A DNA stretch of 64,000 nucleotides, from the NCBI RefSeq assembly GCF_002356555.2, contig NZ_AP017372.2, forward strand, positions 1,776,501 through 1,840,500, read 5' to 3'. A program made the position numbers and the translations under genes. Of the stretch, positions 1 through 64,000 are shown one piece after another. Numbering within the stretch: position 1 is the stretch's first letter; each line of letters begins with the position of its first letter. The notes beneath the pieces are model-generated. The model searched no databases and was not told the DNA's origin. It saw nothing but the letters and a program-made list of their open reading frames with translations. The stretch is from Halorhodospira halochloris. Lineage in GTDB: Bacteria > Pseudomonadota > Gammaproteobacteria > Nitrococcales > Halorhodospiraceae.

Positions 1-18
1 ATAGAGGTGCGTCACTCA

Positions 19-204
19 ATGGATGAGCAGTTGACCACTTGGGGGGAGCTCTGCCAAGCCGCTGAACGCGACCTAGGCGACACCCCGGCGGATGCCCCGG
101 TAGAGCGGCTTTTGTCCGCAGCATCGGTACTTAGCAGCGGCGCCCGCACCGAAACTGAACAGCCAGCGTGCTGCAGCCCCGAGGGAATGTGTGGCTGTCG
201 CTAA
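19..204 (+). CDS. small hypothetical protein with Cys-rich C-terminus
   Basis: I do not recognise this protein of about 61 residues. I prefer the ATG at 19 because a GAGGTG ribosome-binding site ends nine bases before it; a GTG at 7 is also possible. The product is acidic and polar, then ends in a cysteine-rich tail (CCSPEGMCGCR) that could bind metal. Its stop overlaps the next start (TAATG at 202-206), so it appears translationally coupled to the DUF1007 and NicO metal-transport genes downstream. A role in metal handling is inferred from that context only. The gene lies at the window edge, so further operon members may lie upstream. Confidence 0.5.
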   Translation: MDEQLTTWGELCQAAERDLGDTPADAPVERLLSAASVLSSGARTETEQPACCSPEGMCGCR

Positions 205-869
205 TGAGCCGCCCAGGGATGAGCAGGATTAGAGCGCTAATCATCGCACTAGGGGTTTGGCTGCTCGGCGGGCTGAGCACAACAAGCGCTCACCCGCACT
301 CCTGGATTGATCTACGGGTCATCGTGAAATTCAATGAAAATGGCGAAATAACGGCCCTAGAACAGCGCTGGCTGATGGATCCTTTTGCCAGCGCACTCTG
401 GCTTGATGGCATGGACAGAGACATGCCTGAGGCGGCGCGCGAGGAGAAGCTCGATCAAGCTGCCGCAGAGGCTCTGGAGAGGGTATCCAGGCACGACTAT
501 TTCACTAAAGTTAAGCACGGCGACGAAGAGATCCCTCACGCCAAAGCCAGGAACCCTAAACTTGAATCCGACCAGCGGCAACGTTTGCAGCTCCAATTCG
601 AACTCGTCCTAGAAGAGCCAGTAGACCCCGGTAAGGCACCGTTACGTTACGCCGTATATGACCCGACCTATTACATCGAGATTCTTCATGCCGAGTCCGA
701 TTCGATTAGGCTGCAAGGCGGTGGACTGCACTGCGATCTGCATATCGACTCGCCCTCCCCCGATCCCCAGAAGGTAGCCTACGCTGCATCTTTAGGAGTT
801 GATGTGCAGCCTGATAGAGACCTCGGCCAACACTTCGCAGAGTGGGCAGAGATATCATGCGCGCAGTGA
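204..869 (+). CDS. DUF1007 family secreted protein
   Basis: This is a DUF1007-family protein of about 221 residues. It has an N-terminal signal peptide (hydrophobic LIIALGVWLLGGLSTTSA) followed directly by the mature N-terminus AHPHSWID, which is typical of the family. The conserved YDPTYYIEI motif occurs near residue 150. DUF1007 proteins commonly sit next to NicO/RcnA nickel-cobalt exporters and are thought to act with them in the periplasm; the exact role is not established. I chose the ATG at 204 because it overlaps the previous stop. It overlaps the following transporter gene by 13 bp, which indicates one operon. Confidence 0.8.
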   Translation: MSRPGMSRIRALIIALGVWLLGGLSTTSAHPHSWIDLRVIVKFNENGEITALEQRWLMDPFASALWLDGMDRDMPEAAREEKLDQAAAEALERVSRHDYFTKVKHGDEEIPHAKARNPKLESDQRQRLQLQFELVLEEPVDPGKAPLRYAVYDPTYYIEILHAESDSIRLQGGGLHCDLHIDSPSPDPQKVAYAASLGVDVQPDRDLGQHFAEWAEISCAQ

Positions 870-1870
870 TACTTGCCATCCTGCTCCTGCCGGCACTTGC
901 TTGGGCCTCGCCCTTGTTTGAAGAGAGGCCAACCCAATCACCTGATGATGATGCTGCTAGCGAGCAGCGGGAGCAGGACGCTGCGCCACGCCCTGACCAA
1001 TCATCAGGCCAGCAACTGATCTCCTGGATAATTGTTCAGCAGCGCAAGCTCCACCGCCAGCTGGCTGAGGGGATTGAGCAGTTGCGCGACGCACCGACTG
1101 CAGCTGCGGCCGCCACACTTATCCTGACCAGTTTCCTGTATGGCGTTTTCCATGCCGTCGGACCTGGGCACGGCAAAGCGGTGATAACCACTTACCTGTT
1201 AACTCACCGTCAGCACCTGCGCCGCGGGATTGCGATGTCTTTCTTGGCCGCCCTGTTTCAAGGGTTAACCGCTATAGTTGCGGTAGGCCTAGTCCTATTC
1301 GTAGCCGGCCGAGCTGCAGGGGACGCCCTTGGCCAGACAGCCACGCTGGAGCAGGTGAGCTTTGCCCTCTTAACCTTGCTGGGGCTATGGCTAAGCGGCC
1401 GGGCGCTGCGCTCGCTCTGGCACCTGCGCGGGAAATCGACCGCAGATAAATCCCGTTCCACACCGGCCTGCTGTTCGGGCCATAACCACCACATTGACCC
1501 GCACTCAGCCGCTGTAACCGGCAACCGAGCAACTATGGCAGCAACCGTGCTTGCAGTAGGTGCAAGGCCGTGTGCTGGAGCTATATTAGTGCTGGTGGTG
1601 GGCCAATTAATGGGCATCTGGGCCGCCGGGGTGGCTGCTGTGATTGCTATGTCGGTGGGTACCGGTCTTACTGTCGCGGTGCTCGCCTCATTGGCCGTAT
1701 TGGCCAGACAGTGGGTTAGTAGCTACGCTAAAGAGAGCAGCGCGAAGGTTGCAGTTATCGCCCACGGATTTGCTCTGGCAGGAGGACTGCTTATCCTCGG
1801 TCTAGGTCTAATCCTGCTAACCGGTAGTTTCACTATACCCGCGCCACAGCATCCGCTAGGGAATTTCTAA
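857..1870 (+). CDS. NicO/RcnA-family nickel-cobalt transporter
   Basis: This is an inner-membrane metal exporter of the NicO/RcnA family, about 337 residues long. After a signal-like N-terminus and a polar, acidic segment come several membrane helices. The family signature HAVGPGHGKAV lies near residue 95. A His/Cys-rich cytoplasmic loop (CCSGHNHHIDPH) lies near residue 205, and a second signature, GARPCAGA, near residue 235. These residues are the expected metal path. The start at 857 lies inside the DUF1007 gene, so the two are translationally coupled. The substrate is probably Ni or Co, but the sequence does not settle which. Confidence 0.85.
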   Translation: MRAVILAILLLPALAWASPLFEERPTQSPDDDAASEQREQDAAPRPDQSSGQQLISWIIVQQRKLHRQLAEGIEQLRDAPTAAAAATLILTSFLYGVFHAVGPGHGKAVITTYLLTHRQHLRRGIAMSFLAALFQGLTAIVAVGLVLFVAGRAAGDALGQTATLEQVSFALLTLLGLWLSGRALRSLWHLRGKSTADKSRSTPACCSGHNHHIDPHSAAVTGNRATMAATVLAVGARPCAGAILVLVVGQLMGIWAAGVAAVIAMSVGTGLTVAVLASLAVLARQWVSSYAKESSAKVAVIAHGFALAGGLLILGLGLILLTGSFTIPAPQHPLGNF

Positions 1871-1935
1871 AACTGCCTCAGTCACAACTATCCAACAGCC
1901 CGTTGAAGTCGCATATACAAAACAAGGGAGGAACG

Positions 1936-3195
1936 ATGTCTGCTGACCTCGCCACCGGCCGGCAAAAACTCGCCTGGGCCCGTGCTCACATGCCCGTCCA
2001 CAACGCCTTACGCGAGCGCCTCAGCAAAGAGCGCCCCCTAGCTGGCGAGTGCATTGCCGTCTGCTCGCACATCGAAGCTAAGACCGGGGTGCTTCTAGAG
2101 ACCTTGGCCAGGGCAGGGGCAAGTGTTGTATTTACCGGCAGTGAGCCTGGCTCCAGTCAAGATGATGTGGTTGCCGCCTTGAACGAGCAGGATGGCATAA
2201 CTGGTTACGCCGAGCGCGGCATTAGTGAGGAGCGCCTCGCCGAACTGCATAGCCAAGCCCTTGTCCACGCCCCGACAATGATCCTCGATGACGCCGCGGA
2301 ATTGACCGCCCGCATGGTCAACGAACGGCCCGATCTGCTCAGTGGTGTAAAAGGGGTCTGTGAGCAGACTACAACCGGGGTACAGCGAATTCAGGCAATG
2401 CTCGGCGACGGCGCCCTCTCCTTCCCAGCTTACGCGGTCAACCACACACCGATGAAGCACGAATTCGATAACATCCACGGCACCGGCGAATCGGCACTGA
2501 CCAATCTACTGCTTACCACTAACCTGCTGTTAGCCGGCAAGCAGGTGGTGGTAGCCGGCTATGGCGACTGCGGAGTGGGGGTTGCGCACAAGGCGCGCGC
2601 GCTCGGCGCTCAAGTCACCATCACCGAGATTGAACCCCGTGCCGCTCTGCGCGCCCACATGAACGGCTTTGCCGTACTCCCGATGCTCGAGGCTGCAGCG
2701 ATAGGTGATTTTTTTATCACTGTTACCGGCAACCGCGACGTCATCCGCCGCGAACACATTGAAAGGATGCAAGATGGCGCCATTCTAGCCAACGCCGGTC
2801 ACTTTAATGTCGAGATCAATTCCGCCGATTTGGCCGATCTAGCCGTGGCAAGGCGTCAAGCGCGCCCCGGCATAGAGGCGTTTGAGCTGGCCGATGGGCG
2901 GCAGATCAACCTGGTTTGTGAGGGCCGTCTGGTCAACCTTGCCGCCCCAACAGCGATGGGCCACCCCGCAGAGGTAATGGATCAGACCTTTGCCATGCAA
3001 CTGATGGCAGCACTCCACCTGTTTACCAACCACTCCAGCCTGAAGCCGGGGGTGCATCCGGTACCTGATGACGTCGATCGACAGGTCGCTGAGATCAAGC
3101 TCGAAACGCTCGGCATCCAGACCGATCAGCTAACCACTGAACAGCAGCGTTTCCTCGACTCATGGCGTGCCAGTGACCTGCTCGACCCCGACTGA
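1936..3195 (+). CDS. ahcY: S-adenosyl-L-homocysteine hydrolase
   Basis: AhcY cleaves S-adenosylhomocysteine to adenosine and homocysteine and so recycles the by-product of methyltransferases, including those of bacteriochlorophyll and corrinoid synthesis. The protein has about 419 residues, the length of the short bacterial/archaeal type. Visible signatures are CSHIEAKTGV near the N-terminus, EQTTTGV, the NAD-binding VVVAGYGDCGVGVA, and the C-terminal MGHPAEVMDQTF. The start at 1936 follows a GGGAGG ribosome-binding site; an in-frame start at 1903 has none. I see no SAH riboswitch in the short leader. The gene converges with the DUF2452 gene. Confidence 0.93.
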   Translation: MSADLATGRQKLAWARAHMPVHNALRERLSKERPLAGECIAVCSHIEAKTGVLLETLARAGASVVFTGSEPGSSQDDVVAALNEQDGITGYAERGISEERLAELHSQALVHAPTMILDDAAELTARMVNERPDLLSGVKGVCEQTTTGVQRIQAMLGDGALSFPAYAVNHTPMKHEFDNIHGTGESALTNLLLTTNLLLAGKQVVVAGYGDCGVGVAHKARALGAQVTITEIEPRAALRAHMNGFAVLPMLEAAAIGDFFITVTGNRDVIRREHIERMQDGAILANAGHFNVEINSADLADLAVARRQARPGIEAFELADGRQINLVCEGRLVNLAAPTAMGHPAEVMDQTFAMQLMAALHLFTNHSSLKPGVHPVPDDVDRQVAEIKLETLGIQTDQLTTEQQRFLDSWRASDLLDPD

Positions 3196-3212
3196 CAGGG
3201 GGGAGCGGGGGC

Positions 3213-3704
3213 TCACTCACCGCGGTAATCAGCGATCAGCCGGTTAACCATCTCGCGGGTTTCACTCGGCTGATCAACTTGCTCAAGCGGAGTCCACGAG
3301 TAGTCCGGTTCTAAGCGGTATGAGCCCTTATAGGCGTGCGGCGGACCATCGCGCCAGTCTTCCGGCGCCAGCATAGAAAAGTAGAGCTCGCCGTCATCGC
3401 GCTCATAGAGATGATAGACGCTACCCGGGCGACGCTGAAAGTTGCACTTCGCCCGGTGCAGATCCATGTCGCGCTGGCTCTCCTCTAGGACCTCGCGGGC
3501 CTGCTCCTGCAAGGCGCGGATCTGATCGGCTATAACCGATAGCTTGGCGCTGGTGCGATTATTAACCGCCTGGTCAGCCTCCTGGATCTCGCGCGCAGTA
3601 TCGACTAGATCAATCGGCGCAGACAGGCGGCTGACCGGATAGGGTGAACTTCTATCTGGACCTTGGTGGCGGTCGGGATTGTCGTCGCGTTTATATTCTG
3701 CCAT
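3213..3704 (-). CDS. DUF2452 domain-containing protein
   Basis: This is a 163-residue cytoplasmic protein matching the DUF2452 family, whose function is unknown. A polar N-terminus is followed by a helical, probably coiled-coil segment (residues 40-80). The family signature then follows (HRAKCNFQRRPGSVYHLYER) with a compact tail containing MLAPEDW. No catalytic motif is evident. It converges on ahcY with an 18-base gap and stands alone on its strand. The family assignment rests on the HRAxCNF...PGxxYHLY signature. Confidence 0.75.
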   Translation of the reverse strand: MAEYKRDDNPDRHQGPDRSSPYPVSRLSAPIDLVDTAREIQEADQAVNNRTSAKLSVIADQIRALQEQAREVLEESQRDMDLHRAKCNFQRRPGSVYHLYERDDGELYFSMLAPEDWRDGPPHAYKGSYRLEPDYSWTPLEQVDQPSETREMVNRLIADYRGE

Positions 3705-3799
3705 AGACCGGGATTCTACGAATTATGGCCGAGCGTGGCAACATTCACTCGCAATATGTACGGCGCGTATCGCGTCTCGATAAATTCCCCCTGGGGCAT

Positions 3800-3913
3800 C
3801 CCTGGGGCATTAGTGGACCTGGAGTTGAGGACGCCGTAAATCCATCCTTGGGGGCTTCATGGCGCCATCCCTGGCGCCAAGACCTCAACTCCAGGCCCGC
3901 TAATGCCCCAGGG
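3800..3913 (+). repeat. foldback element, copy 1
   Basis: Arms 3800-3830 and 3883-3913 are complementary at 29 of 31 positions. They flank the family core in forward orientation (acgccgtaaatccatcc... to ...ggcgccaaga). The arm sequence (CCCTGGGGCATTAG) differs from most other copies but is matched on both sides. It lies between the divergently oriented 5' end of the DUF2452 gene and the 3' end of the ligase gene. Confidence 0.9.
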
Positions 3914-3948
3914 TAATTTTGCCAGGTCTCCTGCAGCCTTAATCAATC

Positions 3949-6672
3949 CTAATCGCCGCTCGAGCTCCCCTCGCCAAGCTCTAAAACCCTCTCCCGCAAG
4001 GCGTTGGCAATCCGCTGTTCGCGAGTATCGCCCTCACCCTCCTCCTCCAAGGTGTGCGGCATCACCGGTGCCCCAAAGCGAATACGTAATTTACCGGGTC
4101 GCGGCCAGCGCCGTCCGATGGGCATGGCTTGCTCCGTGCCCTCTATCCAGACCGGTACCACCGGCACTGGGTGGGCCTGGAGAAGCAACCCAACACCAGG
4201 TTGGAATTGCAGCACCTCATTGCTCGGAGCACGCCGCCCCTCAGGGAACCAGACCAGGCCATAGCCGCGCTGCAGCGCTGCAGCGCCCAAAGCCAAACTG
4301 GTCCGCGCACCAGCTCGCGGGTCAACCGGCAGAACCTGGGTACTGCGGCTAAAGTAACGCACCCCAGCATTCTTAAATAAAATGCCGGTAAAACCACCCC
4401 AGTAGATTCGCTCTAGGCGGGCATACGGCAAAGTCGAACCCAAAGCCGGGGAATCCATGATGCTACGGTGGTTAGGCGCCAACAGCACCGGATCAAAGAG
4501 CGGTATCTGATCAACGCCCTCAACCTCCAATGGGCAGTACCAGCGGAAGAACAGCCGATCGACACCCAAAATGACACGACCAACCAGACGCTCGGAGAGT
4601 GTGCGTGAACTCAACCAGCGCTTATGTTCATCGGTAAGCGCATCATCCGGATTAGCCAACTGCTCGACAAGTGGTAACGCCCCATCATCTTCGTCACTAC
4701 CGGCCTCGGCGGCATCCGCGGCTTCGCGCAGCAGATCACGCACCGTCTGCACCCGGGAGATTACCTCCTCGCCAATAATTACCCCGCCCTGCTCACGCAA
4801 CTCCAGAGTCAAGTCAACCCAACCTAGCGAATCTATCCCCAAGTCGAGTCGCAAATCGGTATCAGGGGTTAAGCGCACCGCGCTAAAGCGCTTCGCTAAC
4901 ACATCCCAAACCCGCCGAGCAGGGGTGATCTGCAGCAGCTGCTGATCCTCAACTGCCATGCTTTCGATAGCTACCGGTTGCTGCTCCTGCTTGACCTCGC
5001 CACTTTCTATCCGTTCGTAAAGCTCGCGCAGCTTGTGGCGGCGCATCTTACCCAAGCGTGTGCGCGGCAACGGATCGGGGCTAATCCGATAATCGCTGAT
5101 TTGATGGTGGCTCGGCAACTGCTCCTTTCGCTCCTGCAACGCCTCATTGACCTGCTGACGCGCAGTGCCACTATCCATACCGCGCAAGGCCTCGGGGTCA
5201 GCAAAGAGCACAGCCACCAATCTGCCATTTTGCTCCAGGACACCGGCATCACGAATCGCCTGCGCTGAACAGAGGACCTTCTCAACCCGCTCCGGATCGA
5301 TATTCTCCCCGCCGCCGAGGACGATCATCTCCGAGGCCCGCCCCTCCAGATGCAAGTAGCCCTCATCATCGAACCAGCCCAGATCGCCAGTGCGGTAGAA
5401 ACCGTCCTTAGTGAAGGCCTTATCCGTCTTCTCCGGTAAGTTGTGATAGCCGATAAAGACGTTCGGACCGCGCGCCTGGACCTCCCCTAGCCCGGGTCGA
5501 GCATCTTCCGCTTGCTCATCCTGACCCTCGAGCTCGCCGATCCGCAACTCAACCCCGGGTAGCGGCAAACCGGCACTGTCGAGCTTGGCTTGCCCAGGGG
5601 GATTGTAGGCCAATATCGGCGAGGTCTCGGTCAAGCCGTAACCGGTCGCCACCTCCCAGCCCAAGCTGCGCAAGCTCTCACCCAGCTCAGGGTCAAGCGG
5701 GGCGCCACCCGATACCACCATCCTCACCGACGGTGCCATACGCTTTTGCAAGCCCCGGAATAAGTATTTCCCAATCCGCCAACCGAAACGCTCGCGGGCG
5801 TAGCGCGAAGTGCTCTGCATCGCAGCAAAAATCTTCTGCGCCCGCGCCCCGCGCTCAGCAACACGAGTCTGGATCGCGCTATTGAGCGCCTCGTAGAGCC
5901 GTGGCACGCCGAGGATGATACTCGCATCCCCCTCTTTTAAGGCGCGCACTATCTGCGGCCCGAGAACGGAATATGGCAGCACGATAGTCGCCCCCAGGGT
6001 TAAGGGTGTGAACAGACCTATCGAGAAGGGGTAGACGTGATGGTAGGGCAACGGCACAAAGACCCGATCATCGCGAAAGGCGATTTGCTGCGAGATCAGC
6101 GCCGTTAAATTAGCGGCTATATTGCCGTGGGTCAGCAAAACCCCCTTCGGTGCCCCAGTGGTGCCAGAGGTGTAGAAAAGAGTTGCCAAGTCATCGGCGT
6201 GGACTTGCGCCGGGGCCGGCTTATTGGCGCGCCGCCAGGCATGCCAACTGTTACTTCCTTGCGGCTCAGCGTCCAACCGAATAGCCTTAGGCGGATTCTG
6301 CAAGTCGAGTTGCGCTAAGCGCTGCGCCGGCTCCCCGGCGGTAAAGACATAGCGCACGCCGCTATCGCTGATAGCATGGGCAAGCTCGGCACTCGGCATC
6401 TGGGTGTCATAAGGCGTTACTATGGCGCCCGCCTCAATTATGCCTAAACAGGCTACTATCCACTCGGCGGTGTTGGGTGCTAACAACCCTACCGGGTCGC
6501 CCTTTTCCACCCCATTCGCTGCCAGCCCGGCGCCTAGCTCACGGGCCGCCTGGGCTAGCTCAGCGTAATTCCAAGTAACCAAGCTCTCGCGAGTGAGCAT
6601 GCGCACCGCATCGCGATCGCCTTCCTGTTCAAGCCGGCGGACCAGATCTTGCAGTGTATTTAGCTGTGCCAC
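3949..6672 (-). CDS. acyl-AMP ligase / acyl carrier / acyltransferase fusion protein
   Basis: This is a three-domain protein of about 907 residues. Residues 1-560 form an AMP-dependent acyl-CoA/acyl-ACP synthetase, with the P-loop-like motif YTSGTTGAPKG near residue 175 and TGYGLTETSP near 345. A phosphopantetheine carrier domain follows, with the attachment motif DLGIDSLGW near residue 610. The C-terminal 220 residues are a PlsC-type glycerolipid acyltransferase with NHRSIMD and FPEGRR. The expected role is to activate a fatty acid, load it on the built-in carrier and transfer it to a lysolipid. The open frame extends to 6687, but GGAGG at 6681-6685 points to GTG at 6675 or 6672 as the start. 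It is divergent from the DUF3683 gene. Confidence 0.85.
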   Translation of the reverse strand: MAQLNTLQDLVRRLEQEGDRDAVRMLTRESLVTWNYAELAQAARELGAGLAANGVEKGDPVGLLAPNTAEWIVACLGIIEAGAIVTPYDTQMPSAELAHAISDSGVRYVFTAGEPAQRLAQLDLQNPPKAIRLDAEPQGSNSWHAWRRANKPAPAQVHADDLATLFYTSGTTGAPKGVLLTHGNIAANLTALISQQIAFRDDRVFVPLPYHHVYPFSIGLFTPLTLGATIVLPYSVLGPQIVRALKEGDASIILGVPRLYEALNSAIQTRVAERGARAQKIFAAMQSTSRYARERFGWRIGKYLFRGLQKRMAPSVRMVVSGGAPLDPELGESLRSLGWEVATGYGLTETSPILAYNPPGQAKLDSAGLPLPGVELRIGELEGQDEQAEDARPGLGEVQARGPNVFIGYHNLPEKTDKAFTKDGFYRTGDLGWFDDEGYLHLEGRASEMIVLGGGENIDPERVEKVLCSAQAIRDAGVLEQNGRLVAVLFADPEALRGMDSGTARQQVNEALQERKEQLPSHHQISDYRISPDPLPRTRLGKMRRHKLRELYERIESGEVKQEQQPVAIESMAVEDQQLLQITPARRVWDVLAKRFSAVRLTPDTDLRLDLGIDSLGWVDLTLELREQGGVIIGEEVISRVQTVRDLLREAADAAEAGSDEDDGALPLVEQLANPDDALTDEHKRWLSSRTLSERLVGRVILGVDRLFFRWYCPLEVEGVDQIPLFDPVLLAPNHRSIMDSPALGSTLPYARLERIYWGGFTGILFKNAGVRYFSRSTQVLPVDPRAGARTSLALGAAALQRGYGLVWFPEGRRAPSNEVLQFQPGVGLLLQAHPVPVVPVWIEGTEQAMPIGRRWPRPGKLRIRFGAPVMPHTLEEEGEGDTREQRIANALRERVLELGEGSSSGD

Positions 6673-6762
6673 CACATCAACCTCCACTGCTGAGCTGACG
6701 GTCGAGTCAGCGTCGCTTTCCTGTTAGTATGTAGCGATTCCTTAAGCAACCACTCATAGAGC

Positions 6763-9700
6763 ATGGCTGATAGCGTAGACACTCCACGTATACGAGAAAT
6801 TCCATATAACTATACCTCTTTCTCTGATCGCGAGATCGTCTCCCGGTTTCTCGGCGCTGAGACCTGGGAGCTCCTCAATGAGCTGCGCGGCGAGCGGCGC
6901 ACCGGCATATCTGCGCGCATGCTCTTCGAGGTGCTCGGCGATCTCTGGGTCGTCTCGCGTAACCCCTACATCCAAGACGACCTGATCACTACGCCGAAGC
7001 GTCTTCGCGCTTTGGCCAGCTCTATGCACCATCGCATCGACGAGATTATCGCCCGTGCCGATGGGAACGAAAAGGCATTGCGCCTGGCCGAAAAGGCCCG
7101 TACTGCTGTTAACGAGTTCACCGCACACTACCAGCAAGTAAAACGCCGACGCCAGCGTATACGCAGCCGTCTAGGCAGATATGCCCGCCGCGACAATATA
7201 TGCTTCGACGGCTTATCGCGCGTCTCCCACGCCACAGATGCTACCGACTGGCGGGTGGAGATACCCTTTGTCGTTCTCACCCCGGACAGTGAGGAAGAGA
7301 TAGCCCCGCTGGTCGCCACTTGTATTGAGGAGGGGTTGACAGTCATCCCGCGCGGCGGCGGCACCGGCTATACCGGGGGAGCGGTACCGCTCGACTCAAA
7401 CTCAGCGGTCCTTAACACCGAGAAGCTCGATCATATCTCGGCGGTGGAGCGAGTGGAACTACCCGGCGTAGAGCAGCCGGTAACTACGGTCCAGGTCGGG
7501 GCTGGGGCAGTTACCCGCCGGGTCAGCGAACGTGCTGAAGAGTCAGGCTTGGTCTTTGCAGTCGACCCTACTTCGCAAGAGGCGTCGACTATCGGCGGCA
7601 ACATATCCATGAACGCCGGCGGCAAAAAGGCCGTGCTGTGGGGGACCACGCTCGATAACGTCGCCTCCTACCGCATGGTAACTGCTGAGGCGAAGTGGAT
7701 TGAGGTCGAGCGCATCAATCACAACCTGGGCAAGCTCGACGAGCAAGATCAGGTTGAGTTCCGTATCACCCACTACGACACCGATGGCAAGACTCAGCTA
7801 GGCGAGCCCGAAACCCTGACTTTCGCGGGCTCATCTTTTCGCAAGACCGGGCTCGGCAAGGACGTAACCGACAAGCACTTAGGCGGTCTGCCTGGAGTGC
7901 AAAAAGAAGGCTGCGATGGGTTAATAACCTCGGCACGCTTCGTCCTCCACCGTATGCCGAGCCATATGCGCACCGTCTGTCTGGAGTTTTACGGCACCGA
8001 TCTACACCAAGCAGTGCCAGCGATTACCGAGATCCGCGATGACCTTATCGCTGATCAGCAAGTCGCCCTAGCCGGCTTGGAACACCTCGACGAGCGCTAC
8101 ATTCAGGCCGTCGATTACAGCCCCAAGGCCAACCGCCGCGAACAGCCGAAGATGCTGCTGCTCGCCGATCTCGCTGGTGACGATCCAGATGCCGTGGCCG
8201 CCGCCGCCGACCGGGCCGTCGAGATGGCCCGCAAGCGTGACGGCGAAGGCTTCATAGCCGTCTCTCCGGAAGCGCGCCGGCGCTTCTGGTCGGAGCGCTC
8301 GCGTACTGCAGCGATCGCCGCCCATACCAACGCCTTCAAGATCAATGAGGACGTGGTAATCCCCCTGGAGAGGCTAGCTGAGTACACCGAGGGGATTGAG
8401 CGGATCAACATAGAGCACTCGATCCGCAACAAACTGGCCATGATCGATAAGATCATCGACTATCTTGACGGTCCCATGCCGGAGATCCGTGAGGCCCCCG
8501 ACTTCGAAGAGAGCGAGGAAGGCGAACGGATTATAGCTGACAAGAAAGAATCGGCTAACGCTCATTTGCGCAAGGTTCGTGAGCGGTGGCAAAACCTGCT
8601 CGACGCCATGGATGAACCGGCGACGGAGCGCGAAGATCTGCTCGACGATAAGGCACGCGCTGACCTGCGTGATGGCGACAGGATTCTCGATCTGCTGTTG
8701 CGCCGTAGCCTGCGCGTCTCCTTCCGCGAGGAAGCGGAGCGCCCCATCGATGAAACCTTTAACGGCCGTGACCTGCAGCCAGTCCGGGCACGTTTTGCCA
8801 AGATCCATGATCGGGTACTGCGTAGCCGCCTGTTCGTGGCCCTGCACATGCACGCCGGTGACGGCAACGTCCATACCAACATCCCGGTCAACTCCAACGA
8901 CTACGCGATGATGCGCGAGGCAGAGGGGATCGTCGACCGGATAATGGATCTGGCTGTCTCGTTAGGCGGGGCCATCACCGGCGAACACGGCGTCGGTCTG
9001 ACCAAGATCCAGTACCTTGACCCGCAGCAGGTCGAGCGTTTTGCTGAGTACAACGAGCGAGTAGACCCCGAGGGTCGTTTTAACCGTGGCAAGTTGCTGC
9101 CTGGCTCCGGTTTGGATAGAGCCTATACGCCGTCGCTTCGCCTAGTAGAGCAGGAAGCTCTGATCCTTGAGGAGAGCGAGCTCGGTGACCTCAACTTCCA
9201 GATCAAGGACTGCCTGCGCTGTGGCAAGTGCAAGCCTAAGTGCAATACCCATGTGCCCGGAGCCAACCTGCTCTATTCGCCGCGTAACAAGATACTCGCC
9301 GCCGGCCTATTGATTGAGGCCTTCCTCTATGAGGAGCAGACGCGACGTGGGCTATCGCTGCGCCATTTCGAGTCGATGAACGACATCGCAGACCATTGCA
9401 CCATCTGTCATAAGTGTCTTCAGCCCTGCCCGGTAAACATCGACTTTGGTGACGTTACCATTCGTCTGCGTCAGATCCTTGAAGAGCGCGGTAAACGGCG
9501 CAAACGTCTAGCCGCAAAGTTGTCGCTGAAGTTCCTTAACACCCAAGACCCGCGGCTAGTCAAGGCTATGCGGCTGGGCCTAGCCCGCTTTGGCTTCGCT
9601 GCCCAAGCCAAGGTCTCCCATTGGCTGCGGCGCCTGGGGGTATTACCGATAACTCGCCGCCCCAGCGCAACTACCGGCACCTCAAATACGGTTACCCAGG

Positions 9701-10620
9701 CCATAAACTTCGTTGACAAGCCGATGCCCGAGAACCTTCCCCCGCAGACAATGCGCGGGCTTATCGGCGCCGAAGAGAGTGATCAGATCCCCATAATCCG
9801 CGACCCGGAACTATCCCAGGCCGATGCCGAAACGGTCTTCTACTTCCCGGGTTGTGGCTCGGAGCGCCTGTTTAGCGACGTCGCCCTTGCCACCCTGGCC
9901 ATGCTCCATCACTCCGGAGCGGAAGCAGTATTGCCCCCCGGCTATTTATGCTGTGGCTTTCCGCAGAACGCTGGCGGATCGGTCTCCCGCAGTCAGGCGA
10001 TCAGCACCGCCAACCGAGTCCTGATGCACCGGGTAGCTACTACCCTTAACTACCTCGATATTGAGAAAGTGGTGGTCTCCTGCGGCACCTGCATGGACCA
10101 GCTGCAGAAGTACGAACTACAAAAGATATTCCCCGGGAGTCGTCTGCTTGACATCCATGAGTATCTCGCCGAGAAGGGGTACGCGCTTGACGGCAGTCAA
10201 CAGGTCGAATACCTCTACCACGATCCCTGCCATACCCCCATGCGCACCTATAAGCCTACAGCGACGGCAGCAAAACTCATGGGTCGGCAGGTCACGCTCT
10301 CGGATCGCTGTTGCGGCGAGGCTGGCTCATTTGCCACGGCCAGGCCGGACATAGCTGCGCAGGTACGCTTCCGCAAGGAGGCCGAGATTCGCCAGGCCGT
10401 AAGGCAAAACCAAGGTCAAGACAAGGCCGAGCCGGGCAGCATGCGCATGCTGACATCCTGTCCGGCGTGCGTGCAGGGACTGTCAAGATACCGTGATGAA
10501 ACGGGAATCGAGACGGATTATATTTTGATCGAACTCATCGAAAACCTGCTCGGCGATAACTGGCAACAGGAGTTCTTGACCAGACTCCAGCAGGGCAGCT
10601 TGCATAAGGTTATTCTGTGA
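6763..10620 (+). CDS. DUF3683-type FAD-linked oxidase with Fe-S and CCG domains
   Basis: This very long flavoprotein (1285 residues) combines GlcD-like and GlcF-like parts in one chain. In order it has an N-terminal DUF3683 region, a PCMH-type FAD-binding domain ([15 protein letters not shown] near residue 200) and an FAD-linked oxidase C-terminal domain ([23 protein letters not shown]). A pair of 4Fe-4S motifs follows ([12 protein letters not shown] near 817, [12 protein letters not shown] near 880). Two CCG domains close the protein (CCGFPQ near 1063, CCGEAGSF near 1183). The family resembles D-lactate/glycolate dehydrogenases that pass electrons to quinone. The substrate cannot be read from the sequence. 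Confidence 0.9.
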
Positions 10621-10656
10621 CTTTGCAGTCAACCCTATGAGTCCTGCGGAGATTCT

Positions 10657-11013
10657 ATGATTGACATAGTAAATACCATCACAAATCTACTTGATGATCT
10701 GCTCTGGCGCACAGGGGCCTGGGTGAACGGCTACGCTAGCGAAGTCGCCCTGGCCCTTGTTGCAACACTGCTAGTCCTTTATGGCGATGATATTAACCGC
10801 ACCTTCGCCCGCTCAGTGCGCCCCTACCCGTGGATAGTGCGCGTCATATCTTTCGTACTTATGTGTGCATTAGGCTATGGCGCCATTACCGTACTCGTAA
10901 CCCCCCTAATCGCCGAGGCTATTGTATCTATTGAGGCGCGTTGGGTCGGTCTACTGACCATTATCGCTTTCATCGCTATCGGCACCCTCGCCGAGCGCAA
11001 GCGGTATATCTAA
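10657..11013 (+). CDS. DUF3392 family membrane protein
   Basis: This 118-residue integral membrane protein has about three hydrophobic helices (residues 27-42, 60-78, 92-110) and a positively charged end (AERKRYI). It matches DUF3392 in length and pattern; the function of that family is unknown. It starts 36 bases after the DUF3683 oxidase and may be cotranscribed with it. A GGAG ribosome-binding site precedes the ATG. Confidence 0.7.
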   Translation: MIDIVNTITNLLDDLLWRTGAWVNGYASEVALALVATLLVLYGDDINRTFARSVRPYPWIVRVISFVLMCALGYGAITVLVTPLIAEAIVSIEARWVGLLTIIAFIAIGTLAERKRYI

Positions 11014-11106
11014 GGGCGAGCCTCTGCAAGGGCGCCTTGAATCTATCCGCGGAGTCATCAAACGGTGCGGCGAAAGCGCGCCTCCTGTTGTACTAGAAGG
11101 GGTTAC

Positions 11107-11127
11107 CGTCACATCCTATATGTGACG
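11107..11127. promoter_or_regulatory. inverted repeat in the puf upstream region (putative operator)
   Basis: An 8-bp perfect inverted repeat with a 5-bp spacer, CGTCACAT-N5-ATGTGACG, lies about 180 bp before pufB in the 293-bp gap after the DUF3392 gene. Its symmetry suits a dimeric regulator. It does not match the CrtJ/PpsR (TGT-N12-ACA) or Fnr (TTGAT-N4-ATCAA) patterns. I see no gene in the gap, and neither pufQ nor pufX. Confidence 0.4.
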
Positions 11128-11306
11128 CCACGGAAGGGATCCGGCAACCAAAATGGCAGCCGGGTTACGGGAACAATAAGGAGTCCGCGACAGGGGTGAT
11201 CCCGGGTCGCGGAAGGTAGCAAAGAAGGTTGTAGCGAAATCCCAGCCGCGCGTCTTGCAAAGCACGGCACAGGATGGTCCAAGTAAAAAAACGGAGGTAA
11301 GAGGCT

Positions 11307-11567
11307 ATGACTGATATCCGCACTGGTCTCACTGACGAAGAGTGCCAAGAGATCCATGAGATGAACATGCTCGGCATGCACGCGTACTGGTCGATCGGCC
11401 TGATCGCCAACGCGCTGGCCTATGCCTGGCGTCCGTTCCACCAAGGCCGTGCCGGTAACCGCCTTGAGGACCATGCGCCGGATTACGTCCGCTCTGCTCT
11501 GACCTCGGTCCAAGAGCAAGCGAGCAGCGTAACGGCCGCTGTTCAACAAACTCCGGTAATCGGCTAA
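11307..11567 (+). CDS. pufB: light-harvesting 1 antenna beta chain
   Basis: PufB is the LH1 beta polypeptide that binds bacteriochlorophyll in the ring around the reaction centre. The N-terminal signature TGLTDEECQEIH and the membrane helix ending ALAYAWRPF are clear. Two features are unusual. The position that normally carries the bacteriochlorophyll-ligating His (AH..xYxWRP) reads Asn here (LIANALAYAWRPF). The chain also has about 35 extra residues after WRPF, so it is 86 residues long rather than the usual 45-55. A GGAGG site precedes the ATG. It is the first gene of pufBALMC. Confidence 0.93.
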   Translation: MTDIRTGLTDEECQEIHEMNMLGMHAYWSIGLIANALAYAWRPFHQGRAGNRLEDHAPDYVRSALTSVQEQASSVTAAVQQTPVIG

Positions 11568-11609
11568 CCCCGGTAACGGTAAAGGCAAAACGGCTAAGGA
11601 GACTGAACC

Positions 11610-11807
11610 ATGTGGAAACTGTGGAAATTTGTTGACTTTCGCATGACTGCGGTGGGCTTCCACCTGTTCTTTGCGCTGCTGGCGTTTGCAGTGCATTTCG
11701 CCTGCATCAGCTCAGAGCGCTTTAACTGGCTTGAAGGTGCACCAGCAGCCGAGTATTACATGGATGAAGATCCCGGCATCTGGAAGCGTACTTCTTACGA
11801 CGGCTAA
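11610..11807 (+). CDS. pufA: light-harvesting 1 antenna alpha chain
   Basis: PufA is the LH1 alpha polypeptide, 65 residues long. It has the N-terminal MWKLWKFVDFR, one membrane helix with the ligating His (AFAVHFACIS), and the conserved SSERFNWLEG followed by an acidic C-terminal tail. It pairs with PufB in the antenna ring. It lies 42 bases after pufB with an AAGGAG ribosome-binding site. Confidence 0.94.
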   Translation: MWKLWKFVDFRMTAVGFHLFFALLAFAVHFACISSERFNWLEGAPAAEYYMDEDPGIWKRTSYDG

Positions 11808-11951
11808 GTGACGTCGGAGAGAAGTACATGGACGGGAGGTTTGTGCAATCTTGCTGAGTAAACGGGAGACAGACAGACTGATCTCGTTGAAGGGTTCGCA
11901 CAAACGGGCCCGCCGGTCCAGGGGGGATCGTTTCGGCTGCAGAAGAGCATC

Positions 11952-11985
11952 CGGGGCGGTCCCCCTTTTTTGGGTCGGAGCCCCG
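11952..11985 (+). other. pufA-pufL intercistronic hairpin
   Basis: CGGGGC at 11952-11957 pairs with GCCCCG at 11980-11985, with an inner C-run/G-run pair around a T6 stretch. It lies in the 215-base gap between pufA and pufL. In other purple bacteria such hairpins stabilise the pufBA part of the message and so raise antenna over reaction-centre synthesis; the same role here is inferred. Confidence 0.45.
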
Positions 11986-12022
11986 AAAATGGGAAGCCAT
12001 GTCAAGATGAGGGGATTCAGCC

Positions 12023-12862
12023 ATGGCAATGCTTGACTTTGAACGAAAGTACCGCGTAAGGGGAGGAACACTCCTCGGCGGCGACCTATTCGATTTTTGG
12101 GTAGGTCCGTTTTACGTCGGTTTCTTCGGTGTAACAGCGATCTTCTGTGCCGTATTCGGCTTTTTGATGATCGGGCTGAAGGCGGCGATATCAGAGACGT
12201 GGAGTATCTTCCAGCTAGTGTTAGCGCCACCGAACCTAGAGAACGGTTTTGCGCTAGCGCCGCTGGATGAAGGCGGTTTATGGCAGATAGTCACCGCCTG
12301 TGCAATAGGTGCGTTTGTGAGCTGGGCGCTACGCGAGGTGGAGATCAGCCGTAAGCTAGGTATCGGCTACCACATTCCGTTTGCGTTCGGTGTAGCGATC
12401 AGCTTCTTCGTGCTGGCGCAGTTGGGCCGTCCGCTGCTGCTTGGCGGTTGGGGCCATGCGTTCCCGTACGGGATCATTGCGCACCTGGACTGGGTCAATA
12501 ACGTCGGTTATCAGAACCTGCACTACCACTATCACTGGGCGCACATGCTCGGTTGCAGTCTGTTCTTTGCGACGTCGTTCGCATTGGCGCTGCACGGTGG
12601 TTTGATCCTGTCGGTAACGAACCCGAAGAAGGGCGAGGTGGTGAAGACGGCCGAGCACGAGAACACATTCTTCCGTGATTTTGTCGGCTATTCGATTGGT
12701 AGCTTGGGCATTCACCGTTTGGGTCTTGCTCTGGCGCTGAGCACCTCGATCTCGTGTATCTTCGGGATTCTGACGACTGGCCCGTTCTGGTCGCGCGGAT
12801 GGCCTGAGTGGTGGTACACGTGGTGGCCACAAATCCCAATCTGGAACTGGGGGGTAAGTTAA
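12023..12862 (+). CDS. pufL: photosynthetic reaction centre L subunit
   Basis: PufL is the L chain of the type II reaction centre, with five membrane helices and 279 residues. Hallmarks are the N-terminal [10 protein letters not shown] and [14 protein letters not shown]. The segment [19 protein letters not shown] holds the Glu that contacts the bacteriopheophytin. AHLDWV follows, then the region with the special-pair ligand (HWAHM). HGGLIL and GIHRLG supply iron and quinone ligands. A 215-base gap separates it from pufA; pufM follows after one base. Confidence 0.97.
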
Positions 12863-12863
12863 A

Positions 12864-13826
12864 ATGGCCGAGTACCAAAACGTATTCACCCGTGTACAGG
12901 TTCGTGGTCCAGCTGAGCAGGGTCTAGAGGTACCGGGCGGTAGCTGGAATCGGGTCGGACGTCCCCGTTTCTCGTACTTGCTGGGTAAGATTGGTGATGC
13001 TCAGGTTGGGCCGATTTACCTGGGAGCGACAGGTGTCGTAGCTAGCTTAGGTTTTTTGATCTTCTGCCTGATGGTGGGTTTCAACTGGCTAGCTGCGGTT
13101 GACTGGTCGGTTCGCGAGGTATTTCGCCAATTCTGGTGGTTGGCGGTAGAGGTACCGCCGCCGGAGTATGGACTGCGCATTCCGCCGTTTAACGATGGTG
13201 GCTGGTTCCTTTGGGGGCTAGCGATTTGTTCGCTGTCGTTGCTGATGTGGTGGGCTCGCACGTACATTCGTGCCCGTGCCCTTGGGCTTGGCACGCATGT
13301 GGCGTGGGCCTTTGCGGCGGCGCTGTGGTTCTACTTCATCATCACCATCATCCGTCCGGTTGCGATCGGCTCTTGGGATGAGTCGCTGCCGATCGGCATG
13401 TTTGCTCACCTTGATTGGTTGGTAGCGATTTCGGAGCGTTACGGCAACTTCTACTACAACCCGTTCCACATGCTGTCGATAGCGTTCTGCTTTGGCTCGG
13501 CGCTGCTGTTTGCTGCGCACGGTGCGACCATATTGGCGACCGGGCGTTATAACAGTGAGCGTGAGATAGAGCAGATCACTGACCGTGGTACGGGCTCTGA
13601 GCGTGCTGCGCTGTTCTGGCGCTGGACGATGGGCTTTAACGCGACCATGGAGTCGATCCACCGCTGGGGCTACTGGATGGCGATTCTTGTCCCGCTTGTG
13701 GCCTCGATTGGTCTATTCCTTTCCGGTACGGTGATAGAGAGCTGGTACGAGTGGGGGCTGAAGCATAACTTGGTCCCGATTTATGAAGAGCTCTCCGATC
13801 CGGCACGGAATCCGGCTGCACAATAG
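12864..13826 (+). CDS. pufM: photosynthetic reaction centre M subunit
   Basis: PufM is the M chain of the reaction centre (320 residues, five helices), partner of PufL. Visible hallmarks are GPIYLGATGV, FAHLDW, YYNPFHMLSIAFCFGSALLF with the special-pair His, HGATILA, and NATMESIHRWGYW with iron and quinone ligands. Its start lies one base after the pufL stop, so the two are translationally coupled. Confidence 0.97.
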   Translation: MAEYQNVFTRVQVRGPAEQGLEVPGGSWNRVGRPRFSYLLGKIGDAQVGPIYLGATGVVASLGFLIFCLMVGFNWLAAVDWSVREVFRQFWWLAVEVPPPEYGLRIPPFNDGGWFLWGLAICSLSLLMWWARTYIRARALGLGTHVAWAFAAALWFYFIITIIRPVAIGSWDESLPIGMFAHLDWLVAISERYGNFYYNPFHMLSIAFCFGSALLFAAHGATILATGRYNSEREIEQITDRGTGSERAALFWRWTMGFNATMESIHRWGYWMAILVPLVASIGLFLSGTVIESWYEWGLKHNLVPIYEELSDPARNPAAQ

Positions 13827-13838
13827 GGGGTAGGAATT

Positions 13839-14957
13839 ATGGATGGACGTTACCTGACGCGATCGCTAGCGGTAGGGGCGTTGGCAGCCGGCTTCCTGGT
13901 AGTTGCTGGTTGTGAGCGTCCGCCGTTTGAGCAAGAGCAGACGGGACCGCGTGGTACAGGCATGTACGTGCTTGATAACCCGCGGATTCTGGAGTCACGG
14001 TTGGATCTGCACACGGCGCCGGAGGCGCGGCCGATGGCATCAGAGGACGGTGAGCGAGCTGGGGATGTTCATGAGAACGTCCAGGTGCTTGCCGACCTGA
14101 GTGATGAGCAATTCTGGCGCATCAAGGAAGAGATGACGGACTGGGTAGCCGGAGATGAGGGCTGCACCTATTGTCATACGGATGATCTGGCCAGTGATGA
14201 GAAGTACCAGTACCGTGTCTCCCGTGACATGATCGAGATGACGCGGTACTTGAACGCCAACTGGGCGGATACCCACCTGACTCACTCGAATGAAGCCGGT
14301 GTAACCTGTTACACCTGCCACCGTGGTGAGCCGATACCGCCGGCCTCGTGGCACTCCGAGGAGGAGTCTGGTGAGACGCGGTTCATGACCGGTATGGGTG
14401 ATCTGCAGCTGCAGAACAAGATCAGCTCCAAGACCGCCTATACGGCATTCCCGCGTGATGCCCTGGACACCTTCTTGGTTGGCCATGAGGGTGAGCTGGC
14501 GATCGTCGGTGAGGGTGAAGGTGGCTTGCGCACTGCGACTACGGAGGGTGTAAGCCTGCGTGAGGCCTACGAGGCGGTAGGTCTGATGATGCACCTGAGC
14601 TACTCACTCGACGCTGGCTGTACGCTTTGCCACAACGTCAGCCGTTGGGCGAGCTGGGAGGATAGTCCGAAGGAGCGGGAGACCGCTTGGCACGGTATCC
14701 GCATGGCTCGTGATATCAACGTCAACTGGATCAACCCGTTGATTGACGAGTATCCTGAGGACGCGGATGTTCTCGGCCCGACCGGTGACGTAGGCAAGGT
14801 CAGCTGCCAGACTTGCCACAACAAGGAGCGTCGTCCGCTCTACGGCGAGGAGTTCCTGGAGCTCTATCCGGAGCTCGTCGGCGAGCCGGACCCTGACTTC
14901 GACTACCTGCAGTTTGGTGACCTTGGCACCGATCTGCTCAAGGGTGTGAATGACTAA
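13839..14957 (+). CDS. pufC: tetrahaem reaction-centre cytochrome subunit
   Basis: PufC is the periplasmic tetrahaem cytochrome that re-reduces the photo-oxidised special pair. A lipoprotein signal ends VVAGC (Cys about residue 25), which would anchor the protein by a lipid. Four CXXCH haem motifs are present (CTYCH, CYTCH, CTLCH, CQTCH), with Met ligands upstream of several. The length (372 residues) fits the family. The mature protein is acidic, as expected in a halophile. It is the last gene of the puf operon, ahead of the terminator at 15067. Confidence 0.95.
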   Translation: MDGRYLTRSLAVGALAAGFLVVAGCERPPFEQEQTGPRGTGMYVLDNPRILESRLDLHTAPEARPMASEDGERAGDVHENVQVLADLSDEQFWRIKEEMTDWVAGDEGCTYCHTDDLASDEKYQYRVSRDMIEMTRYLNANWADTHLTHSNEAGVTCYTCHRGEPIPPASWHSEEESGETRFMTGMGDLQLQNKISSKTAYTAFPRDALDTFLVGHEGELAIVGEGEGGLRTATTEGVSLREAYEAVGLMMHLSYSLDAGCTLCHNVSRWASWEDSPKERETAWHGIRMARDINVNWINPLIDEYPEDADVLGPTGDVGKVSCQTCHNKERRPLYGEEFLELYPELVGEPDPDFDYLQFGDLGTDLLKGVND

Positions 14958-15066
14958 AGGCTAGCTGAGAATCGGTCCTATTGAGGGGGCACCCAGCCCC
15001 CTCGGATCCAACATAACGCGAAGCCGATAGACTCTTCATTACCCGAAGAGGTCAGGATATAAAACA

Positions 15067-15101
15067 ACGGCGCCATGCTTGAAAGCATGGCGCCGTTTTT
15101 T
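15067..15101 (+). terminator. intrinsic terminator of the puf operon
   Basis: A 13-bp or longer perfect stem (ACGGCGCCATGCTT with its complement, loop GAA) is followed by a run of six T. It lies about 110 bases after pufC. The stem also reads through on the opposite strand, ahead of the convergent Sel1 gene. Confidence 0.9.
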
Positions 15102-15142
15102 GTGCGGGGGGGAAGAGGGGGGGGTTAAAACTGCACCGCGAG

Positions 15143-15706
15143 TTATTCGCTGATCATCTTTTTGGCAACGTCCTGCCACTCAGGATGACCATATTCACTA
15201 GCCACCTCGAAAAACTTCTGCCGCTCAGAGTCACTCATTTCCTGAATCATGGCAACGAGAATACCTTCCGCAGGGCGGCTTACACTTGTGTCATCGTTTA
15301 ACTCAGCTTTTAATAGCCATTTATAACCCGACTCTAGGTCCTGCTCTACAGCCTCGTACCAATCATCCCTAATTTGAATCATCTCTTCTAAATCACGGCC
15401 ACGGTTAATTTGTAAGTAGGCTTCAGATAACATCAGCTGCGCTCTACCATGGCCCTCCTCCGCTGCTGATTTGAGGTACTCTAGAGCCTTATCAATATCC
15501 TGATCGGTACCCAAACCTCTGGAGTAGGCATAGGCGAGATCGAAAATGCTGTCCCTATCGCCCTCCTCCGCCATCTCTAAGCTTTGCTGATAGGCCTCGC
15601 TGGGAGAAAGGCGTTCGTCCTCAAAATCACAACCGCTTACGATTACGGCAGATACTGCGCAGAATGCGCAAGCTGCAATTACTCTGGGGCCGCGCTGCTC
15701 AATCAT
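15143..15706 (-). CDS. Sel1-repeat lipoprotein
   Basis: This 187-residue protein has a lipoprotein signal (VSAVIVSGC, Cys near residue 26) and Sel1/TPR-like helical repeats. One repeat reads SIFDLAYAYSRGLGTDQDID, and the next is AQLMLSEAYLQ. Sel1 repeats mediate protein contacts, often at the cell envelope. No enzyme motif is visible. Translation starts with ATG after a GGGAGG site. It converges on the puf operon, and the function is unknown. Confidence 0.75.
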   Translation of the reverse strand: MIEQRGPRVIAACAFCAVSAVIVSGCDFEDERLSPSEAYQQSLEMAEEGDRDSIFDLAYAYSRGLGTDQDIDKALEYLKSAAEEGHGRAQLMLSEAYLQINRGRDLEEMIQIRDDWYEAVEQDLESGYKWLLKAELNDDTSVSRPAEGILVAMIQEMSDSERQKFFEVASEYGHPEWQDVAKKMISE

Positions 15707-15738
15707 TAGTAACTACCTCCCTAACGCTGATTTAAGGT

Positions 15739-15773
15739 ATTATAGCACGGCACTTAATCTTGTTCCTGTCAAC
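15739..15773 (-). promoter_or_regulatory. putative promoter of the Sel1 lipoprotein gene
   Basis: On the minus strand an extended -10 (TGCTATAAT, the TATAAT at 15744-15739) lies about 33 bases before the start codon. TTGACA at 15773-15768 lies upstream, but the spacing of 22 bases is longer than the ideal 17. The extended -10 may compensate. Confidence 0.4.
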
Positions 15774-15803
15774 TCTATACCCCGTAAAAAGGGTATATCC
15801 CAA

Positions 15804-15953
15804 GGATGCATCCAAAAACTCCCGGCCCCATCTTAGCTACCCCGTTATGGAGGACGCCGTAAATCCATCCCTGAAGGCTTGATGGCCCCTACCTGAAGCC
15901 AAGACCTCCATACCGGGGCAGATGGTGGCGCCGGCAAAGTTTTAGAGGCACCC
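15804..15953 (+). repeat. foldback element, copy 2 (degenerate or chimeric)
   Basis: The forward core (acgccgtaaatccatccctgaagg...) lies between TATGGAGG at 15846 and CCTCCATA at 15905. The right arm continues as CAGATGGTGGCGCCGG...GTTTTAGAGGCACC, while the left arm reads TCTTAGCTACCCCG. The two outer arms belong to different arm types, so the copy looks recombined and decayed. It occupies most of the gap between the Sel1 gene and the lipocalin gene. Confidence 0.8.
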
Positions 15954-16095
15954 CCTAGCGCCAAGATCACAATACGAAGCAGCTAGTCGGCGGCGGTGGA
16001 GTTTTGGAGGTTCATTCGAGGAACGAGAAATAGCATTAGGCGTCTACAATCCGTAAAATCTACCGTAATAATATCGTGACAAGTTGGGATCAATT

Positions 16096-16647
16096 ATGAC
16101 ATCACCTTCACAAGCGCCTAAAAATAAAATTGTCTCCAAGTTTTTCAAGGCCATTACTGCCGGGTTGACGAAACGTTACTCTGCCCCGCCTCAGGGGGTT
16201 GAACCGGTGTCCGGTTTCGAGCCGGAGCGCTATCTGGGCAGATGGTACGAGATCAAACGCCTTGATCATAGCTTTGAGAGGAACGCAACGAGGGTCTATG
16301 CAGAGTATTCACTACGCGATGACGGTAAGATTAAAGTCGTTAACACTGCTTACAGCACGGCTAAGCAAGATTGGGTCTCCATAGAAGGATATGCACGGTT
16401 CCAAGGTGATCCGAACATTGCGAGCCTATCCGTGACCTTTTTCTGGCCGATAACGGCTGGATATCACGTGATAGACCTTGATCACGACAACTATCAATGG
16501 GCTTTAGTGACCGGTCCTAGTCGCGATTACTTGTGGATTCTTGCACGTAAAACCACGCTTCCAACTGAAATCACTGAACGTTTGACTAATTATGCAAAAG
16601 AGTTAGGCTATGATATCAGCACCCTGATTGATGTGGATCACTCCTAA
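16096..16647 (+). CDS. lipocalin family protein
   Basis: This is a bacterial lipocalin related to Blc, a beta-barrel that binds fatty acids or lysophospholipids. The family motif reads ERYLGRWYEIKRLDHSFERN (residues 50-70), followed by YAEYSL and the C-terminal YLWILARKTTLP, which is typical of Blc proteins. No lipobox or clear signal peptide is visible; the N-terminus is basic and polar, so the location is uncertain. ATG 16096 is preferred over a TTG at 16084. The helicase gene follows after 27 bases. Confidence 0.85.
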   Translation: MTSPSQAPKNKIVSKFFKAITAGLTKRYSAPPQGVEPVSGFEPERYLGRWYEIKRLDHSFERNATRVYAEYSLRDDGKIKVVNTAYSTAKQDWVSIEGYARFQGDPNIASLSVTFFWPITAGYHVIDLDHDNYQWALVTGPSRDYLWILARKTTLPTEITERLTNYAKELGYDISTLIDVDHS

Positions 16648-16674
16648 GCTATATGTTTATCGGCATCAAATAAC

Positions 16675-19557
16675 ATGAAAGTACTCATATACAATGAGCT
16701 AGAACCGGAATACATTGATGGCTTTGACAAGGTATATAACGCACTCCAATCTGGCAATTTCGCTCAGGCTGATGTTCGCAAGATAGGCGACAATTTATAC
16801 AGGGCTAGACTCAACCGCAGCGATCGCTTACTCTTCACCCTAAGAAAAGCTGCCGGTGAAAAATGCTGCTTAATCCTCGAACACATCCCCAACCATAACT
16901 ATGACAAGTCTAGATTTCTTCGGGGCGGGGCTGTAATAGACGAAGATAAAATCCCGCCGGTAAAAAGTCCCGCAGAGACATCGCCTGAGAGTTCGGAACA
17001 TTTAAACCCGAATAAAGATAGATTTAACCTTCTAGATAAGGTAATAACATTTGATGACCAACAAGAAGATATTTATTACCTTCAACCACCGATCATAATG
17101 ATCGGCTCAGCCGGCAGCGGTAAAACCGCCCTGGCGATTGAAAAACTAAAAGAAATGCAGGGCGCTATACTTTATATCAGTCAGTCGCCTTTCTTAGTTG
17201 AACATTCTCGAAACCTCTACTATTCACATGGATATTACAACCCTAACCAAACGCCCAAGTTCTTATCCTATAAAGAGTTTATAGAATCAATACGTGTACC
17301 CGAAGGCACAGAGCTATCTGCAGAAGAGTTTTGTGACTGGTTTTATCGCCAACCTGAGTCAAAAGACCTTAAAAGCCCCCATAAGGTTTTTGAGGAAATA
17401 CGCGGCGTGATTGCTGGACAAGCCTACTCCTCCCCTTACCTAGATCGGGCTTCGTATAACGGCTTAGGAGTAAGGCAGTCGATATTCAATCACAATGTTA
17501 GAGATAAAGTTTATGATGTCTTTGAAAAATACCTCAACTATTTAAAAAAAGAGGGGCGCTATGATCCGATCATTCTAAGTCATCAGTACTTACCAAAAAT
17601 TAATAAGCAATACGACTTTGTAGTAGTAGATGAGCTGCAGGACCTCACAAACATTCAGATTTTGCTAATCCTTAAATCGCTGAATCGGCCCCATAATTTC
17701 TTGTTTTGCGGCGATGCCAACCAGATCGTACACCCTAATCACTTTTCTTGGGCTAACATTAAAAGCCTTATAAGAAGTTTACAGTACCCCATAAGTAGTG
17801 GTCGGTTGGTTAACGTTTTGCATAACAACTACCGCAATTCATCAAACATAACAGAAATCGCCAATCGCGTGCTTAAAATCAAACAAAAACGCTTTGGCTC
17901 TATAGACAAAGAGAGCAATGTCTTTGTCACCAACGCCAAAAGAGACAGCGGTAAAATACAGCTACTTGAGGATAAACCCCCTGTACGACAAGCTCTCAAC
18001 GAGTTTACTGGGTTGTCGGCAAATGTAGCGGTAATCGTATTGCACCCATCTCAAAAATATGATGCCAGAGGAAAGTTTGAGACCCCCCTCATATTCTCTA
18101 TTCAAGAGGCCAAGGGGCTTGAGTACGATAGCATAATCTTTTACAACATAATCAGCGATGAGGCAGAAATCTATGAAGCCATTGCTAGTGGTATTGATAA
18201 GCAAGATCTAGATTCGGATAACATTGGTTTTGCAAGAAGCAGAGACAAGACAGACAAATCTATCGAGACCTATAAGTTTTACATTAATGCCTTGTACGTG
18301 GGCATAACCAGGGCTGTCAAAAATATTTATTGGGTCGAATGTGACCAAAACCATAAATTTCTTCACTTGCTCGGCTTAGTGGAGCGCCTCGATAACAAGG
18401 TAGCGGGTAAAAAAGAGCGATCAACTTTAAAGAAGTGGCGCAGTGAGGCTAAACGTTTGGAGTTGCAAGGACAGGAAGAACAGGCAAACGAAATCCGTCA
18501 TAAGATTTTACAGCATAACCAAGCACCCTGGCACACAATCAACCGAGAAGAGTTTGAATCACTCCGCGACCAAGTATTCAACAGAGGGATCAACAAATAT
18601 CGGCTCGAACTCTTCGAGTATTCACTGCTTCACTGCCATCTACCAACGCTATGCGCACTCTCGCGAGAGCGATTCGGCCCTGCCACTCAGAATGAAATTG
18701 ATGCCGTTCGCCAAGTTCATCGCAATCATTTCATGGGGTATAATCAAAGGAACTATCAGACTGTTATCAAGCAAACAGATAAATTTGGTGTAGACCACCC
18801 TACCCGCTACAACTTAACTCCATTGATGATCGCTGCAAGAATGGGCAACTATCAGCTACTCGAGGACCTGATTAACCTTGGCGCTGATCCTGCTGTAGTC
18901 GCCGATAATGGCTTTAACCCCGTTCACTTTGCGCTAGAGCAAGCCTACTTAGATACTGATTTTGCCGCCCATAAACTCACACCCGTATATCAGCTCTTAG
19001 CTCCACTAAACCTATCTCTTCAAGCAGACAGCAAACTCCTCATGCTTGACCGCCAGCAAATGGAGTTCTTCCTTTTTTACTGGCTAAGCATGCTATTTTA
19101 TCGGGGCCTCGGTCCGCTTGTTGGCAGCGGGGAGAACGGCTTTACCGCAGACTGGATATCATCAACTTTGGCCCATCTGCCCAACGACATACTCCCCGAA
19201 TCCTGCAAACAGCCATCATTCATCTTGGATGTTCTGTATGCCAACGAATTCAGGCGCAGCTCTGACAATAGTCTTCGGCTCTTCCGGCGCACTACAGGTA
19301 ACAGCTTTGTGATCAACCCGGGGGTGCAAGTACGTCCAGGCAAAGGGTGGACACCCTACTACCATCTCTTCCAACCACACGATCTCGACCCTGGTGTGAC
19401 GCCAGAGAGGATATATCAGGAAAAAATTACTAATAACAAAAAGATAAGAGAACCTATCGACGCCAAGCAACTGTACGAGATACACATGCAGCGCGACCGC
19501 AACGTTGGTATATTCCGGAACTGGCTGATTGAACAAACCAGAACCTGGACAATGTGA
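16675..19557 (+). CDS. UvrD/SF1 helicase with RelE-like N-terminus and ankyrin repeats
   Basis: This 960-residue protein is clearly richer in A and T than its neighbours, which suggests transfer. Residues 1-85 resemble a RelE/ParE-type fold (YRARLNRSDRLLFTL). An SF1 helicase core follows: Walker A GSAGSGKTAL near residue 145, DEAD-like box VVVDELQDLTN near 315, FCGDANQIVHPNHF near 343, EAKGLEYDSIIFYN near 480, and the motif VI-like YVGITRAVKNIYWVE near 540. Ankyrin repeats lie around 715-770 (LTPLMIAARMGN, LINLGADP). The C-terminal 200 residues are unassigned. A role in DNA/RNA surveillance or phage defence is inferred from the architecture alone. Confidence 0.8.
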   Translation: MKVLIYNELEPEYIDGFDKVYNALQSGNFAQADVRKIGDNLYRARLNRSDRLLFTLRKAAGEKCCLILEHIPNHNYDKSRFLRGGAVIDEDKIPPVKSPAETSPESSEHLNPNKDRFNLLDKVITFDDQQEDIYYLQPPIIMIGSAGSGKTALAIEKLKEMQGAILYISQSPFLVEHSRNLYYSHGYYNPNQTPKFLSYKEFIESIRVPEGTELSAEEFCDWFYRQPESKDLKSPHKVFEEIRGVIAGQAYSSPYLDRASYNGLGVRQSIFNHNVRDKVYDVFEKYLNYLKKEGRYDPIILSHQYLPKINKQYDFVVVDELQDLTNIQILLILKSLNRPHNFLFCGDANQIVHPNHFSWANIKSLIRSLQYPISSGRLVNVLHNNYRNSSNITEIANRVLKIKQKRFGSIDKESNVFVTNAKRDSGKIQLLEDKPPVRQALNEFTGLSANVAVIVLHPSQKYDARGKFETPLIFSIQEAKGLEYDSIIFYNIISDEAEIYEAIASGIDKQDLDSDNIGFARSRDKTDKSIETYKFYINALYVGITRAVKNIYWVECDQNHKFLHLLGLVERLDNKVAGKKERSTLKKWRSEAKRLELQGQEEQANEIRHKILQHNQAPWHTINREEFESLRDQVFNRGINKYRLELFEYSLLHCHLPTLCALSRERFGPATQNEIDAVRQVHRNHFMGYNQRNYQTVIKQTDKFGVDHPTRYNLTPLMIAARMGNYQLLEDLINLGADPAVVADNGFNPVHFALEQAYLDTDFAAHKLTPVYQLLAPLNLSLQADSKLLMLDRQQMEFFLFYWLSMLFYRGLGPLVGSGENGFTADWISSTLAHLPNDILPESCKQPSFILDVLYANEFRRSSDNSLRLFRRTTGNSFVINPGVQVRPGKGWTPYYHLFQPHDLDPGVTPERIYQEKITNNKKIREPIDAKQLYEIHMQRDRNVGIFRNWLIEQTRTWTM

Positions 19558-19602
19558 AATACGCAGGAACCTCCAAAACCTCCCCTGATTTCACCGCAAA
19601 GC

Positions 19603-21807
19603 TTAACCAAAAGAGGCAGCCGGTTCCGGCACGTGAAACAAGAAGCCCTGACCTTGCCGGCAACCTGCGTCCAAAAGCGCCTTGCGCTGCATTTCGGTCT
19701 CCACACCCTCAGCTATAATACGTATACCCAAACCTGTTCCTAAGGCTATTATGGCCCGCGCAATAGCAGCAGCATGTCGGTCACCTGGATAATCACGAAT
19801 AAACGAGCGGTCTATCTTGAGCTTATCAACTGGTAGATCCTTCAAATAGCTTAATGCGGAGTACCCGGTGCCAAAATCGTCTACTGCAACCGCAACCCCT
19901 AAGGCGCGCAACTCGCTCAACCCTTTAGTTACACAGTCCATTCTTTCAACCAGCAGGCTTTCGGTTATCTCTAACTCCAATTTATGGGGCGGAAGTCCAG
20001 TACGCTCCAGCGCCTCTTTAACCTTCTCAGCCCAGCCCTCCTCTGCCATCTGCGGGGCAGCCACATTGACACTGATGCGGCCAAAATCAATGCCTTGCTG
20101 TAACCATATCACTGCCTGCGCACAAGCTGTATCAAGCACCCACTCGCCTAAACGGTCGATCAGACCCGAACGCTCAGCAACAGGAATGAAGCGCGCTGGA
20201 GATATCCAACCCTGCTGCGGATCGAACCACCGCGCCAAGGCTTCAACTCCTACCCAAGAGCCACTTTTAAGATCAACCTGCGGTTGGTAGTGCAGTAGAA
20301 GCCGATTATTGGCTAGGGCACGACGTAAATCAGCCGCCAATTTCAGCCTTTCATGGGCCCTGTCAGTTAACTCGGCGCTGAAGAACCGATACCTGACACC
20401 CTCCCTTTTAGCCTCATGCATTGCGGTATCGGCTTGCTCAAGCAGCCTGGTTACAAGGTTCTCCTCGCTCCCGCTGGTTGGATAGACGCTTATCCCGACA
20501 CGGGCTACGAGGCATATCTCTTGGTCGCCGACAAATAACGGCTCCTCAACCCAATTTACTAACCGCTCCACCAACTCAACCGAATCGTCAGCAACACCAA
20601 GCCAGGGCAATAAAATGCCAAACTCGTCGCCACCTAAGCGTGCAACCGTATCGCCAACCCGCAGAACTTGCTTCAAGCGCCTACCTAGATTGATCAACAC
20701 CTGATCGCCAAAGTCTTTACCGAGACTGTCGTTTATCGCCCTGAAGTCGCGCAAATCCAACACTAAAACGGCTAATGCTGCCTTATCTCGCTTGCGTCTC
20801 TCTACTGCTTGCGCTAGCCGATCGTGCAGTAGGAGCCGATTAGGCAGTTCAGTTAAGGGGTCGGTATGTAAAAGCTCTTCCAACTGACTTCGGTAGTAGA
20901 TCAACTCTGACCGATCAGTCCGGTTCTGCTCTTCGAGTTCTACTCTCTCGGTAATGTCGTTGATGTACCCGAGCCCGGCAACCACATCTCCTCGGCCATT
21001 GCGTTCGAACACCGATGTCTCTTGCACCCAGCGATATGCGCTATCGGCAGCTTTTACCCGATACGGGGTATAATCAAAATAGCTATCCACTGCAACGCTG
21101 AGCGCTCTACTATCTTCGCGTATCAAGCGCGGATAGTCTTCTGGGTGAACAAGCTCAGCAAACGGCCGCCCTATGAGCTGCTCAGGAGAGTAGCCAAGAA
21201 CCCTTTGCACATTGGGAGAGACATATCTCACAGGCCACTCACCGCTTTTTTGATCCCAGGCAAAAACCACGGTCGGACCACCTGCAAAGCGCCTTAGTTC
21301 AAGCTGACGCTTGGCACTTTGCAAACGCAGCTCCAGCTCATCTACTACCAAGGCTGCAAAATCTTGCAAACTTTGTAGGCATATAGCATCGGATTTACGC
21401 GCTTGCGGGTCCTGGATTGACAGAACCCCAATATGATAGCCAGATGGGGTGGTCAGCGGCACACCAGCGTAAAACCTTATGCCCCGCTCAGAGGTAACCA
21501 ACGGATTATCGTGGAAGCGCTCATCAGCGGTTGCGTCCTCGACAATAAGCGGCTCTCCAGAGGCAACAACATGCCCACAAAAGGATATATCTCGCGGGGT
21601 TTGGCAGTCATCTAGGCCGCGATAGGACTTGAACCACTGACGGTCATTATCGACCAATGTGATTGTGGCTATCGGCAGATCAAAAAAATTGCACAACAGG
21701 GTAGTAATGCGCTCAAAGGCATCTTCCGGGGGCGTATCGAGCAGCCCGTATTCGTGCAAAGCGGCAAGACGCTCGTCTTCGTTCTCTGGAATGGGGGCAG
21801 GACGCAT
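19603..21807 (-). CDS. GAF-PAS-GGDEF-EAL cyclic-di-GMP protein
   Basis: This 734-residue cytoplasmic signalling protein has an N-terminal GAF domain (about 1-160), a PAS domain (about 165-295), a GGDEF domain and an EAL domain. The GGDEF active-site motif is intact (ARLGGDEFGILL). The EAL signature residues are also present (VEALARW, EITESLL, DDFGTGYSAL, IAEGVET), so both cyclic-di-GMP synthesis and breakdown look possible. There is no membrane segment. It converges on the helicase gene with a 45-base gap. Confidence 0.92.
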   Translation of the reverse strand: MRPAPIPENEDERLAALHEYGLLDTPPEDAFERITTLLCNFFDLPIATITLVDNDRQWFKSYRGLDDCQTPRDISFCGHVVASGEPLIVEDATADERFHDNPLVTSERGIRFYAGVPLTTPSGYHIGVLSIQDPQARKSDAICLQSLQDFAALVVDELELRLQSAKRQLELRRFAGGPTVVFAWDQKSGEWPVRYVSPNVQRVLGYSPEQLIGRPFAELVHPEDYPRLIREDSRALSVAVDSYFDYTPYRVKAADSAYRWVQETSVFERNGRGDVVAGLGYINDITERVELEEQNRTDRSELIYYRSQLEELLHTDPLTELPNRLLLHDRLAQAVERRKRDKAALAVLVLDLRDFRAINDSLGKDFGDQVLINLGRRLKQVLRVGDTVARLGGDEFGILLPWLGVADDSVELVERLVNWVEEPLFVGDQEICLVARVGISVYPTSGSEENLVTRLLEQADTAMHEAKREGVRYRFFSAELTDRAHERLKLAADLRRALANNRLLLHYQPQVDLKSGSWVGVEALARWFDPQQGWISPARFIPVAERSGLIDRLGEWVLDTACAQAVIWLQQGIDFGRISVNVAAPQMAEEGWAEKVKEALERTGLPPHKLELEITESLLVERMDCVTKGLSELRALGVAVAVDDFGTGYSALSYLKDLPVDKLKIDRSFIRDYPGDRHAAAIARAIIALGTGLGIRIIAEGVETEMQRKALLDAGCRQGQGFLFHVPEPAASFG

Positions 21808-21978
21808 TTCTTGGTCCTTGTATATAGGTTACAGGGTACGATGAGGTTTCTAGTCAGATACCGCCAGCTAGTTTGATGAGATTTTTTATTTATTCTACCC
21901 TTAACCGTGCACATAGCAACACAATTCACATTGTCTTATTGAACCGGAACACCTCATAGGTAAATCAAAGACTGACCC

Positions 21979-22120
21979 TCGAGCCAGCTAGCTGCCCCAC
22001 GTGTGGACGCCGCTGTTAATCCATTCGCCGTTAATCCATCCCATGGGGCCCCATGGCGCCATCCCTGGCACCATGAGCTCCACACCGGGGCAGCTAACTG
22101 ACACGGGGGATGTTTTAGAG
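21979..22120 (+). repeat. foldback element, copy 3 (variant core)
   Basis: The left arm (AGCCAGCTAGCTGCCCC...GTGTGGA) and right arm (CTCCACACCGGGGCAGCTAACT...GTTTTAGAG) match the family. The forward core carries an internal duplication (CCGTTAATCCAT occurs in two versions) and a G-rich change. It lies 12 bases before copy 4, upstream of the GGDEF-EAL gene. Confidence 0.8.
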
Positions 22121-22131
22121 CCCCCCTATCT

Positions 22132-22280
22132 GGCACCTCATAAAACTTCCCCGGAGCCACCATCTGCCCCGGTGTGGAGGTCTTGGCGCCAGGGATGGCG
22201 CCATGAAGCCTCCAAGGACGGATTCACGGCGTCCTCCACACCGGGGCAGATGGTGGCTCCGGGGAAGTTTTAGAGGTGCC
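22132..22280 (-). repeat. foldback element, copy 4 (near-perfect)
   Basis: Arms 22132-22180 and 22233-22280 are complementary over 48 bp with a single one-base indel. They run from GGCACCTC at the outer end to GGTGTGGAGG at the inner end. The 52-base core lies between them in reverse orientation. It sits head-to-head with copy 3 in the 862-bp gap between the GGDEF-EAL gene and the YhcB-like gene. Confidence 0.95.
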
Positions 22281-22669
22281 TGCTAGGGCATCTCTAAAGA
22301 TGCATGAGAGCAGTCAGGTAAGGTATTATGGAGCGGTAACAAATTGGCGCCACCTATCGCCGCCAGGGGCTTTAGGCCTCCCTGTTGCTCCACCCGTCCC
22401 CGGTTCTGGAAGGTGCCACGGGCCTTGTTCAGGAGTCTTTATGGCGCCATCTCGTTGCCAGGAACTCCACAACGGTGGTGCAAATAGCTAAAAATAAGGG
22501 GTTCTGAGCAGTTCCAGAAAGTTAGTAGCGGGTGCAGCAATACCGCGAAAGCATGATGTAACAGAAAATTTGCGGCTTAAGCGCGCACCTGCCATATTTG
22601 AACGGGCTAAACTAGTGCATAATGAGTAGCAAGCTTTAGAATGTCACTTGAACCAAACGGAGGTCCGGT
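22281..22669. other. non-coding gap with a decayed foldback copy
   Basis: I see no gene here. About 22375-22480 retains scattered family motifs (CCCCGGTTCTGGAAGG, TTTATGGCGCCATC, CTCCACAACGG), which suggests an old decayed copy. The last 100 bases before the YhcB-like gene should hold its promoter. TTGAAC at 22598 and CATAAT at 22618 are weak candidates with short spacing. Confidence 0.5.
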
Positions 22670-23047
22670 ATGCTTCATGATCCACTTCTATATGTAGCCA
22701 TTGGTATAGCAGTAGGAGGCGCGGCTGGCGCGCTATTTGGTCGTTCCCTTGGGCCCAACGCTCAAGATGTCCGCGACGCGGATCGGATCGCCAAACAAAA
22801 GCGTGATGAGGCCGACGCTGTCCGCCGCGAGGTAGATTCGCACTTTGAGCAAACTGCTCAAATCATGGGTGAGGTAACCAAGGCTTACCGCCGCCTCTAC
22901 GAGCACATGGCTAAGAGCACGCAGCGTCTTGCCCCACGTCGTACAGAGGACTTGGTCAAGTCGCTAGGTGACCAGCGCCTGCTGCCGCGCGATATCTCCA
23001 ATCGGGAGCTGCGCAACGACTCCTCCAAGCGCGGGCGCGGACGTTAA
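22670..23047 (+). CDS. YhcB/DUF1043 family protein
   Basis: This 125-residue protein has an N-terminal membrane helix (LLYVAIGIAVGGAAGALFG) followed by a long helical, probably coiled-coil region (residues 35-95) and a basic tail. This matches the DUF1043/YhcB (ZapG) family, which in gammaproteobacteria links cell-envelope synthesis with division. The signature SHFEQTAQIMGEVTKAYRRL is present. A GGAGGT site precedes the ATG. Confidence 0.8.
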   Translation: MLHDPLLYVAIGIAVGGAAGALFGRSLGPNAQDVRDADRIAKQKRDEADAVRREVDSHFEQTAQIMGEVTKAYRRLYEHMAKSTQRLAPRRTEDLVKSLGDQRLLPRDISNRELRNDSSKRGRGR

Positions 23048-23195
23048 GCAGCGATTCTAGGTTCTGCCCTGTCAGCTAACAGGATTAGCGAGACTACAGG
23101 TATTGCTGAGGAGAGGCCAGTGTACTGTCACCGGCGAGACCTGGAGCCTCTGGCCTGACTGACTGAGAAGGCAGCAGGATCGTGGCTGGTAAGAT

Positions 23196-23230
23196 GCCCG
23201 GGGTGATCAATGATCCTCCGGGCGTTTGTT
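23196..23230 (+). terminator. terminator-like hairpin ahead of the Cys-rich/cbiD genes
   Basis: GCCCGGGG-T-GATC at 23196-23208 pairs with GATC-CTCCGGGC at 23212-23223, followed by GTTTGTTATT. It lies only 22 bases before the next start codon. It may end the YhcB-like message or attenuate the corrinoid genes. The 23050-23195 leader contains another possible stem (GGCCAG with CTGGCC), but no B12-box was recognised. Confidence 0.5.
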
Positions 23231-23252
23231 ATTGGAGAACACCCTTAACTAT

Positions 23253-23573
23253 ATGGCAAAAAACGAAGCTTATAAGGGCTTTACCAACTCCGAATGCCCC
23301 TATATGCCATGTCATGAAGGAGTCGAGCGAGCGTTTAACTGCCTATTCTGCTACTGCCCGCTCAATGCCTACCTTTGCCCCGGCCCGTATCGAGTAGTAA
23401 CTGATCGCAATGGCATTAAACGCAAGGACTGCAGTGCCTGCAACCTTCCGCATAACGGCTACCACCAATCGTGGGGCTTCATTCAAAAATGGCTGAAAAA
23501 GCCGGTAATCTGGCAGGGGGAAGAACAGCGGCGGAGCAATTCACCCAGCCTCCCGGAAGATGCCGAACCATAG
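23253..23573 (+). CDS. cysteine-rich small domain protein (corrinoid-operon associated)
   Basis: This 106-residue protein has paired cysteines typical of the 'cysteine-rich small domain' family: NSECPYMPCHEG, FNCLFCYCPLN, YLCPGPY and RKDCSACNLPHN. The pattern suggests bound zinc or iron. The family is often found in cobalamin biosynthesis loci, and here it overlaps cbiD by 14 bases. ATG 23253 follows GGAG with suitable spacing; the frame extends a little further upstream without a better start. The function is unknown. Confidence 0.75.
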   Translation: MAKNEAYKGFTNSECPYMPCHEGVERAFNCLFCYCPLNAYLCPGPYRVVTDRNGIKRKDCSACNLPHNGYHQSWGFIQKWLKKPVIWQGEEQRRSNSPSLPEDAEP

Positions 23574-24663
23574 CTACAAACCCCGTGCGGACAGCTTGCG
23601 CCGCGGCTGGACTACCGGGGCATGTGCTGCGGCTGCAACTAAGGCAGCATGCTCGGCACTAAAAACGGGACAGTTCCCGGACCCAGTTCAAATCAACCTA
23701 CCCCGCGGCCATAAACCGGCATTCTCCCTAGCCTTCCAAGAAATAAGCCTGACGAAGGCGAAGTGCTGGAGCAGCGCAGCGATAATCAAAGACTCGGGGG
23801 ATGACCCCGACATCACCAACGGCGCAGTTATAACTGCCACAGTCGCCGCCGGCGAGCCCGGATCGGGAATCACTTTAAAAGCAGGCAAGGGTGTCGGCAC
23901 CGTTACTCGCCACGGCTTGCCTGTTGCAATCGGCGAACCGGCAATCAACCCAGGGCCGCGAGCATATATATTAGACGCTGTAGGCGAAATCTTTCCTTAC
24001 CAAAGCGATCTAGCAATAACCCTCTCGATTAGTGATGGTCACCAGCTAGCTACCCACACTCTCAACCCCAGACTCGGCATTCAAGGCGGACTCTCAATAC
24101 TCGGTACTACAGGGGTACTGGTGCCATTTTCCTGCTCGGCCTGGATAGATAGCATCCAACGCGGTATAGACGTAGCCCGCGCCGCAGATATAAAACATCT
24201 AGTGGCGAACACCGGGCGCACCTCCGAACAAGCGGTAAAATCAATCTACTCTCTTGCCGATGAGGCGCTGATCGATATGGGCGACTTCGCCGGCGGCACG
24301 CTCAAATACCTGCGCCGCTACCCAGTGCCATACCTTACGATATCCGGCGGCATGGCAAAGATCACCAAGCTTGCACAAGGATTTATGGATCTACATTCAC
24401 GCCGCGGTCAGGCCGATACCCAACAGTTAGCCGCAATAGCAGCGCAACTAGGCGCCTCGACGGGATGCCAAGAGCGGATCGCAGCCGCCAACACTATCGC
24501 CGAGGCATTTAGTTGCGCACTTGCAGAGGGCTTACCAATCGGCGATACAGTTGCCGAGGCCGCCCGCAAGCGTGCTGCTGAGATACTCCGCAGCGATCAG
24601 ATACGGCTAGAGGTCCTCATCTTTGACCGCAATCAGGAGTTAATCGGCAGGGCTCCATTTTAG
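23560..24663 (+). CDS. cbiD: cobalt-precorrin-5B C1-methyltransferase
   Basis: CbiD methylates C1 of the corrin ring in the anaerobic (early cobalt insertion) cobalamin pathway, using S-adenosylmethionine. The protein has 367 residues with the family start LRRGWTTGACAAAATKAA, the glycine-rich GKGVGTVTRHGLP, NPGPRAYI and GGLSILGTTG. It overlaps the Cys-rich protein gene, so they form an operon. No other cbi genes are seen nearby. Confidence 0.93.
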   Translation: MPNHSYKPRADSLRRGWTTGACAAAATKAACSALKTGQFPDPVQINLPRGHKPAFSLAFQEISLTKAKCWSSAAIIKDSGDDPDITNGAVITATVAAGEPGSGITLKAGKGVGTVTRHGLPVAIGEPAINPGPRAYILDAVGEIFPYQSDLAITLSISDGHQLATHTLNPRLGIQGGLSILGTTGVLVPFSCSAWIDSIQRGIDVARAADIKHLVANTGRTSEQAVKSIYSLADEALIDMGDFAGGTLKYLRRYPVPYLTISGGMAKITKLAQGFMDLHSRRGQADTQQLAAIAAQLGASTGCQERIAAANTIAEAFSCALAEGLPIGDTVAEAARKRAAEILRSDQIRLEVLIFDRNQELIGRAPF

Positions 24664-24891
24664 TCAAACCTTCTATCGCCTCCTATAATGGGCGCCTCTT
24701 ACCACTCCCCGGAGTCATTATTCCTTCTGGGATATTCTCTATATATGAGAATTCGCAAACAATACATGAATGGTCAGGCAATCATTTTGGAACCCCTAAC
24801 GACTGCGCATCAGCTAATTGGCTGCTTCACTTGATCAGACCACTCAAAAGCTCTTACCCGCAAGCTGGCTATAGAGGATATAATACGGCAG

Positions 24892-26364
24892 ATGCAACAC
24901 TACCCTATCTTTCTCAAACTCCACGGCCGCCGCTGCCTGGTAATAGGCGCCAACAAGGCCGCCGCCCAGAAGAGCGAGGATTTGCTCAGGGCGGGCGCGT
25001 TTGTAACCATCGTTGCCCCTAACCTAGATAGCAGCTGCATTCGGGTCATAGAGCGTAACAAAGGACGTGCCTACCACCGAGCGGAGGAATTTTGCCCGGG
25101 CATGGAGCATGGGGCTGCCTTAGTCCTATCGGTCAGCGATGATGATGCCACCAACCAAGCAGTCCACGAGTCCTGCTGCCGCCAAGGCATACCGGTTAAT
25201 GTTGTCGATCAACCCGCCCTGTGCAGCTATATTACCCCCTCGGTAGTGGACCGCTCGCCCTTACAGGTGGCGGTGACTGGTGGCGGCGCTGCCCCGGTCC
25301 TAGCCCGTCAAGTCAGGGCACAAATCGAATCCCTGCTCCCTTCCGCCTACAGCCGCCTTGCCTCACTAGCCGGGCGGCTACGCGAGCGCGTACGTAGTGC
25401 CTTACCGGATAATGAACAGCGCTTGCGCTTTTGGGAGAGGGTTTTTTCCGGCTCCGCCAGCCAATCGATCCTCTCCGGACGTGAACACGAGGGCGAAGCC
25501 GAGATACTGCGCCTGCTGCAGGAGGAGAAGGAAAACCCGAACCACCAGGGCGAAGTATTTTTGGTCGGCGCCGGACCAGGCAACCCCGATCTGCTGACAT
25601 TCCGCGCCTTGCGCCTGATGCAGCGGGCAGATGTAGTCCTTTACGACTCTCTCGGTGCATCCGCCCTACTCGACCTAGTGCGTAAGGATGCCGAGCATAT
25701 CCCGGTCGGTAAACGCTGCGGCAAACACACCCTGCCGCAGGAACAGATCAACTCACGGATCATCGAGCTTGCCATGCAGGGTAAGCGCGTATTGCGCCTT
25801 AAAGGCGGCGATCCGTTCATCTTCGGTCGCGGCGGCGAAGAGATAGAGGGATTACTCGAGCTTAACATCCCCTTTCAGGTGGTCCCCGGCGTAACGGCGG
25901 CACAGGGAGCGGCCACCTTCGCCGGCATCCCGCTGACTCACCGCGACTACGCCCAAAGCTGTCGGTTTCTCACCGGACACCGCCGTGATGGCCGAGTCAA
26001 CCTCGACCACTGGGCGCCCTTCCATACCGATGAAACCTTGGTCATCTACATGGGCCTGAAGAACCTTAGTTCGGTATGCACCCAGCTGCGTTCGGCCGGA
26101 TTACCCGCTAATCACCCCGCAGCGGTAATCGAGCAGGCCACTCTGCCAAGCCAGAAGATTGTCGAGGGGAGTCTCAAGGACCTAGCCGACAAAGCCGCCA
26201 CTCACAACCTCAGCGGCCCAGCTATGATCGTGGTAGGCCCAACTGTGCCCCTGACCTCACGGCTAGCCTGGTACGATGCCATAAGCGAGGAGATCGACAG
26301 CGAGCCGGTCTGCGGTGCTAAGCCCGAGCCAAGCACCGCAAGCACCAGCAGCAGCCCCTGTTAG
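24892..26364 (+). CDS. cysG: sirohaem synthase (precorrin-2 oxidase/ferrochelatase plus uroporphyrinogen methyltransferase)
   Basis: CysG makes sirohaem, the cofactor of DsrAB, from uroporphyrinogen III. Residues 1-215 form the dehydrogenase/chelatase half (IFLKLHGRRCLVIGA, DRSPLQVAVTGGGAAPVLAR). Residues 220-470 form the SUMT half (VFLVGAGPGNPDLLT, RLKGGDPFIFGRGGEE, VVPGVTAAQGAA, GIPLTHRDYA). The NAD-binding loop, normally GGGxVAxRK, reads GANKAAAQKS here, so the dehydrogenase site may be weakened; this is an observation, not proof. The C-terminal 25 residues are low-complexity. A 228-base gap separates it from cbiD. It converges on soeC. Confidence 0.9.
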   Translation: MQHYPIFLKLHGRRCLVIGANKAAAQKSEDLLRAGAFVTIVAPNLDSSCIRVIERNKGRAYHRAEEFCPGMEHGAALVLSVSDDDATNQAVHESCCRQGIPVNVVDQPALCSYITPSVVDRSPLQVAVTGGGAAPVLARQVRAQIESLLPSAYSRLASLAGRLRERVRSALPDNEQRLRFWERVFSGSASQSILSGREHEGEAEILRLLQEEKENPNHQGEVFLVGAGPGNPDLLTFRALRLMQRADVVLYDSLGASALLDLVRKDAEHIPVGKRCGKHTLPQEQINSRIIELAMQGKRVLRLKGGDPFIFGRGGEEIEGLLELNIPFQVVPGVTAAQGAATFAGIPLTHRDYAQSCRFLTGHRRDGRVNLDHWAPFHTDETLVIYMGLKNLSSVCTQLRSAGLPANHPAAVIEQATLPSQKIVEGSLKDLADKAATHNLSGPAMIVVGPTVPLTSRLAWYDAISEEIDSEPVCGAKPEPSTASTSSSPC

Positions 26365-26369
26365 ACCTG

Positions 26370-27314
26370 CTAGATCCGCTGTTCAGCGTAATAGAGCCTA
26401 ACCGCATGGCGCGCTTCGGCGAAGAATAGCCACCGCTCCAGCACCGCCCCGCCAAGCGCTAGGGCCAGCGCCAGAAACGCCCACAGCCAGCTGCCCCCGG
26501 CCGCCACCACGCCCAGCAAAATAGCCGGCAACAGCAAACCGCCCGCGACCACCGCCGCCCGATAGAGCCACGCCAACCCCCCCTTAAGATGATTATTGGC
26601 CATTAGCTCATGATCGAGAAAGGTCGGCGCCGCATGGCCCTCATAGTGCAATCTGACTTTGCCGTTAGTCAGCCCCAAGGCCGTCCCCGGGGTCGAGTTA
26701 CCGGCGCTGAGCTTGCCCCAGTACCAGGCACTCTTCGCGGCCACAGCTACGGCCAGGACTGTCGCCCCCACCGCGGCTAAGGGCTGAGGATCAGCGCCGG
26801 CGGCAAAGCGCACCAAGACCAGCAAGGCGGCACCGCTGCCCAGCCCCAGCAGCAGAAAATTAACCGGCGTCAGGCTCTGGTTCCAGTCGCGCACCGCCCG
26901 CACACAGGCGTAGATCATGCCGGTTGTGAGCATAGTGCCTAGGGCCAGGGCCGCGGTTAACAGCGCCAGGATCACGGTAAAGGCGCTATGCTCGGCCCCG
27001 GAGAAGGCGTAGAAGAGGACATAGAGCAGCGCCACCGGATAAAACAGGCCGGCCACAGCCGCTTCCCGCGACAGCCATGAGCTGCGGACCCGAGCCAAGG
27101 CCCGCCAGCCTTGACGCGGCTTGGTCAAGTGCCCTGTAGAGAACAGCAAGCCGGCCGTTACCACTACCAAGCCCAATACGCTAGCCCCGAGCAACTCGCC
27201 GCGCTCGACCGCCCCGCCGACCGCAAACAGATCGGCGAAGATAAACAGCGCTACAAACCCGAATCCAGCCCCCGAGAGGACAGTAAAAAGCACAACCGAT
27301 AGAGGTGCGTGCAT
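26370..27314 (-). CDS. soeC: sulfite dehydrogenase (quinone) membrane subunit SoeC
   Basis: SoeC is a DmsC/NrfD-like membrane anchor of 314 residues with about eight helices. It passes electrons from SoeB to the quinone pool. The first helix (LSVVLFTVLSGAGFGFVALF) and the following GHLTKPRQGWRAL fit the DmsC family. It is the last gene of the soe operon, but a foldback element lies between it and soeB, leaving a gap of about 300 bases. A GAGGT site precedes the ATG. Confidence 0.88.
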   Translation of the reverse strand: MHAPLSVVLFTVLSGAGFGFVALFIFADLFAVGGAVERGELLGASVLGLVVVTAGLLFSTGHLTKPRQGWRALARVRSSWLSREAAVAGLFYPVALLYVLFYAFSGAEHSAFTVILALLTAALALGTMLTTGMIYACVRAVRDWNQSLTPVNFLLLGLGSGAALLVLVRFAAGADPQPLAAVGATVLAVAVAAKSAWYWGKLSAGNSTPGTALGLTNGKVRLHYEGHAAPTFLDHELMANNHLKGGLAWLYRAAVVAGGLLLPAILLGVVAAGGSWLWAFLALALALGGAVLERWLFFAEARHAVRLYYAEQRI

Positions 27315-27412
27315 GATCTTACCTCTTGCTATTAGTCGTTTTGTATGGAACTAATCGCTACCTCGACCTGCCCACCTTCGGGCCTCAGGTAAGCGGTCGC
27401 AGCCTCCTGTTG

Positions 27413-27556
27413 GGAACCTCTGCTCCCCCGTGCCACTAATCTGCCCCGTTGTGGAGGACGCCGTGAATCCATCCCTGGAGGCTTCATGGCGCCATCCCTG
27501 GCGCCAAGACCTCCACACCGGGGCAGTTTGAGTGGCCCAGGGGGAGCAGAGGTTCC
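27413..27556 (+). repeat. foldback element, copy 5 (between soeB and soeC)
   Basis: Arms 27413-27457 and 27510-27556 are complementary, with mismatches in the middle. The outer ends are GGAACCTCTGCTCCCCC and its complement, which differ from other copies yet match each other. The core is in forward orientation. The copy should be transcribed as part of the soe message. Confidence 0.92.
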
Positions 27557-27610
27557 TAGAGACAGGCCGGCTTTTTAGAGTTTCCCCCTATGAAAGCCCC
27601 CTCACACCTC

Positions 27611-28432
27611 CTAGCGATAGACCTTACGGTTGATCCACTCACTAACCGGAGGTAGGCGTTTGCGGTCAGACGTATCTACACCAGCTGGACTGGTTGGACC
27701 GGCAGCCCCACCTTCACCGGCGACCCCATCTGCCCCGTGAGCCGTCACAGAAACTGGCGCATGCCCAGCACTGCCGTCACTGTCATGCGGCCGCTCCAGC
27801 GGCTGCGGGCGGCTAGCCGCCGAAGGCCGTAACGGCAGGTAGCGGTTTACCGGCTCACAGCCCATCTCCGGCAACAGTTGATAGCCGCGCCGCTCGCGCA
27901 CGAGCTCGGATACCGGCGAATCGGGATCGGCTAGATCGCCGAAGTGGCGAGCCCGTGCCGGGCAGGATAAGACACAGGCGGGCTGGCGCTGCTCTTCCGG
28001 CAAGCGGCTATCGTAGATACGGTCGATGCACAAGGTGCACTTTTTCATCGACCCGCTCGCGCAGTCGAGCTCGCGGGCGCCGTAGGGACAAGCCCAGGCG
28101 CAGTAGTTACAGCCGATGCACTTATCCTGATCGATAAGCACAATCCCGTCCTCGACGCGCTTATAGGAGGCCCCGGTAGGACAGACATCGACACACGGTG
28201 GGTGCTCGCAGTGCATGCAGGAGAGCGGGACATTGACCGTCTTACTCTGCGGATAGTCGCCCTCTTCATAGTGGCGCACCCGATTGAGCCAGACCCCGCT
28301 CGGCTGCTCACCGTAGGGCTGATACTCGCTTAGCGGACCGATAGTGCCGGAGCTGTTCCACTGCTTACAGGCCACCGCGCAGGCATGGCAGCCGACACAG
28401 GTATCGAGATCGATGACCAGACCCAGCTTCAT
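27611..28432 (-). CDS. soeB: sulfite dehydrogenase (quinone) Fe-S subunit SoeB
   Basis: SoeB is a DmsB/PhsB-type ferredoxin subunit that links SoeA to SoeC. Four 4Fe-4S motifs are visible: CVGCHACAVACKQWN, CMHCEHPPCVDVCP, CIGCNYCAWACPYG and CTLCID with PACVLSCPARA. The C-terminal 60 residues are a Pro/Gly-rich tail before SEWINRKVYR. The start ATG at 28432 overlaps the soeA stop (ATGA), which indicates coupled translation. Confidence 0.93.
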   Translation of the reverse strand: MKLGLVIDLDTCVGCHACAVACKQWNSSGTIGPLSEYQPYGEQPSGVWLNRVRHYEEGDYPQSKTVNVPLSCMHCEHPPCVDVCPTGASYKRVEDGIVLIDQDKCIGCNYCAWACPYGARELDCASGSMKKCTLCIDRIYDSRLPEEQRQPACVLSCPARARHFGDLADPDSPVSELVRERRGYQLLPEMGCEPVNRYLPLRPSAASRPQPLERPHDSDGSAGHAPVSVTAHGADGVAGEGGAAGPTSPAGVDTSDRKRLPPVSEWINRKVYR

Positions 28433-31365
28433 GACGACCAACTCCCTCGGTTTAATATATCGCGCAGCGAGCGTTGCATACCGACAGCGCGGTGTGTGGC
28501 ATAGCGCAGCAGGGCCAGCGGCCCATTATCTATCCCCGGCGGCGGCTTCAAATCGGGCCAACTCGGAGACGTTTGCGCCGGCTCAGTCGGATCGGCCTTG
28601 CGCACCCGCACCCGCACGTCGTACCAAGCCGCCTGCCCAGTAATGGGGTCGGAATTACTCAGCGGCTTCTCGCCTTCACGACGCGGCAGCCGGTCATCAA
28701 TCACATGGTTAAGCAGAAAGCCGATGGTGGCCTCCGGGCCCTGCGGCTCGAGTCCCCAAGCTCCCGACATCTTGCCCATGCCGTTCCAGGTCCAGACCGT
28801 ATCCTCCTGCGTGCCCTCCATCAGCCGTAATTCGCAGCGCACCCGCCCGGCGTGTGACTCTACCCAGACCCAATCACCGTCAGCAAAACCGAGCTCTTCG
28901 CCGCGGCGCCGGTTCATATAGAGGTAGTTCTGGGCCAGAATCTGACGCAGCCAGGCGTTTTGACTATCCCAGGCGTGGTAGTGGGTCATCGGCCGCTGCG
29001 TTATGGCGTGGAAGGTGTACTGCGCAGTATCGGTCCGCGTCTCTTCGAGCGGGGTGTAGAAAAACGGCAGCGGATCGCAGTAAGTCAAGACCCGCTCCCG
29101 GTCGGTCTCATCAGGCGGCTGCGGGCCATCGTAAAGGCCTTGAGCAGCTAGGCGAAAGCGCTGCAGCGGCTCCGAGTAGACAGACATGACAATCTGCTCG
29201 GCCGAGGGGTTAAAGCCTACCTCCTGCGCCCAGTCGAGATACTCGCGGTTAGCGAATTTGTAGAACTGCTTGGATAATGGCAGTTCGTACTTAAAGAAGG
29301 CTCCGTTCTCGATATAGCGCTGCCACTGCTCAGGATTGGGCTCGCCGCGCATCGGCTTACTGCCATCAGCGCCCCGCCATCCGGCCAGAAAGCCTATCCC
29401 CGGCGCCTTCTGGTAATTGATAATAAAATCTTCGTAGCCCTTATACTTAGGCGTACCGTCGGAGTTGGTGAACTCCGGCAGCCCGAGCCGGGCCCCGAGC
29501 TCTATCATCACCTCTTGCCACGGCCGGACATCGCCGTCCGGTTCTAGCAACGGCTGACGAATGGCATCAGCCGGGCCGTCGGGCTCAGAGATCGGCCGAT
29601 CGAGCATGGAGATACAGTCGTGGCGCTCCAGATAGGTGGTATCGGGGAGCACCAGATCGGCGTAGTGCACGCTCTCGGAGTGGAAGGCATCGACCACCAC
29701 CAGATACGGCAGCTTATATTCGCCCTGCTCATCCTTGGCCAGCAGCATATCCAGCACCGAATCGGTGTTCATGGTCGAGTTCCAGGCCATATTGGCCATG
29801 AACAGGATCAGCGTATCGATCGGATAAGGATCGCCCTCTACGGCATTGGTGATAACGGCGTGCATCTTGCCGTGGGTCGATAACGGCGCCTGCCAGGAGA
29901 AGGCTTTATCAATCCGCCGCGGCTGACCGTCTGCATCGATTACCAAATCCTCCGGCCCCTGCGGGAAACCGAGCGGCGAGGCCGCGAGTGGCGTGTTCGG
30001 CGCCGTCTGCTGCGCCGGGCGCAGCGGCGGCGGCACATGGCGCGGGTACGGCGCCTTAGCGCGGTGGCCGCCAGGACAGTCGACTGAGCCGAGTAGCATC
30101 TGCAGCAGGTGCAGCGCCCGCCCCGCCTGAAAGCCGTTAGAGTGGGCAGCGACACCGCGCATGGCGTGCATCGACACCGGCCGCCCGATAAACCGATCGT
30201 GCTTACGCCCAGCCCAATCGGTCCATTCGCACTCTATCTCGATCGTCTCCTCGAAGGCGACGTGGGCTAGCTCGGCAGCGAGCCGCTCGATGGTCTCCGC
30301 CGCCACCCCGCAGATCTCCGCCGCCTGCTCCGGGCTGTAGGAGTCGTCGATAAACCGCTCCGCGGCCAAGGTCATAGCGGTCTTCACCTGCCGGCCGTCG
30401 GGGCCGACGAAGGAGCCGAACAGGGCCGGGGCGACATCGGTGCGCGAGGCCTCAACAAAGGCGCCACGCTCAATATCGCGGATCTGCGCCTGACCATTAT
30501 CATCGCGGAGAAAGAGGCCGTCACCCGGCTTACCCGGATCCTGTACCACCAGGTAGGGGGCGTTGGTGTAGCGAATCAGGAATTCCCAGTCGAAATTTCC
30601 ATCACGCAGCAAGCAGTGGATGAGCGCCATGGCCAGCGCCCCATCGGTCCCGGGGCGGATAGCTACCCACTCATCGGCGACCGCCTGATAGCCGGTACGG
30701 ACCGGGTTGACCGCGACGAACCGAGCCCCGCGGCGCTTAATCTCCTCAATGCCGCGTTTGAACGGATTGGAGGCATGATCCTCCGCGGTCCCCCAGAGCA
30801 TGAAGTAGCGCGTGCGCTCCCAATCGGGATCACCGAACTCCCAAAAGGCGTGGCCGAGCGAATAGAGCCCGGCGGTGGCCATGTTCACCGAGCAAAAGCC
30901 GCCGTGGGCCGCCCAGTTGATGGTACCGAACTGAGTCGCCCAGAGCCCGGTAAGGGCCTGCATCTGATCGCGCCCGGTGAAATAGGCGAGCTTGCGCGGA
31001 TCGTCGGCGCGGATAGCGCGCAGCCGTTCGGTAAGCTCGTCCAGGGCCTCATCCCAGGAGATCTCTTCGAACTCACCACTACCGCGTTCGCTGCCCGGTT
31101 TGCGCCGCAACGGGGCGCGCAGCTTGGCCCGCGAGTACTGCTTCATTATCCCGGCGTTACCCTTAGCGCAGAGCACGCCGCGATTAACCGGGTGATCCGG
31201 GTTGCCCTCTATGAATCGGACCTTGCCATCTTCTAAGGTGACGCGGATGCCGCAGCGACAGGCACACATATAGCATGTGGTGTAGCGCACCTCTTGCCCC
31301 TCGCGGGGCTCAAGATCGAGCGCCTCCTGCTGCTGCGACACCCCGGTTGCTGGGGTGGCGCTCAT
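28429..31365 (-). CDS. soeA: sulfite dehydrogenase (quinone) molybdopterin subunit SoeA
   Basis: SoeA is a 978-residue molybdopterin oxidoreductase of the DMSO reductase family. It oxidises sulfite to sulfate on the cytoplasmic side. It has an N-terminal 4Fe-4S motif (CYMCACRCG ... GVLCAKG) and no twin-arginine signal, as expected for cytoplasmic SoeA. Molybdopterin contacts such as GTAEDHASNPFKRG and the C-terminal dinucleotide-binding domain (GFLLNHVIDDRLPRR) are present. Related PsrA/PhsA/SreA enzymes share the fold; the tusA and dsr context favours SoeA. Confidence 0.9.
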   Translation of the reverse strand: MSATPATGVSQQQEALDLEPREGQEVRYTTCYMCACRCGIRVTLEDGKVRFIEGNPDHPVNRGVLCAKGNAGIMKQYSRAKLRAPLRRKPGSERGSGEFEEISWDEALDELTERLRAIRADDPRKLAYFTGRDQMQALTGLWATQFGTINWAAHGGFCSVNMATAGLYSLGHAFWEFGDPDWERTRYFMLWGTAEDHASNPFKRGIEEIKRRGARFVAVNPVRTGYQAVADEWVAIRPGTDGALAMALIHCLLRDGNFDWEFLIRYTNAPYLVVQDPGKPGDGLFLRDDNGQAQIRDIERGAFVEASRTDVAPALFGSFVGPDGRQVKTAMTLAAERFIDDSYSPEQAAEICGVAAETIERLAAELAHVAFEETIEIECEWTDWAGRKHDRFIGRPVSMHAMRGVAAHSNGFQAGRALHLLQMLLGSVDCPGGHRAKAPYPRHVPPPLRPAQQTAPNTPLAASPLGFPQGPEDLVIDADGQPRRIDKAFSWQAPLSTHGKMHAVITNAVEGDPYPIDTLILFMANMAWNSTMNTDSVLDMLLAKDEQGEYKLPYLVVVDAFHSESVHYADLVLPDTTYLERHDCISMLDRPISEPDGPADAIRQPLLEPDGDVRPWQEVMIELGARLGLPEFTNSDGTPKYKGYEDFIINYQKAPGIGFLAGWRGADGSKPMRGEPNPEQWQRYIENGAFFKYELPLSKQFYKFANREYLDWAQEVGFNPSAEQIVMSVYSEPLQRFRLAAQGLYDGPQPPDETDRERVLTYCDPLPFFYTPLEETRTDTAQYTFHAITQRPMTHYHAWDSQNAWLRQILAQNYLYMNRRRGEELGFADGDWVWVESHAGRVRCELRLMEGTQEDTVWTWNGMGKMSGAWGLEPQGPEATIGFLLNHVIDDRLPRREGEKPLSNSDPITGQAAWYDVRVRVRKADPTEPAQTSPSWPDLKPPPGIDNGPLALLRYATHRAVGMQRSLRDILNRGSWSS

Positions 31366-31457
31366 TTTCTGATTAACTCCCTAGCCTGGTGCGACCTGCA
31401 GCTCGGTGCCGCGGTTTATCTGGTGCTGATCGCAGCTCGTACTGCCCGGGCCAACCC

Positions 31458-31688
31458 TTAGGCGCAGCGCAGATAGAAGTGGAATTTGCCCTCTTCCTCA
31501 CCCTGCTCGATCAGCTCGTGCCCGGTCTGCTTGCTGAATGAGTCGAAGTCCTGCACGGAGCCGGGGTCGGTGGCGATAACGTGCAGCACCTCACCGCTGT
31601 TCATGGTGGCGAGAGTCTTTTTGGCTTTGAGAATGGGCATCGGGCAGTTCAGCCCGGTAGCGTCAAGCTCTTGATCGAAGTCGGCCAT
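31458..31688 (-). CDS. tusA: TusA family sulfur-carrier protein
   Basis: TusA is a 76-residue persulfide carrier with the catalytic Cys in the motif GLNCPMPILKAKK (Cys near residue 14). In purple sulfur bacteria TusA hands sulfane sulfur to DsrEFH and on to DsrC. It starts the soe operon together with the 59-residue gene upstream, 92 bases before soeA. The gene position suggests that sulfur transfer and sulfite oxidation are expressed together. Confidence 0.92.
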   Translation of the reverse strand: MADFDQELDATGLNCPMPILKAKKTLATMNSGEVLHVIATDPGSVQDFDSFSKQTGHELIEQGEEEGKFHFYLRCA

Positions 31689-31723
31689 GGTCTGCTACTC
31701 CTGTATCTATCTGGTTTGACTAG

Positions 31724-31903
31724 TTACGCGCTGTCGGTGTTACCGGCACAGCCGTCGGCGTAACCGGCCTCGTAGCGCTCGGTTAGACGCTGCTCCTCGC
31801 GCTGGGGATTGCGCAAGTAGCCGCCGGCCCAGCCGTTGATGTAGTCCTGATCAACGCCGCGCTGTTCGAGATCGCGGATTGTTGTGTAGTACGTCTGATC
31901 CAT
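31724..31903 (-). CDS. small conserved-looking protein at the head of the tusA-soeABC operon
   Basis: This 59-residue ORF reads MDQTYYTTIRDLEQRG... and ends ...GYADGCAGNTDSA. It has a good GGGAGG ribosome-binding site five bases before the ATG and lies 35 bases before tusA. The sequence is acidic and aromatic-rich with two GYxxG-like turns (INGWAGGYL, RYEAGYADG) and one Cys. I do not recognise a family. Codon use and position suggest it is a real gene connected with sulfur oxidation. Confidence 0.7.
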   Translation of the reverse strand: MDQTYYTTIRDLEQRGVDQDYINGWAGGYLRNPQREEQRLTERYEAGYADGCAGNTDSA

Positions 31904-32290
31904 CTGCCCTCCCGGTTATTTCTGTTGCCATGCGGTTGGTGAGCTTCGCGCCCACCGGCGGGCGCAGTTAACGGGTGTACCTGTCGGCTGCGTCACGGAG
32001 CACCCGCCGATTTTCCGCAGCATGCGCCTCCGGCCCTGGCAACGCCTAGCATGCTAACCCTAGCAAGGATGCCCACTTTTTGATATGAGTCACAATTAGC
32101 CTGAGGGGAGAGCTTGCGGGGAGTTGGTTATCTCTTTGGGGATATGGATCAGTGGGGAGGTAGGAGTAATTGCTGGGGTATGGGGAGCGTAGAAACTTTC
32201 GAGCTGCGGAGCTGCCGCGGTGGAGGGGTTCTGTAATGCTTTCCAGGGGGCTTATGGCGCCGTCCCTGGCGACAGTTGTTCAGCTGCAAG
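31904..32290. other. soe upstream region with a decayed foldback copy
   Basis: No gene is seen. The soe promoter, reading leftward, should lie in 31910-32100. A palindromic TAGCATGCTA occurs at 32047-32056 with a related CTAGCA beside it, which could be an operator. At 32215-32285 scattered family motifs (GGTGGAGGGG, GGGGCTTATGGCGCCGTCCCTGGCG) mark a decayed foldback copy directly before an intact one. Confidence 0.45.
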
Positions 32291-32433
32291 GGCATCTTGC
32301 CCCCCCGGAGTCATCATCTGCCCCGGTGTGGAGGACGCCGTGAATCCGTCCTTGGAGGCTTCATGGCGCCATCCCTGGCGCCAAGACCTCCACACCGGGG
32401 CAGATGATGGCTCCGGGGAGGTTAGAGGTGCCC
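32291..32433 (+). repeat. foldback element, copy 6
   Basis: Left arm 32291-32334 (GGCATCTTGCCCCCCCGGAGTC at the outer end; GGTGTGGAGG at the inner end) and right arm 32387-32433 are complementary with a few mismatches in the outer part. The core is forward. The copy lies just past the 3' end of the outer-membrane protein gene. Confidence 0.92.
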
Positions 32434-32471
32434 ACAAAGAATCTGTAGTTAAGCGGGACAAACTGCCCGGT

Positions 32472-33209
32472 TTATTCGAAGGTATATGCCACGCCGACGT
32501 GGAAGGCGTTTTCGACTAGGTCGTCTGTTTCTGCCTCTGGTGCAAAAAACTCGTCTTCTCCAGATGGGTCATACTTACTTCCAGGATCAAACTCTGAACC
32601 GTTAGCTTCCCATTGATCAACAGATTCACCGCCTAAGTCAGACCTCGACCCCTCAGCACGTACGCTAACCGGCACCCCTGTTGGACGGTACTCCATGCCT
32701 ACGGCTGCACGGTAGCCAGAAAAGTCGTCGCTCCACTCAAGATCTTCATGCGCTACCACTGTAAACTCGCGCTCGGCATAACCCAGGCTGCCATAAAGCA
32801 TTACAGTGCCGTCATACAATAAGCTACCCAGACGAGCCGACACAGAGTAACCTTCGCCAAGCTCACCCTCACCTATATCACCTTCACCACCAGCAAGGTG
32901 TTTTCCATCACGATCACCTAAGGTATAGCGAGCCTCTAATCCATAAAAGAAACCGCCCTCTTGATCACCCCAACCGGCAAAAACACTGCCACCAGATAAG
33001 GGATCCTCAATTGCAAAATCACCTTCTATTACACCTTCATCACCATCTTCATCGAGATTCCAATCCTGCTCAAAAGTGACCGCCGAAGTCACATCGCCCT
33101 CTACACCAATATAAGGGCCACTAAAGAACTCAGACTTCGCCGGCCCCGCAAAGACAAACCCCAAGCCGCCAGCTGCGGCTATCGCTACATAGGAGCTTTG
33201 CCGTAGCAT
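32472..33209 (-). CDS. acidic outer-membrane beta-barrel protein
   Basis: This 245-residue protein has a signal peptide (IAAAGGLGFVFAGPAKS, cleavage near residue 27) and alternating beta-strand sequence ending in AFHVGVAYTFE. The terminal aromatic-x pattern is typical of outer-membrane barrels of the OmpA/OmpW-like porin class. Strand segments such as GYSVSARLGSLLYD, VMLYGSLGYAEREF and YRAAVGMEYRPTG are visible. It is very rich in Asp and Glu, in keeping with a halophile. ATG 33209 is chosen because it follows GGGAGGTGCAT. It stands alone between two foldback copies. Confidence 0.75.
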   Translation of the reverse strand: MLRQSSYVAIAAAGGLGFVFAGPAKSEFFSGPYIGVEGDVTSAVTFEQDWNLDEDGDEGVIEGDFAIEDPLSGGSVFAGWGDQEGGFFYGLEARYTLGDRDGKHLAGGEGDIGEGELGEGYSVSARLGSLLYDGTVMLYGSLGYAEREFTVVAHEDLEWSDDFSGYRAAVGMEYRPTGVPVSVRAEGSRSDLGGESVDQWEANGSEFDPGSKYDPSGEDEFFAPEAETDDLVENAFHVGVAYTFE

Positions 33210-33341
33210 ATGCACCTCCCGCCTGCTATCCACCAACACACTTAACGCTAAAAACAGGGGCTAAATAAGCGCCTCGACACACTCCTTCGCCTCGTTTATA
33301 AATTTCCCACTTAAACTTTGAAATTGTCAATCTATTTTCCA

Positions 33342-33494
33342 GGGGCCTCCGATACTTCCCCTGAGCCACTTAGCTGCCCCCGGGGTGGAGGTCTTGGCGC
33401 CAGGGATGGCGCCGTGAAGCCTCCAGGGATGGATTCACGGCGTCCTCCACACCGGGGCAGCTAAGTGTCCCAGGGGAAGTCCTATGGGCGCCCC
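33342..33494 (-). repeat. foldback element, copy 7
   Basis: Left arm 33342-33391 and right arm 33444-33494 are complementary with scattered mismatches (outer GGGGCCTCCGATACTTCCCC; inner CTTAGCTGCCCC). The core is in reverse orientation. It lies upstream of the outer-membrane protein gene and before the reductase gene. Confidence 0.9.
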
Positions 33495-33630
33495 AGAAAA
33501 CGGGGTTGCGAAATACCAAGCGCTGTGTAACAACTCCCCCACAGGGAAGAGATTACGCCGCCCTCCACAGAGTTGTCGGCAAGTCTTAAAAGCACTTTAA
33601 ATACCCCAATTCAGTGCAATGGAGCAAAAA

Positions 33631-34578
33631 ATGGGCTTATTAATAGAAGGCCAATGGGTCGATCAAGCTTATCAGCGCGATGAGGCGGGCCGTTTCCAGC
33701 GCCAGCGCAGCACATTCCGCAACTGGATCGGCCATGACAGTGAGTTTCCTCCTGAGCCGGGGCGCTACCACCTCTACGTCTCCTACGCCTGCCCCTGGGC
33801 TCAGCGCATACTCATAGCCCGCCACCTTAAGGGGCTGGAGGATGCGATAACGGTATCGGTTGTCCATCCGTTGATGCTCGATAACGGCTGGGAATTGAGC
33901 GACGACTTCCCCGGCGCTACCGGCGACCCTATCCTCGGCGCCAAATACCTCTACCAGGTCTATACCCAGGCAGATCCAACCGCAACCACCCGGGTAACCG
34001 TTCCGGCGCTGTGGGATAAAGAGCAGCAAACACTGGTCAACAATGAGTCACGCGATCTGCTGCGCATGTTCGACCACAACCTCGCCGAGCTCGCCACCCG
34101 CAACATTGACCTGGCGCCTGCGGAGATCAGAGAGCAGGTCGATACAACCATCGATGCCATTTACGAGCCGATCAACAACGGCGTTTATCGCTGCGGCTTT
34201 GCGGCCACACAACAAGCCTATGAGGAGGCAGCGGAGCAGCTGTATGCCGCCCTCGACTACTGGGAAGAAGTGCTCGGCAGACAGCGCTACCTATGCGGTG
34301 AGCAGCTTACCGAGGCCGATATCTGCCTCTACACCACGCTGATCCGCTTTGACGCCGTCTACGCCGTCCACTTTAAGTGTTCACAGCGCCAAATCCGCGA
34401 GTACCCCAACCTTATGGGCTACCTGCGTGAGCTCTATCAAATGCCAGCATTCGGCTCCACCACCAACTTCGAGCACATCCGCCACCACTACTTTCGCAGC
34501 CACGGCTTCCTCAACCCCAACGGCATCATCGCGCGCATGCCTGAATTGGGGCTTGATAAATATCACGGGAGAGAGTAA
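33631..34578 (+). CDS. glutathionyl-hydroquinone reductase (glutathione S-transferase, Xi class)
   Basis: This 315-residue protein belongs to the YqjG/ECM4 family, which reduces glutathionyl-hydroquinones with glutathione. The catalytic Cys lies in YVSYACPWAQR, followed by DNGWEL and VPALWDKEQQTLVNNES, which are characteristic. The C-terminal helical domain carries TEADICLYTTLIRFDAVY. ATG 33631 is preferred over ATG 33619 because GGAG at 33621-33624 has the right spacing. It stands alone between two foldback copies. Confidence 0.92.
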   Translation: MGLLIEGQWVDQAYQRDEAGRFQRQRSTFRNWIGHDSEFPPEPGRYHLYVSYACPWAQRILIARHLKGLEDAITVSVVHPLMLDNGWELSDDFPGATGDPILGAKYLYQVYTQADPTATTRVTVPALWDKEQQTLVNNESRDLLRMFDHNLAELATRNIDLAPAEIREQVDTTIDAIYEPINNGVYRCGFAATQQAYEEAAEQLYAALDYWEEVLGRQRYLCGEQLTEADICLYTTLIRFDAVYAVHFKCSQRQIREYPNLMGYLRELYQMPAFGSTTNFEHIRHHYFRSHGFLNPNGIIARMPELGLDKYHGRE

Positions 34579-34672
34579 ACCTGTAGGTTACAAAAGGCTT
34601 CTCAAGAGGCAGTAACAGCGTCCTCCCCACGGGGGATATGCAACCACAAGAAGTTTGCTTTAAGCGACCCTC

Positions 34673-34834
34673 AGGGGGTGGCCTCTAAAAACCCTCCCTG
34701 GAGTCACTCAACTGCCCCAGTGTGGAGGTCTTGTCACCAGGGATGGCGCCATGAAGCCTCCAGGGACGGATTCACGGCGTTCTCCACACCGGTGGCGGTT
34801 GAGTGGCCCCAGGGAGGGTTTTTGGAGGTGCCCT
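34673..34834 (-). repeat. foldback element, copy 8
   Basis: The left arm (AGGGGGTGGCCTCTAAAAACC... to ...AGTGTGGAGG at 34728) and the right arm (TCTCCACACCGG... to ...TTTTTGGAGGTGCCCT at 34834) are largely complementary. The arms include a CACTCAACTG / GGTTGAGTGG segment shared only with copies 5 and 9. The core is reversed. A small decayed fragment (CAGCGTCCTCCCCACGGGGG) lies at 34617-34637. Confidence 0.9.
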
Positions 34835-34934
34835 CAGGCCCGTGACCAAGTAAGCTAGAATGCCCCGGTTAGCAGATAACCCGCTCTCTGCGCTTATCTT
34901 TATGATAAGCCCGGCAAGCCTTGAAGTGCTGAGG

Positions 34935-35951
34935 ATGAGTACGAAAGAACAACTCGAATATCAACTACTGCGACTTTGGCTGCCCCTAGAGACAGACTTA
35001 CAGGCCTTTCTCAGTGCTTGCGCAGAAGCGGTTGCCTGGTTAGACGGCGAGCGCATGAAATCGGCACAGGGCTTATTGCAACTTAGTGAACTATTGCGCG
35101 ATTCGGGAGCAGCGTCGGGGAAACCATTAAGTGCCGCCTTGATCTGGGATCAAGACTCATTACAGGTCCACTGGGAGGGCCAGAGTAACCCATCTGTACT
35201 GCTCAAAGCAGAATCATACCGGGTAGAGAAGGAGCAACTTGAGAGGCTACGAGAGTACCTTAGCGCGCGCTTCGAGGTCATAGATTCTGAAACCCTGCGC
35301 TGGCAAAACCAGCAAATGGCAGCGCATTACCGCCAAACCAAGGAGGATATGGAGGCGGAGCTAAACGAATTACAGCAGGCTTTGGATAGCCGCCAACTCG
35401 AACTGGCGAAGAGCATCATGGCAGCAGAGACGGACTCTTTAACCAACGCCCTGAATCGCCGCGCCTTCGATGATTACGCCCCGAAGGCCTATTACCACGC
35501 CAAGCGCCAGCGCCAAGAGGAAATGTCACTGCTTTTGATTGACCTCGATTATTTCAAAGAGATCAATGATGAGCATGGCCACCGGCAAGGCGATGAGTAC
35601 CTTCGCCACGTAGTTACAGTGATGGAGTCTTTGATCCGCAGCGGGATAGACCGCGTCTACAGGATCGGCGGCGATGAGTTTGCCATACTGTTTCACGCTG
35701 GAGCAAAGGCAGCCTGTAGCAAAGCATTGAAATTGCTGGAACAGCTTGACTGGTCGGTCAGCATCGGAATTGCTTCCTTAGATCTTCTAGAGGGCGATAA
35801 CAGCTTCGTAGAATTTTACGAGCTAGCCGACAGTGCCTTGTATGATGCAAAAAATTCGGGTCGCGGGCGCGTGGCTGTTGCCGGATGTCGAGAACGCGGT
35901 GAAAAGGGATGTCGGCAACCGTGCATGCTTTTACAGGAGCCAAGCGATTGA
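34935..35951 (+). CDS. diguanylate cyclase (GGDEF)
   Basis: This protein of about 338 residues has a helical N-terminal region without membrane segments, a coiled coil (EDMEAELNELQQALDSRQLEL) and a C-terminal GGDEF domain (DSLTNALNRRAFDDYA, LLIDLDYFKEINDEHGH, YRIGGDEFAILF). The catalytic motif is intact, so it should make cyclic di-GMP. Its stop overlaps the RsbT/X gene, so it appears to be the output partner of the stressosome-like module that follows. In-frame ATGs also exist at 34860 and 34902; the start is not certain. Confidence 0.88.
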   Translation: MSTKEQLEYQLLRLWLPLETDLQAFLSACAEAVAWLDGERMKSAQGLLQLSELLRDSGAASGKPLSAALIWDQDSLQVHWEGQSNPSVLLKAESYRVEKEQLERLREYLSARFEVIDSETLRWQNQQMAAHYRQTKEDMEAELNELQQALDSRQLELAKSIMAAETDSLTNALNRRAFDDYAPKAYYHAKRQRQEEMSLLLIDLDYFKEINDEHGHRQGDEYLRHVVTVMESLIRSGIDRVYRIGGDEFAILFHAGAKAACSKALKLLEQLDWSVSIGIASLDLLEGDNSFVEFYELADSALYDAKNSGRGRVAVAGCRERGEKGCRQPCMLLQEPSD

Positions 35952-37003
35952 AGAGTGTCATAGCGAGCTCTGAGCATGTACGACTTGTAGCCGAGCTGCC
36001 GGCGCAGCGGGAGAGCGATCGGATTGCCCTGCGCGCCCGCATGTTATCCGTGGCTCAACGGCTAGGTTACGGCGAGTCGCGCCGCAGCGATATGAGTTTG
36101 GTGGTATATGAGCTGGCAACCAACATCAGCAAATACGCCCAAGGCAAGGGATTTATCCAGGTGTGGTTACAACCGGGACCGAGCATAGACATATTTGCTC
36201 TCGACTATGGGCCAGGCATATATGAATTAGAACGTGCCCTAGGTAACGGTTATTCAACAAGTGGCACATTGGGCAAAGGGCTGGGCAGCATCGCCCGGCT
36301 GTGTGATCACTGGGATATTTATAGCCGCTCGGCACCCCCCGGTGGCGACAACACCAACTGGCACGGAACCGCGGTATTAGCGCGTTTTTCTACTCCAAGC
36401 CTGCTGACTCAGCATGGCATAGGGATTTACGTGCGCAGCCTTAACGACGATAGTTACTCGGGGGACACAATCTTCCTCTATTGCAACGACCAACATATAC
36501 GCTGGTTTCACGCCGATGGCTTGGGCAGCGGCAAGACAGCTCAGCAATCTACCGAGCCGCTGGGCAGGGCCCTGCTCCACTCGCCAAGACCAACAGAGAT
36601 ACTTGAATTTTCCCGGACCCTGATCGACAGTGGCAAGGGAGCAGTGGCTATTGTCGGGGCGTATCAGCCGCACCCAGAGCAACTGGTAGTGTGCGGGATT
36701 GGCGACATGCACCTAGATGTATGCAATACGGATTCAGACAACAAGGACAAGGAACAGATCAAATTCGCCCCAGGCATCTTGGGCAAAGATGTCTATGCTA
36801 CAACTCCGCACAACATAACTATGGGTAAGAGAACAGCAGTCCTTTCGGCAAGTGACGGCATCAGGAGAAATTGGGACCCGCAACGCTATGCCGGACTAAT
36901 GAGCCGTGATCCACAGTTGATCGCATACTTTCTTGGCAGCGAAGCGGGACGTCTCTCTGATGACCGTTCCCTGTTTGTGCTCTCTCCCCCTAGGTGTAAC
37001 TAA
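35909..37003 (+). CDS. RsbT-RsbX fusion: GHKL kinase plus PP2C-like phosphatase
   Basis: Residues 15-150 match the serine kinase RsbT and its GHKL ATP-binding fold (SLVVYELATNISKYAQG, DYGPGI, GKGLGSIARLCDHWDIYS). Residues 165-364 resemble the RsbX/SpoIIE phosphatase (ADGLGSGKTAQQ, GAVAIVGAYQ, VLSASDGIRRNW, DDRSLFVL). Both opposing activities of a stressosome therefore sit in one chain. A TTG at 35948 that overlaps the cyclase stop (TTGA) and follows AGGAG is an attractive alternative start and would remove 13 residues. RsbR- and RsbS-like genes follow after a foldback element. Confidence 0.85.
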   Translation: MSATVHAFTGAKRLKSVIASSEHVRLVAELPAQRESDRIALRARMLSVAQRLGYGESRRSDMSLVVYELATNISKYAQGKGFIQVWLQPGPSIDIFALDYGPGIYELERALGNGYSTSGTLGKGLGSIARLCDHWDIYSRSAPPGGDNTNWHGTAVLARFSTPSLLTQHGIGIYVRSLNDDSYSGDTIFLYCNDQHIRWFHADGLGSGKTAQQSTEPLGRALLHSPRPTEILEFSRTLIDSGKGAVAIVGAYQPHPEQLVVCGIGDMHLDVCNTDSDNKDKEQIKFAPGILGKDVYATTPHNITMGKRTAVLSASDGIRRNWDPQRYAGLMSRDPQLIAYFLGSEAGRLSDDRSLFVLSPPRCN

Positions 37004-37026
37004 AATGGCCTCTTCTCTGCCCAAGG

Positions 37027-37174
37027 CAACCTACACACTATCCCCGGGGCTACTCAACTGTCCCGGTGTGGGGGTCTTGGCGCCAAGGATGGCGCCATCA
37101 ATCCTCCAGGGATGGATTCACGGCGTCCTCCACACCGGGGCGGATGGTGGCGCCGGCGAAGTTTTAGAGGCACC
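37027..37174 (-). repeat. foldback element, copy 9 (chimeric arms)
   Basis: The reverse core lies between GTGTGGGGG (37067) and CCTCCACAC. The right arm (GGGGCGGATGGTGGCGCCGG...TTTTAGAGGCACCC) is of the type seen in copies 11 and 16. The left arm (TCCCCGGGGCTACTCAACTGTCCC) is of the copy 8 type, so the outer arms do not pair. It looks like a recombinant of two copies. It separates the RsbT/X and RsbR genes. Confidence 0.88.
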
Positions 37175-37207
37175 CATGCAAGTTGAACAGATCAGGAGTT
37201 AACCACA

Positions 37208-38083
37208 ATGAATGCCCAATCACAGAAAGTCTCCGAGCGTGTCGGCCAACTATTCCAGGCTGATGTAAACGGTATTGCCAAGCATATTGAGGAGCCAGCT
37301 CGAGCTTACTTCGGGGGCAGTCATGGCTTACTTGATGACACTGAAATCACCGAGATCAGCTTTGAGCTTGAGCATCTGTTCGGCGAATTTCTCGGCTGTG
37401 AAGACCCACTAAGCACCGAGTCACCCGCTTATGAGGCACTGCAAGGCTTCTTTGTCAACCTTGCCAAAAAGATACTCTCCAGGGGAGGAGACATAGATAA
37501 TCTGGTCCGTTATACACAATCTCTTCAACGCGCACTGATAGCTGCTGTCGAAGAGGTAAATGACATCCCCTTTACCAGATCGCGTTCGGTACTAGCATTT
37601 GTTTCCGAACGATTTACTGAATTGATGCTGGTTATTTTCCGTACATATTTAAATCAGAAAGATGCTACTATCCAGGCACAAGAGGACGAGCTACGCGAGA
37701 AAGCGACCCCTATTACAGAGATCTGGCAAGGCGTGATAGCGCTACCCTTGATCGGCACATTAGATTCAAGTCGTGCCATGCTGATCATGGACTCACTATT
37801 GAATCGAATCGCTAACCACAAGGTTAAGGTTGTAGTTATGGACCTAACCGGGGTTGGCAGCATCGACTCGCAGGTATCTCACCACCTGATTCACATGGTT
37901 AGAGCAGTAAAATTAATGGGAGCGGAAGCTGTTTTGACCGGGATCAGCCCGGAGATAGCGAGGGCCCTCACTCAGCTTGAGATTGATCTCGGCGAAGTGC
38001 GCACCCGGTCTAACCTGGCCGACGGCCTTAGTGATGCGTTCAAACATATCGGTGTGAAGGTGGTGCCAATAGATGGATCTTGA
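37208..38083 (+). CDS. RsbR-like STAS protein (stressosome sensor)
   Basis: This 291-residue protein has an N-terminal helical sensor domain (non-haem globin-like region, residues 1-160), a linker helix (QEDELREKATPITEIWQG) and a C-terminal STAS domain (VIALPLIGTLDSSRAMLIMD, VVMDLTGVGSIDSQVSHHL). RsbR paralogues and RsbS build the stressosome and are phosphorylated by RsbT on Ser/Thr of the STAS domain; Ser is seen here at the expected IDSQV site. The ribosome-binding site is AGGAG. The next STAS gene overlaps it. Confidence 0.87.
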   Translation: MNAQSQKVSERVGQLFQADVNGIAKHIEEPARAYFGGSHGLLDDTEITEISFELEHLFGEFLGCEDPLSTESPAYEALQGFFVNLAKKILSRGGDIDNLVRYTQSLQRALIAAVEEVNDIPFTRSRSVLAFVSERFTELMLVIFRTYLNQKDATIQAQEDELREKATPITEIWQGVIALPLIGTLDSSRAMLIMDSLLNRIANHKVKVVVMDLTGVGSIDSQVSHHLIHMVRAVKLMGAEAVLTGISPEIARALTQLEIDLGEVRTRSNLADGLSDAFKHIGVKVVPIDGS

Positions 38084-38436
38084 ACCTTATGCCTAAACAC
38101 GGCTTTAGAATGACCTCCCTGGCCGATAACAGCGCCCTTTTCGAGCCTGGGAATGGGGTAAATGTCTCGGCACCTGAGTCGCTTATTGATGAGGTGTTGG
38201 CAGAGTTGCAGAGGCTCGGCGCGAAGAAAATCTATTTTGATTTAGCTGAGGTGGAGATCATCGATTCAGCCTATCTGAGCTTTTTGAATAGGCTAGCGCG
38301 CGCCTGTAAGTGTGTCGGCGTGGAGATGGTGTGCATCCACATGCAACCTATAACTGCTTGTGCTTTAGCCAAGATCGATAGTGCGCGGGTAGAATTCTCC
38401 ACACAACACAATATTGGTTTCGATAATCAATACTAA
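38080..38436 (+). CDS. RsbS-like STAS protein (stressosome scaffold)
   Basis: This single STAS-domain protein of about 118 residues has the phosphorylatable Ser in EIIDSAYLSFLNRLAR. It fits RsbS, the minimal scaffold that pairs with RsbR-type proteins. It may start at TTG 38080 (overlapping the RsbR stop) or at ATG 38089. With the preceding genes it completes a cyclase / RsbT-X / RsbR / RsbS module whose likely output is cyclic di-GMP rather than a sigma factor; that output is inferred. Confidence 0.82.
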   Translation: MNLMPKHGFRMTSLADNSALFEPGNGVNVSAPESLIDEVLAELQRLGAKKIYFDLAEVEIIDSAYLSFLNRLARACKCVGVEMVCIHMQPITACALAKIDSARVEFSTQHNIGFDNQY

Positions 38437-38465
38437 GGACTAACTTCAATTCGTAGGAGGCAGAT

Positions 38466-38536
38466 GGGTGCCTCTAAAACTTCGCCGGCGCCACCATCCG
38501 CCCCGGCGTGGAGGTCTTGGCGCCAGGGATGGCGCC
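38466..38536 (-). repeat. foldback element, copy 10 (truncated half)
   Basis: Only the left arm (GGGTGCCTCTAAAACTTCGCC...GGCGTGGAGG) and the first part of the reversed core (TCTTGGCGCCAGGGATGGCGCC) remain. The sequence breaks off exactly at the GGCGCC hairpin and runs into another hairpin. Confidence 0.9.
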
Positions 38537-38576
38537 GCGCTATCACCCCGCCCGATTAGGCGGGGCCATTAGCGCG
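38536..38576. terminator. hairpin between the convergent rsbS-like and doxX genes
   Basis: CGCGCTA...CCCCGCC pairs with GGCGGGG...TAGCGCG around the loop CGATTA. It lies between two convergent gene ends and may stop transcription in both directions, although neither side has a T-run. It abuts the truncated foldback copy. Confidence 0.5.
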
Positions 38577-38592
38577 ACTCGATAACTAACTA

Positions 38593-39027
38593 TTAATAAC
38601 GCTCGCGCAGGAAGCTGTCACCGCTCCAGCGGCCAGCACCAGCAGCCATAAATGGCAGCATTACGGCAGCAAAGAGCAATGCCAGCTCCTTATCCGCAAA
38701 CGGATCCCCGGCATGCGCTATAAACCCTGCAGCCAGCATCGTTACCAAGATGGAGAAAGCTGACACCCGGGTCAACGCCCCGGCTGCAAGCAGCAAGCCG
38801 CCGAAAAACTCCACTAGACCAGCAAGCCAGGCAAAAAGGGCCGGTGCCGGAAAGCCCATATCACCGACCATGCCGATGAAAGGCTCCTGCGGCGGCACCT
38901 TATCGAGACCATGACCGAAAGCCATAAACAATCCGGCAACCACACGTAGCGCCACCCAACCGGCGTCAACCAGGGTAGAACTCGGTGTGTATCCCCCGAT
39001 AAGTATCTCGCGAGCATTTACCTGCAT
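38593..39027 (-). CDS. DoxX family membrane protein
   Basis: This 144-residue membrane protein has four hydrophobic helices. It shows the DoxX pattern: RVVAGLFMAFGHGLDKV, then LAGLVEFFGGLLLAAGALTR, then a Gly-rich C-terminal helix. DoxX proteins act in redox and sulfur metabolism; the partner here is unknown. ATG 39027 follows GGAG; an in-frame TTG at 39045 is less likely. A foldback copy lies upstream. Confidence 0.85.
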   Translation of the reverse strand: MQVNAREILIGGYTPSSTLVDAGWVALRVVAGLFMAFGHGLDKVPPQEPFIGMVGDMGFPAPALFAWLAGLVEFFGGLLLAAGALTRVSAFSILVTMLAAGFIAHAGDPFADKELALLFAAVMLPFMAAGAGRWSGDSFLRERY

Positions 39028-39126
39028 ATTTGCAAACTCCTTCAATTAGCTGTCATTGAGCGAGGATAACCCAGCTCCCTCGCAAAAAATTTAACCGCTT
39101 ATGCGTCTCTTAGCGAGGCTGCCGAA

Positions 39127-39278
39127 GGGAACCTCTAAAACTTCGCCGGCGCCCACCATCCGCCCCAGTGTGGAGGTCTTGGCGCCACGGATGGCGCCAT
39201 GAAGCCTCCAGGGATGGATGCACGACGTCCTCCACACCGGTGCGGATGGTGGGCGCCGGCGAAATTTTAGAGGTTCCC
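39127..39278 (-). repeat. foldback element, copy 11 (flanked by a 5-bp direct repeat)
   Basis: Arms 39127-39176 and 39229-39278 are 50 bp long and complementary except for about three positions. Both arms carry an extra base in GCGCCCACC / GGTGGGCGC compared with copy 16. CCGAA directly precedes (39122-39126) and follows (39279-39283) the element, as a target-site duplication would. The core is reversed. Confidence 0.93.
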
Positions 39279-39534
39279 CCGAAACACTATAAGTTTCTAC
39301 CACTCTCGACAGCTTAACCTAGGTATACGTTCACTTTTTACCAAAGCTGATCTAGCCTAGCAGCACTTGATAAGTCCTTGACGAGGTTGCGGCGACCACC
39401 ATCCATACGCAATAGAGCGAGGTCTGTACGTGCTCCACCAAAACGGCGAACAGATAGAGGTGCGGAATCCGGCGCAATTCACCCCTGAAGAGTGGTAGCA
39501 GGAACAGCAGCTATCGGGCGCCTCCAAAAGCTCC
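39279..39534. other. non-coding gap after copy 11
   Basis: I find no convincing gene. On the plus strand about 36 codons ending at 39506 read like a protein fragment (YAIERGLYVLHQNGEQIEV...) without a start. This may be a gene remnant. No function can be named. Confidence 0.3.
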
Positions 39535-40230
39535 CTATTGAGAGGTATTAGCAGGCCCCTTGTGCGGCACAAAAAGACCACAACCCCACTGCCGCCCCTG
39601 CCCTAACCCACATTCCTGCAGCCGCAACCCCGCCTCCTGAGCCATACCGTCAACCAGCAAACTGCGCGTCACCACCCACCCCTCCGGGGTACTTAACCAC
39701 TCCCGGCGACCACACAACATCCGCCGTGGCCGCACCCCGAGTTCGTACAACTGATCGCGCATAGCGAACATAAAATCCTTCTCCTGCTCATCACTGTCAT
39801 CGCTATCACCCACCGAACAGACCGGATCTATCACCCGATGGGCATAGAGCGTCTCAGCCTTCTCCAGCTCATGCGCGCGCACCGCGCCCAAGCGCAGGCG
39901 CATCTCACCAAGCTCCAATTGCGCCCCACTCAGCTGCTCCAAATGCTTCGCCAAAGAGCGCTCCGCTCGCAGCAACAACCGCGTTCGCCGCGAGAGCAGC
40001 ACCGGCTGCTGCTTATCGCGCCACCAACCATGCCCCGAGTCGGGGATGTGAGTGACCCTCACCCCAAGCTGCTCAATAGTCACATACCCGCTGACATGCG
40101 GTTCCAGAGCTGTGGCCAAAACGGAAGCATACGCTGACGGCAGGCATCTACCGTGCAGAGCAAAACTTAGATCAACCGCCGCCGCCTGCCTTTGATCTGA
40201 TTGAGGCTGATCATCATCTTCCCAGAACAT
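39535..40230 (-). CDS. Cas6/Cmx6-family CRISPR RNA endonuclease homologue (solitary)
   Basis: This 231-residue protein matches the type I-MYXAN Cas6/Cmx6 pattern along its length: VDLSFALHGRCLPSAYA, PDSGHGW, LSRRTRLLLR, RRMLCGRREWLSTPEG, TRSLLVDGMAQEAGLRLQE, and the Gly-rich end GLGQGRQWGCGLFVPHKG. Cas6 enzymes cut hairpin repeats in CRISPR transcripts. No other cas gene and no CRISPR array is seen within the window. It is bordered on both sides by hairpin-forming foldback elements. It starts at ATG 40230 after AAGGAAG. Confidence 0.8.
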   Translation of the reverse strand: MFWEDDDQPQSDQRQAAAVDLSFALHGRCLPSAYASVLATALEPHVSGYVTIEQLGVRVTHIPDSGHGWWRDKQQPVLLSRRTRLLLRAERSLAKHLEQLSGAQLELGEMRLRLGAVRAHELEKAETLYAHRVIDPVCSVGDSDDSDEQEKDFMFAMRDQLYELGVRPRRMLCGRREWLSTPEGWVVTRSLLVDGMAQEAGLRLQECGLGQGRQWGCGLFVPHKGPANTSQ

Positions 40231-40317
40231 CGATCGCCGCTTCCTTAAATAAGACTAAGAGAGCTTTTAAACAACCTATCACAGCGCGCCAATCCCAATA
40301 TAGGTAACCGTCTAGCG

Positions 40318-40456
40318 CCTTTAAAAGTCCCCAGAGCCAAACGGTCCCCCGGTGTGGAGGACGCCGTAAATCCATCCTTGGAGGCTTCATGGCACCATCC
40401 CTGGCGCCAAGACCTCCACACCGAGGTTAACCTGTTGGCTCGGGGGACTTTAAAGG
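40318..40456 (+). repeat. foldback element, copy 12
   Basis: The left arm (CCTTTAAAAGTCCCCAGAGCC...GGTGTGGAGG) and right arm (CCTCCACACCGAGG...GGGGGACTTTAAAGG) pair at the outer and inner ends but mismatch in the middle (ACGGTCCCCC against GGTTAACCTG). The core is forward. It lies just upstream of the Cas6-like gene. Confidence 0.88.
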
Positions 40457-40612
40457 ACGACCGCCGTGAAACTATCCCGTCGATCTTCACCAGCGCCATG
40501 CCGCCAAAACGGGAGTGTTGCCTGAAAAAAGGCGTCTGTCTAGAGAAAGCCAGCTAATAGATGAAGAGCAAAGATTGACAAATCAGCACCGCCCCGCAAA
40601 ACACTCCCTGCG

Positions 40613-40762
40613 GGTGCCTCCGGAAACTCCCCTGAGCCATCTAGCTGCCCCGGTATGGAGGTCTTGGCGCCAGGGATGGCGCCATGAAGCCTCCAGGGAT
40701 GGATTCACGGCGTCCTCCATACCGGGGCAGCTAGATGGCTCAGGGGAGTTTCCGGAGGCACC
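40613..40762 (-). repeat. foldback element, copy 13 (perfect 49-bp arms)
   Basis: Arms 40613-40661 and 40714-40762 are perfectly complementary over 49 bp. They carry copy-specific changes on both sides: TATGGAGG with CCTCCATA, and CTCCGGAAACTCCCC with its complement. The core is reversed. It is about 160 bp upstream of dsrA, in the region that should hold the dsr promoter. Confidence 0.96.
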
Positions 40763-40919
40763 TCCTACACCTATCCCAAAAGAGATACCCAAACCCTCCC
40801 ATTCGCCCCCGTGAATAGATATTCCCTAACCGCATTGCAGCGGCTAAATTGACGCAAGACAATTAGCCGGGAAAACACAGCAACCGGCCCCGAGCCAACA
40901 AACCAAGGGTGAAACCACC

Positions 40920-42173
40920 ATGGCAAACAAGACCTATGACACCCCCAAGCTCGACGAACTCGAAAGCGGCCCCTGGCCCAGCTTCGTCACCGGGCTCAAA
41001 CGGCTCGCCGCAGACAAACCGATGATCGCCGGCGTACTCGGCCAGCTCGAACAGTCCTACACCGACCGCAAAGGCTACTGGAAAGGCGGCACCGTCGGCG
41101 TCTACGGCTACGGCGGCGGCATCATCCCCCGCTTCACCGAACTAAAAGATGCCGACGGCGAGCCCCAATTCCCCGAAGCGCAAGAATTCCACACCATGCG
41201 CTTCATCCCCCCGGCCGGCATGCACTACTCAACCCAAACTCTGCGTGACATCTGCGACATGTGGGAGAAGCACGGCTCCGGGCTAATCGCCCTCCACGGC
41301 CAAACCGGCGACATCATGCTCCAAGGCACCACAGCAGATCAGGTCCAAGAGTGCTTCGATGAGTTCAACGAGTACGGCTTCGACCTCGGCGGCGCCGGCC
41401 CCGCCGTGCGCACCGGCATGTCATGCGTAGGCGCCGCCCGCTGCGAACACTCCTGCTGCAACGAGCAGAAGATCCACCGCATGCTCATCAACAACTTCCT
41501 TGATGACATGCACCGCCCGAGCCTGCCGTACAAATTTAAATTCAAGGTCTCCGGCTGCGCCAACGACTGCATGAACGCCATCGAGCGCTCCGACTTTGCC
41601 GTCATCGGCACCTGGCGCGATGCAATCGAAGTCGACCAAAGTGAAGTTCAAGCGTTCGTCGCCCGCAAAGGCCGGCAGTACACCATCGACAACGTCATCA
41701 CCCGCTGCCCCTCCGGCGCGCTCAGCTTGACCGATGACGATCAGCTCGAGATCGACAACTCCAGCTGCGTGCGCTGCATGCACTGCATCAACGTCATGAC
41801 CAAAGCGCTCTCACCCGGACAGGAGCGCGGCGTCGCCATCCTCGTCGGCGGCAAACGGACCCTGCGCATCGGCGACCTATTCGGCAGCGTAGTCGTCCCC
41901 TTCCTGCCCCTGCGCAACCACGAAGACTACGAAAGGCTCCTCGAGATAGCCCAAGAAGTGGTCGACTTCTTCGCCGAGAACGCCCTCGAACACGAGCGGG
42001 TCGGCGAGATGATCGAGCGCATCGGACTGCCCAACTTCCTTGAGGCAGTAGGCCTAGAGGTCGATCCGAACATGATTCGCGAGCCGCGCTCCATCTCCTA
42101 CGTGCGCATGGACGATTGGGATGAACAGGCCGAGAAATGGCACCAACGCCAACAAGAAAGCGCGGCCTCTTAA
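40920..42173 (+). CDS. dsrA: dissimilatory (reverse) sulfite reductase alpha subunit
   Basis: DsrA pairs with DsrB to oxidise sulfane sulfur carried by DsrC to sulfite, using sirohaem-amide and 4Fe-4S clusters in the cytoplasm. The sirohaem/Fe-S cysteines are visible (CVGAARCEHSCC near residue 170, SGCANDC near 213). An inserted ferredoxin domain follows (SCVRCMHCINVM near 285). The length of 417 residues is usual. It opens the 13-gene dsr operon, and the gap upstream contains two foldback copies. Confidence 0.97.
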   Translation: MANKTYDTPKLDELESGPWPSFVTGLKRLAADKPMIAGVLGQLEQSYTDRKGYWKGGTVGVYGYGGGIIPRFTELKDADGEPQFPEAQEFHTMRFIPPAGMHYSTQTLRDICDMWEKHGSGLIALHGQTGDIMLQGTTADQVQECFDEFNEYGFDLGGAGPAVRTGMSCVGAARCEHSCCNEQKIHRMLINNFLDDMHRPSLPYKFKFKVSGCANDCMNAIERSDFAVIGTWRDAIEVDQSEVQAFVARKGRQYTIDNVITRCPSGALSLTDDDQLEIDNSSCVRCMHCINVMTKALSPGQERGVAILVGGKRTLRIGDLFGSVVVPFLPLRNHEDYERLLEIAQEVVDFFAENALEHERVGEMIERIGLPNFLEAVGLEVDPNMIREPRSISYVRMDDWDEQAEKWHQRQQESAAS

Positions 42174-42203
42174 GCCGGCAGCCAGAACTGGAGGAGAGAT
42201 ATA

Positions 42204-43286
42204 ATGGCCGAAGCACAAACTCAGCCCCGGCGCCCGATTGAGAGCGGCACCCCGGACCCGTTCCCGCATATGCACCCGACTCTGCGGCGCAACTTCGGGC
42301 TGTGGAAGTACCACGACCGGCCCCGCCCGGGGGTACTCCACCACGTCTCCCACACCGGCGAAGAGGTCTGGACGGTGCGCGCCGGGACCCAGCGGCAGAT
42401 GGATCTAGCCACCATACGCAGCCTCTGCGATATAGCCGACGAGTACGCCGACGGCTATATCCGCTTTACCATCCGCTCCAACGCCGAGATCAGTGTCGCC
42501 GACGAGTCCAAAGTCGAACCCTTGATTAAAGCGCTGCAGCAAGCCGGCTTCCCCGTTGGCGGCACCGGCCCATCGGTGACCATGATCTCCCACACCCAGG
42601 GCTGGCTGCACTGCGACATCCCGGCAACCGACGCCTCAGGGGTGGTCAAGGCGCTGATGGATGAGCTGCACGAAGAGTTCATCAACGAGCGCATGCCCAA
42701 CCGCGTGCACATTACGACCTCCTGCTGTCAGATAAACTGCGGCGGCCAAGGCGATATCGCCATCAACATCCAACACACCAAGCCACCGAAGATCCAGCAC
42801 GATCAAGTCGCTAACATCTGTGAGCGGCCATCAGTAGTCGCCCGCTGCCCGGTTGCCGCGATTCGCCCGGCGGTGGTCAACGGCAAACCCTCGCTGGAGG
42901 TTGATGAGAGTAAGTGCGTAGCCTGCGGCGCCTGCTTCCCGCCCTGCCCGCCGATGCAGATTAACGATCCTGAGCACTCCAAGCTCGCCATCTGGGTTGG
43001 CGGCAACCACTCCAACGCCCGCGGCGTACCAAGCTTCCATAAGATGGTGGTGGCCGGTCTGCCGAACAATCCACCACGCTGGCCCGAAGTCGCCGAGCAG
43101 GTTAAGAAGATCCTCTACACCTACCGCGATAACGCCCGCGATTATGAACGGGTCGGCGAGTGGATCGAGCGCATCGGCTGGGTGCGCTTTTTCGAGATGA
43201 CCGGACTGCCCTTTACCAAGCACCATATTGAGAATTGGCACGGCTCGCGGGCTAAACTGAACACCTCCGCCCACCTGCGCTTCTAA
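42204..43286 (+). CDS. dsrB: dissimilatory (reverse) sulfite reductase beta subunit
   Basis: DsrB (360 residues) forms the alpha2beta2 enzyme with DsrA. Sirohaem-cluster cysteines lie in TTSCCQINCGG, and a ferredoxin motif in CVACGACFPPCPP (near residue 237). The C-terminal segment ERIGWVRFFEMTGLP parallels DsrA's ERIGLPNFLEAVGLE, reflecting the ancient duplication. It follows dsrA after 30 bases with a GGAGGAGA site. Confidence 0.97.
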   Translation: MAEAQTQPRRPIESGTPDPFPHMHPTLRRNFGLWKYHDRPRPGVLHHVSHTGEEVWTVRAGTQRQMDLATIRSLCDIADEYADGYIRFTIRSNAEISVADESKVEPLIKALQQAGFPVGGTGPSVTMISHTQGWLHCDIPATDASGVVKALMDELHEEFINERMPNRVHITTSCCQINCGGQGDIAINIQHTKPPKIQHDQVANICERPSVVARCPVAAIRPAVVNGKPSLEVDESKCVACGACFPPCPPMQINDPEHSKLAIWVGGNHSNARGVPSFHKMVVAGLPNNPPRWPEVAEQVKKILYTYRDNARDYERVGEWIERIGWVRFFEMTGLPFTKHHIENWHGSRAKLNTSAHLRF

Positions 43287-43301
43287 GGAGGATAGCAATA
43301 G

Positions 43302-43661
43302 ATGCAATTTGCAATCTTGGTAAACGAGGCACCCTATCAACACCAGGCCAGCGACAGCGCCTATCACTTCGCCAAGGCAGCGCTGGAGATGGGCCACTCC
43401 GTGCCGCGGGTGTTCTTCTATATGGACGGGGTCCACAACGCCAATCGCCTGCAGGAGCCGCAGCAGGATGACCGCAACATCGTCCGGCGCTGGTCGCAGT
43501 TGGCCGAGGAGCACGATGTCGATTTGGTTGTCTGTGTCGCCGCCGCCCTGCGCCGCGGCATCAAAGACGAGATCCTAGCCCCCGGCTTTCGCATCTCCGG
43601 ACTCGGGCAACTCGTCGAGGTCGGCATCCAGGCCGACAGACTGGTCACCTTTGGCGACTGA
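43302..43661 (+). CDS. dsrE: sulfurtransferase subunit DsrE
   Basis: DsrE is part of the DsrE2F2H2 complex that relays persulfide sulfur from TusA to DsrC. The protein has 119 residues and the active Cys lies in VVCVAAALRRGI (near residue 78), as in known sulfur oxidisers. This Cys, and the DsrL gene in the operon, mark the oxidative type of Dsr system. An AAGGAGG site precedes the ATG. Confidence 0.95.
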   Translation: MQFAILVNEAPYQHQASDSAYHFAKAALEMGHSVPRVFFYMDGVHNANRLQEPQQDDRNIVRRWSQLAEEHDVDLVVCVAAALRRGIKDEILAPGFRISGLGQLVEVGIQADRLVTFGD

Positions 43662-43774
43662 GCCGCGCCGCGGCGCGCAAGCCGTGGCTAGCGCCCCAGG
43701 TAACCAGATAAGACCAACCAGGCTCAAACAGTAGGCGCGAGCGCCCCTTACAGCCGAACACAGGAGGGCTAACC

Positions 43775-44158
43775 GTGGAAGACGAATTCGACAGCGGAGA
43801 GATAAAGCGGTTTATGTTCGTTAACCGCAAGGCACCCCATGGCACCATCTACGCCCTCGAGGCGCTGGAGGTGGTCCTGATCAGTGCCGCCTTCGATCAA
43901 GATGTCAGCCTAGCGTTTCTCGACGACGGAGTGCTGCAGCTACGCCAGGGGCAGAACGCCAACGCCATCGAGATGAAAAACTTCGCCCCGACCTACCGCG
44001 CCCTCGAGGGCTACGACATCGAGAAGCTCTATGTCGAGCGCGAATCTCTTGAAGAGCGCGGCATGAGCAGCGATGACCTGGTAGTGCCGGTAGAGGTGGT
44101 GGATCGCAACCGGATGAGCGAGTTGATGCAAGGGCAAGACGTGATCATGTCGTTCTAG
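43775..44158 (+). CDS. dsrF: DsrF subunit of the DsrEFH sulfurtransferase
   Basis: DsrF (127 residues) is the structural partner in DsrEFH. Typical segments are FVNRKAPHGTIYALEALEVVLISAAF and LAFLDDGVLQLRQGQ. It has no conserved Cys, as expected. It starts at GTG 43775 after GGAGGG, with a 113-base gap after dsrE. Confidence 0.94.
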   Translation: MEDEFDSGEIKRFMFVNRKAPHGTIYALEALEVVLISAAFDQDVSLAFLDDGVLQLRQGQNANAIEMKNFAPTYRALEGYDIEKLYVERESLEERGMSSDDLVVPVEVVDRNRMSELMQGQDVIMSF

Positions 44159-44223
44159 CTAGAAAGTGTTGGATAAAGTCACAACCCGACTCAGCTGCAA
44201 CTATTTGTGCAAAGAGGCCAACA

Positions 44224-44523
44224 ATGCTGCACACCGTAAACAAATCACCGCTACAGACACGCGATTTGGACTCGTGTCTGGCCCATCTCGGCGACGGCCG
44301 TCTGCTCTTAATTGAAGACGGCGTCTACGCCGCCCTTGCCGCCGCCCCGAGTGCTAGTCAGCTTGCCGATGCCGCTGCGGCGGGGCGGGTTTATGCCCTC
44401 GGGCCGGATATGGAGGCACGCGGCTTAGCTGCAGATCACTTAGCCGCAAATATCCAAGTGGTTGACTATCAGGGCGTCGTACAACTGGTTATCGATCACG
44501 GGCCCCACCAGGCGTGGGTCTGA
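44224..44523 (+). CDS. dsrH: DsrH subunit of the DsrEFH sulfurtransferase
   Basis: DsrH (99 residues) completes the DsrEFH complex. The N-terminus MLHTVNKSP and the motif LLLIEDGVYAAL are characteristic of DsrH/TusB. A Cys lies in DLDSCLAHLGDG near residue 20. It follows dsrF after 65 bases. Confidence 0.94.
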   Translation: MLHTVNKSPLQTRDLDSCLAHLGDGRLLLIEDGVYAALAAAPSASQLADAAAAGRVYALGPDMEARGLAADHLAANIQVVDYQGVVQLVIDHGPHQAWV

Positions 44524-44605
44524 GGAAACTGGGCGCCTAAGGAAATAGGCAACTTATAAAAAATCTCGTTAGACGTGCTGCATTGAGGAGAGAGGAGAAG
44601 CAGTT

Positions 44606-44938
44606 ATGGCAATCGAAGTAAACGGCACCACAATCCCCACCGATGAAGAGGGCTACATTGAGGATCTCAGCCTATGGAGCCCCGAAGTAGCTGAAGTAAT
44701 GGCCCAAGAGGACGGTCAAGAGCTAACCGAACAGCACTGGGAAGTCATCAACTTCCTGCGCGAATACTACGACGAGTACCAGATCGCCCCCGCGGTGCGG
44801 GTACTAACCAAGCAGATCGGTAAGCGCATGGGCCCGGAGAAGGGGAACAGCAAGTATCTTTATGAGTTATTCCCTTACGGCCCAGCCAAGCAGGCGTGCC
44901 GCTATGCCGGCCTGCCTAAGCCGACCGGCTGCGTCTAA
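44606..44938 (+). CDS. dsrC: sulfur carrier DsrC
   Basis: DsrC (110 residues) carries the sulfur substrate to DsrAB on a flexible C-terminal arm. The arm is intact, with both conserved cysteines (KQACRYAGLPKPTGCV; the last Cys is second from the end). The N-terminal AIEVNGTTIPTDEEGYI is typical. A strong GAGGAGA site fits high expression. A branched hairpin follows the gene. Confidence 0.96.
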   Translation: MAIEVNGTTIPTDEEGYIEDLSLWSPEVAEVMAQEDGQELTEQHWEVINFLREYYDEYQIAPAVRVLTKQIGKRMGPEKGNSKYLYELFPYGPAKQACRYAGLPKPTGCV

Positions 44939-44954
44939 GTAAGCTCGTAATAAC

Positions 44955-45034
44955 GCCCTGCAGAGACTCTTGAGAGGTAACGGGCGAGCCACTCGAGGTA
45001 GCTCGAAGATGGGGCTCAAGAACCTCTGCAGGGC
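44955..45034 (+). other. long hairpin between dsrC and dsrM
   Basis: GCCCTGCAGAG (44955-44965) pairs with CTCTGCAGGGC (45024-45034), and CTTGAG (44969) pairs with CTCAAG (45015). Smaller stems (GAGCC with GGCTC) can form inside. It occupies the 242-base gap after dsrC and has no T-run. It may protect the dsrC end of the message or slow readthrough into dsrM. Confidence 0.6.
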
Positions 45035-45180
45035 CCCAGACCAGCTGAGCAGAGCGGAGTGGGACAAGGCGCCGAGGGATGGCAAAGCGCATCGAACAGG
45101 TCGAATGAGGCAGGTTAGATGGTTAATAGACACGACTTGGCTGTAACGAACCGGGGCTCAGGTAACTGGGGGTGTAAGCC

Positions 45181-46074
45181 GTGCTGACCGTAACCTTCGC
45201 CCTACTCTTCTACGCTGCCACCGCCGTGCTAGTTGGCGGTTTGGTAGCGCGCCTCGCCCTGTATGCTGAGACACCGGCGCCGCTGCGCATCCCTACCACC
45301 CCAGCCCCGACCACTAAAAGCGGGGTGGCCCTGCGGGTGGCTAGCGAGGTGCTGGTCTTTTACAGCCTGTTTCGCTCCAACAAATGGATTTGGCTGCTCG
45401 GCTGGGCCATGCATATCGCCCTGCTGTTGGTAGTATTGCGCCACCTGCGCTACTTCCTCGAGCCGGTACCGCAGTGGGTAGTCTGGATCCAACCACTCGG
45501 GATCTATGCCGCCTACGCACTGATTGTAGCTCTAATCGGCCTGTGGCTAAGGCGCGTGATCATAGATCGGCTGCGCCATATCAGCAGTGTATCTGACCAT
45601 TTAATGCTCGCCCTGCTACTCGCCATAGCCCTGAGCGGCCTGGCGATCAAGCACCTGCAACCGACCGATATCGTCGCGGTTAAAGAGTTTTTCATCGGCC
45701 TGATTCGCTTTAACTGGCAGCCGCTGCCGGCCGATGCGCTGCTGCTCGGTCACCTGAGCCTAGTCTTGCTGCTGATGGTCATCTTCCCGTTCAGCAAACT
45801 ACTCCACGCCCCGGGGGTCTTTTTCAGCCCGACGCGCAATCAGCCCGACAACCCCCGCGAGCAGCGCCACCTCGCGCCGTGGGCTGCCGCTATCGAGCGT
45901 CAAGGCAATTCCGCCAGCGCCGCATCCAGCAACGCTGCCACAGCCAACGGCGCAGCGCGCGCCGATTCACCAAAAGCCCCAGGTAACCCTGGTAATCCTG
46001 GCGGCTCGGACGACCAAAGCAGCAACGCCGCCCCAGGCAATTCAGGGCAGCCAGCGCAAGGGAGGCAGTCGTGA
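45181..46074 (+). CDS. dsrM: DsrM membrane haem-b subunit
   Basis: DsrM is the NarI-like cytochrome b subunit of DsrMKJOP and exchanges electrons with quinone. Five helices and the conserved His residues (GWAMHIALLLVVLRHLRYF, HLMLALLLAIALSGLAIKH, LGHLSLVLLLMVIFPFSKLLH) are visible. An unusual C-terminal tail of about 70 residues is rich in Ala, Asn, Gly, Pro and Ser. It begins with GTG, and its stop overlaps dsrK (GTGA). Confidence 0.94.
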   Translation: MLTVTFALLFYAATAVLVGGLVARLALYAETPAPLRIPTTPAPTTKSGVALRVASEVLVFYSLFRSNKWIWLLGWAMHIALLLVVLRHLRYFLEPVPQWVVWIQPLGIYAAYALIVALIGLWLRRVIIDRLRHISSVSDHLMLALLLAIALSGLAIKHLQPTDIVAVKEFFIGLIRFNWQPLPADALLLGHLSLVLLLMVIFPFSKLLHAPGVFFSPTRNQPDNPREQRHLAPWAAAIERQGNSASAASSNAATANGAARADSPKAPGNPGNPGGSDDQSSNAAPGNSGQPAQGRQS

Positions 46075-47624
46075 GCCAGGAGACCTTTACTGCACCTCAA
46101 GTCCCGGAGGACCCTCAGGATCTGCTCACCCCACCCAATCAGCCGGGGGCGCGCGCCGACAGCCGCCCCCACATGGCCAGTGCCGAACACCAGGAAGCTC
46201 TCGACTTCCCCGGCGCTCTCCCGAGCAATTGGCAGGATATTGCCCTTGAACACTTCGAGAAGCTGCTCGAGCGCAGCCGCTCGTTGCGCGTCTATTTAGA
46301 CAGCTGTGTCCGCTGTGGGGCATGTACCGACAAGTGCCACTTCTACCTCGGCACCGGCGACCCGAAGAACATGCCGGCGGCCCGGCAAGATCTGCTGCGC
46401 GATGTCTACCGCCGCCACTTCACCCCCGCCGGACGCAACTTCCCGGGCTTAGTACGCGGCCGCGAACTGACCAAAGAGGTCCTCGACGAGTGGTTTGTCT
46501 ACTTCCATCAGTGCTCTCAGTGTCGCCGTTGCTCGGTATTCTGCCCCTACGGCATAGACACCGCCGAACTGTCGATGGCCGCGCGTGAACTGCTCGACGC
46601 CGTCGGTTACGGCCAGAAATACACTAACGAGATCATCGGTAAGGTCCACAAGATCGGCAACAACCTCGGCCTCCCCGGTCCGGCCCTAGAGGATACCCTC
46701 GAGGGATTAGAGGAGGATCTTAAGGACGATACCGGGCACGATATCCGTATCCCCCTTGATGAAGAGGGGGCCGACATACTCTTAGTCACCCCGTCGGCCG
46801 ACTTTTTCGCCGAGCCGCACGTCGACGGCCTGATGGGCTACGCCAAGGTCTTCCACCAGGCCGGGCTGTCCTGGACATTGAGCAGTTACGCCTCCGAGGC
46901 CGCCAACTTCGGCATGTTTATCGGCAATTACGAGCAGATGCGTGCGATCGCCGCGCGCATCCGCAAGGCGGCGGTGGATCTCGGCGTTAAGCGTATAGTT
47001 ATCGGCGAGTGCGGCCACGCCTGGCGGGTTGCTTACAGCTTTTGGAATACCCTGGTGGGCATCGGACAGGGGGCGGCAGAGGACGATGAGTACGCCCGCG
47101 CCCTGCAGGATCAACTCGATCCCAACTACCCCATCCCGCAGCATATCTGTGAGCTAACCGCCGACCTGCTCGAGTCAGGAGCCCTGCACCTCGACCCGAG
47201 TGCTAACGAGCATTACGGCGGGGTGACCTTCCACGACTCCTGCAATGTCGCCCGCGCCTCGCGCATGGGCGCACGCCCTGGCGGTCAGTTCGAGATACCG
47301 CGACGACTGCTGCGCGCCAGTGTACCGCGTTTTTACGAGATGGCCCCAGGCACTACCGGCGATGCCACCTTCTGCTGCGGCGGCGGAGGCGGCCTGCTCA
47401 CCGACGAGCTGATTGAGCTACGGGTCCAGGGCGCGCTACCGCGCGTGAGCGCATTACGCGAGAGCATGGAGACTTACGGCGTCGATCGCATGGTCGCGAT
47501 CTGCGCTATTTGCAAGGCTCAGTTCACTAAGGTTTTGCCCTACTACGACATCCCCCGCGACACGGTCATGAGTCTGCACGAGGCGGTAGGCAACGCCGTT
47601 CGCCTAGATCGCGGAGAAGGCTAG
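46071..47624 (+). CDS. dsrK: DsrK, HdrD-like Fe-S subunit
   Basis: DsrK (517 residues) resembles HdrD and is thought to interact with DsrC at a special cubane cluster. Two 4Fe-4S motifs (CVRCGACTDKCHF near residue 80, CSQCRRCSVFCPYG near 147) are followed by CCG-type cysteine domains (FHDSCNVARAS, FCCGGGGG, CAICKAQF). It lies on the cytoplasmic side, attached to DsrM. The GTG start overlaps the dsrM stop. Confidence 0.95.
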   Translation: MSQETFTAPQVPEDPQDLLTPPNQPGARADSRPHMASAEHQEALDFPGALPSNWQDIALEHFEKLLERSRSLRVYLDSCVRCGACTDKCHFYLGTGDPKNMPAARQDLLRDVYRRHFTPAGRNFPGLVRGRELTKEVLDEWFVYFHQCSQCRRCSVFCPYGIDTAELSMAARELLDAVGYGQKYTNEIIGKVHKIGNNLGLPGPALEDTLEGLEEDLKDDTGHDIRIPLDEEGADILLVTPSADFFAEPHVDGLMGYAKVFHQAGLSWTLSSYASEAANFGMFIGNYEQMRAIAARIRKAAVDLGVKRIVIGECGHAWRVAYSFWNTLVGIGQGAAEDDEYARALQDQLDPNYPIPQHICELTADLLESGALHLDPSANEHYGGVTFHDSCNVARASRMGARPGGQFEIPRRLLRASVPRFYEMAPGTTGDATFCCGGGGGLLTDELIELRVQGALPRVSALRESMETYGVDRMVAICAICKAQFTKVLPYYDIPRDTVMSLHEAVGNAVRLDRGEG

Positions 47625-47659
47625 CAACAGCGCACAGGTTTATAACGGGAGATAACAAG

Positions 47660-49600
47660 ATGGCGAGCAACGCTGAGCAGATGTACACCTTCCGCCGCTA
47701 TGAAGAGGGCGCTAAGGGGCCGCGGTCATGGCGCGAGCAGATCTTCCACGCCGGCAGGTCACACCAGTGCCCGACCTACGTCCACCGCACCCCGCCCTGC
47801 CAGAGCAATTGCCCGGCCGGAGAGGATATCCGCGGCTGGCTACAGATCGCCCGCGGCCTGCAGCGCCCCGATCCAGAGCAGGACTGGCAGGCCCTGGCCT
47901 TTACCCGGCTCAGTGAAGCCAATCCGTTTCCCGCTATCATGGGCCGGGTCTGTCCGGCACCTTGCCAGCAGGGCTGTAACCGCCGCGTAGTCGACGATCA
48001 CATCGCCATCAACGCCATCGAGCACACCATCGGTGACTACGCCCGCGAGCACGGCCTCAGCCTCGGCCAACCGGGACCTGACAGCGGTCAGCATGTTGCT
48101 ATCATCGGCGGCGGTCCAGCCGGACTGGCTGCGGCCTATCAACTACGCAAACGCGGCCACCGCTGCACGATATTCGAGGCCCAAGCCGAACTCGGCGGTA
48201 TGATGCGCTACGGCATCCCCGGCTACCGAGTGCCGCGCCAAGTTCTCGATACCGAGATCGAACGTATTCTTGCCCTCGGCGTTGAAGTCCGCTGCAGCAC
48301 CCGGGTCGGCTCTGATATCAGCCTTGAGCAGCTTGACAACGACTACGCTGCCGTAATCTGGGCCCTCGGCACCCACGAAGGCCGCCCGTTACCGGTTGAG
48401 GGGTGGGACGACACCCCTAACTGCCTCACCGGGGTCGAATTCCTGCGCGCCTTTAATGAGGGCCGGCTAGCCGCGGTTAGCGATCGCATCCTAGTGATCG
48501 GTGGCGGTGACACCTCGGTCGATGTCGCCTCGGTTGCCCGTCGTCTCGGTTACAGCGCCGATCTGCCCGATGAGGACAACCCCGAACACGCCGTGCTCGG
48601 CTATACCGCCCACGATGCCGCGAGCATAGCAGCGCGGGGAGGAGCCGAAGTGACCTTGACCTCGCTCTTTCCGCGGGAGCAAATGACCGCCTCCGAACAC
48701 GAGATAGAGGACGCGCTGCGCGAAGGTGTCGATCTACGTGACGGTGTCATGCCCATCGCCATCATCCACGATGATGACGGCCGCGCTAAGGCGCTACGCT
48801 TTGCCCAGTGCCAGATCGATAAGGGGCAACCGCAGCCAATCGACGGCACCGAATTCACCATCGAGGCAGATCTGATTATCGCCGCCATCGGCCAAAAAGG
48901 TAATCTTCAGGGGGTTGAGGAGCTAGATAACGGCCACGGCTTTATCGACGCTGGTAAAAACTACCAGGTCCCCGGTCGCCCGGGCCACTTCGTCGCCGGC
49001 GATATCATTCGCCCCCACCTGCTGACTACCGCGGTCGGCCAAGCTGCCAGCGCGGTACATAGCCTCGACGCCTATCTCCGCCACGGCGAACCGGCGCGCC
49101 TACCCAAGATCAATGTCCATCACTTCAATCTGCTTGAGGAGTTACGCCACGCCGAGCGCGAACCAGAGCCGTACGACTCGGCATCGACCCGCGGCACGGA
49201 TACAGCAGCTTTCGCCGTCCACAATTACGAGGATCGCGGCCACGCCGAGGTTATCCGCCACGATCGACTCTACCTCGGCTACTTTAAACCTGGACAGCGG
49301 GCGGTACGCGAGCGGCGCGAAATCGATGAAGAGCAGGTGATTGGCGATTTCAACGAGAGGCTGCAGCCCCTGCCTGCCGAACAGGCCCAAGGCGAGGCTA
49401 AACGCTGCATGAGCTGCGGGCTTTGCTTTGAGTGCGATAACTGCGTCGCCTACTGCCCACAAAGCGCGGTCAAGCGCTTCCCCAAAGCCCAGCGCAGCGT
49501 CGGCCGTTACGTCTTTACTGATTACAGCAGCTGTGTTGGCTGTCACATTTGCCGCGACGTCTGCCCTACCGGCTTTATCGAAATGGGGCTCGGTGAATAG
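47660..49600 (+). CDS. dsrL: DsrL, NAD(P)H:acceptor oxidoreductase
   Basis: DsrL (646 residues) is the flavoprotein partner of DsrAB in sulfur oxidisers and passes electrons to NAD(P)+. In order it has an N-terminal Fe-S region (CQSNCPAGEDIRGWL, CPAPCQQGCNRR), an FAD site (IIGGGPAGLAAAYQLRKRG), a nucleotide site (VIGGGDTSVDVASVARRLG) and a C-terminal double ferredoxin (CMSCGLCFECDNCVAYCP, CVGCHICRDVCPTG). A foldback copy follows it within the operon. Confidence 0.95.
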   Translation: MASNAEQMYTFRRYEEGAKGPRSWREQIFHAGRSHQCPTYVHRTPPCQSNCPAGEDIRGWLQIARGLQRPDPEQDWQALAFTRLSEANPFPAIMGRVCPAPCQQGCNRRVVDDHIAINAIEHTIGDYAREHGLSLGQPGPDSGQHVAIIGGGPAGLAAAYQLRKRGHRCTIFEAQAELGGMMRYGIPGYRVPRQVLDTEIERILALGVEVRCSTRVGSDISLEQLDNDYAAVIWALGTHEGRPLPVEGWDDTPNCLTGVEFLRAFNEGRLAAVSDRILVIGGGDTSVDVASVARRLGYSADLPDEDNPEHAVLGYTAHDAASIAARGGAEVTLTSLFPREQMTASEHEIEDALREGVDLRDGVMPIAIIHDDDGRAKALRFAQCQIDKGQPQPIDGTEFTIEADLIIAAIGQKGNLQGVEELDNGHGFIDAGKNYQVPGRPGHFVAGDIIRPHLLTTAVGQAASAVHSLDAYLRHGEPARLPKINVHHFNLLEELRHAEREPEPYDSASTRGTDTAAFAVHNYEDRGHAEVIRHDRLYLGYFKPGQRAVRERREIDEEQVIGDFNERLQPLPAEQAQGEAKRCMSCGLCFECDNCVAYCPQSAVKRFPKAQRSVGRYVFTDYSSCVGCHICRDVCPTGFIEMGLGE

Positions 49601-49608
49601 TGCTGAAA

Positions 49609-49745
49609 GGAACCTTTAAAAGCTCCCCGGAGCCATTATCTACCCCGGTGTGGAGGTCTTGGCGCCAGGGATGGCGCCATGAAGCCTCCAAGGATGGATT
49701 CACGGCGTCCTCCAAACCGGGGTAGCTAATGGCTCCGGAGGAGCG
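49609..49745 (-). repeat. foldback element, copy 14 (between dsrL and dsrJ)
   Basis: The left arm (GGAACCTTTAAAAGCTCCCC...GGTGTGGAGG, 49609-49656) and right arm (CCTCCAAACCGGGGTAGCTAATGGCTCCGG...) pair for about 32 bp, then diverge. Both arms carry TACCCC / GGGGTA where most copies have TGCCCC / GGGGCA. The core is reversed. It must be transcribed with the dsr operon. Confidence 0.92.
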
Positions 49746-49815
49746 TTGAGTTTTCTTAAGAGTGGGGCTAGAAGCACCTTGGAGAAAAGAGCTGGAACAG
49801 CGGGGAGGAATAGTC

Positions 49816-50223
49816 ATGGCAGGCGTGCATAGACTGCTCTGGGCGGCGGTTGCGGTAGGCGGACTGTTCGTCGTCGCCGGCGCGGCTGCTCTTCTCGGCG
49901 ATCGCGACACCACCGCCCCGCAGCCAGAGTTTAGCGCTGCCGGCGAGTGTATAACCGCAACCGAGCAAATGCGCCGCGAACATCCGCATCTGCTTGCCGA
50001 GCGTATGCACCAATCGGTGCGTGAGGGCAAACGCGATGCAGAGCAAAGCATGCACGGCTGTGTCGACTGCCATGCGACACCTCCGGAGGAGCAGGAGGCT
50101 GGCGCCGACCCGATGCAGTTTTGCAGCAGCTGCCATGACTATACCGGAGTGCAGATCGGCTGTTTCAACTGCCACGCTGACGGCAGCAATCCAGACAATT
50201 ACGGCAGCAGCCCAGACAACTGA
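49816..50223 (+). CDS. dsrJ: DsrJ periplasmic trihaem cytochrome
   Basis: DsrJ (135 residues) is the periplasmic cytochrome c of DsrMKJOP. An uncleaved signal anchor (LLWAAVAVGGLFVVAGAAAL) is followed by three CXXCH motifs (CVDCH, CSSCH, CFNCH). An extra Cys (GECITATEQMRREH) may be the His/Cys ligand typical of DsrJ. ATG 49816 follows GGGGAGGA. Confidence 0.94.
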   Translation: MAGVHRLLWAAVAVGGLFVVAGAAALLGDRDTTAPQPEFSAAGECITATEQMRREHPHLLAERMHQSVREGKRDAEQSMHGCVDCHATPPEEQEAGADPMQFCSSCHDYTGVQIGCFNCHADGSNPDNYGSSPDN

Positions 50224-50234
50224 GGAGAAAGACC

Positions 50235-51005
50235 ATGAGCAGGGAACCAAGCAACTGCCCTAGCCGCCGTCGCTTTCTGCTCCAAGCCTTAGGGGCGGGC
50301 GGCGCGGTTGCCGGCATGACTATCGCCCCTGGGGTTGTACTAATCAGTACCGCTGCCGAGACGAACGAGCCGACCGCCAAGCCTGGCGCGGGTGCCGACG
50401 CTGCTAAACGCTGGGGGCTGCTTATCGATACCCGGCGCTGCGCTGAAGATTGCTCGGCCTGTATCAGCGCCTGTCGGCAAGAGAATGGCTGGGAGGAGCC
50501 GCGCGATCCCGATAAGGACCCGCAGTGGATTCGCAAGATGAAACTCACCGATCAGCGCGAGGAGCCGATATCACTTCCGCTGATGTGTCAGCACTGCAAA
50601 CACCCGCCGTGCGCCTCGGTCTGCCCGACCCAAGCCACCTTCAAGCGCGCCGACGGGATCGTGCTAGTCGACAAACACCGCTGCATCGGCTGTCGCTACT
50701 GCATGATTGCCTGCCCCTTTCAGGCGCGCTTCATGCCCCAACGCCCGCTCGGCACCGCCTCACCCAACCATCCGCGCGCAAAGGGAGCGGCTGAGGGCTG
50801 TACCTTATGCGTGCAGCGGATTGATCGCGGCGAGCAGCCGGCCTGCGTCGAGCGCTGCGCCGAGCAAGGTAATAAGGCTCTGCTCTTCGGTGATCTGAAC
50901 GACCCCCAAAGCTCTATCAGCCAGGCCCTTAGACAGTCCGGCGGCAGCACCATTCGCGCTGAACTTCGCCTAGAGCCGGCAGTGCACTATCAAGGCATCG
51001 TCTGA
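50235..51005 (+). CDS. dsrO: DsrO periplasmic Fe-S subunit
   Basis: DsrO (256 residues) is exported by the Tat system, as shown by the N-terminal SRRRFLLQALGAGGAVAG. It carries four 4Fe-4S motifs (CSACISACRQENGW, CQHCKHPPCASVCP, CIGCRYCMIACP, CTLCVQ with CVERC). It links DsrJ and DsrP on the periplasmic side. It starts 12 bases after the dsrJ stop. Confidence 0.95.
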   Translation: MSREPSNCPSRRRFLLQALGAGGAVAGMTIAPGVVLISTAAETNEPTAKPGAGADAAKRWGLLIDTRRCAEDCSACISACRQENGWEEPRDPDKDPQWIRKMKLTDQREEPISLPLMCQHCKHPPCASVCPTQATFKRADGIVLVDKHRCIGCRYCMIACPFQARFMPQRPLGTASPNHPRAKGAAEGCTLCVQRIDRGEQPACVERCAEQGNKALLFGDLNDPQSSISQALRQSGGSTIRAELRLEPAVHYQGIV

Positions 51006-51028
51006 GCAGCGGCGAGAGGAGGAAGAGC

Positions 51029-52222
51029 ATGGCGTCACGCACCCACTATCATTGTCTAGGCTATAGCTCCCCGGGGTTTTGGCTAAGTAGCGCTGCCTGT
51101 GCCACCCTGGCCCTCGCCGGTGCCGGCACAGCGCTCTATCTCATGCTGCTCGGCCACCACGTCACAGGTATGGGGACCCAATTAGTCTGGGGGATACCCC
51201 ACGTCTTCGCCCTGACCCTGATCCTCACCGGTGCCGGCGCCCTAGCCATTGCCGCTAGCTCCCAGGTCACTAAGCTCAGCAGCGGCGCAGCGCTGCAGCC
51301 GCTTACCCGGCTCGGCGCCATAGTCGCCAGCGCCTTACTAATCGGCGGCTTGGCTGTGTTGGTATTTGACCTTGGCCGACCGCTGCAACTGCCAGTAACC
51401 TTCCAGCACTTTAATTTTAGCTCCAGCTTCGCGCGCAATATCCTCTTCTATCTCGGCTTCTTTGCCATAGTCGGGCTGCTGCTGTGGACTCAGTTCGATC
51501 CGGCGATGCGCCGCTTCTCGCGCGCTGCCGGCTGGTTGGCAATTATTTGGCCACTCTTGCTCGCTGCTAATGTCGGCTCCATATTCGCCCTTCTCAGTGC
51601 TCACGAGGCCTATCGCGGCGGCTTAATGATCCCGCTGCTATTTAGCGCCGGGCTAACTTACGGCAGTGCCGCCTTGCTTCTAGCCTGGCTCGCGGTCCAC
51701 TACCACTCACCTAACGCCGCTAGTCAGCCGGTGAGCGAGCGCTTGAGCTCTCTGCTCGCGCTGTTTATCGGCGCCCATGCCTCGATACTCATCGTCCACG
51801 TGCTCAGCATGTTCTACATGCCGGCTTATCGTGACGCAGCCAGTTTCCTCCTCATCGACGGTGGCATCTACCCGGTCATCTTCTGGCTTGGGCAGGTGCT
51901 CACCGGTATGATCATCCCCTCTCTCCTCCTGCTGTCGGGGGTGGCCCGCAGGCATGCCGGGTTGCTCGCCATAACGGCGGGTCTGGTGCTGCTTGGTGGG
52001 CTAGCCCATCTTTTCGTGATGGTCGTCGGCGCCCAAGCGCACCCATTGTCGATATTTCCCGGCTATGAGGTGACAGGCGCCGTCTTCGATGGGGAGGCTT
52101 TCTATTATTCACCTAGTCTATGGGAGTGGTTATTGGGGATTAGCGGTGCCGCAATAGCCACACTGATCGTCCTCATCGGGCTACGCATACTCCCGCTTAC
52201 CCCTTACTATAGGGGGCCATGA
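51029..52222 (+). CDS. dsrP: DsrP NrfD-family membrane subunit
   Basis: DsrP (397 residues) is a polytopic membrane protein of the NrfD/PsrC type with about ten helices. It exchanges electrons between quinone and DsrO/DsrJ. Hydrophobic segments are evident throughout, with conserved-looking LVFDLGRPLQLP and VLSMFYMP motifs. Its stop overlaps dsrN (ATGA). Confidence 0.93.
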   Translation: MASRTHYHCLGYSSPGFWLSSAACATLALAGAGTALYLMLLGHHVTGMGTQLVWGIPHVFALTLILTGAGALAIAASSQVTKLSSGAALQPLTRLGAIVASALLIGGLAVLVFDLGRPLQLPVTFQHFNFSSSFARNILFYLGFFAIVGLLLWTQFDPAMRRFSRAAGWLAIIWPLLLAANVGSIFALLSAHEAYRGGLMIPLLFSAGLTYGSAALLLAWLAVHYHSPNAASQPVSERLSSLLALFIGAHASILIVHVLSMFYMPAYRDAASFLLIDGGIYPVIFWLGQVLTGMIIPSLLLLSGVARRHAGLLAITAGLVLLGGLAHLFVMVVGAQAHPLSIFPGYEVTGAVFDGEAFYYSPSLWEWLLGISGAAIATLIVLIGLRILPLTPYYRGP

Positions 52223-53796
52223 GCCGAATATATATCTCAGCCCTACATAAATCGTCGGGCAAAACAACACTCGCCATCGGCATCACCGCGGCGCTCAGCG
52301 CTCGCGATGTGACCGTGCAACCCTATAAGCGCGGCCCCGACTATATCGACCCGGGCTGGCTCAGCTTGGCGGCAGGAAGGCCTTGCCATAATCTCGATTT
52401 CCATACCCAGAGCACGGCGGAACTGCTGAGCAGTGTTGCTGAGACCGCCGCGCAGTTCGCCCTGATTGAGGGCAATAAGGGGCTCCACGACGGCACTGAT
52501 GCACAGGGCAAAGACAGTAACGCCGCCCTCGCTGCCTTGTTGCAGACGCCGGTTGTGCTGGTAGTTGACTGTCGCGGCATGACCCGCGGCATCGCCCCGA
52601 CCTTGCTCGGCCATAGCCAGTTTGATCCGCGCATCCAGGTCTCCGGGGTAATCCTCAATCGGGTTGCCGGCAGTCGCCACGAGCGCAAACTCCGGCAAGC
52701 TGTGGAGCAATACACCGACATCAGCGTCCTCGGGGCTATCCCCGATCAAAGCGAATTAGCCATCGCCGCCCCCTACCTCGGCCTGGTGCCGGCCCCGGAG
52801 CAACGGGAGCAAGCGCAGCGGACAATTCGCACCATCGCCGCGGTAACCGCTGAACATGTCGATCTCGAGCAGACTCTTTCTATAGGACGCCTTGAAAAAC
52901 TCACTCGATCTGACTGGTTGCCCGGGTGTGAAGGACGCCGTGAATCCATCCCTGGAGGCTTCACAGCGCCATCCCTGGCGCCAAGACCTTCACCCCGGGA
53001 CAACCAGTCAGACCGGTGGAATCCTGCAAGTTGCCCCATAGGCCGCAAACAAGAGCCGAGCCGCGCGCCATCCGTGGAGTCACACCCTCCACCGCGGCAC
53101 TATGAGCAGCCCTCGCAGGCTGAGGCTACTCTGCGCTTGGGTGTGGCTTACGATCAGGCCTTCAACTTCTATTACCCCGGCGATTTGCAGGCACTGCAAG
53201 CGGCGGGGGCCGAGTTGGTCTGGATCGATATGCTCAGCGCGCCCGAGTTACCACCGCAGCTCGACGGTCTACTCATCGGCGGCGGCTTCCCCGAGCGTCA
53301 CGCCGCCGCGCTGGCTGCTAATGAATCGATGCGGGCTTCGGTATCCGCTGCGGCGCTAGTCGGACTACCGATCTACGCCGAATGCGGCGGCCTTATGTAC
53401 CTCTGCCAGCACTTGACCATCGGGGACGCCACCTATCCCATGGCCGGGCTATTCCCGCTGACTATCGCCATGAACCGTAAACCGCAGGGGCACGGTTATG
53501 TGCGCCTGCAAGTCAATCCATCTGCGCCGTGGTCGCCCGCAGCGCCGGGACAAAACGAACTGCCGGCTCACGAGTTCCACTACTCGGCGCTAGCCGCCGC
53601 AGCTCCCCGCGATGCTGAGTCGACCTTTACCTATGCCTACCAGATACAAGGCGGAAGCGGACTCGGCAACGGTCATGACGGTCTGGTAAAGGCCAACACC
53701 ATGGCCAGTTATGCCCATTTGCGGCACACTCAGGCTAGCCCGTGGGCGGATAATTTCATCGCTTTCCTCAGGCGAGCCTCTAAAACTACCCCCTGA
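52219..53796 (+). CDS. dsrN: DsrN, sirohaem amidase / cobyrinate a,c-diamide synthase family, with in-frame foldback insertion
   Basis: DsrN is thought to amidate sirohaem for DsrAB with glutamine and ATP. The N-terminal P-loop domain (ISALHKSSGKTTLAIGI, KRGPDYIDPGW, IEGNKGLHDG) ends near residue 225. The C-terminal glutamine amidotransferase domain starts near 300 (LGVAYDQAFNFYYPGDLQAL) and holds the nucleophile in YAECGGLMYL. The linker between them contains a complete foldback element (52910-53011, exactly 34 codons, residues about 231-264) read without a stop. The last codons (SKTTP) and the stop also lie in an element arm. At 525 residues it is longer than usual for the family. Confidence 0.93.
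   Translation: MSRIYISALHKSSGKTTLAIGITAALSARDVTVQPYKRGPDYIDPGWLSLAAGRPCHNLDFHTQSTAELLSSVAETAAQFALIEGNKGLHDGTDAQGKDSNAALAALLQTPVVLVVDCRGMTRGIAPTLLGHSQFDPRIQVSGVILNRVAGSRHERKLRQAVEQYTDISVLGAIPDQSELAIAAPYLGLVPAPEQREQAQRTIRTIAAVTAEHVDLEQTLSIGRLEKLTRSDWLPGCEGRRESIPGGFTAPSLAPRPSPRDNQSDRWNPASCPIGRKQEPSRAPSVESHPPPRHYEQPSQAEATLRLGVAYDQAFNFYYPGDLQALQAAGAELVWIDMLSAPELPPQLDGLLIGGGFPERHAAALAANESMRASVSAAALVGLPIYAECGGLMYLCQHLTIGDATYPMAGLFPLTIAMNRKPQGHGYVRLQVNPSAPWSPAAPGQNELPAHEFHYSALAAAAPRDAESTFTYAYQIQGGSGLGNGHDGLVKANTMASYAHLRHTQASPWADNFIAFLRRASKTTP
52910..53011 (+). repeat. foldback element, copy 15 (in frame inside dsrN)
   Basis: Arms 52910-52934 (CTGACTGGTTGCCCGGG...) and 52987-53011 are complementary over 25 bp with about three mismatches and flank a forward core. 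The arms are shorter than in other copies. The length is 102 bp, a multiple of three, and the reading frame stays open. The encoded residues include GCEGRRESIPGGFTAPSLAP. Confidence 0.96.
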
Positions 53797-53968
53797 GGGA
53801 ACCTCTAAAACTTCGCCGGCGCCACCATCCGCCCCGGTGTGGAGGACGCCGTGAATCCATCCCTGGAGGCTTCATGGCGCTATCCCTGGCGCCAAGACCT
53901 CCACACCGGGGCGGATGGTGGCGCCGGCGAAGTTTTAGAGGCCACCCTGAGCCATTTGGCTGCCCCGA
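53776..53968 (+). repeat. old foldback arm split by copy 16
   Basis: GCCTCTAAAACTACCCCCTGAG (from 53776) and, after copy 16, CCCTGAGCCATTTGGCTGCCCC (from 53945) together reproduce one typical left arm. CCCTGAG occurs at both junctions (53791-53797 and 53945-53951). The rest of the older element is missing. The dsrN stop codon lies within this arm. Confidence 0.75.
53798..53944 (+). repeat. foldback element, copy 16 (perfect 44-bp arms, nested)
   Basis: Arms 53802-53845 and 53898-53941 are perfectly complementary over 44 bp (outer CCTCTAAAACTTCGCCGG, inner GGTGTGGAGG). The core is forward. It lies inside an older element arm and is bordered by a CCCTGAG direct repeat, so it looks recently inserted. 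Confidence 0.96.
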
Positions 53969-54231
53969 AAAGCTTATAAAGTAGGTCAGGCTGATCCGCT
54001 CGCGTCATAAATACTGCAGGCCCTTCCCTTTTGCCCATTTGTATGTATATAGTCTAATAAATGGTTGCACTGAAGATTGGCAGCCCGCAACCATAAGCAA
54101 AACAAACTTTAACAATAAAAAAAGCCGTTACAGACAGCGCAAAAAACCATAAAAATAGCGTTGGCAAACCTATAACAGCAAAGAATAAAAACAATAATAC
54201 AAGTTAATCTGCTGCCGCAGGAGGAGAGACC
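53969..54231. other. AT-rich leader of the sensor kinase gene
   Basis: No gene is seen. The region is strikingly AT-rich for this genome, with many A-tracts between 54100 and 54210, and should hold the promoter of the two-component genes. TATAGTCTAATAA near 54047 is a possible -10 region. Regulator sites cannot be named from reading alone. Confidence 0.4.
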
Positions 54232-55530
54232 ATGTCGGCTGCACCAGAGATACTTAGTCCTTGCGCGGTTTTTGACGACCCCAGTAAGGCGGCGATTGAA
54301 GGTAACCAGCTCGACAAAATCTGCGCCTTAGGCGTGCAGATTAGTTCGGCAAATACCCTCGATCAATTGCTCAACGGCTACCTCTACGAGTTAGTCCAGA
54401 GCACCGGGGCTTATGGCGGCGCGATTCGCCTCTATGATCAGCAGACAAACTTGCGTCTAGTAGAGGCCTACGGCCTCGACTCCGGCTTTGTCGACCTTGA
54501 GCGACGACGCCCGGCAGAGAAGTGCTTCTGCAACGCCGCTGCTCACCAACAGCAGGTCAGGTGCAATAACGACCTCCAATTTTGTACCCGCAAGGTCGGG
54601 CGCAGCCCGGTAACTACTCACCCCGGGCTAGCAATGCTAGCCGTGCCCATAACTGAGGGATCTGCCACCCTAGGCATATTTAATCTCTACTTTGAGCGCG
54701 GCCAACTCGACAACTGGGCTGCTATGCCGCAGGTTATGCTGCGCTTAGGACAACAGCTAGGCGGTGCTATAAGCCGGATACGCCAACAGCAACAACATCA
54801 GCAGAGCTCAATCCAACAAGAGCGCATGCTCCTAGCCCAGGAACTGCACGACACCATAGTCCAGGAAATTGCTGTACTGCGCTTACACATCAGGCAGCTG
54901 GAGGCGAACGCCACCAGCAAACAAGCAACCATCAAGCAGTTGCGCGAGCGCATCGAACAGCTCAGTGGCCGTATAGATAGCGCCAACAATCAGGTCCGCG
55001 AGGTGATGCAACAGTTCCACAGCCAGGCCTTGGGAGCTGAGCTGGATACCGCCCTCAAACGCCTAGTTAACCGCTTTCGCCGCGATAGCCAGATCAATAT
55101 CCGTCTGCTCAACAACTGGCCGACGCAAGCCCTTGAAGAGCGTCAAGAGCTGCACATTCATCGCATTGTTGAGGAGGCCCTAACCAATGCCTGGCACCAC
55201 GGCAACGCCAAAAATGTTCTTATTGTGCTGGCCACAGAAGATACTGAGTTACACCTGCTCATTGAGGATGACGGCAGGGGCTTTCACTCCACTACGGCAA
55301 GCGCTGACAACAACACTAAAGCAACGGCTTTAGACAAGGGCGGACGCGGCTTCGGGCTTCCCGGCATGCGCGAGAGGGCGCGACAATTGGGCGCGCTGCT
55401 GCAAATCGACAGCGAACCAGAGCAAGGCACGCAAATCCACTTGCAGCTACCGGCAGCGCAGATTCGTGACTGGCTTGGCACAGGCCCGGCGCGAACCGAG
55501 GAAGATCACAATGCGCGTACTCCTTGTTGA
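54232..55530 (+). CDS. NarX-like soluble sensor histidine kinase with GAF domain
   Basis: This 432-residue cytoplasmic kinase has no membrane helix. Residues 25-185 form a GAF domain with a cluster of four cysteines (KCFCNAA..., VRCNNDLQFC). This resembles the Cys clusters of NarX-type redox sensors and could bind Fe-S or sense thiols. The HisKA_3 phosphorylation motif QELHDTIVQE lies near residue 205, and the ATPase domain shows EEALTNAWHHGNA and GRGFGLPGMRERA. It is paired with the response regulator that overlaps its end. Its place between dsr and the sulfur transport genes suggests control of sulfur metabolism. Confidence 0.88.
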   Translation: MSAAPEILSPCAVFDDPSKAAIEGNQLDKICALGVQISSANTLDQLLNGYLYELVQSTGAYGGAIRLYDQQTNLRLVEAYGLDSGFVDLERRRPAEKCFCNAAAHQQQVRCNNDLQFCTRKVGRSPVTTHPGLAMLAVPITEGSATLGIFNLYFERGQLDNWAAMPQVMLRLGQQLGGAISRIRQQQQHQQSSIQQERMLLAQELHDTIVQEIAVLRLHIRQLEANATSKQATIKQLRERIEQLSGRIDSANNQVREVMQQFHSQALGAELDTALKRLVNRFRRDSQINIRLLNNWPTQALEERQELHIHRIVEEALTNAWHHGNAKNVLIVLATEDTELHLLIEDDGRGFHSTTASADNNTKATALDKGGRGFGLPGMRERARQLGALLQIDSEPEQGTQIHLQLPAAQIRDWLGTGPARTEEDHNARTPC

Positions 55531-56161
55531 CGATCACCGCCTGTTTCGGGCGGCACTGCAGGAGCTCCTATCAACGCAAGGGATAACGACGGAGACCGGC
55601 TCAGGTGAGGATGACGTTTTAGCTCTCGCAGCAAGCTTTAAACCCGATCTAGTCCTGCTCGACCTGAAGATGCCCGGTCAAGATGGCCTCACTCTGCTTG
55701 GTGAACTCCACGAGCGCTTTCCCCAGCTGCCGGTAATTATGCTAACCGGCAGCGAGGAGGAGAAGAATCTCTTTGATTGCCTGCGGGCTGGGGCGCAGGG
55801 TTACCTACTCAAGGATAGTGACCCGGAGTATCTAGTCTCCGCCCTCCATGAGGCGACCAACGGCCGCATCCCGGTCGCCCCGCAACTCACCGACACCCTA
55901 GCCCGTGCCCTAGGCCAGCCACCCAGCGAGCGTGATCCTCAGCAGCCACCAGACCCCTTCGCCGCCTTAACCCCGCGCGAGAAGGATATTCTCGAACGGC
56001 TTGCGGTTGGGGAGAGTAATAAGGTTATCGCCCGTCATCTTGGTATCTCTGATGGTACCGTAAAGCTGCATGTCAAATCGGTTCTGCGTAAACTCGGCGT
56101 CCATTCACGGGTGGAGGCGGCTATAAAGGCCCTCGATCTCGGCCTACCGCGCGCTAAATGA
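55511..56161 (+). CDS. NarL/LuxR-family response regulator
   Basis: This 216-residue regulator has a receiver domain (VLLVDDHRLFRAAL, phospho-acceptor Asp in LVLLDLKMPGQDG) and a LuxR-type HTH domain (LTPREKDILERLAVGESNKVIARHL, TVKLHVKSVLRKLGV). The ATG at 55511 overlaps the kinase gene by 20 bases, so the pair is coupled. Targets are unknown; the nearby dsr, YeeE and SulP genes are candidates. Confidence 0.92.
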   Translation: MRVLLVDDHRLFRAALQELLSTQGITTETGSGEDDVLALAASFKPDLVLLDLKMPGQDGLTLLGELHERFPQLPVIMLTGSEEEKNLFDCLRAGAQGYLLKDSDPEYLVSALHEATNGRIPVAPQLTDTLARALGQPPSERDPQQPPDPFAALTPREKDILERLAVGESNKVIARHLGISDGTVKLHVKSVLRKLGVHSRVEAAIKALDLGLPRAK

Positions 56162-56188
56162 ACAGCCCAACAGGCTTCATGTAGTCAG

Positions 56189-56320
56189 CCCCGGAGCCAT
56201 TATCTGCCCGGTGTGGAGGTCTTGGCGCCAGGGATGGCGCCAAGGAGCCTCCAGGGATGGATTCACGGCGTCCTCCACACCGGGGCAGATAATAGCTCCG
56301 GGGAAGTTTGTAGAGGTGCC
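56189..56320 (-). repeat. foldback element, copy 17
   Basis: Inner arms 56189-56219 and 56272-56303 are complementary over about 31 bp (CCCCGGAGCCATTATCTGCCC). The right side continues with the typical outer end (GAAGTTTGTAGAGGTGCC), but the left outer end is lost. The core is reversed. It lies between the regulator and the YeeE gene. Confidence 0.9.
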
Positions 56321-56418
56321 CAATTAGGATATAACTATCCTGAAATGGGTATTCCATCACATTCCCAGCCATGCAAAAATCCGCCTGGTTTGATTAATGT
56401 CATCAGGGGAGAGCCGCA

Positions 56419-57576
56419 ATGGGCCTGGACACGTTAACCTCAGCTCACTGGCTGCTTTTCGGCAGCACCTTTGTGGTTGCAGTAATACTTGGTGCAGTGG
56501 TCAACAAGACCAATTTTTGCACCATGGGGGCGGTCTCAGACATAGTCAACATGCAGGATTGGCAACGCATGCGGGCCTGGATTCTAGCCATGGCTGTAGC
56601 CATTATCGGTGTCGGACTGCTCGAACCGCTGGGCCTGATAAGCGCCGATCAGACCGCACCACCTTATCGAGGAGTGGATATATCCTGGGCCGGGGCCATA
56701 GTTGGTGGCCTGCTATTCGGCATTGGCATGACCCTGGCGAGTGGTTGCGGCAACAAGACGGTAGTCAGGATAGGCGGCGGTAACATCAAGTCACTCTTTG
56801 TGGCCATAGTCCTCGGCTTGGTAGCCTACTTTACAATCAATCCACCGGGCCTTGATGACCCACTGCGCATAGTCTTATTCGAGCCCCTGGCCATCCCCCA
56901 TACCCACGGCCAAGACTTGGGCAGCCTCATCGCGGGCGAGGCAGCAGAGCTTGCCCGGATGTTTATCGCTGTGATACTTGGCGCGGCGCTGCTCTTTTTT
57001 GTCTTCCGCGCCAGCGAATTCCGAGCAAACAAAAACCATATCCTCGGCGGTTTAGTCGTAGGCTTAAGCGTAGTAGCTGTCTGGGCCCTATCGAGCAGCA
57101 TCAGCGTTGAGGGTGAACGCCCGCAAGGGATAGTATTTGTCGGCCCCATCGCTGATACACTGGAGTTTTTCGCCGGCGGCCTCAATTTCTCGCTGATGAA
57201 TGTAGGCGTGGCCGTAGTCCTTGGGGTGATCGTCGGATCGCTACTCTGGTCGCTGATCAGCGGAACCTTTCGAGTTGAGTGGTTTGCCTCCAAGCAAGAC
57301 TTCAGCAACCACTTTATCGGCGGCATTCTCATGGGCTTAGGCGGCCCACTGAGCATGGGCTGCACCTTCGGTCAAGGCATAACTGCCCTATCCACTTTGG
57401 CCATAACGGCGCCACTAGCGATTGCCGGATTGATTATCGGCAGCGCCTTAACCATGAAAGTCCAGTACTACAAAATGCTGCATGAGGATGAGGCGACTGT
57501 GGCCAAGGCCTTGATCACCGGCATGGTCGACCTGCGCCTGCTACCCCAATCGATGAGGCGTCTGGATGACATCTAG
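56419..57576 (+). CDS. YeeE/YedE family sulfur-compound transporter
   Basis: This 385-residue membrane protein belongs to the YeeE/YedE (DUF395) family, members of which import thiosulfate or related sulfur species. The conserved Cys-containing motifs are present twice over: NKTNFCTMGAVSDIV, TLASGCGNKTVVRIGGGN and GPLSMGCTFGQGITALS. The Cys residues are thought to relay the substrate. It overlaps the SulP gene by 11 bases, so the two are coupled. The GGGGAG site fits ATG 56419. Confidence 0.87.
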   Translation: MGLDTLTSAHWLLFGSTFVVAVILGAVVNKTNFCTMGAVSDIVNMQDWQRMRAWILAMAVAIIGVGLLEPLGLISADQTAPPYRGVDISWAGAIVGGLLFGIGMTLASGCGNKTVVRIGGGNIKSLFVAIVLGLVAYFTINPPGLDDPLRIVLFEPLAIPHTHGQDLGSLIAGEAAELARMFIAVILGAALLFFVFRASEFRANKNHILGGLVVGLSVVAVWALSSSISVEGERPQGIVFVGPIADTLEFFAGGLNFSLMNVGVAVVLGVIVGSLLWSLISGTFRVEWFASKQDFSNHFIGGILMGLGGPLSMGCTFGQGITALSTLAITAPLAIAGLIIGSALTMKVQYYKMLHEDEATVAKALITGMVDLRLLPQSMRRLDDI

Positions 57577-59314
57577 GCAGGCTAGCCGGCGGCTATCGAC
57601 GGCCCGCCGGTTAATCCCGGCAAACCAGTGGCAGCGACCGACTCCCTCTACCCTCAAGGCCGACCTGATAGCCGGCATAACGGTCGCTCTGGTCCTGATC
57701 CCGCAGTCCATGGCCTACGCCGCTTTGGCCGGGATGCCCGCCTACTATGGCCTTTACGCCGCTTTTTTGCCGGTTATGGTGGCTGCGTTGTGGGGATCTT
57801 CGCCACAGCTCGCTACCGGTCCGGTGGCGGTAGTAGCACTGCTGACCGCATCAGCACTTACCCCTTTTGCTGAGCCGGGCAGCAGTGAATACATAACCCT
57901 GGCCATAACTTTGGCCATGATGGTCGGCCTATTTCAGCTGCTGCTCGGCCTCTTCTCGCTCGGAACCCTGGTCAACTTTCTCGCCCATCCGGTAATCCTT
58001 GGTTTTACCAATGCTGCAGCCATTGTCATCGCCCTTTCGCAGGTTAATGATCTGTTGGGCATACCCATGGATCGTGAGGCGGGCATGCTCAGCGGCGTCA
58101 TCAAGGTGCTCGCCGACATTGGCTCAACCCACCTACCAACCCTATTACTCGGGTTGGCCGCTCTGCTGATCATGTTCGGCTCACGCCGACTGATTCCCAG
58201 CATACCCGGGGTACTGATCGCAGTAGTTGCGCTGACCCCGGTAAGCTATGTGATCGGCTACGCCGAGATGGGCGGTGAGGTAGTCGGCGAGATCCCCGCC
58301 GGCATACCCACTCCAGCTATGCCCGCCTGGGACTGGGAGACCATCCGTGCTCTGTTGACCACCGCTGCTGTCATTGCCCTAGTAGGGTTCATGGAGGCCA
58401 TATCGATCGCCAAGGCACTAGCTGCTAAGACACGCGATCGCATCGACCCCAACCAAGAGCTGGTCGGTCAGGGGCTAGCCAATATTGCCTCAAGCTTATC
58501 CCAAGCCTTCCCAGTCAGCGGCTCTTTCTCGCGCAGCGCAGTAAACCACAGCAACGGTGCCCGCACCGGGATGTCCTCGGTCTTCACCGCAGTTATGGTC
58601 GCCTTAGCACTGCTCGTGCTAACCCCGCTACTCTACCATTTGCCGATGTCGGTGCTGGCGGCAATTATCATAATGGCCGTGATTGGTCTGGTTAACGTCA
58701 AGGCCATGATCCACACCTGGAAGACCCATACCCATGACGGTGCCGCTGCGCTGACCACTTTTGTAGCCACTCTGGCATTTGCCCCCCATCTTGATTACGG
58801 CATTGTCATCGGGGCGGGGCTTGCAATTGTCCTTTATTTGCTGCGCACCATGCGCCCCCGAGTAGTGATCCTCTCCCGCCACCCTAAAGACGGCACCTTA
58901 CGCGATGCCCAGCTTTTTAAGTTGCCTGTCAGCCGCCATATTGCAGCGCTGCGCTTCGATGGCCCACTCTACTTTGCCAATGTTGGCCACTTGGAAGACC
59001 GCACCCTTGAGATCAACCACGACCATCAAGAGGCGCGCTTCCTGCTGTTGGTTGGTGACGGAATAACCTCCATAGACTCATCGGGGATAGAGACGCTCCA
59101 TAATCTCCACCAAAGACTCCACGATAACGGCGTAACCCTGGTTCTAGCCGGCATCAAACTGCAGGTCTGGGAGGTTATGCAACGCGCCGGGTTAGATAAG
59201 GAGATTGGCCATGACAACATCTTCCGCAATGAAGACGACGCCATTCGCGCGATACACCAGCGCATCGATGATCCGAGTTTCGATCCCCGCTCCTGCCCGC
59301 TGCGTCCCGTTTAG
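57566..59314 (+). CDS. SulP family anion permease with STAS domain
   Basis: This 582-residue transporter has the SulP core (LKADLIAGITVALVLIPQSMAYA with the signature following, GLYAAFLP, FSRSAVNHSNGARTGMSS) and a C-terminal STAS domain (LYFANVGHLEDR, ITSIDSSGIETLHNLH). The family carries sulfate, bicarbonate or other anions. Next to YeeE and dsr, sulfate export or import is plausible, though bicarbonate uptake cannot be excluded. Confidence 0.9.
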   Translation: MTSRQASRRLSTARRLIPANQWQRPTPSTLKADLIAGITVALVLIPQSMAYAALAGMPAYYGLYAAFLPVMVAALWGSSPQLATGPVAVVALLTASALTPFAEPGSSEYITLAITLAMMVGLFQLLLGLFSLGTLVNFLAHPVILGFTNAAAIVIALSQVNDLLGIPMDREAGMLSGVIKVLADIGSTHLPTLLLGLAALLIMFGSRRLIPSIPGVLIAVVALTPVSYVIGYAEMGGEVVGEIPAGIPTPAMPAWDWETIRALLTTAAVIALVGFMEAISIAKALAAKTRDRIDPNQELVGQGLANIASSLSQAFPVSGSFSRSAVNHSNGARTGMSSVFTAVMVALALLVLTPLLYHLPMSVLAAIIIMAVIGLVNVKAMIHTWKTHTHDGAAALTTFVATLAFAPHLDYGIVIGAGLAIVLYLLRTMRPRVVILSRHPKDGTLRDAQLFKLPVSRHIAALRFDGPLYFANVGHLEDRTLEINHDHQEARFLLLVGDGITSIDSSGIETLHNLHQRLHDNGVTLVLAGIKLQVWEVMQRAGLDKEIGHDNIFRNEDDAIRAIHQRIDDPSFDPRSCPLRPV

Positions 59315-59373
59315 GCGCACAGGCAGCATCCATTGTCCTTGGGAAACGTTCTAAAACTGAACTGAACCTTATA

Positions 59374-59519
59374 GGCACCTCTAAAACTCTCCGGTAGCCA
59401 TTTAGCTGCCCCAGCGTGGAGGTCTTGGCGCCAGGGATGGCGCCATGAAGCATCCAGGGATGGGTTAACGGCGTCCTCCACGCTGGGGCAGCTAAATGGC
59501 TACCGGAGAGTTTTAGAGG
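59374..59519 (-). repeat. foldback element, copy 18 (perfect 45-bp arms)
   Basis: Arms 59378-59422 and 59475-59519 are perfectly complementary over 45 bp. They carry copy-specific paired changes (CTCCGGTAGCC / GGCTACCGGAG and AGCGTGG / CCACGCT). The core is reversed with a few changes (GGTTAACGGCG). A short decayed fragment follows at 59540-59590 (CAGGTCTTGACGCCAGGAACGGCG). Confidence 0.95.
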
Positions 59520-59595
59520 CTCTGTTCTGCAGGCACTCAGCACTCCAACTGCCCAGGTCTTGACGCCAGGAACGGCGAAATGAATCGCGGGGAGG

Positions 59596-62500
59596 CTAAT
59601 CAATATCGAACCGATACATCAAATCCAAAGCGCTCTCCTCGCTGCTTACAGCTTCCATAAACAGCTGCTGAGTTAGATAGTAGCGCAGGGTAACCGTATT
59701 CAGCGGCTGGAAAACACCTACCCCATAAGCCACATAGATATTGGGCCGAACGTAGCCAGAAACGACCACCTGCGCCTCCTCACCTTCGCCGACCGCGTCA
59801 ATCTCGAAGTCTTCTACCCCAAGCTGCTCGGCAAAACCTCCGACCGCACTCTGCGCGCCGTATACTCCCAATGCCAAAGCGGCTTGAGCAACCAGGGCAT
59901 CACTCCCCGGGCCCTCCGCTCCTAAAGGCCTGCCGCGGATCATATAAGAGAGGGCATCTTCCTCTGACATGGCCGGCTCGCTGAATACCGAAACATTCGG
60001 CTCCCTAGCGCTACCGATGAGCCGCAACCCTGCTGTAACCCCATCACGCTCAATCCGCCTAACCGCCTCCACATCGAGTTCAGGCCTATCCAGTGGCCCA
60101 CTGAACATGACCATCCCGCGACGGATACTCAGGCGTTGGCCATATGCCCGGTACTCCCCATCCACTATGCGCAGCTCACCGAAACCGGCCGGCTCAGCCT
60201 CAGGGCGCTGCCTAATCCTCATGGACCCGGTCAATTTACCGTTAATCCCGAACGCCTCAAGGTCGACCCTATCTCCCATGCTAAGCTCTAAATCAGCATC
60301 GAATCCCCAGGCTTGAGCAACCTCCTCAAGTATATCCGTAGCGTCATCCCGCTCCCGCCTAATTACGACAGCGTCATCGGATTTAGCGACAACCTGCTGG
60401 GGGATCTCCTGCACAGTGATCTTACCCGATGGGACATGAACGCTACCTACAACCTCCACCGTCCCAGGACTTACGCGAGCCATGAGATCGGGACTAACCC
60501 TCAATCTGGCATAAGGCGGATAGATTGCCTCGAGGCGTTGACCTTCAACGCCTACCTCAACCAACCAGTTATCGAACTGCTCCCAATCGGCCTGACCACT
60601 AATTTGCGCCCGCTCAGAACCGATATAAAAGCCACCGGCGATACCAGCCTTTGACCCATTCAGCTCAACTTTGAGATTGAGCCTGTCGACCTTGGTCGGT
60701 GACTCACGAGTTAAGATCTCCCCGTCACTAAACTCCAGCAGCCCATTAAACTCTGGCGCAGACAGGCTCCCATCCAGTTGCAAATCGGCATCAAAGCGCC
60801 CGGACAGCTCACTCAATTGGGGCACGAACGGATGGAAGAAACCGGCTTGCAAGCCGCTCAGTGAGACACTGCCATCAAGCCACCCATCACCATCGAGGTT
60901 CGGCTCCATGGACAAATCGGCATGCATCTGCCCGGCCTCTTCAGCCGCAAAGTCAAACCGTACATCAGCCTGTTCAGGGCTATAAGAAGCCGCAACCGAG
61001 ATGTGTCTATAGTCAAGATCGCGCACCACCCGCGGCAAATCATCTATTGCCTCCTCTACTAGCAGCGAAACACGCCCCGGACTGCCATTTGCAACAAGGC
61101 TTGCCTTGACTCCATCTTCAGCATGCCAGCTGATTTGGCTGGCCGCGGAAAGACGGCCCTGCCAGTCGAGCTCTGCGGGCAATACCGGATCTAACCAGGC
61201 AAAATTGAAATTGCTTAGCGAGACATCCGCGTCTGCCGATTGAGGGTCAGCCACTATGGTCTCCTCAACGCACAGACGAGCATCCTTATAAGCCCAGCAG
61301 TGTGGGCTAACCTCAAACCTATCACCATCCTGGCGGATCGTCAGCGAGCGCTCCAAGCTAAGGCTATGGCCCATTACCTGACCGTTGGCATCAACCACCA
61401 TGCCACGCCAACCCCGCCCCTCCAGCCAGCCACCGGCAAGCGCCAGGTTCCCCTGGCCATCAGGCGCATTTGCGTGCAGGGTTAGCTGATGAGCAGCCCG
61501 ACTGCCAAAACCTTCCGCTTCAACCCTATCAATGGCATAATCGCCTACCTGGATTGCGTCTACCACCACCTCAGCAGTACCGGGTTCCAGTCCTAGCGAA
61601 GGCACCACCACATCCCAACTCAGTCGTTCGACGCAGTACTCCCCTGCCCAGGAAATGCCCCGGCCATTACCGCGGGTCTCGATATAAGGACGCTGCAACG
61701 GCCCCTGAACTTTAGTAGAGGCCTGGATAGCACCCTCCAGATCCTCATGCAAAGCCCCTAGATCAGTGAACTGTGCGTCAAGATCTAAGCTAAGCTCTTC
61801 TCCCAACTCACCACTAGCGACTAAATCACCACCCTCTACCTCGGCATGCAAGTTCTCCAGATACCAAACTCCGCTTCGTCGATGGCCCAACTGCCCCTCC
61901 AGGTAGGCCTTATTCCCTTCCACCCAGGCGCTAAGGCCATCAAGGCGGACATCTAGCCCCCAACCGCTCTCTCCGGCCTCACCCGCCACCCGTATCGGCC
62001 CGTTAACATCACTTGGTGCCCCATCCCACTGTTGTGAGGGATCAAGATCGACCAATGCTATATCAGCCTGCCAGAGCAGCTGCTCGCCCCAATTTAACTC
62101 GCCACTAGCTAGTAGGCTGCCGGCCAACAGCCCCCCCTCCAGGCGCTTGACCTCAGCTCTCTGGCGCTGAAGATCGGCGCTAAACTCGGCATCCCAGTCG
62201 CCAGCCGGCACATTCTCACCCGCGAGGTGGGCACTAAGTTGACCTTCAATATCGTCAAGATCGCCCCTAACGAGCAGATCAACGTCGCGTGCAGCCAGCA
62301 AATGATTACTATCCGGCGGCCATCCTCCAGACAGACCGCTACCCTGCAAGTTGAAAGGCATGTCAGGGTCAAGCGGTCGAATATCCAACTCCAGATCCCC
62401 AGTCACGGGGCCGGCAAGCCGGTGGCTTGTAGTCAAGGCTGTAACACTGCCTCCTAACCTCGAGCTCAGCCGTACTCTTTCCGGCAAACCGGGTATCGCT

Positions 62501-63162
62501 GCTGATGCGTTGACAAACATGCTCACCGGATAGGCATCAGCAGTATTCACCTCGCCATGTATCTCTACCCGAGCATCGTCGCGCTCAACCATCAAGCGCT
62601 TAACATGCCAGGCACTACCCGAGGCTCTCAGGCTCAACTCGGCACGCCTTATCCAGTGCGGGTCATCTTCACCTAACTGCAAACGAACCCGGTCCACTAC
62701 GACAGAACCGATATTCAGATCGACCGGCAACTCAATATGCGGCAGCACAATAGGACCGGTGTCATCATCAATGACCTCTACGGGATCAATGACCTCTACG
62801 GGGCTCTCTTCGGCCAGATCGCCCTCAGCAACCCTGATATCGACCCCACGCAACTCTAATAGCTCAACTTCGACCTTGCGGCTAAGCAAGGCCATGGCAT
62901 CCCAGCGCAAATCGAGCTCATCAAGCTCTACCGCTACTAGTTTATCCTGCTGCCATACTACATTGCGGGCCTCCACTCCTTCGAGCAGGTTACCCGAAGT
63001 CACCTGTAGCTTTAGTCGCGGTTCCTGACTCTGGGCTAAATAGGCGGCGAACTGCGCTCCAGGGGTGGTAGTTACCAGCCACACCGCGAAGAATGCCAGC
63101 ACCATCAAAAGTGCAAAGAAGCCACCACCTAAATACATCAACCAGCGTAACCAGCGCGCCAT
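59596..63162 (-). CDS. tamB: translocation and assembly module subunit TamB
   Basis: TamB is a very large periplasm-spanning protein (1188 residues) anchored in the inner membrane by an N-terminal helix (YLGGGFFALLMVLAFFAVWL). The long beta-rich middle forms the groove thought to move phospholipids to the outer membrane. The C-terminal DUF490 domain is clear (EALSYMIRGRPLG, VRPNIYVAYGVGVFQP, TLRYYLTQQLFMEA, YRFDID at the end). Its ATG overlaps the tamA stop by one base (TGATG). Confidence 0.93.
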   Translation of the reverse strand: MARWLRWLMYLGGGFFALLMVLAFFAVWLVTTTPGAQFAAYLAQSQEPRLKLQVTSGNLLEGVEARNVVWQQDKLVAVELDELDLRWDAMALLSRKVEVELLELRGVDIRVAEGDLAEESPVEVIDPVEVIDDDTGPIVLPHIELPVDLNIGSVVVDRVRLQLGEDDPHWIRRAELSLRASGSAWHVKRLMVERDDARVEIHGEVNTADAYPVSMFVNASAAIPGLPERVRLSSRLGGSVTALTTSHRLAGPVTGDLELDIRPLDPDMPFNLQGSGLSGGWPPDSNHLLAARDVDLLVRGDLDDIEGQLSAHLAGENVPAGDWDAEFSADLQRQRAEVKRLEGGLLAGSLLASGELNWGEQLLWQADIALVDLDPSQQWDGAPSDVNGPIRVAGEAGESGWGLDVRLDGLSAWVEGNKAYLEGQLGHRRSGVWYLENLHAEVEGGDLVASGELGEELSLDLDAQFTDLGALHEDLEGAIQASTKVQGPLQRPYIETRGNGRGISWAGEYCVERLSWDVVVPSLGLEPGTAEVVVDAIQVGDYAIDRVEAEGFGSRAAHQLTLHANAPDGQGNLALAGGWLEGRGWRGMVVDANGQVMGHSLSLERSLTIRQDGDRFEVSPHCWAYKDARLCVEETIVADPQSADADVSLSNFNFAWLDPVLPAELDWQGRLSAASQISWHAEDGVKASLVANGSPGRVSLLVEEAIDDLPRVVRDLDYRHISVAASYSPEQADVRFDFAAEEAGQMHADLSMEPNLDGDGWLDGSVSLSGLQAGFFHPFVPQLSELSGRFDADLQLDGSLSAPEFNGLLEFSDGEILTRESPTKVDRLNLKVELNGSKAGIAGGFYIGSERAQISGQADWEQFDNWLVEVGVEGQRLEAIYPPYARLRVSPDLMARVSPGTVEVVGSVHVPSGKITVQEIPQQVVAKSDDAVVIRRERDDATDILEEVAQAWGFDADLELSMGDRVDLEAFGINGKLTGSMRIRQRPEAEPAGFGELRIVDGEYRAYGQRLSIRRGMVMFSGPLDRPELDVEAVRRIERDGVTAGLRLIGSAREPNVSVFSEPAMSEEDALSYMIRGRPLGAEGPGSDALVAQAALALGVYGAQSAVGGFAEQLGVEDFEIDAVGEGEEAQVVVSGYVRPNIYVAYGVGVFQPLNTVTLRYYLTQQLFMEAVSSEESALDLMYRFDID

Positions 63163-64000
63163 CACAGATCCGACCCCATTGAGAAGTGGAGCCTCCAGGA
63201 ATCAATTTGTTCATGGTCATCTTCAACCGGCACGGCTGCATCCAGGCGAACCGGGCCAATCGGCGAAGACCAGCGTATCCCGGCTCCTACACCAACCTTT
63301 AGCTCATCACTTAAATCGCCGAAACTCTCCAAGGCGTTACCTGAGTCAACAAACAATGCCGGTCGCCAATTCGGGGTTATCTGATAGCCATACTCCAAAC
63401 CCGCTAAAGCTAAGTAGCTACCACCTATTACGGTCCCATCTCGCTCCGGGCCAAGGGTTTGAAACTTATAGCCACGAATGCTCTGATCGCCGCCAGCATA
63501 AAAACGTAAGGAAGGCGGGACACGGTCAAAATCGCCACTCGACATGGCACCGATATCGGCCCGCACCAGAAACCGGTTGCGTTCTCCCAAAGTGCGCAGC
63601 CAGCGCGTTCCTGCGCGTAGTCTATATATCTCAACGTCTGAACCAAGCCACGTCTCGGTTGCCTCGAGCGAGAGCATCTGGCGATCTCCCCAGGTTGGGT
63701 CAAGCCCCCCTCGACTCCGGGTCCTGCTCCAACTCGCCCCTGGCAGCAACAGCTTAGTTGTCTCCCGCTCTTCATCTATACGGAACCTCTCCCAATCCGC
63801 ACGCACAGAGAGCACCTGCTGCCAACCAGAAAGGAGACGGTGGCGATGTCGAACAGAACCCGAGACTTGCTCGGAATCGATATCTGCCACATCCTGCATT
63901 TTTGCACCTATCTGGTACTCTAAAGAGGTGCGCAGCGGATCACGCAGCGGTATCCGGTATCTACCGGTAACGCTTTGGCGCTTTTCAGCAATTTCCGTAT
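63162..64000 (-). CDS. tamA: translocation and assembly module TamA (C-terminal part)
   Basis: This is the barrel portion of an Omp85-family protein, open to the window edge, so the N-terminal POTRA domains lie outside. Typical Omp85 segments are YAGGDQSIRGYKFQTLGP (with the RGY lid-loop motif), ALAGLEYGYQI, ALFVDSGNA and VGVGAGIRWSSPIGPVRLDAAVPV. A Met at 63899 is internal: the frame continues upstream without a stop (GRYRIPLRDPLRTSLEYQIG). It is translationally coupled to tamB. Confidence 0.92.
   Translation of the reverse strand, partial: TEIAEKRQSVTGRYRIPLRDPLRTSLEYQIGAKMQDVADIDSEQVSGSVRHRHRLLSGWQQVLSVRADWERFRIDEERETTKLLLPGASWSRTRSRGGLDPTWGDRQMLSLEATETWLGSDVEIYRLRAGTRWLRTLGERNRFLVRADIGAMSSGDFDRVPPSLRFYAGGDQSIRGYKFQTLGPERDGTVIGGSYLALAGLEYGYQITPNWRPALFVDSGNALESFGDLSDELKVGVGAGIRWSSPIGPVRLDAAVPVEDDHEQIDSWRLHFSMGSDL

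What the first reader, a model, noticed from the sequence alone, without database searches (positions are those of the whole stretch)
3800..59519. A high-copy family of T-shaped foldback elements
About 18 clear copies plus several decayed ones occur in 64 kb. Each has a conserved core of about 52 nt in which two small hairpins can form (TGAATCC...GGCTTCA and GGCGCC-ATCCCT-GGCGCC), flanked by long complementary arms of 25-50 bp. The folded form would be a T or Y, like a viral terminal hairpin. Copies occur in both orientations, mostly between genes. I know of no named family with this core, and no transposase lies in the window.
Basis: partly seen in the sequence, partly recalled or inferred. 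Interest (0 to 1): 0.95.

Follow-up and report, generated by a model that had tools for sequence, protein, structure and literature searches.

The report
Mobile T-shaped foldback repeat module
A salt-loving photosynthetic bacterium carries about 250 copies of a small jumping DNA element that folds into a T; its core turns out to be an unexplained RNA-like shape shared by many related bacteria and carried by unrelated jumping elements, and its long stem seems to be kept up by copying one arm from the other.

Summary
The window carries 18 matches to the core against 0.22 expected. The genome, Halorhodospira halochloris by exact length, carries 248; 58 related genomes carry none. There it is a ~150-bp MITE: ends GGGNN-CCTCTAAAAAC, identical 4-nt flanks in 34 of 50 copies (shuffled mean 1), ends and duplication length shared with an IS5-family IS of a congener. 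"No named family" is wrong: the core is of the TwoAYGGAY type (Rfam RF01731) read on the other strand. My model finds it in 63 of 369 genomes of the class, own included. RF01731 hits the same place on the opposite strand in one, but no H. halochloris copy. In another genome the core sits in a MITE with different ends and ~10-bp direct repeats. Both arms of a copy change together, indels included, and the core flips between the ends: two marks of DNA template switching. Both loops read ANGGA on the complement in 41 of 41 model-selected rows, so CsrA binding is a testable guess. New variant of a known kind.

The parts
53797..53946 (+). complete element, youngest arm type; arms 53802-53845 / 53898-53941, core 53846-53897; target duplication CTGA on both sides
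   Evidence: DNA fold z = -16.4
39127..39279 (-). complete element, core 39177-39228; 4-bp target duplication; a base inserted in both arms
34675..34833 (-). complete element (ends approximate), core 34729-34780; target duplication CTGA (weaker end match)
3800..3913 (+). arms and core (core 3831-3882)
15839..15919 (+). diverged copy missed by the 18-mer
   Evidence: 64.6 bits
21994..22091 (+). decayed copy
   Evidence: 40.9 bits
22141..22272 (-). arms and core (core 22181-22232)
27443..27524 (+). inner arms and core (core 27458-27509)
32226..32277 (+). decayed core next to the following copy
   Evidence: 2 mismatches in the 18-mer; not found by the model
32303..32418 (+). arms and core (core 32335-32386)
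33354..33480 (-). arms and core (core 33392-33443)
37060..37141 (-). inner arms and core (core 37075-37126); the two outer arms look like different arm types (mosaic copy, by eye)
38466..38540 (-). half element: hairpin 2 and one arm only
40346..40427 (+). inner arms and core (core 40361-40412)
40613..40762 (-). arms and core (core 40662-40713), 49-bp arms without mismatch
49627..49738 (-). arms and core (core 49657-49708)
52905..53032 (+). copy inside an open CobB/CbiA-like frame; core 52935-52986
56189..56303 (-). arms and core (core 56220-56271)
59378..59519 (-). arms and core (core 59423-59474)

Best explanation
The repeats are miniature transposable elements (MITEs) of H. halochloris that carry a TwoAYGGAY-type three-way junction. 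SHOWN: ~150-bp elements with short terminal repeats and 4-bp target duplications; one core of ~52 nt with two hairpins; arms that pair within a copy but, in their middle, differ fourfold more between copies than the core does; the same core and fold in other genomes of the class, with other arms and, in one genome, other ends around it. INFERRED, likely: an IS5-family transposase, not found intact in this genome, moved them by their outer ~16 bp. INFERRED, likely: the long stem is kept paired at the DNA level. When replication meets the foldback, the nascent strand switches template and copies one arm from the other, so a mutation (or an indel) in one arm is either erased or written into both, and now and then the core is turned round. 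INFERRED, weaker: the core is conserved because the transcribed complement presents two ANGGA loops, the CsrA/RsmA recognition form, so that each copy is a small CsrA-binding decoy or an mRNA leader/trailer module.
For: MITE: 34 of 50 copies whose ends were set by motif alone have identical 4-nt flanks, shuffled mean 1.0, maximum 5 in 2000 shuffles; target C|NNNN|G with C at -1 in 22 of 33 and G at +1 in 29 of 33; a copy inserted in an older half copy, whose flanks minus one duplication join to hairpin 1 and its arm (253924). IS5: a congener's IS (NF033581, 176 bits for the N-terminal piece, cut-off 140) has the same ends and CATT on both sides, and three 79-bp MITEs there have the same ends and 4-bp duplications; the own genome holds a broken DDE fragment, IS5-like by eye, with such an end. 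Template switching: in 48 near-identical copies 65 paired changes against 8.8 expected and at most 27 in 5000 shuffles, among them insertions on both arms; core flipped between two end types, 25 against 8, Fisher p 0.009 on 44 copies, and 7 against 2 with longer markers in genome G120; across genomes the arm pairs show 277 two-sided, 4 one-sided and 18 unpaired cells. TwoAYGGAY. Loops: TCC-N-T in both loops of 41 of 41 rows. A CsrA gene is present.
Against: No intact IS5 transposase with these ends was found in the genome (one search had no positive control). No strand bias relative to neighbouring genes (13 opposite, 10 same), which a role in mRNAs would predict. Older copies have more arm mismatches (Spearman 0.32 with core divergence, 114 copies), so correction in place is not constant and may be tied to transposition. 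Mismatches that would be G.U on the complement against G.U on the core strand: 124:67 over all copies, 38:21 by copy with 62 ties, but 13:12 in young copies and 8:13 across genomes. No H. halochloris copy tested reaches RF01731. The rows of A5 and A6 were chosen by model score and fitted to the model, so pair counts and loop conservation lean towards it.
Confidence: 0.68

Rival explanations
1. The arms pair because selection keeps an RNA structure; paired changes are ordinary compensatory mutations, one base at a time through G-U pairs.
For: Strong covariation over arms and both hairpins in elements of 30 other genomes (also with the window copies); conserved unpaired loops; mismatches that keep G.U on the complement outnumber the others 124:67, or 38:21 by copy.
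Against: Few wobble intermediates in the arms (4 one-sided cells against 277 two-sided; none one-sided in A4); identical insertions in both arms of single copies; the wobble asymmetry is absent in young copies and reversed across genomes.
Confidence: 0.2
2. Plain selfish MITE: the core is a passenger without a cellular role, and stands out only because copies descend from few masters.
For: Clear MITE signs; the 29-nt core string is in 1 of 59 genomes, the own one; no orientation bias.
Against: The core varies four times less than the mid-arms in a sample drawn without reference to the core (0.096 against 0.40 per nt, medians between copies); the same loop positions are invariant in other genomes and the core lies in a carrier with other ends.
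Confidence: 0.4
3. REP/REPIN-like single-strand element moved by a RAYT (Y1 transposase) that recognises the T.
For: Hairpin core; six Y1_Tnp matches in the genome.
Against: Defined 4-bp duplications are, from memory, not expected of Y1 transposition; one of the six Y1 loci has a core within 1.5 kb, ~1.4 kb from the gene.
Confidence: 0.05
4. Two arms are matched because each insertion copies its own target flank in inverted form (foldback-primed insertion), as the locus-specific arms of genome G360 suggest.
For: Seven G360 copies have arms that, beyond the innermost bases, look unrelated between loci yet pair (by eye); BLAST matches of one G360 copy to the others of that genome span at most 110 and mostly 50-88 of 482 nt; the element is absent at one orthologous spacer in a sister species.
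Against: In H. halochloris arms are recognisably one family and the duplication is direct, 4 bp. The sister site has an unrelated spacer, so no clean empty site was seen.
Confidence: 0.12

Closest known systems
TwoAYGGAY RNA (Rfam RF01731)
   Same: Long outer stem, two hairpins in the same order and the same kind of apical loop; my model and RF01731 hit the same place of L270 (1501-1582 and 1481-1602) on opposite strands.
   Different: In H. halochloris the loops read AGGGAU, not AYGGAY; no copy tested reaches the Rfam cut-off; high copy and in MITEs; Rfam types it cis-regulatory, while the 2010 table has it as probably not.
IS5-family ISs and MITEs of the genus
   Same: End GGGNNCCTC[TG]AAAAAC and 4-bp duplication as in the IS5-family IS and the 79-bp MITEs of a congener.
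   Different: Arms of ~50 bp and a conserved, structured core. Internal IS5 remnants were not searched for.
REPINs (PMC3116915, passages)
   Same: Dispersed extragenic foldbacks; [quoted passage not shown]
   Different: REPIN ends are the conserved part and the spacer varies; here core, innermost arm and tips are conserved and the mid-arm varies; direct target duplications.
GTAG/CGTC-tagged REPs (PMC3733652; abstract, first part and two sections read)
   Same: High-copy palindromes; TIR-flanked tyrosine-transposase elements described.
   Different: By eye, no GTAG tag and not the 8-9 bp CGTC stem described there.
Template-switch homogenised inverted repeats (PMC8604942 abstract; PMC8794818 abstract and discussion)
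   Same: Arm homogenisation and spacer inversion.
   Different: Shown there in yeast genes and RNA genes, not as upkeep of a mobile element family.

Membership tests
TwoAYGGAY RNA (RF01731) | reaches Rfam's gathering score (43 bits) | tested here: not met
   No H. halochloris copy: whole window at gathering, one window copy at E <= 5, one other copy at E <= 0.5 (L260). Of 18 element loci of other genomes one reached it (L270, 44 bits) and one fell short (L280, 32.8).
TwoAYGGAY RNA (RF01731) | two hairpins on a shared outer stem | tested here: met
   41 rows (40 distinct), 25 of 30 pairs with two-sided changes; 16 rows with H. halochloris, arms all two-sided.
TwoAYGGAY RNA (RF01731) | AYGGAY in both terminal loops | tested here: not met
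   H. halochloris mostly reads AGGGAU on the complement. In 41 rows of other genomes the base opposite N is C 31, A 9, G 1 in hairpin 1 and C 28, A 11, T 2 in hairpin 2, so ANGGA throughout but AYGGA in a minority.
TwoAYGGAY RNA (RF01731) | acts as an RNA | not testable with these tools
   No transcript data.
MITE | short element with terminal inverted repeats, target duplication and many copies | tested here: met
   34 of 50 duplications, 248 copies.
IS5-family MITE | ends and duplication length of an IS5-family IS | tested here: met
   G002 IS at L165 920-2990; but that IS is in a congener, not in the own genome.
IS5-family MITE | mobilised by that transposase | not tested
   Needs an experiment; own partner not found intact.
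REP/REPIN with RAYT | flanks a Y1 transposase gene | tested here: not met
   One core among six Y1 loci, ~1.4 kb off.
CsrA-binding RNA | ANGGA in a hairpin loop, twice | tested here: met
   Both loops in 41 of 41 rows (rows chosen by a model that holds these letters). The ANGGA rule is recalled; PMC4333381 (passages) reports CsrA-motif matches in TwoAYGGAY.
CsrA-binding RNA | binds CsrA | not testable with these tools
   CsrA gene present.

The most novel reading that the evidence does not exclude
TwoAYGGAY is not a set of separate cis-regulatory RNAs but a travelling module: a T-shaped, twofold CsrA-binding decoy that unrelated MITEs have picked up again and again in Gammaproteobacteria, and whose RNA-like covariation is written by DNA template switching rather than by stepwise selection.
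Probability: 0.3. Interest if true: 0.9.

Novelty: new variant of a known kind. Interest (0 to 1): 0.72.

Why it matters
It ties an RNA motif listed without a function in 2010 to mobile repeats and gives it a concrete, testable ligand. It also offers hundreds of natural replicates of arm homogenisation and spacer inversion, and a warning: covariation, the usual proof of a functional RNA stem, can be produced by a DNA copying mechanism.

Tried and rejected
Viral or phage origin: no match of the core pattern in viral contigs, none of a G325 copy in phages. A core pattern in 84,980 genomes gave two single hits, Lachnospiraceae and Morganella (the own genome is left out there), about what I would expect by chance (own estimate); this led me at first to take the core for species-specific. 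The looser paired-loop pattern and the covariance model overturned that. RAYT partner: disfavoured. Integron attC: H. halochloris has one CALIN (PMC7923331, passages) but these elements are dispersed; not tested further. RNA-strand test by wobble pairs: mixed, see the Against line. Orientation to genes: none among 23 copies between two same-strand genes; convergent 24, divergent 11 (a crude codon-score gene finder, 127 of 129 copies). Fold of a 60-nt complement with little arm did not give the T (z -1.25); 82 nt of another copy did (z -4.22). Conservation of the core was first biased because copies were chosen by the core; a core-blind sample was used instead. G300 and G324 hold other CCATCCATGG repeats without long arms around that pattern. 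The phylum search found 26 of 398, own included; all listed hits are of the same class, but the make-up of the draw was not shown, so the spread outside the class is open. Papers: listings for MITE and palindrome terms, quasipalindromes and template switching, the loop strings, TwoAYGGAY, CsrA with repeats. I saw no report of this as a mobile element in those listings and passages; most subscription papers are not held.

Rows dropped before counts: 79 of 129 copies lacked two motif-recognised ends; 6 of 50 end pairs were unclassed; copies with fewer than 25 paired columns were left out; the strict paired counts use 48 of 60 type-A copies out of 129, with variants in the A-run and the two outermost reference bases set aside. 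The 129 copies are those in the stretches I fetched, not all 248.
Full report
WHERE IT IS. The window lies in a single-contig genome of 2,834,560 bases. A paper on halophile integrons gives exactly this length for Halorhodospira halochloris (PMC7923331, passages; its strain is DSM 1059); another lists 2,819,782 for AP017372 (PMC8877833, table row), so the name rests on the first figure. G006 is H. halophila SL1 by exact length, 2,678,452. G002 fits H. abdelmalekii by contig number and size (inference).

OBSERVATION. The 18-mer core occurs 18 times in the window (<=3 mismatches) against 0.22 expected, and 138 times exactly in the genome, with none for the reversed control. A 29-mer with up to 3 mismatches occurs 248 times, and never in 58 other genomes, 8 of them of the same genus. 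Two scans that ignored the core and looked only for long palindromes found the core in 11 of 11 in the window and in 21 of 23 in 400 kb elsewhere in the genome, against none in 390 kb of three congeners (no palindrome in G006 and G007, four without the core in G002).

IT IS A MITE. Reading inward, arms begin with GGGNN-CCTCTAAAAAC. With ends set by that motif alone in 50 of 129 copies, 34 have identical 4-nt flanks; shuffled flanks give 1.0 on average and 5 at most. The target is C-NNNN-G (22 of 33 and 29 of 33). One copy interrupts an older half copy, and the flanks minus one duplication join to its hairpin 1 and arm. The congener G002 has three 79-bp MITEs with the same ends and 4-bp duplications and an IS with the same ends and CATT on both sides. 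The transposase of that IS, in two pieces around an insert, is IS5 family: NF033581, 176 and 67 bits, cut-off 140 for the whole protein. The own genome has a broken DDE fragment, IS5-like by eye, with such an end; a search with the G002 N-terminal piece found nothing (no positive control).

THE ARMS. In 32 copies chosen by pairing alone, the middle of the arm differs between copies by 0.40 per nt (median), the core by 0.096, and the two arms of one copy by 0.08. The innermost ~16 bases are conserved too. Arm pairing within a copy scores 37 (median) against 14 between copies, and in 68 of 129 copies the own partner is the best of all right arms. Among 48 near-identical copies there are 65 changes present on both arms and 70 on one; independence predicts 8.8 paired, and 5000 shuffles reach at most 27. 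Ten of the 27 paired kinds occur in one copy only, and they include insertions and a deletion. Independent mutation hardly gives the same insertion twice; copying one arm from the other does. The ends of the element are of two kinds, and the core sits either way round between them (25 and 8, with 8 and 3 symmetric; Fisher p 0.009). In genome G120 the same flip shows with markers of 24 and 35 nt, 7 copies against 2. Arm homogenisation and spacer inversion are the two named products of template switching between inverted repeats (PMC8604942, abstract; PMC8794818, discussion read). Against constant correction in place: older copies, judged by the core, have more arm mismatches (Spearman 0.32, p 0.0005). 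So the copying may happen mainly in the active lineage or at transposition.

THE CORE IS WIDESPREAD. The paired motif CCATCCMTGG-N8..24-CCATCCMTGG was found in 17 of 369 genomes of the class, own included, with zero for the reversed pattern. G325, G153 and G416, of three other families, carry the same core of 49-54 nt between long, quite different, complementary arms (in G416 and some G153 copies the arms pair less well, and one copy each of G325 and G153 was cut or masked). A covariance model from 10 H. halochloris and 6 G325 copies finds 63 of 369 genomes at E <= 0.001, own included; at most 12 candidates were scored per genome and strict filters used, so copies per genome are lower bounds. 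On 41 matches (40 distinct) from 30 other genomes 25 of 30 pairs show two-sided changes, score 0.824 against 0.195 shuffled and at most 0.129 slid. These rows were picked by score and fitted to the model, so the figure leans towards it. Named examples are plasmids of Marinobacter adhaerens, Enterobacter chuandaensis and Halomonas (57.0, 72.3 and 47.3 bits).

THE NAME. Rfam RF01731, TwoAYGGAY, matches L270 on the opposite strand over the same place (44 bits, cut-off 43), with outer stem and both hairpins in register; L280 scores 32.8. Of 18 element loci of other genomes put to Rfam only these two rang. H. halochloris copies do not. TwoAYGGAY was listed in 2010 as probably an RNA, probably not cis-regulatory, from human gut, gamma-Proteobacteria and Clostridiales (PMC2864571, passage). 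A later paper found CsrA-motif matches in it and noted a poorly conserved external stem (PMC4333381, passages). I take that stem to be what I call the arms.

CARRIERS. In G368 the core lies in a ~213-223 bp element with other ends (CAGGGC.../...GCCCTG); from the printed flanks I read ~10-bp direct repeats at all four copies fetched, one of them with a mismatch. In G360 seven copies have arms that look unrelated between loci beyond the innermost bases but pair (by eye). One of these is absent from the orthologous spacer of a sister species, which holds unrelated sequence.

FUNCTION. In all 41 rows both loops read TCCNT, that is ANGGA on the complement, with N free; the same bias of row choice applies. 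In the core-blind H. halochloris set the two N positions are among the more changeable of the core (6 and 5 of 30 cores). ANGGA in a hairpin loop is, from memory, the CsrA/RsmA site. CsrA genes are present in all six genomes asked. The complement strand of an 82-nt copy folds into the T, each hairpin with a GGGA loop closed by an A-U pair; a 60-nt piece of another copy did not. Against a role in mRNAs: no orientation bias to genes, and the wobble test is mixed. I hold the CsrA role at about one in three.

VERDICT. The thing is real, mobile and largely explained as to kind: a MITE carrying a TwoAYGGAY-type core. New, as far as the papers searched here show, are the carriers, the copy number, and the evidence that the stem is rewritten at the DNA level.

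Noticed in passing
window 52905-53032: A copy lies inside an open 525-aa frame (52219-53796) between its CbiA/AAA and GATase_3 domains: perhaps an in-frame insertion into a CobB-like cobalamin enzyme, as reported for Rickettsia palindromic elements.
   Followed up: partly
L165 about 1780-2495 (congener G002): The IS5-family transposase with the matching ends is interrupted by ~700 bp that I read as a BrnT/BrnA-like toxin-antitoxin pair (from the translation, not from a call).
   Followed up: no
genome G595, contig 1, 94429-95647: Six model hits in a row at ~227-nt spacing: a tandem array of the T-core.
   Followed up: no
L170 17505-17620 and L178 4756-4873: The two long palindromes of the own genome without the core share the string CGGTCACGTTGGCTCGGAATTCC: perhaps another foldback family.
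   Followed up: no
L094 1280-2003: A degraded DDE fragment with end GGGAGCCTCTATAAAC beside a second, IS1634-like transposase remnant (families read by eye).
   Followed up: partly
G324 (L249-L258) and G300 (L240-L248): Other high-copy repeats with CCATCCATGG twice but without long arms around that pattern.
   Followed up: no
window 37060-37141: A mosaic copy whose left and right arms look like different arm types, as recombination between copies at the core would give.
   Followed up: no

Follow-up and report, generated by a model that had tools for sequence, protein, structure and literature searches.

The dsrN locus

The window analysed here is a 64,000-nt stretch of the Halorhodospira halochloris genome (assembly GCF_002356555.2, contig NZ_AP017372.2, positions 1,776,501–1,840,500 of the forward strand). 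It holds a run of dsr genes at about 40.9–53.8 kb, in which NCBIfam models named dsrA, dsrB, dsrE, dsrC, dsrM, dsrK, dsrJ and dsrO; position and matches to related families point to dsrL and dsrP as further members. In this run, DsrK (46071–47624) aligned 481 residues to 433 positions of its NCBIfam model, and no copy of the element described below was detected in its gene. The run is closed by dsrN (52219–53796, + strand), an uninterrupted ORF of 525 codons encoding a CbiA-family sirohaem amidase, a protein reported to be necessary for sirohaem amidation (PMC10504309), as an earlier note on this DNA had expected. The closest named matches of DsrN were from Halorhodospira MAGs, and a 37%-identical paralogue at position 322752 of the genome is probably CobB. 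The P-loop residues G14/K15 and the residues E388/C389/H500 were invariant across 34 sequences. Matches to the predicted DsrN fold included CTP synthase and GatD-type amidotransferase domains; a phmmer search against PDB sequences returned no match.

A foldback element within the DsrN linker

Between the CbiA/AAA_26 domain and the GATase_3 domain, dsrN contains, in frame, a foldback element of 152 bp (52885–53036, + strand; core GACGCCGTGAATCC on that strand), with ends set by alignment and by register with sibling copies. The same register places a left target duplication, TATA, at 52881–52884 and a right one, CATA, with one mismatch, at 53037–53040; an exact repeat, ATAGG, lies across the flanks at 52882–52886 and 53038–53042. 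Element and duplication together add 156 bp, exactly 52 codons, and with these removed the frame reads ...LSIGRKQ.... The earlier note had recognised the foldback, its open frame and its position in the linker between the two domains, all of which stand, but had sized the insert at 102 bp and 34 codons; the 102-bp inner palindrome (52910–53011) is merely part of the element, and position 52910 lies off the codon boundary of dsrN. Within it, a near-invariant core of two hairpins occupies approximately 52934–52986 (+ strand), its complement resembling the TwoAYGGAY RNA family. The stretch 52896–53025 folds at −70.8 kcal/mol (z −8.6), a value equalled by none of 200 shuffles, and the outermost right arm is degenerate. 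Most copies of the family have CCTCTAAAA, which would be TAA in the dsrN frame; the dsrN copy has CCTTGAAAA and contains no stop in that frame.

Comparison with relatives confirmed the insertion, though at a larger size than the 34 residues first proposed. The aligned linker stretch spans 126 residues here versus 64–71 in DsrN of 15 relatives, so that 55–62 residues are extra, of which the 52-codon insert leaves ~3–10 unexplained. The same linker in organisms lacking the repeat family, which would have spoken against an insertion, was sought and not seen among these relatives. In the AlphaFold2 model of DsrN, residues 230–251 and 256–296 had pLDDT <50 and most domain blocks exceeded 90, so that most of the insert is predicted to be disordered between two confident domains.

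A second copy of 150 bp (53797–53946, + strand, placed by register of siblings) adjoins the dsrN stop codon and is flanked by the 4-bp duplication CTGA (53793–53796 and 53947–53950); the stop was kept because the duplicated CTGA includes TGA.

The repeat family and its target duplication

A search of the single-contig genome (2,834,560 bases) for the core, allowing up to three mismatches, gave 317 matches, compared with three for a reversed-pattern control. Sibling copies were collected from 660 kb, comprising the window and 60 stretches around copies, a sample in which the family is over-represented. A strict end anchor captured 32 of 209 copies, and relaxed anchors yielded 125 with readable ends. 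These copies carry terminal inverted repeats, with a GGGAACCTCTAAAA-like start and a TTTTAGAGGCACCC-like finish. An exact 4-bp direct repeat was found at one register in 56 of the 125, compared with 0–2 at 12 shifted registers, within a target preference of C-NNNN-G. A 5-bp duplication had been considered and was dropped for 4 bp once the relaxed anchors were applied, since the right end stays C even in copies that have some other base just outside the left repeat. The family thus shows both the terminal inverted repeats and the target-site duplication generally expected of a MITE (the latter with one mismatch in the dsrN copy), and its modal net length, element plus duplication, is the 156 bp seen in dsrN (39/125 copies). 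No element-like ends were found at six PF01609 transposase loci, and PF13586 returned no match.

By mechanical gene calls, which make the counts approximate, 184 of 202 placeable copies (~90%) were intergenic; copies in gaps between tandem genes were evenly oriented (42 versus 38), and some lay between divergent genes. One copy elsewhere in the sample (locus L128, 1347–1498, − strand) joins left and right arms of different types, a sequence pattern that suggests recombination between copies. None of the relevant papers in a literature search with core sequences contained them.

Arm pairing and the relationship to TwoAYGGAY

Across 58 aligned copies, two-sided changes were present in 35 of 52 pairs, a count inflated by relatedness among copies but far in excess of shuffles and slid registers; the inner hairpins barely varied. 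The outer arms differ from copy to copy and match within each copy. A rival reading is that the hairpins are functional RNAs of the TwoAYGGAY type under selection for structure, with the dsrN copy acting as a regulatory element. Some observations favour such a role: the core is nearly invariant among copies and genera, the TwoAYGGAY model (RF01731) matched 19 places in the genome (4 above the 43-bit cut-off and 15 below), and CsrA binding has been proposed for TwoAYGGAY on the basis of motif matches (PMC4333381). However, the outer stem contains 70 A.C mismatches and 69 G.T wobbles, and selection for RNA pairing should favour wobbles; their equality argues against such selection in the outer stem, the inner hairpins lying outside this comparison. 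The even orientation of copies in tandem gaps and their presence between divergent genes also weigh against an RNA role, as does the AYGGAY strand being antisense to the dsrN mRNA. We therefore regard a functional RNA as an unlikely account of the element. The arm pairing looks like a product at the DNA level rather than an RNA maintained by selection, and the pattern fits arms that were made complementary as DNA and then drifted, with some process presumably keeping them matched within copies.

Kinship with TwoAYGGAY is supported but not settled. At least 12 of the 19 RF01731 matches coincide with listed copies of the element, but most copies fell below the cut-off, the dsrN copy among them with no match, and a gathering-threshold Rfam scan of the loci with RF01731-matching copies listed none. 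The model also matched three of the other core-bearing genomes that were tried, one of them above the cut-off, and matched neither of two core-free congeners. Weak Rfam matches to microRNA families, Ysr224 and the like were far below their cut-offs and were set aside as generic hairpin matches.

Other Gammaproteobacteria also have the core, there joined to arms of unrelated sequence: across these genomes it is 80% identical, and arms are 43% identical versus 40% for shuffled arms, with within-copy arm complementarity of 23.1 of 33 versus 3.9 for controls. Three other genomes (G009, G120 and G368) have about 20–49 core copies each with arms of their own, which suggests separate expansions. Core matches numbered ~230 in the H. 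halochloris genome versus 0–3 in eight congeneric genomes, and the expansion therefore looks recent or lineage-specific. The original description of TwoAYGGAY tabulated it as probably an RNA and probably not cis-regulatory (PMC2864571). Tentatively, and with somewhat less than even odds, we suggest that TwoAYGGAY may at heart be a mobile DNA hairpin module, in which a conserved core carries long arms that share no ancestry between genomes but are self-complementary within a copy, being kept matched by hairpin-templated copying from one arm to the other, and which in H. halochloris would lengthen proteins in frame.

Resemblance to known repeats

The earlier note had likened the insert to Rickettsia palindromic elements (RPE), which are ~150 bp long, palindromic and multi-copy, with some lying in frame in conserved genes (PMC10969869). 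The likeness in size, palindromic form, copy number and in-frame insertion holds, and the element works like an RPE; it is not classed as one, however, the resemblance being one of form and behaviour. The host differs, most of the placed copies (~90%) fall between genes, and the family here shows a 4-bp target duplication. Its kind is better described as MITE-like, with a 4-bp duplication and a TwoAYGGAY-like core. With the bacterial MITEs ERIC, NEMIS, RUP and Nezha (PMC3733652) it shares shortness, terminal inverted repeats and high copy number, but it is paired over almost its entire length, its double-hairpin tip being conserved and its arms peculiar to each copy, and searches with PF01609 and PF13586 found no partner insertion sequence. 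TwoAYGGAY shares its two adjacent hairpins, AYGGAY-type loops (on the complement strand) and poorly conserved external stem, yet is catalogued as RNA, whereas the element here behaves like repeated, inserted DNA. REP and CGTC-tagged repeats are likewise palindromic, chiefly intergenic and at times within genes, but are much smaller (20–40 bp for REP, 8–9-bp stems for CGTC) than an element of ~150 bp with a target duplication.

In-frame insertion and its consequences for DsrN

The dsrN insertion is not unique, as at least four further conserved genes carry in-frame copies. These were sought through stop-free frames spanning copies, family models and duplications, and comprised comEC (duplication CATT, +156), mnmM (TTGA, +138), a yfcH-like gene (CGCA, +144) and ygiQ (no clear duplication), giving five clear in-gene, in-frame cases among 208 copies. 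Several other seemingly in-gene copies were dropped, as they lay upstream of genes or between them.

We favour, with a probability of roughly 0.85, transposition of a non-autonomous, MITE-like foldback element into the dsrN linker, leaving 52 tolerated residues. The element, presumably mobilised by a transposase acting in trans, would have entered the linker and duplicated 4 bp of target; element and duplication would together have contributed the family's commonest length, a multiple of three, and the 52 added residues would have fallen in an exposed, disordered inter-domain tether where the enzyme could tolerate them. DsrN carrying the insert is presumably made and active. The earlier note had left the insert as either tolerated or useful: predicted disorder and intact catalytic residues support tolerance, nothing found supports usefulness, and the insert would thus be tolerated rather than beneficial.

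Domestication, in which DsrN would have come to use the 52 residues, perhaps to bind a partner, could account for a frame that stays open through sequence whose siblings have a stop in that frame, but appears improbable for an insert that is predicted to be disordered and shared by no relative, and when four other, unrelated genes have similar inserts, with more than one element frame in use among them. Mitochondrial bypassing elements are inserts removed or skipped at the RNA or ribosome level, and the strong hairpin in the message might suggest the same here, but with a multiple-of-three length and a stop-free frame skipping is unneeded, and we consider it very improbable.

Conclusion

The dsrN insert is thus an in-frame, MITE-like foldback insertion of a kind known from Rickettsia, with a core, ends and target duplication of its own, and one that the protein probably tolerates. 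Here, in a host other than Rickettsia, a palindromic element has clearly made conserved proteins longer while keeping their frame; the target duplication shows how it arrived, and dsrN is required for a defined cofactor. Counting A.C mismatches against G.T wobbles is a simple test that would serve for other structured repeats too. Of wider interest is the link to TwoAYGGAY, which raises the question whether a family listed in Rfam as RNA is in fact mobile DNA.

Follow-up and report, generated by a model that had tools for sequence, protein, structure and literature searches.

Nested insertion of a palindromic MITE-type element with a 4-bp target-site duplication in Halorhodospira halochloris

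A palindromic repeat designated copy 16 interrupts the arm of an older repeat in the 64,000-nucleotide stretch of the Halorhodospira halochloris genome analysed here (the window), and the question raised by this locus is whether the arrangement records a transposition event with target-site duplication, as a preliminary description had proposed. This study revealed that the proposal was correct in substance. Copy 16 spans positions 53797-53946 of the forward strand (150 bp, with ends GGG...CCC), its boundaries being taken from the fixed duplication register of 45 intact copies, and copies that are 98-99% identical to it occur elsewhere in the genome. Its left arm (53802-53845, 44 nt) and its right arm (53898-53941, 44 nt), separated by 52 nt, are 100% complementary, so that the perfect arms first described are indeed present. 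The conserved core (53844-53899, 56 nt) comprises two hairpins, the loops of which are of the CATCCCTGG type; in this copy, the second loop reads CTATCCCTGG. As a single strand, copy 16 has a folding energy of -123 kcal/mol with a z-score of -16, and either strand forms a very stable fold.

The older arm is split into a left part, CGAGCCTCTAAAACTACCCCCTGA (53772-53796), and a right part, CTGAGCCATTTGGCTGCCCC (53947-53966). The heptamer CCCTGAG was found, as described, at both junctions (53791-53797 and 53945-53951). When the left flank GCGAGCCTCTAAAACTACCCCCTGAG and the right flank CCATTTGGCTGCCCCG are joined, they form one continuous arm; with copy 16 removed and one CCCTGAG kept, the sequence reads GCGAGCCTCTAAAACTACCCCCTGAGCCATTTGGCTGCCCCG and aligns through the junction with the arms of other copies (38 nt at 92%, E 5e-10, with the copy at L092). 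This agrees with the earlier view that copy 16 splits an older arm and that its removal restores a typical one. The older element at this site is an orphan arm, followed by neither a core nor a second arm. Before the insertion, the site would have read ...CTACCCCCTGAGCCATTTGG..., containing CTGA once. No strain was seen to carry the site without the insertion, the nearest genomes aligning in the upstream gene at only approximately 70% identity and not in the intergenic part. Nevertheless, paralogous empty sites are available within the genome: the flanks of approximately eight copies, copy 16 included, join into older element sequence, although two weaker cases among them rest on 73-86% matches. 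The nested insertion proves that the palindrome family still moved at a time when earlier copies were already decayed, and it fixes the ends of the family, the length of the duplication and the target.

The flanks of the copies with recognisable termini were surveyed for duplications, a check suggested at the outset. An exact 4-bp direct repeat in a single fixed register flanks 31 of the 45 copies with intact termini, against 1.3 expected from re-paired flanks (2000 shuffles, with a maximum of 6). Most intact copies therefore carry a duplication, contrary to the scenario, raised earlier as an objection, in which most perfect copies lack one; approximately one third are without an exact duplication in the register. 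Among 102 copies with recognisable termini, 50 show the exact 4-bp duplication (1.5 expected), and direct repeats of at least 6 bp flank 38 (approximately 5 on random re-pairing of right flanks). In the 45 intact copies, matching does not extend beyond four variable positions in one register, which C precedes and G follows. The duplicated 4-mers differ among copies (TTAA, TATT, CATA, AGAT, CTGA and others), and many of them sit in non-repeat DNA. Given this variation among copies, the duplicated bases are not derived from shared arm sequence only, which had been the second objection. The true duplication is 4 bp, within a target C-YWWR-G, and at copy 16 it consists of CTGA at 53793-53796 and again, within the right part of the older arm, at 53947-53950 (forward strand). 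A length of 7 bp is apparent at copy 16 because the preferred target flanks are identical to the element ends (GGG...CCC). The family-wide pattern thus upholds transposition with target-site duplication, but not the length originally read from this site.

The constant short duplication, together with the terminal inverted repeats, indicates that a DDE transposase, acting in trans, makes a staggered cut. We consider it very likely that copy 16 is a gene-less, high-copy MITE and that such a trans-supplied enzyme inserted it into an older relative's arm. It is highly improbable that it is instead a REP/REPIN-like repeat moved by a REP-associated Y1 tyrosine transposase via single-stranded hairpins. 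REP/REPIN sequences with their RAYT transposases are likewise palindromic, intergenic and high-copy, the class-wide occurrence of the core is a further resemblance, the present family exceeds 100 copies, and Y1 transposase genes are present in this genome. However, Y1/HUH transposition leaves no target duplication, whereas 31 of the 45 intact copies carry one, and REP/RAYT mobility was rejected for the present movement on this ground. Moreover, the two top-scoring Y1 hits are IS200-type proteins of 152 aa, one of them in the published ISHahl1 range. A Y1 transposase at 1197746-1198111 lies within the interval covered by the published CALIN and ISHahl1 figure of this species (PMC7923331). Even less credible is that the short duplication arose by coincidence from arm sequence and the apparent nesting from recombination between the arms of two copies: CCCTGAG is also present as arm sequence in other copies, but the register analysis strongly disfavours this reading, as the duplicated 4-mers vary and often lie outside repeats, and recombination between arms would not flank a whole new element with a fixed-register repeat.

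With regard to the class of the transposed element, the genome (2,834,560 bp in a single contig) yielded at least 140 distinct copies, a lower bound since copies were counted from stretches around copies. It contains hundreds of candidate sites and 105 matches to the exact core pattern, and 102 copies have CCTCTAAA/TTTAGAGG ends with at most 2 mismatches. Copy 16, at 150 bp, is well within the size of MITEs (less than approximately 600 bp) and contains no transposase gene; the family has shared terminal inverted repeats (ends GGGNNCCTCTAAA...TTTAGAGGNNCCC), a constant 4-bp target duplication and a high copy number. The palindrome family is accordingly a MITE-type non-autonomous transposon and represents a new family within a known kind of element. 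It resembles the bacterial MITEs Chunjie, Nezha, QMITE, ERIC and the Correia elements in being short, gene-less, bounded by terminal inverted repeats and a target duplication, high-copy and mostly intergenic, with occasional in-frame genic copies. Unlike these, nearly the whole element is a palindrome with 44-bp arms that vary in pairs, and its two-hairpin core is conserved class-wide. The Rickettsia palindromic elements are also palindromes of approximately 150 bp inserted in frame in genes, as is the case here at 52880-53041, but the present copies are mostly intergenic and the sequences are unrelated as far as known. An Rfam search over the window gave no match at the gathering score, a local scan returned only chance-level scores, and literature searches by sequence for the repeat found nothing relevant.

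The enzyme mobilising this MITE is probably IS5-like. A 4-bp duplication and a YTAR-like target are traits of the IS5 group, the ends of which start with GG as they do here. An IS5-like transposase, as suggested by the resemblance of terminus, duplication length and target, would make the staggered 4-bp cut. In a member of the order, an IS5-like element has the terminal inverted repeat GGAGACTCTGAACTATTC and TTAG at its borders. The present family differs from the IS5 group in lacking a transposase and in its target consensus, which is looser (YWWR within C...G rather than YTAR), while the duplication length agrees. An autonomous IS5-family partner would carry the ends GGGAACCTCTAAAAAC. In the present genome, a decayed IS5-family transposase fragment with several stops (L202:1500-2003; NF033581) adjoins the end GGGAGCCTCTATAAACTG; an end similar to that of the palindrome family lies on one side, with 4 mismatches in 19, and the left end is not clear. 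The PF01609 (DDE_Tnp_1) loci that were typed belong to IS1634 and IS1380, in addition to this fragment, and the IS1634 and IS1380 loci show no ends like those of the palindrome family. The profiles PF13586 and PF05598 gave no hits in the genome, and neither these nor the examined PF01609 hits included an intact IS5-group transposase. Since the Y1, DDE_Tnp_1, PF13586 and PF05598 searches found no intact element with the family ends, the partner has been lost, has decayed or went unrecognised.

The arms of this MITE family show an unusual pattern of change. We compared 58 copies of the same arm type, scoring changes from the consensus in both arms and leaving out an A-run indel. Symmetric changes numbered 54 (32 distinct, 23 private to one copy), against 74 one-sided changes; at the one-sided rate, 0.19 symmetric changes would be expected, and the observed excess is therefore approximately 300-fold. 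The symmetric changes include transversions, insertions and double changes; for instance, both arms of L102 have AA in place of TT, and both arms of L029 have GC in place of TA. Positions 36-48, which make up the inner arm, hold 1 of the 54 symmetric but 18 of the 74 one-sided changes (Fisher p 0.0003, or p 0.008 when distinct changes are counted). In the full set of 130 good copies, positions 14-37 of the arms vary, yet they are paired in 70-86% of cases, compared with 38-71% expected. As paired changes are this far above chance and nearly absent from the inner arm, we infer hairpin-templated copying, either template switching or arm-to-arm gene conversion, which would keep the arms complementary. 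In template switching, the inner arm would act as the primer, and priming there predicts the contrast between inner and outer arm, whereas selection for pairing does not. Sequence constraint on the inner arm may contribute to this contrast, and some of the symmetric changes may derive from source copies through shared ancestry or be kept by selection for pairing.

It is unlikely that the paired changes reflect selection acting on a transcribed RNA, or on competence for transposition, rather than templated copying. The stability of the fold on both strands and the conservation of the core over the whole class are in line with such selection. Nevertheless, single intermediates should then far outnumber paired changes, whereas individual young copies have paired transversions and indels of their own and the inner arm has one-sided but almost no paired changes; in addition, copies in tandem gene contexts show no orientation bias (22 sense, 27 antisense). 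Templated copying of this type has a precedent in the quasipalindrome correction by template switching already known from studies in E. coli (PMC7202029, PMC8794818), in which mutations, multi-base changes included, likewise make inverted arms match. The present pattern differs in spanning many copies of one natural mobile family, and it is the mark of template switching in a mobile family that is unusual. The maintenance of matching between inverted repeats has so far been studied mostly via reporter constructs and ancestral reconstruction, and the near-identical copies with paired changes offer a natural data set on this matter.

The 56-nt core is common to relatives with different arms; its stems change in step, while the loops stay ATCCCT. 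A covariance model (E 1e-4 or better) detected it in 48 of 276 sampled Gammaproteobacteria, often with at least 20 copies per positive genome and with 150 scored in one genome. In other Gammaproteobacteria (L215-L273), it is flanked by other, unrelated palindromic arms, and the core showed no family match in Rfam. A class-wide core with changing arms constitutes a repeat family without an Rfam match, the role of which is testable. On the minus strand, the family consensus of the loops at 53844-53899 is C-AGGGAU-G, a sequence similar to the consensus bound by CsrA/Rsm; copy 16 departs from it in one of its two loops (AGGGATAG). The rough, ORF-based count of orientations to genes, which adds 33 convergent and 21 divergent copies to the sense and antisense ones given above, reveals no bias, and an oriented 3' UTR or CsrA-type RNA element therefore stays only an idea. 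As a tentative and rather doubtful synthesis, lineage-specific mobile palindromes might share the class-wide core while their arms, rewritten pairwise by hairpin-templated synthesis, drift freely but remain paired, and the minus-strand loops would fit a CsrA/Rsm-type RNA-binding protein or a DNA-hairpin-binding protein as what conserves the core. With its paired arm evolution and its class-wide core, this family is a variant of more than routine interest. In genome G270 (L246, L254, L260, L261 and L270), related repeats have extra hairpin modules (GCCAAGGATGGCGTGAATGCAGATTTTGCAGGAGCAAAAATCTGC) in or beside the core, which suggests modular nesting.

The gene upstream of copy 16 (52219-53796, forward strand) encodes a CbiA/CobQ-type amidotransferase with relatives in Halorhodospira and Ectothiorhodospiraceae, and is probably dsrN, judging from its Fer4, NrfD and pyridine-nucleotide oxidoreductase neighbours. 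Copy 16 follows the stop codon of this gene and no gene is broken; as the TGA stop lies within the duplicated CTGA, the insertion leaves the protein unchanged. The stop is located in the older arm, from which the last residues of the protein, ASKTTP, are also derived (53779-53796), so that an earlier insertion supplied the end of the gene. A second, older element copy (52880-53041, forward strand) lies in frame inside the same gene and adds approximately 50 residues in an inter-domain linker, which the relatives L136-L139 do not have.
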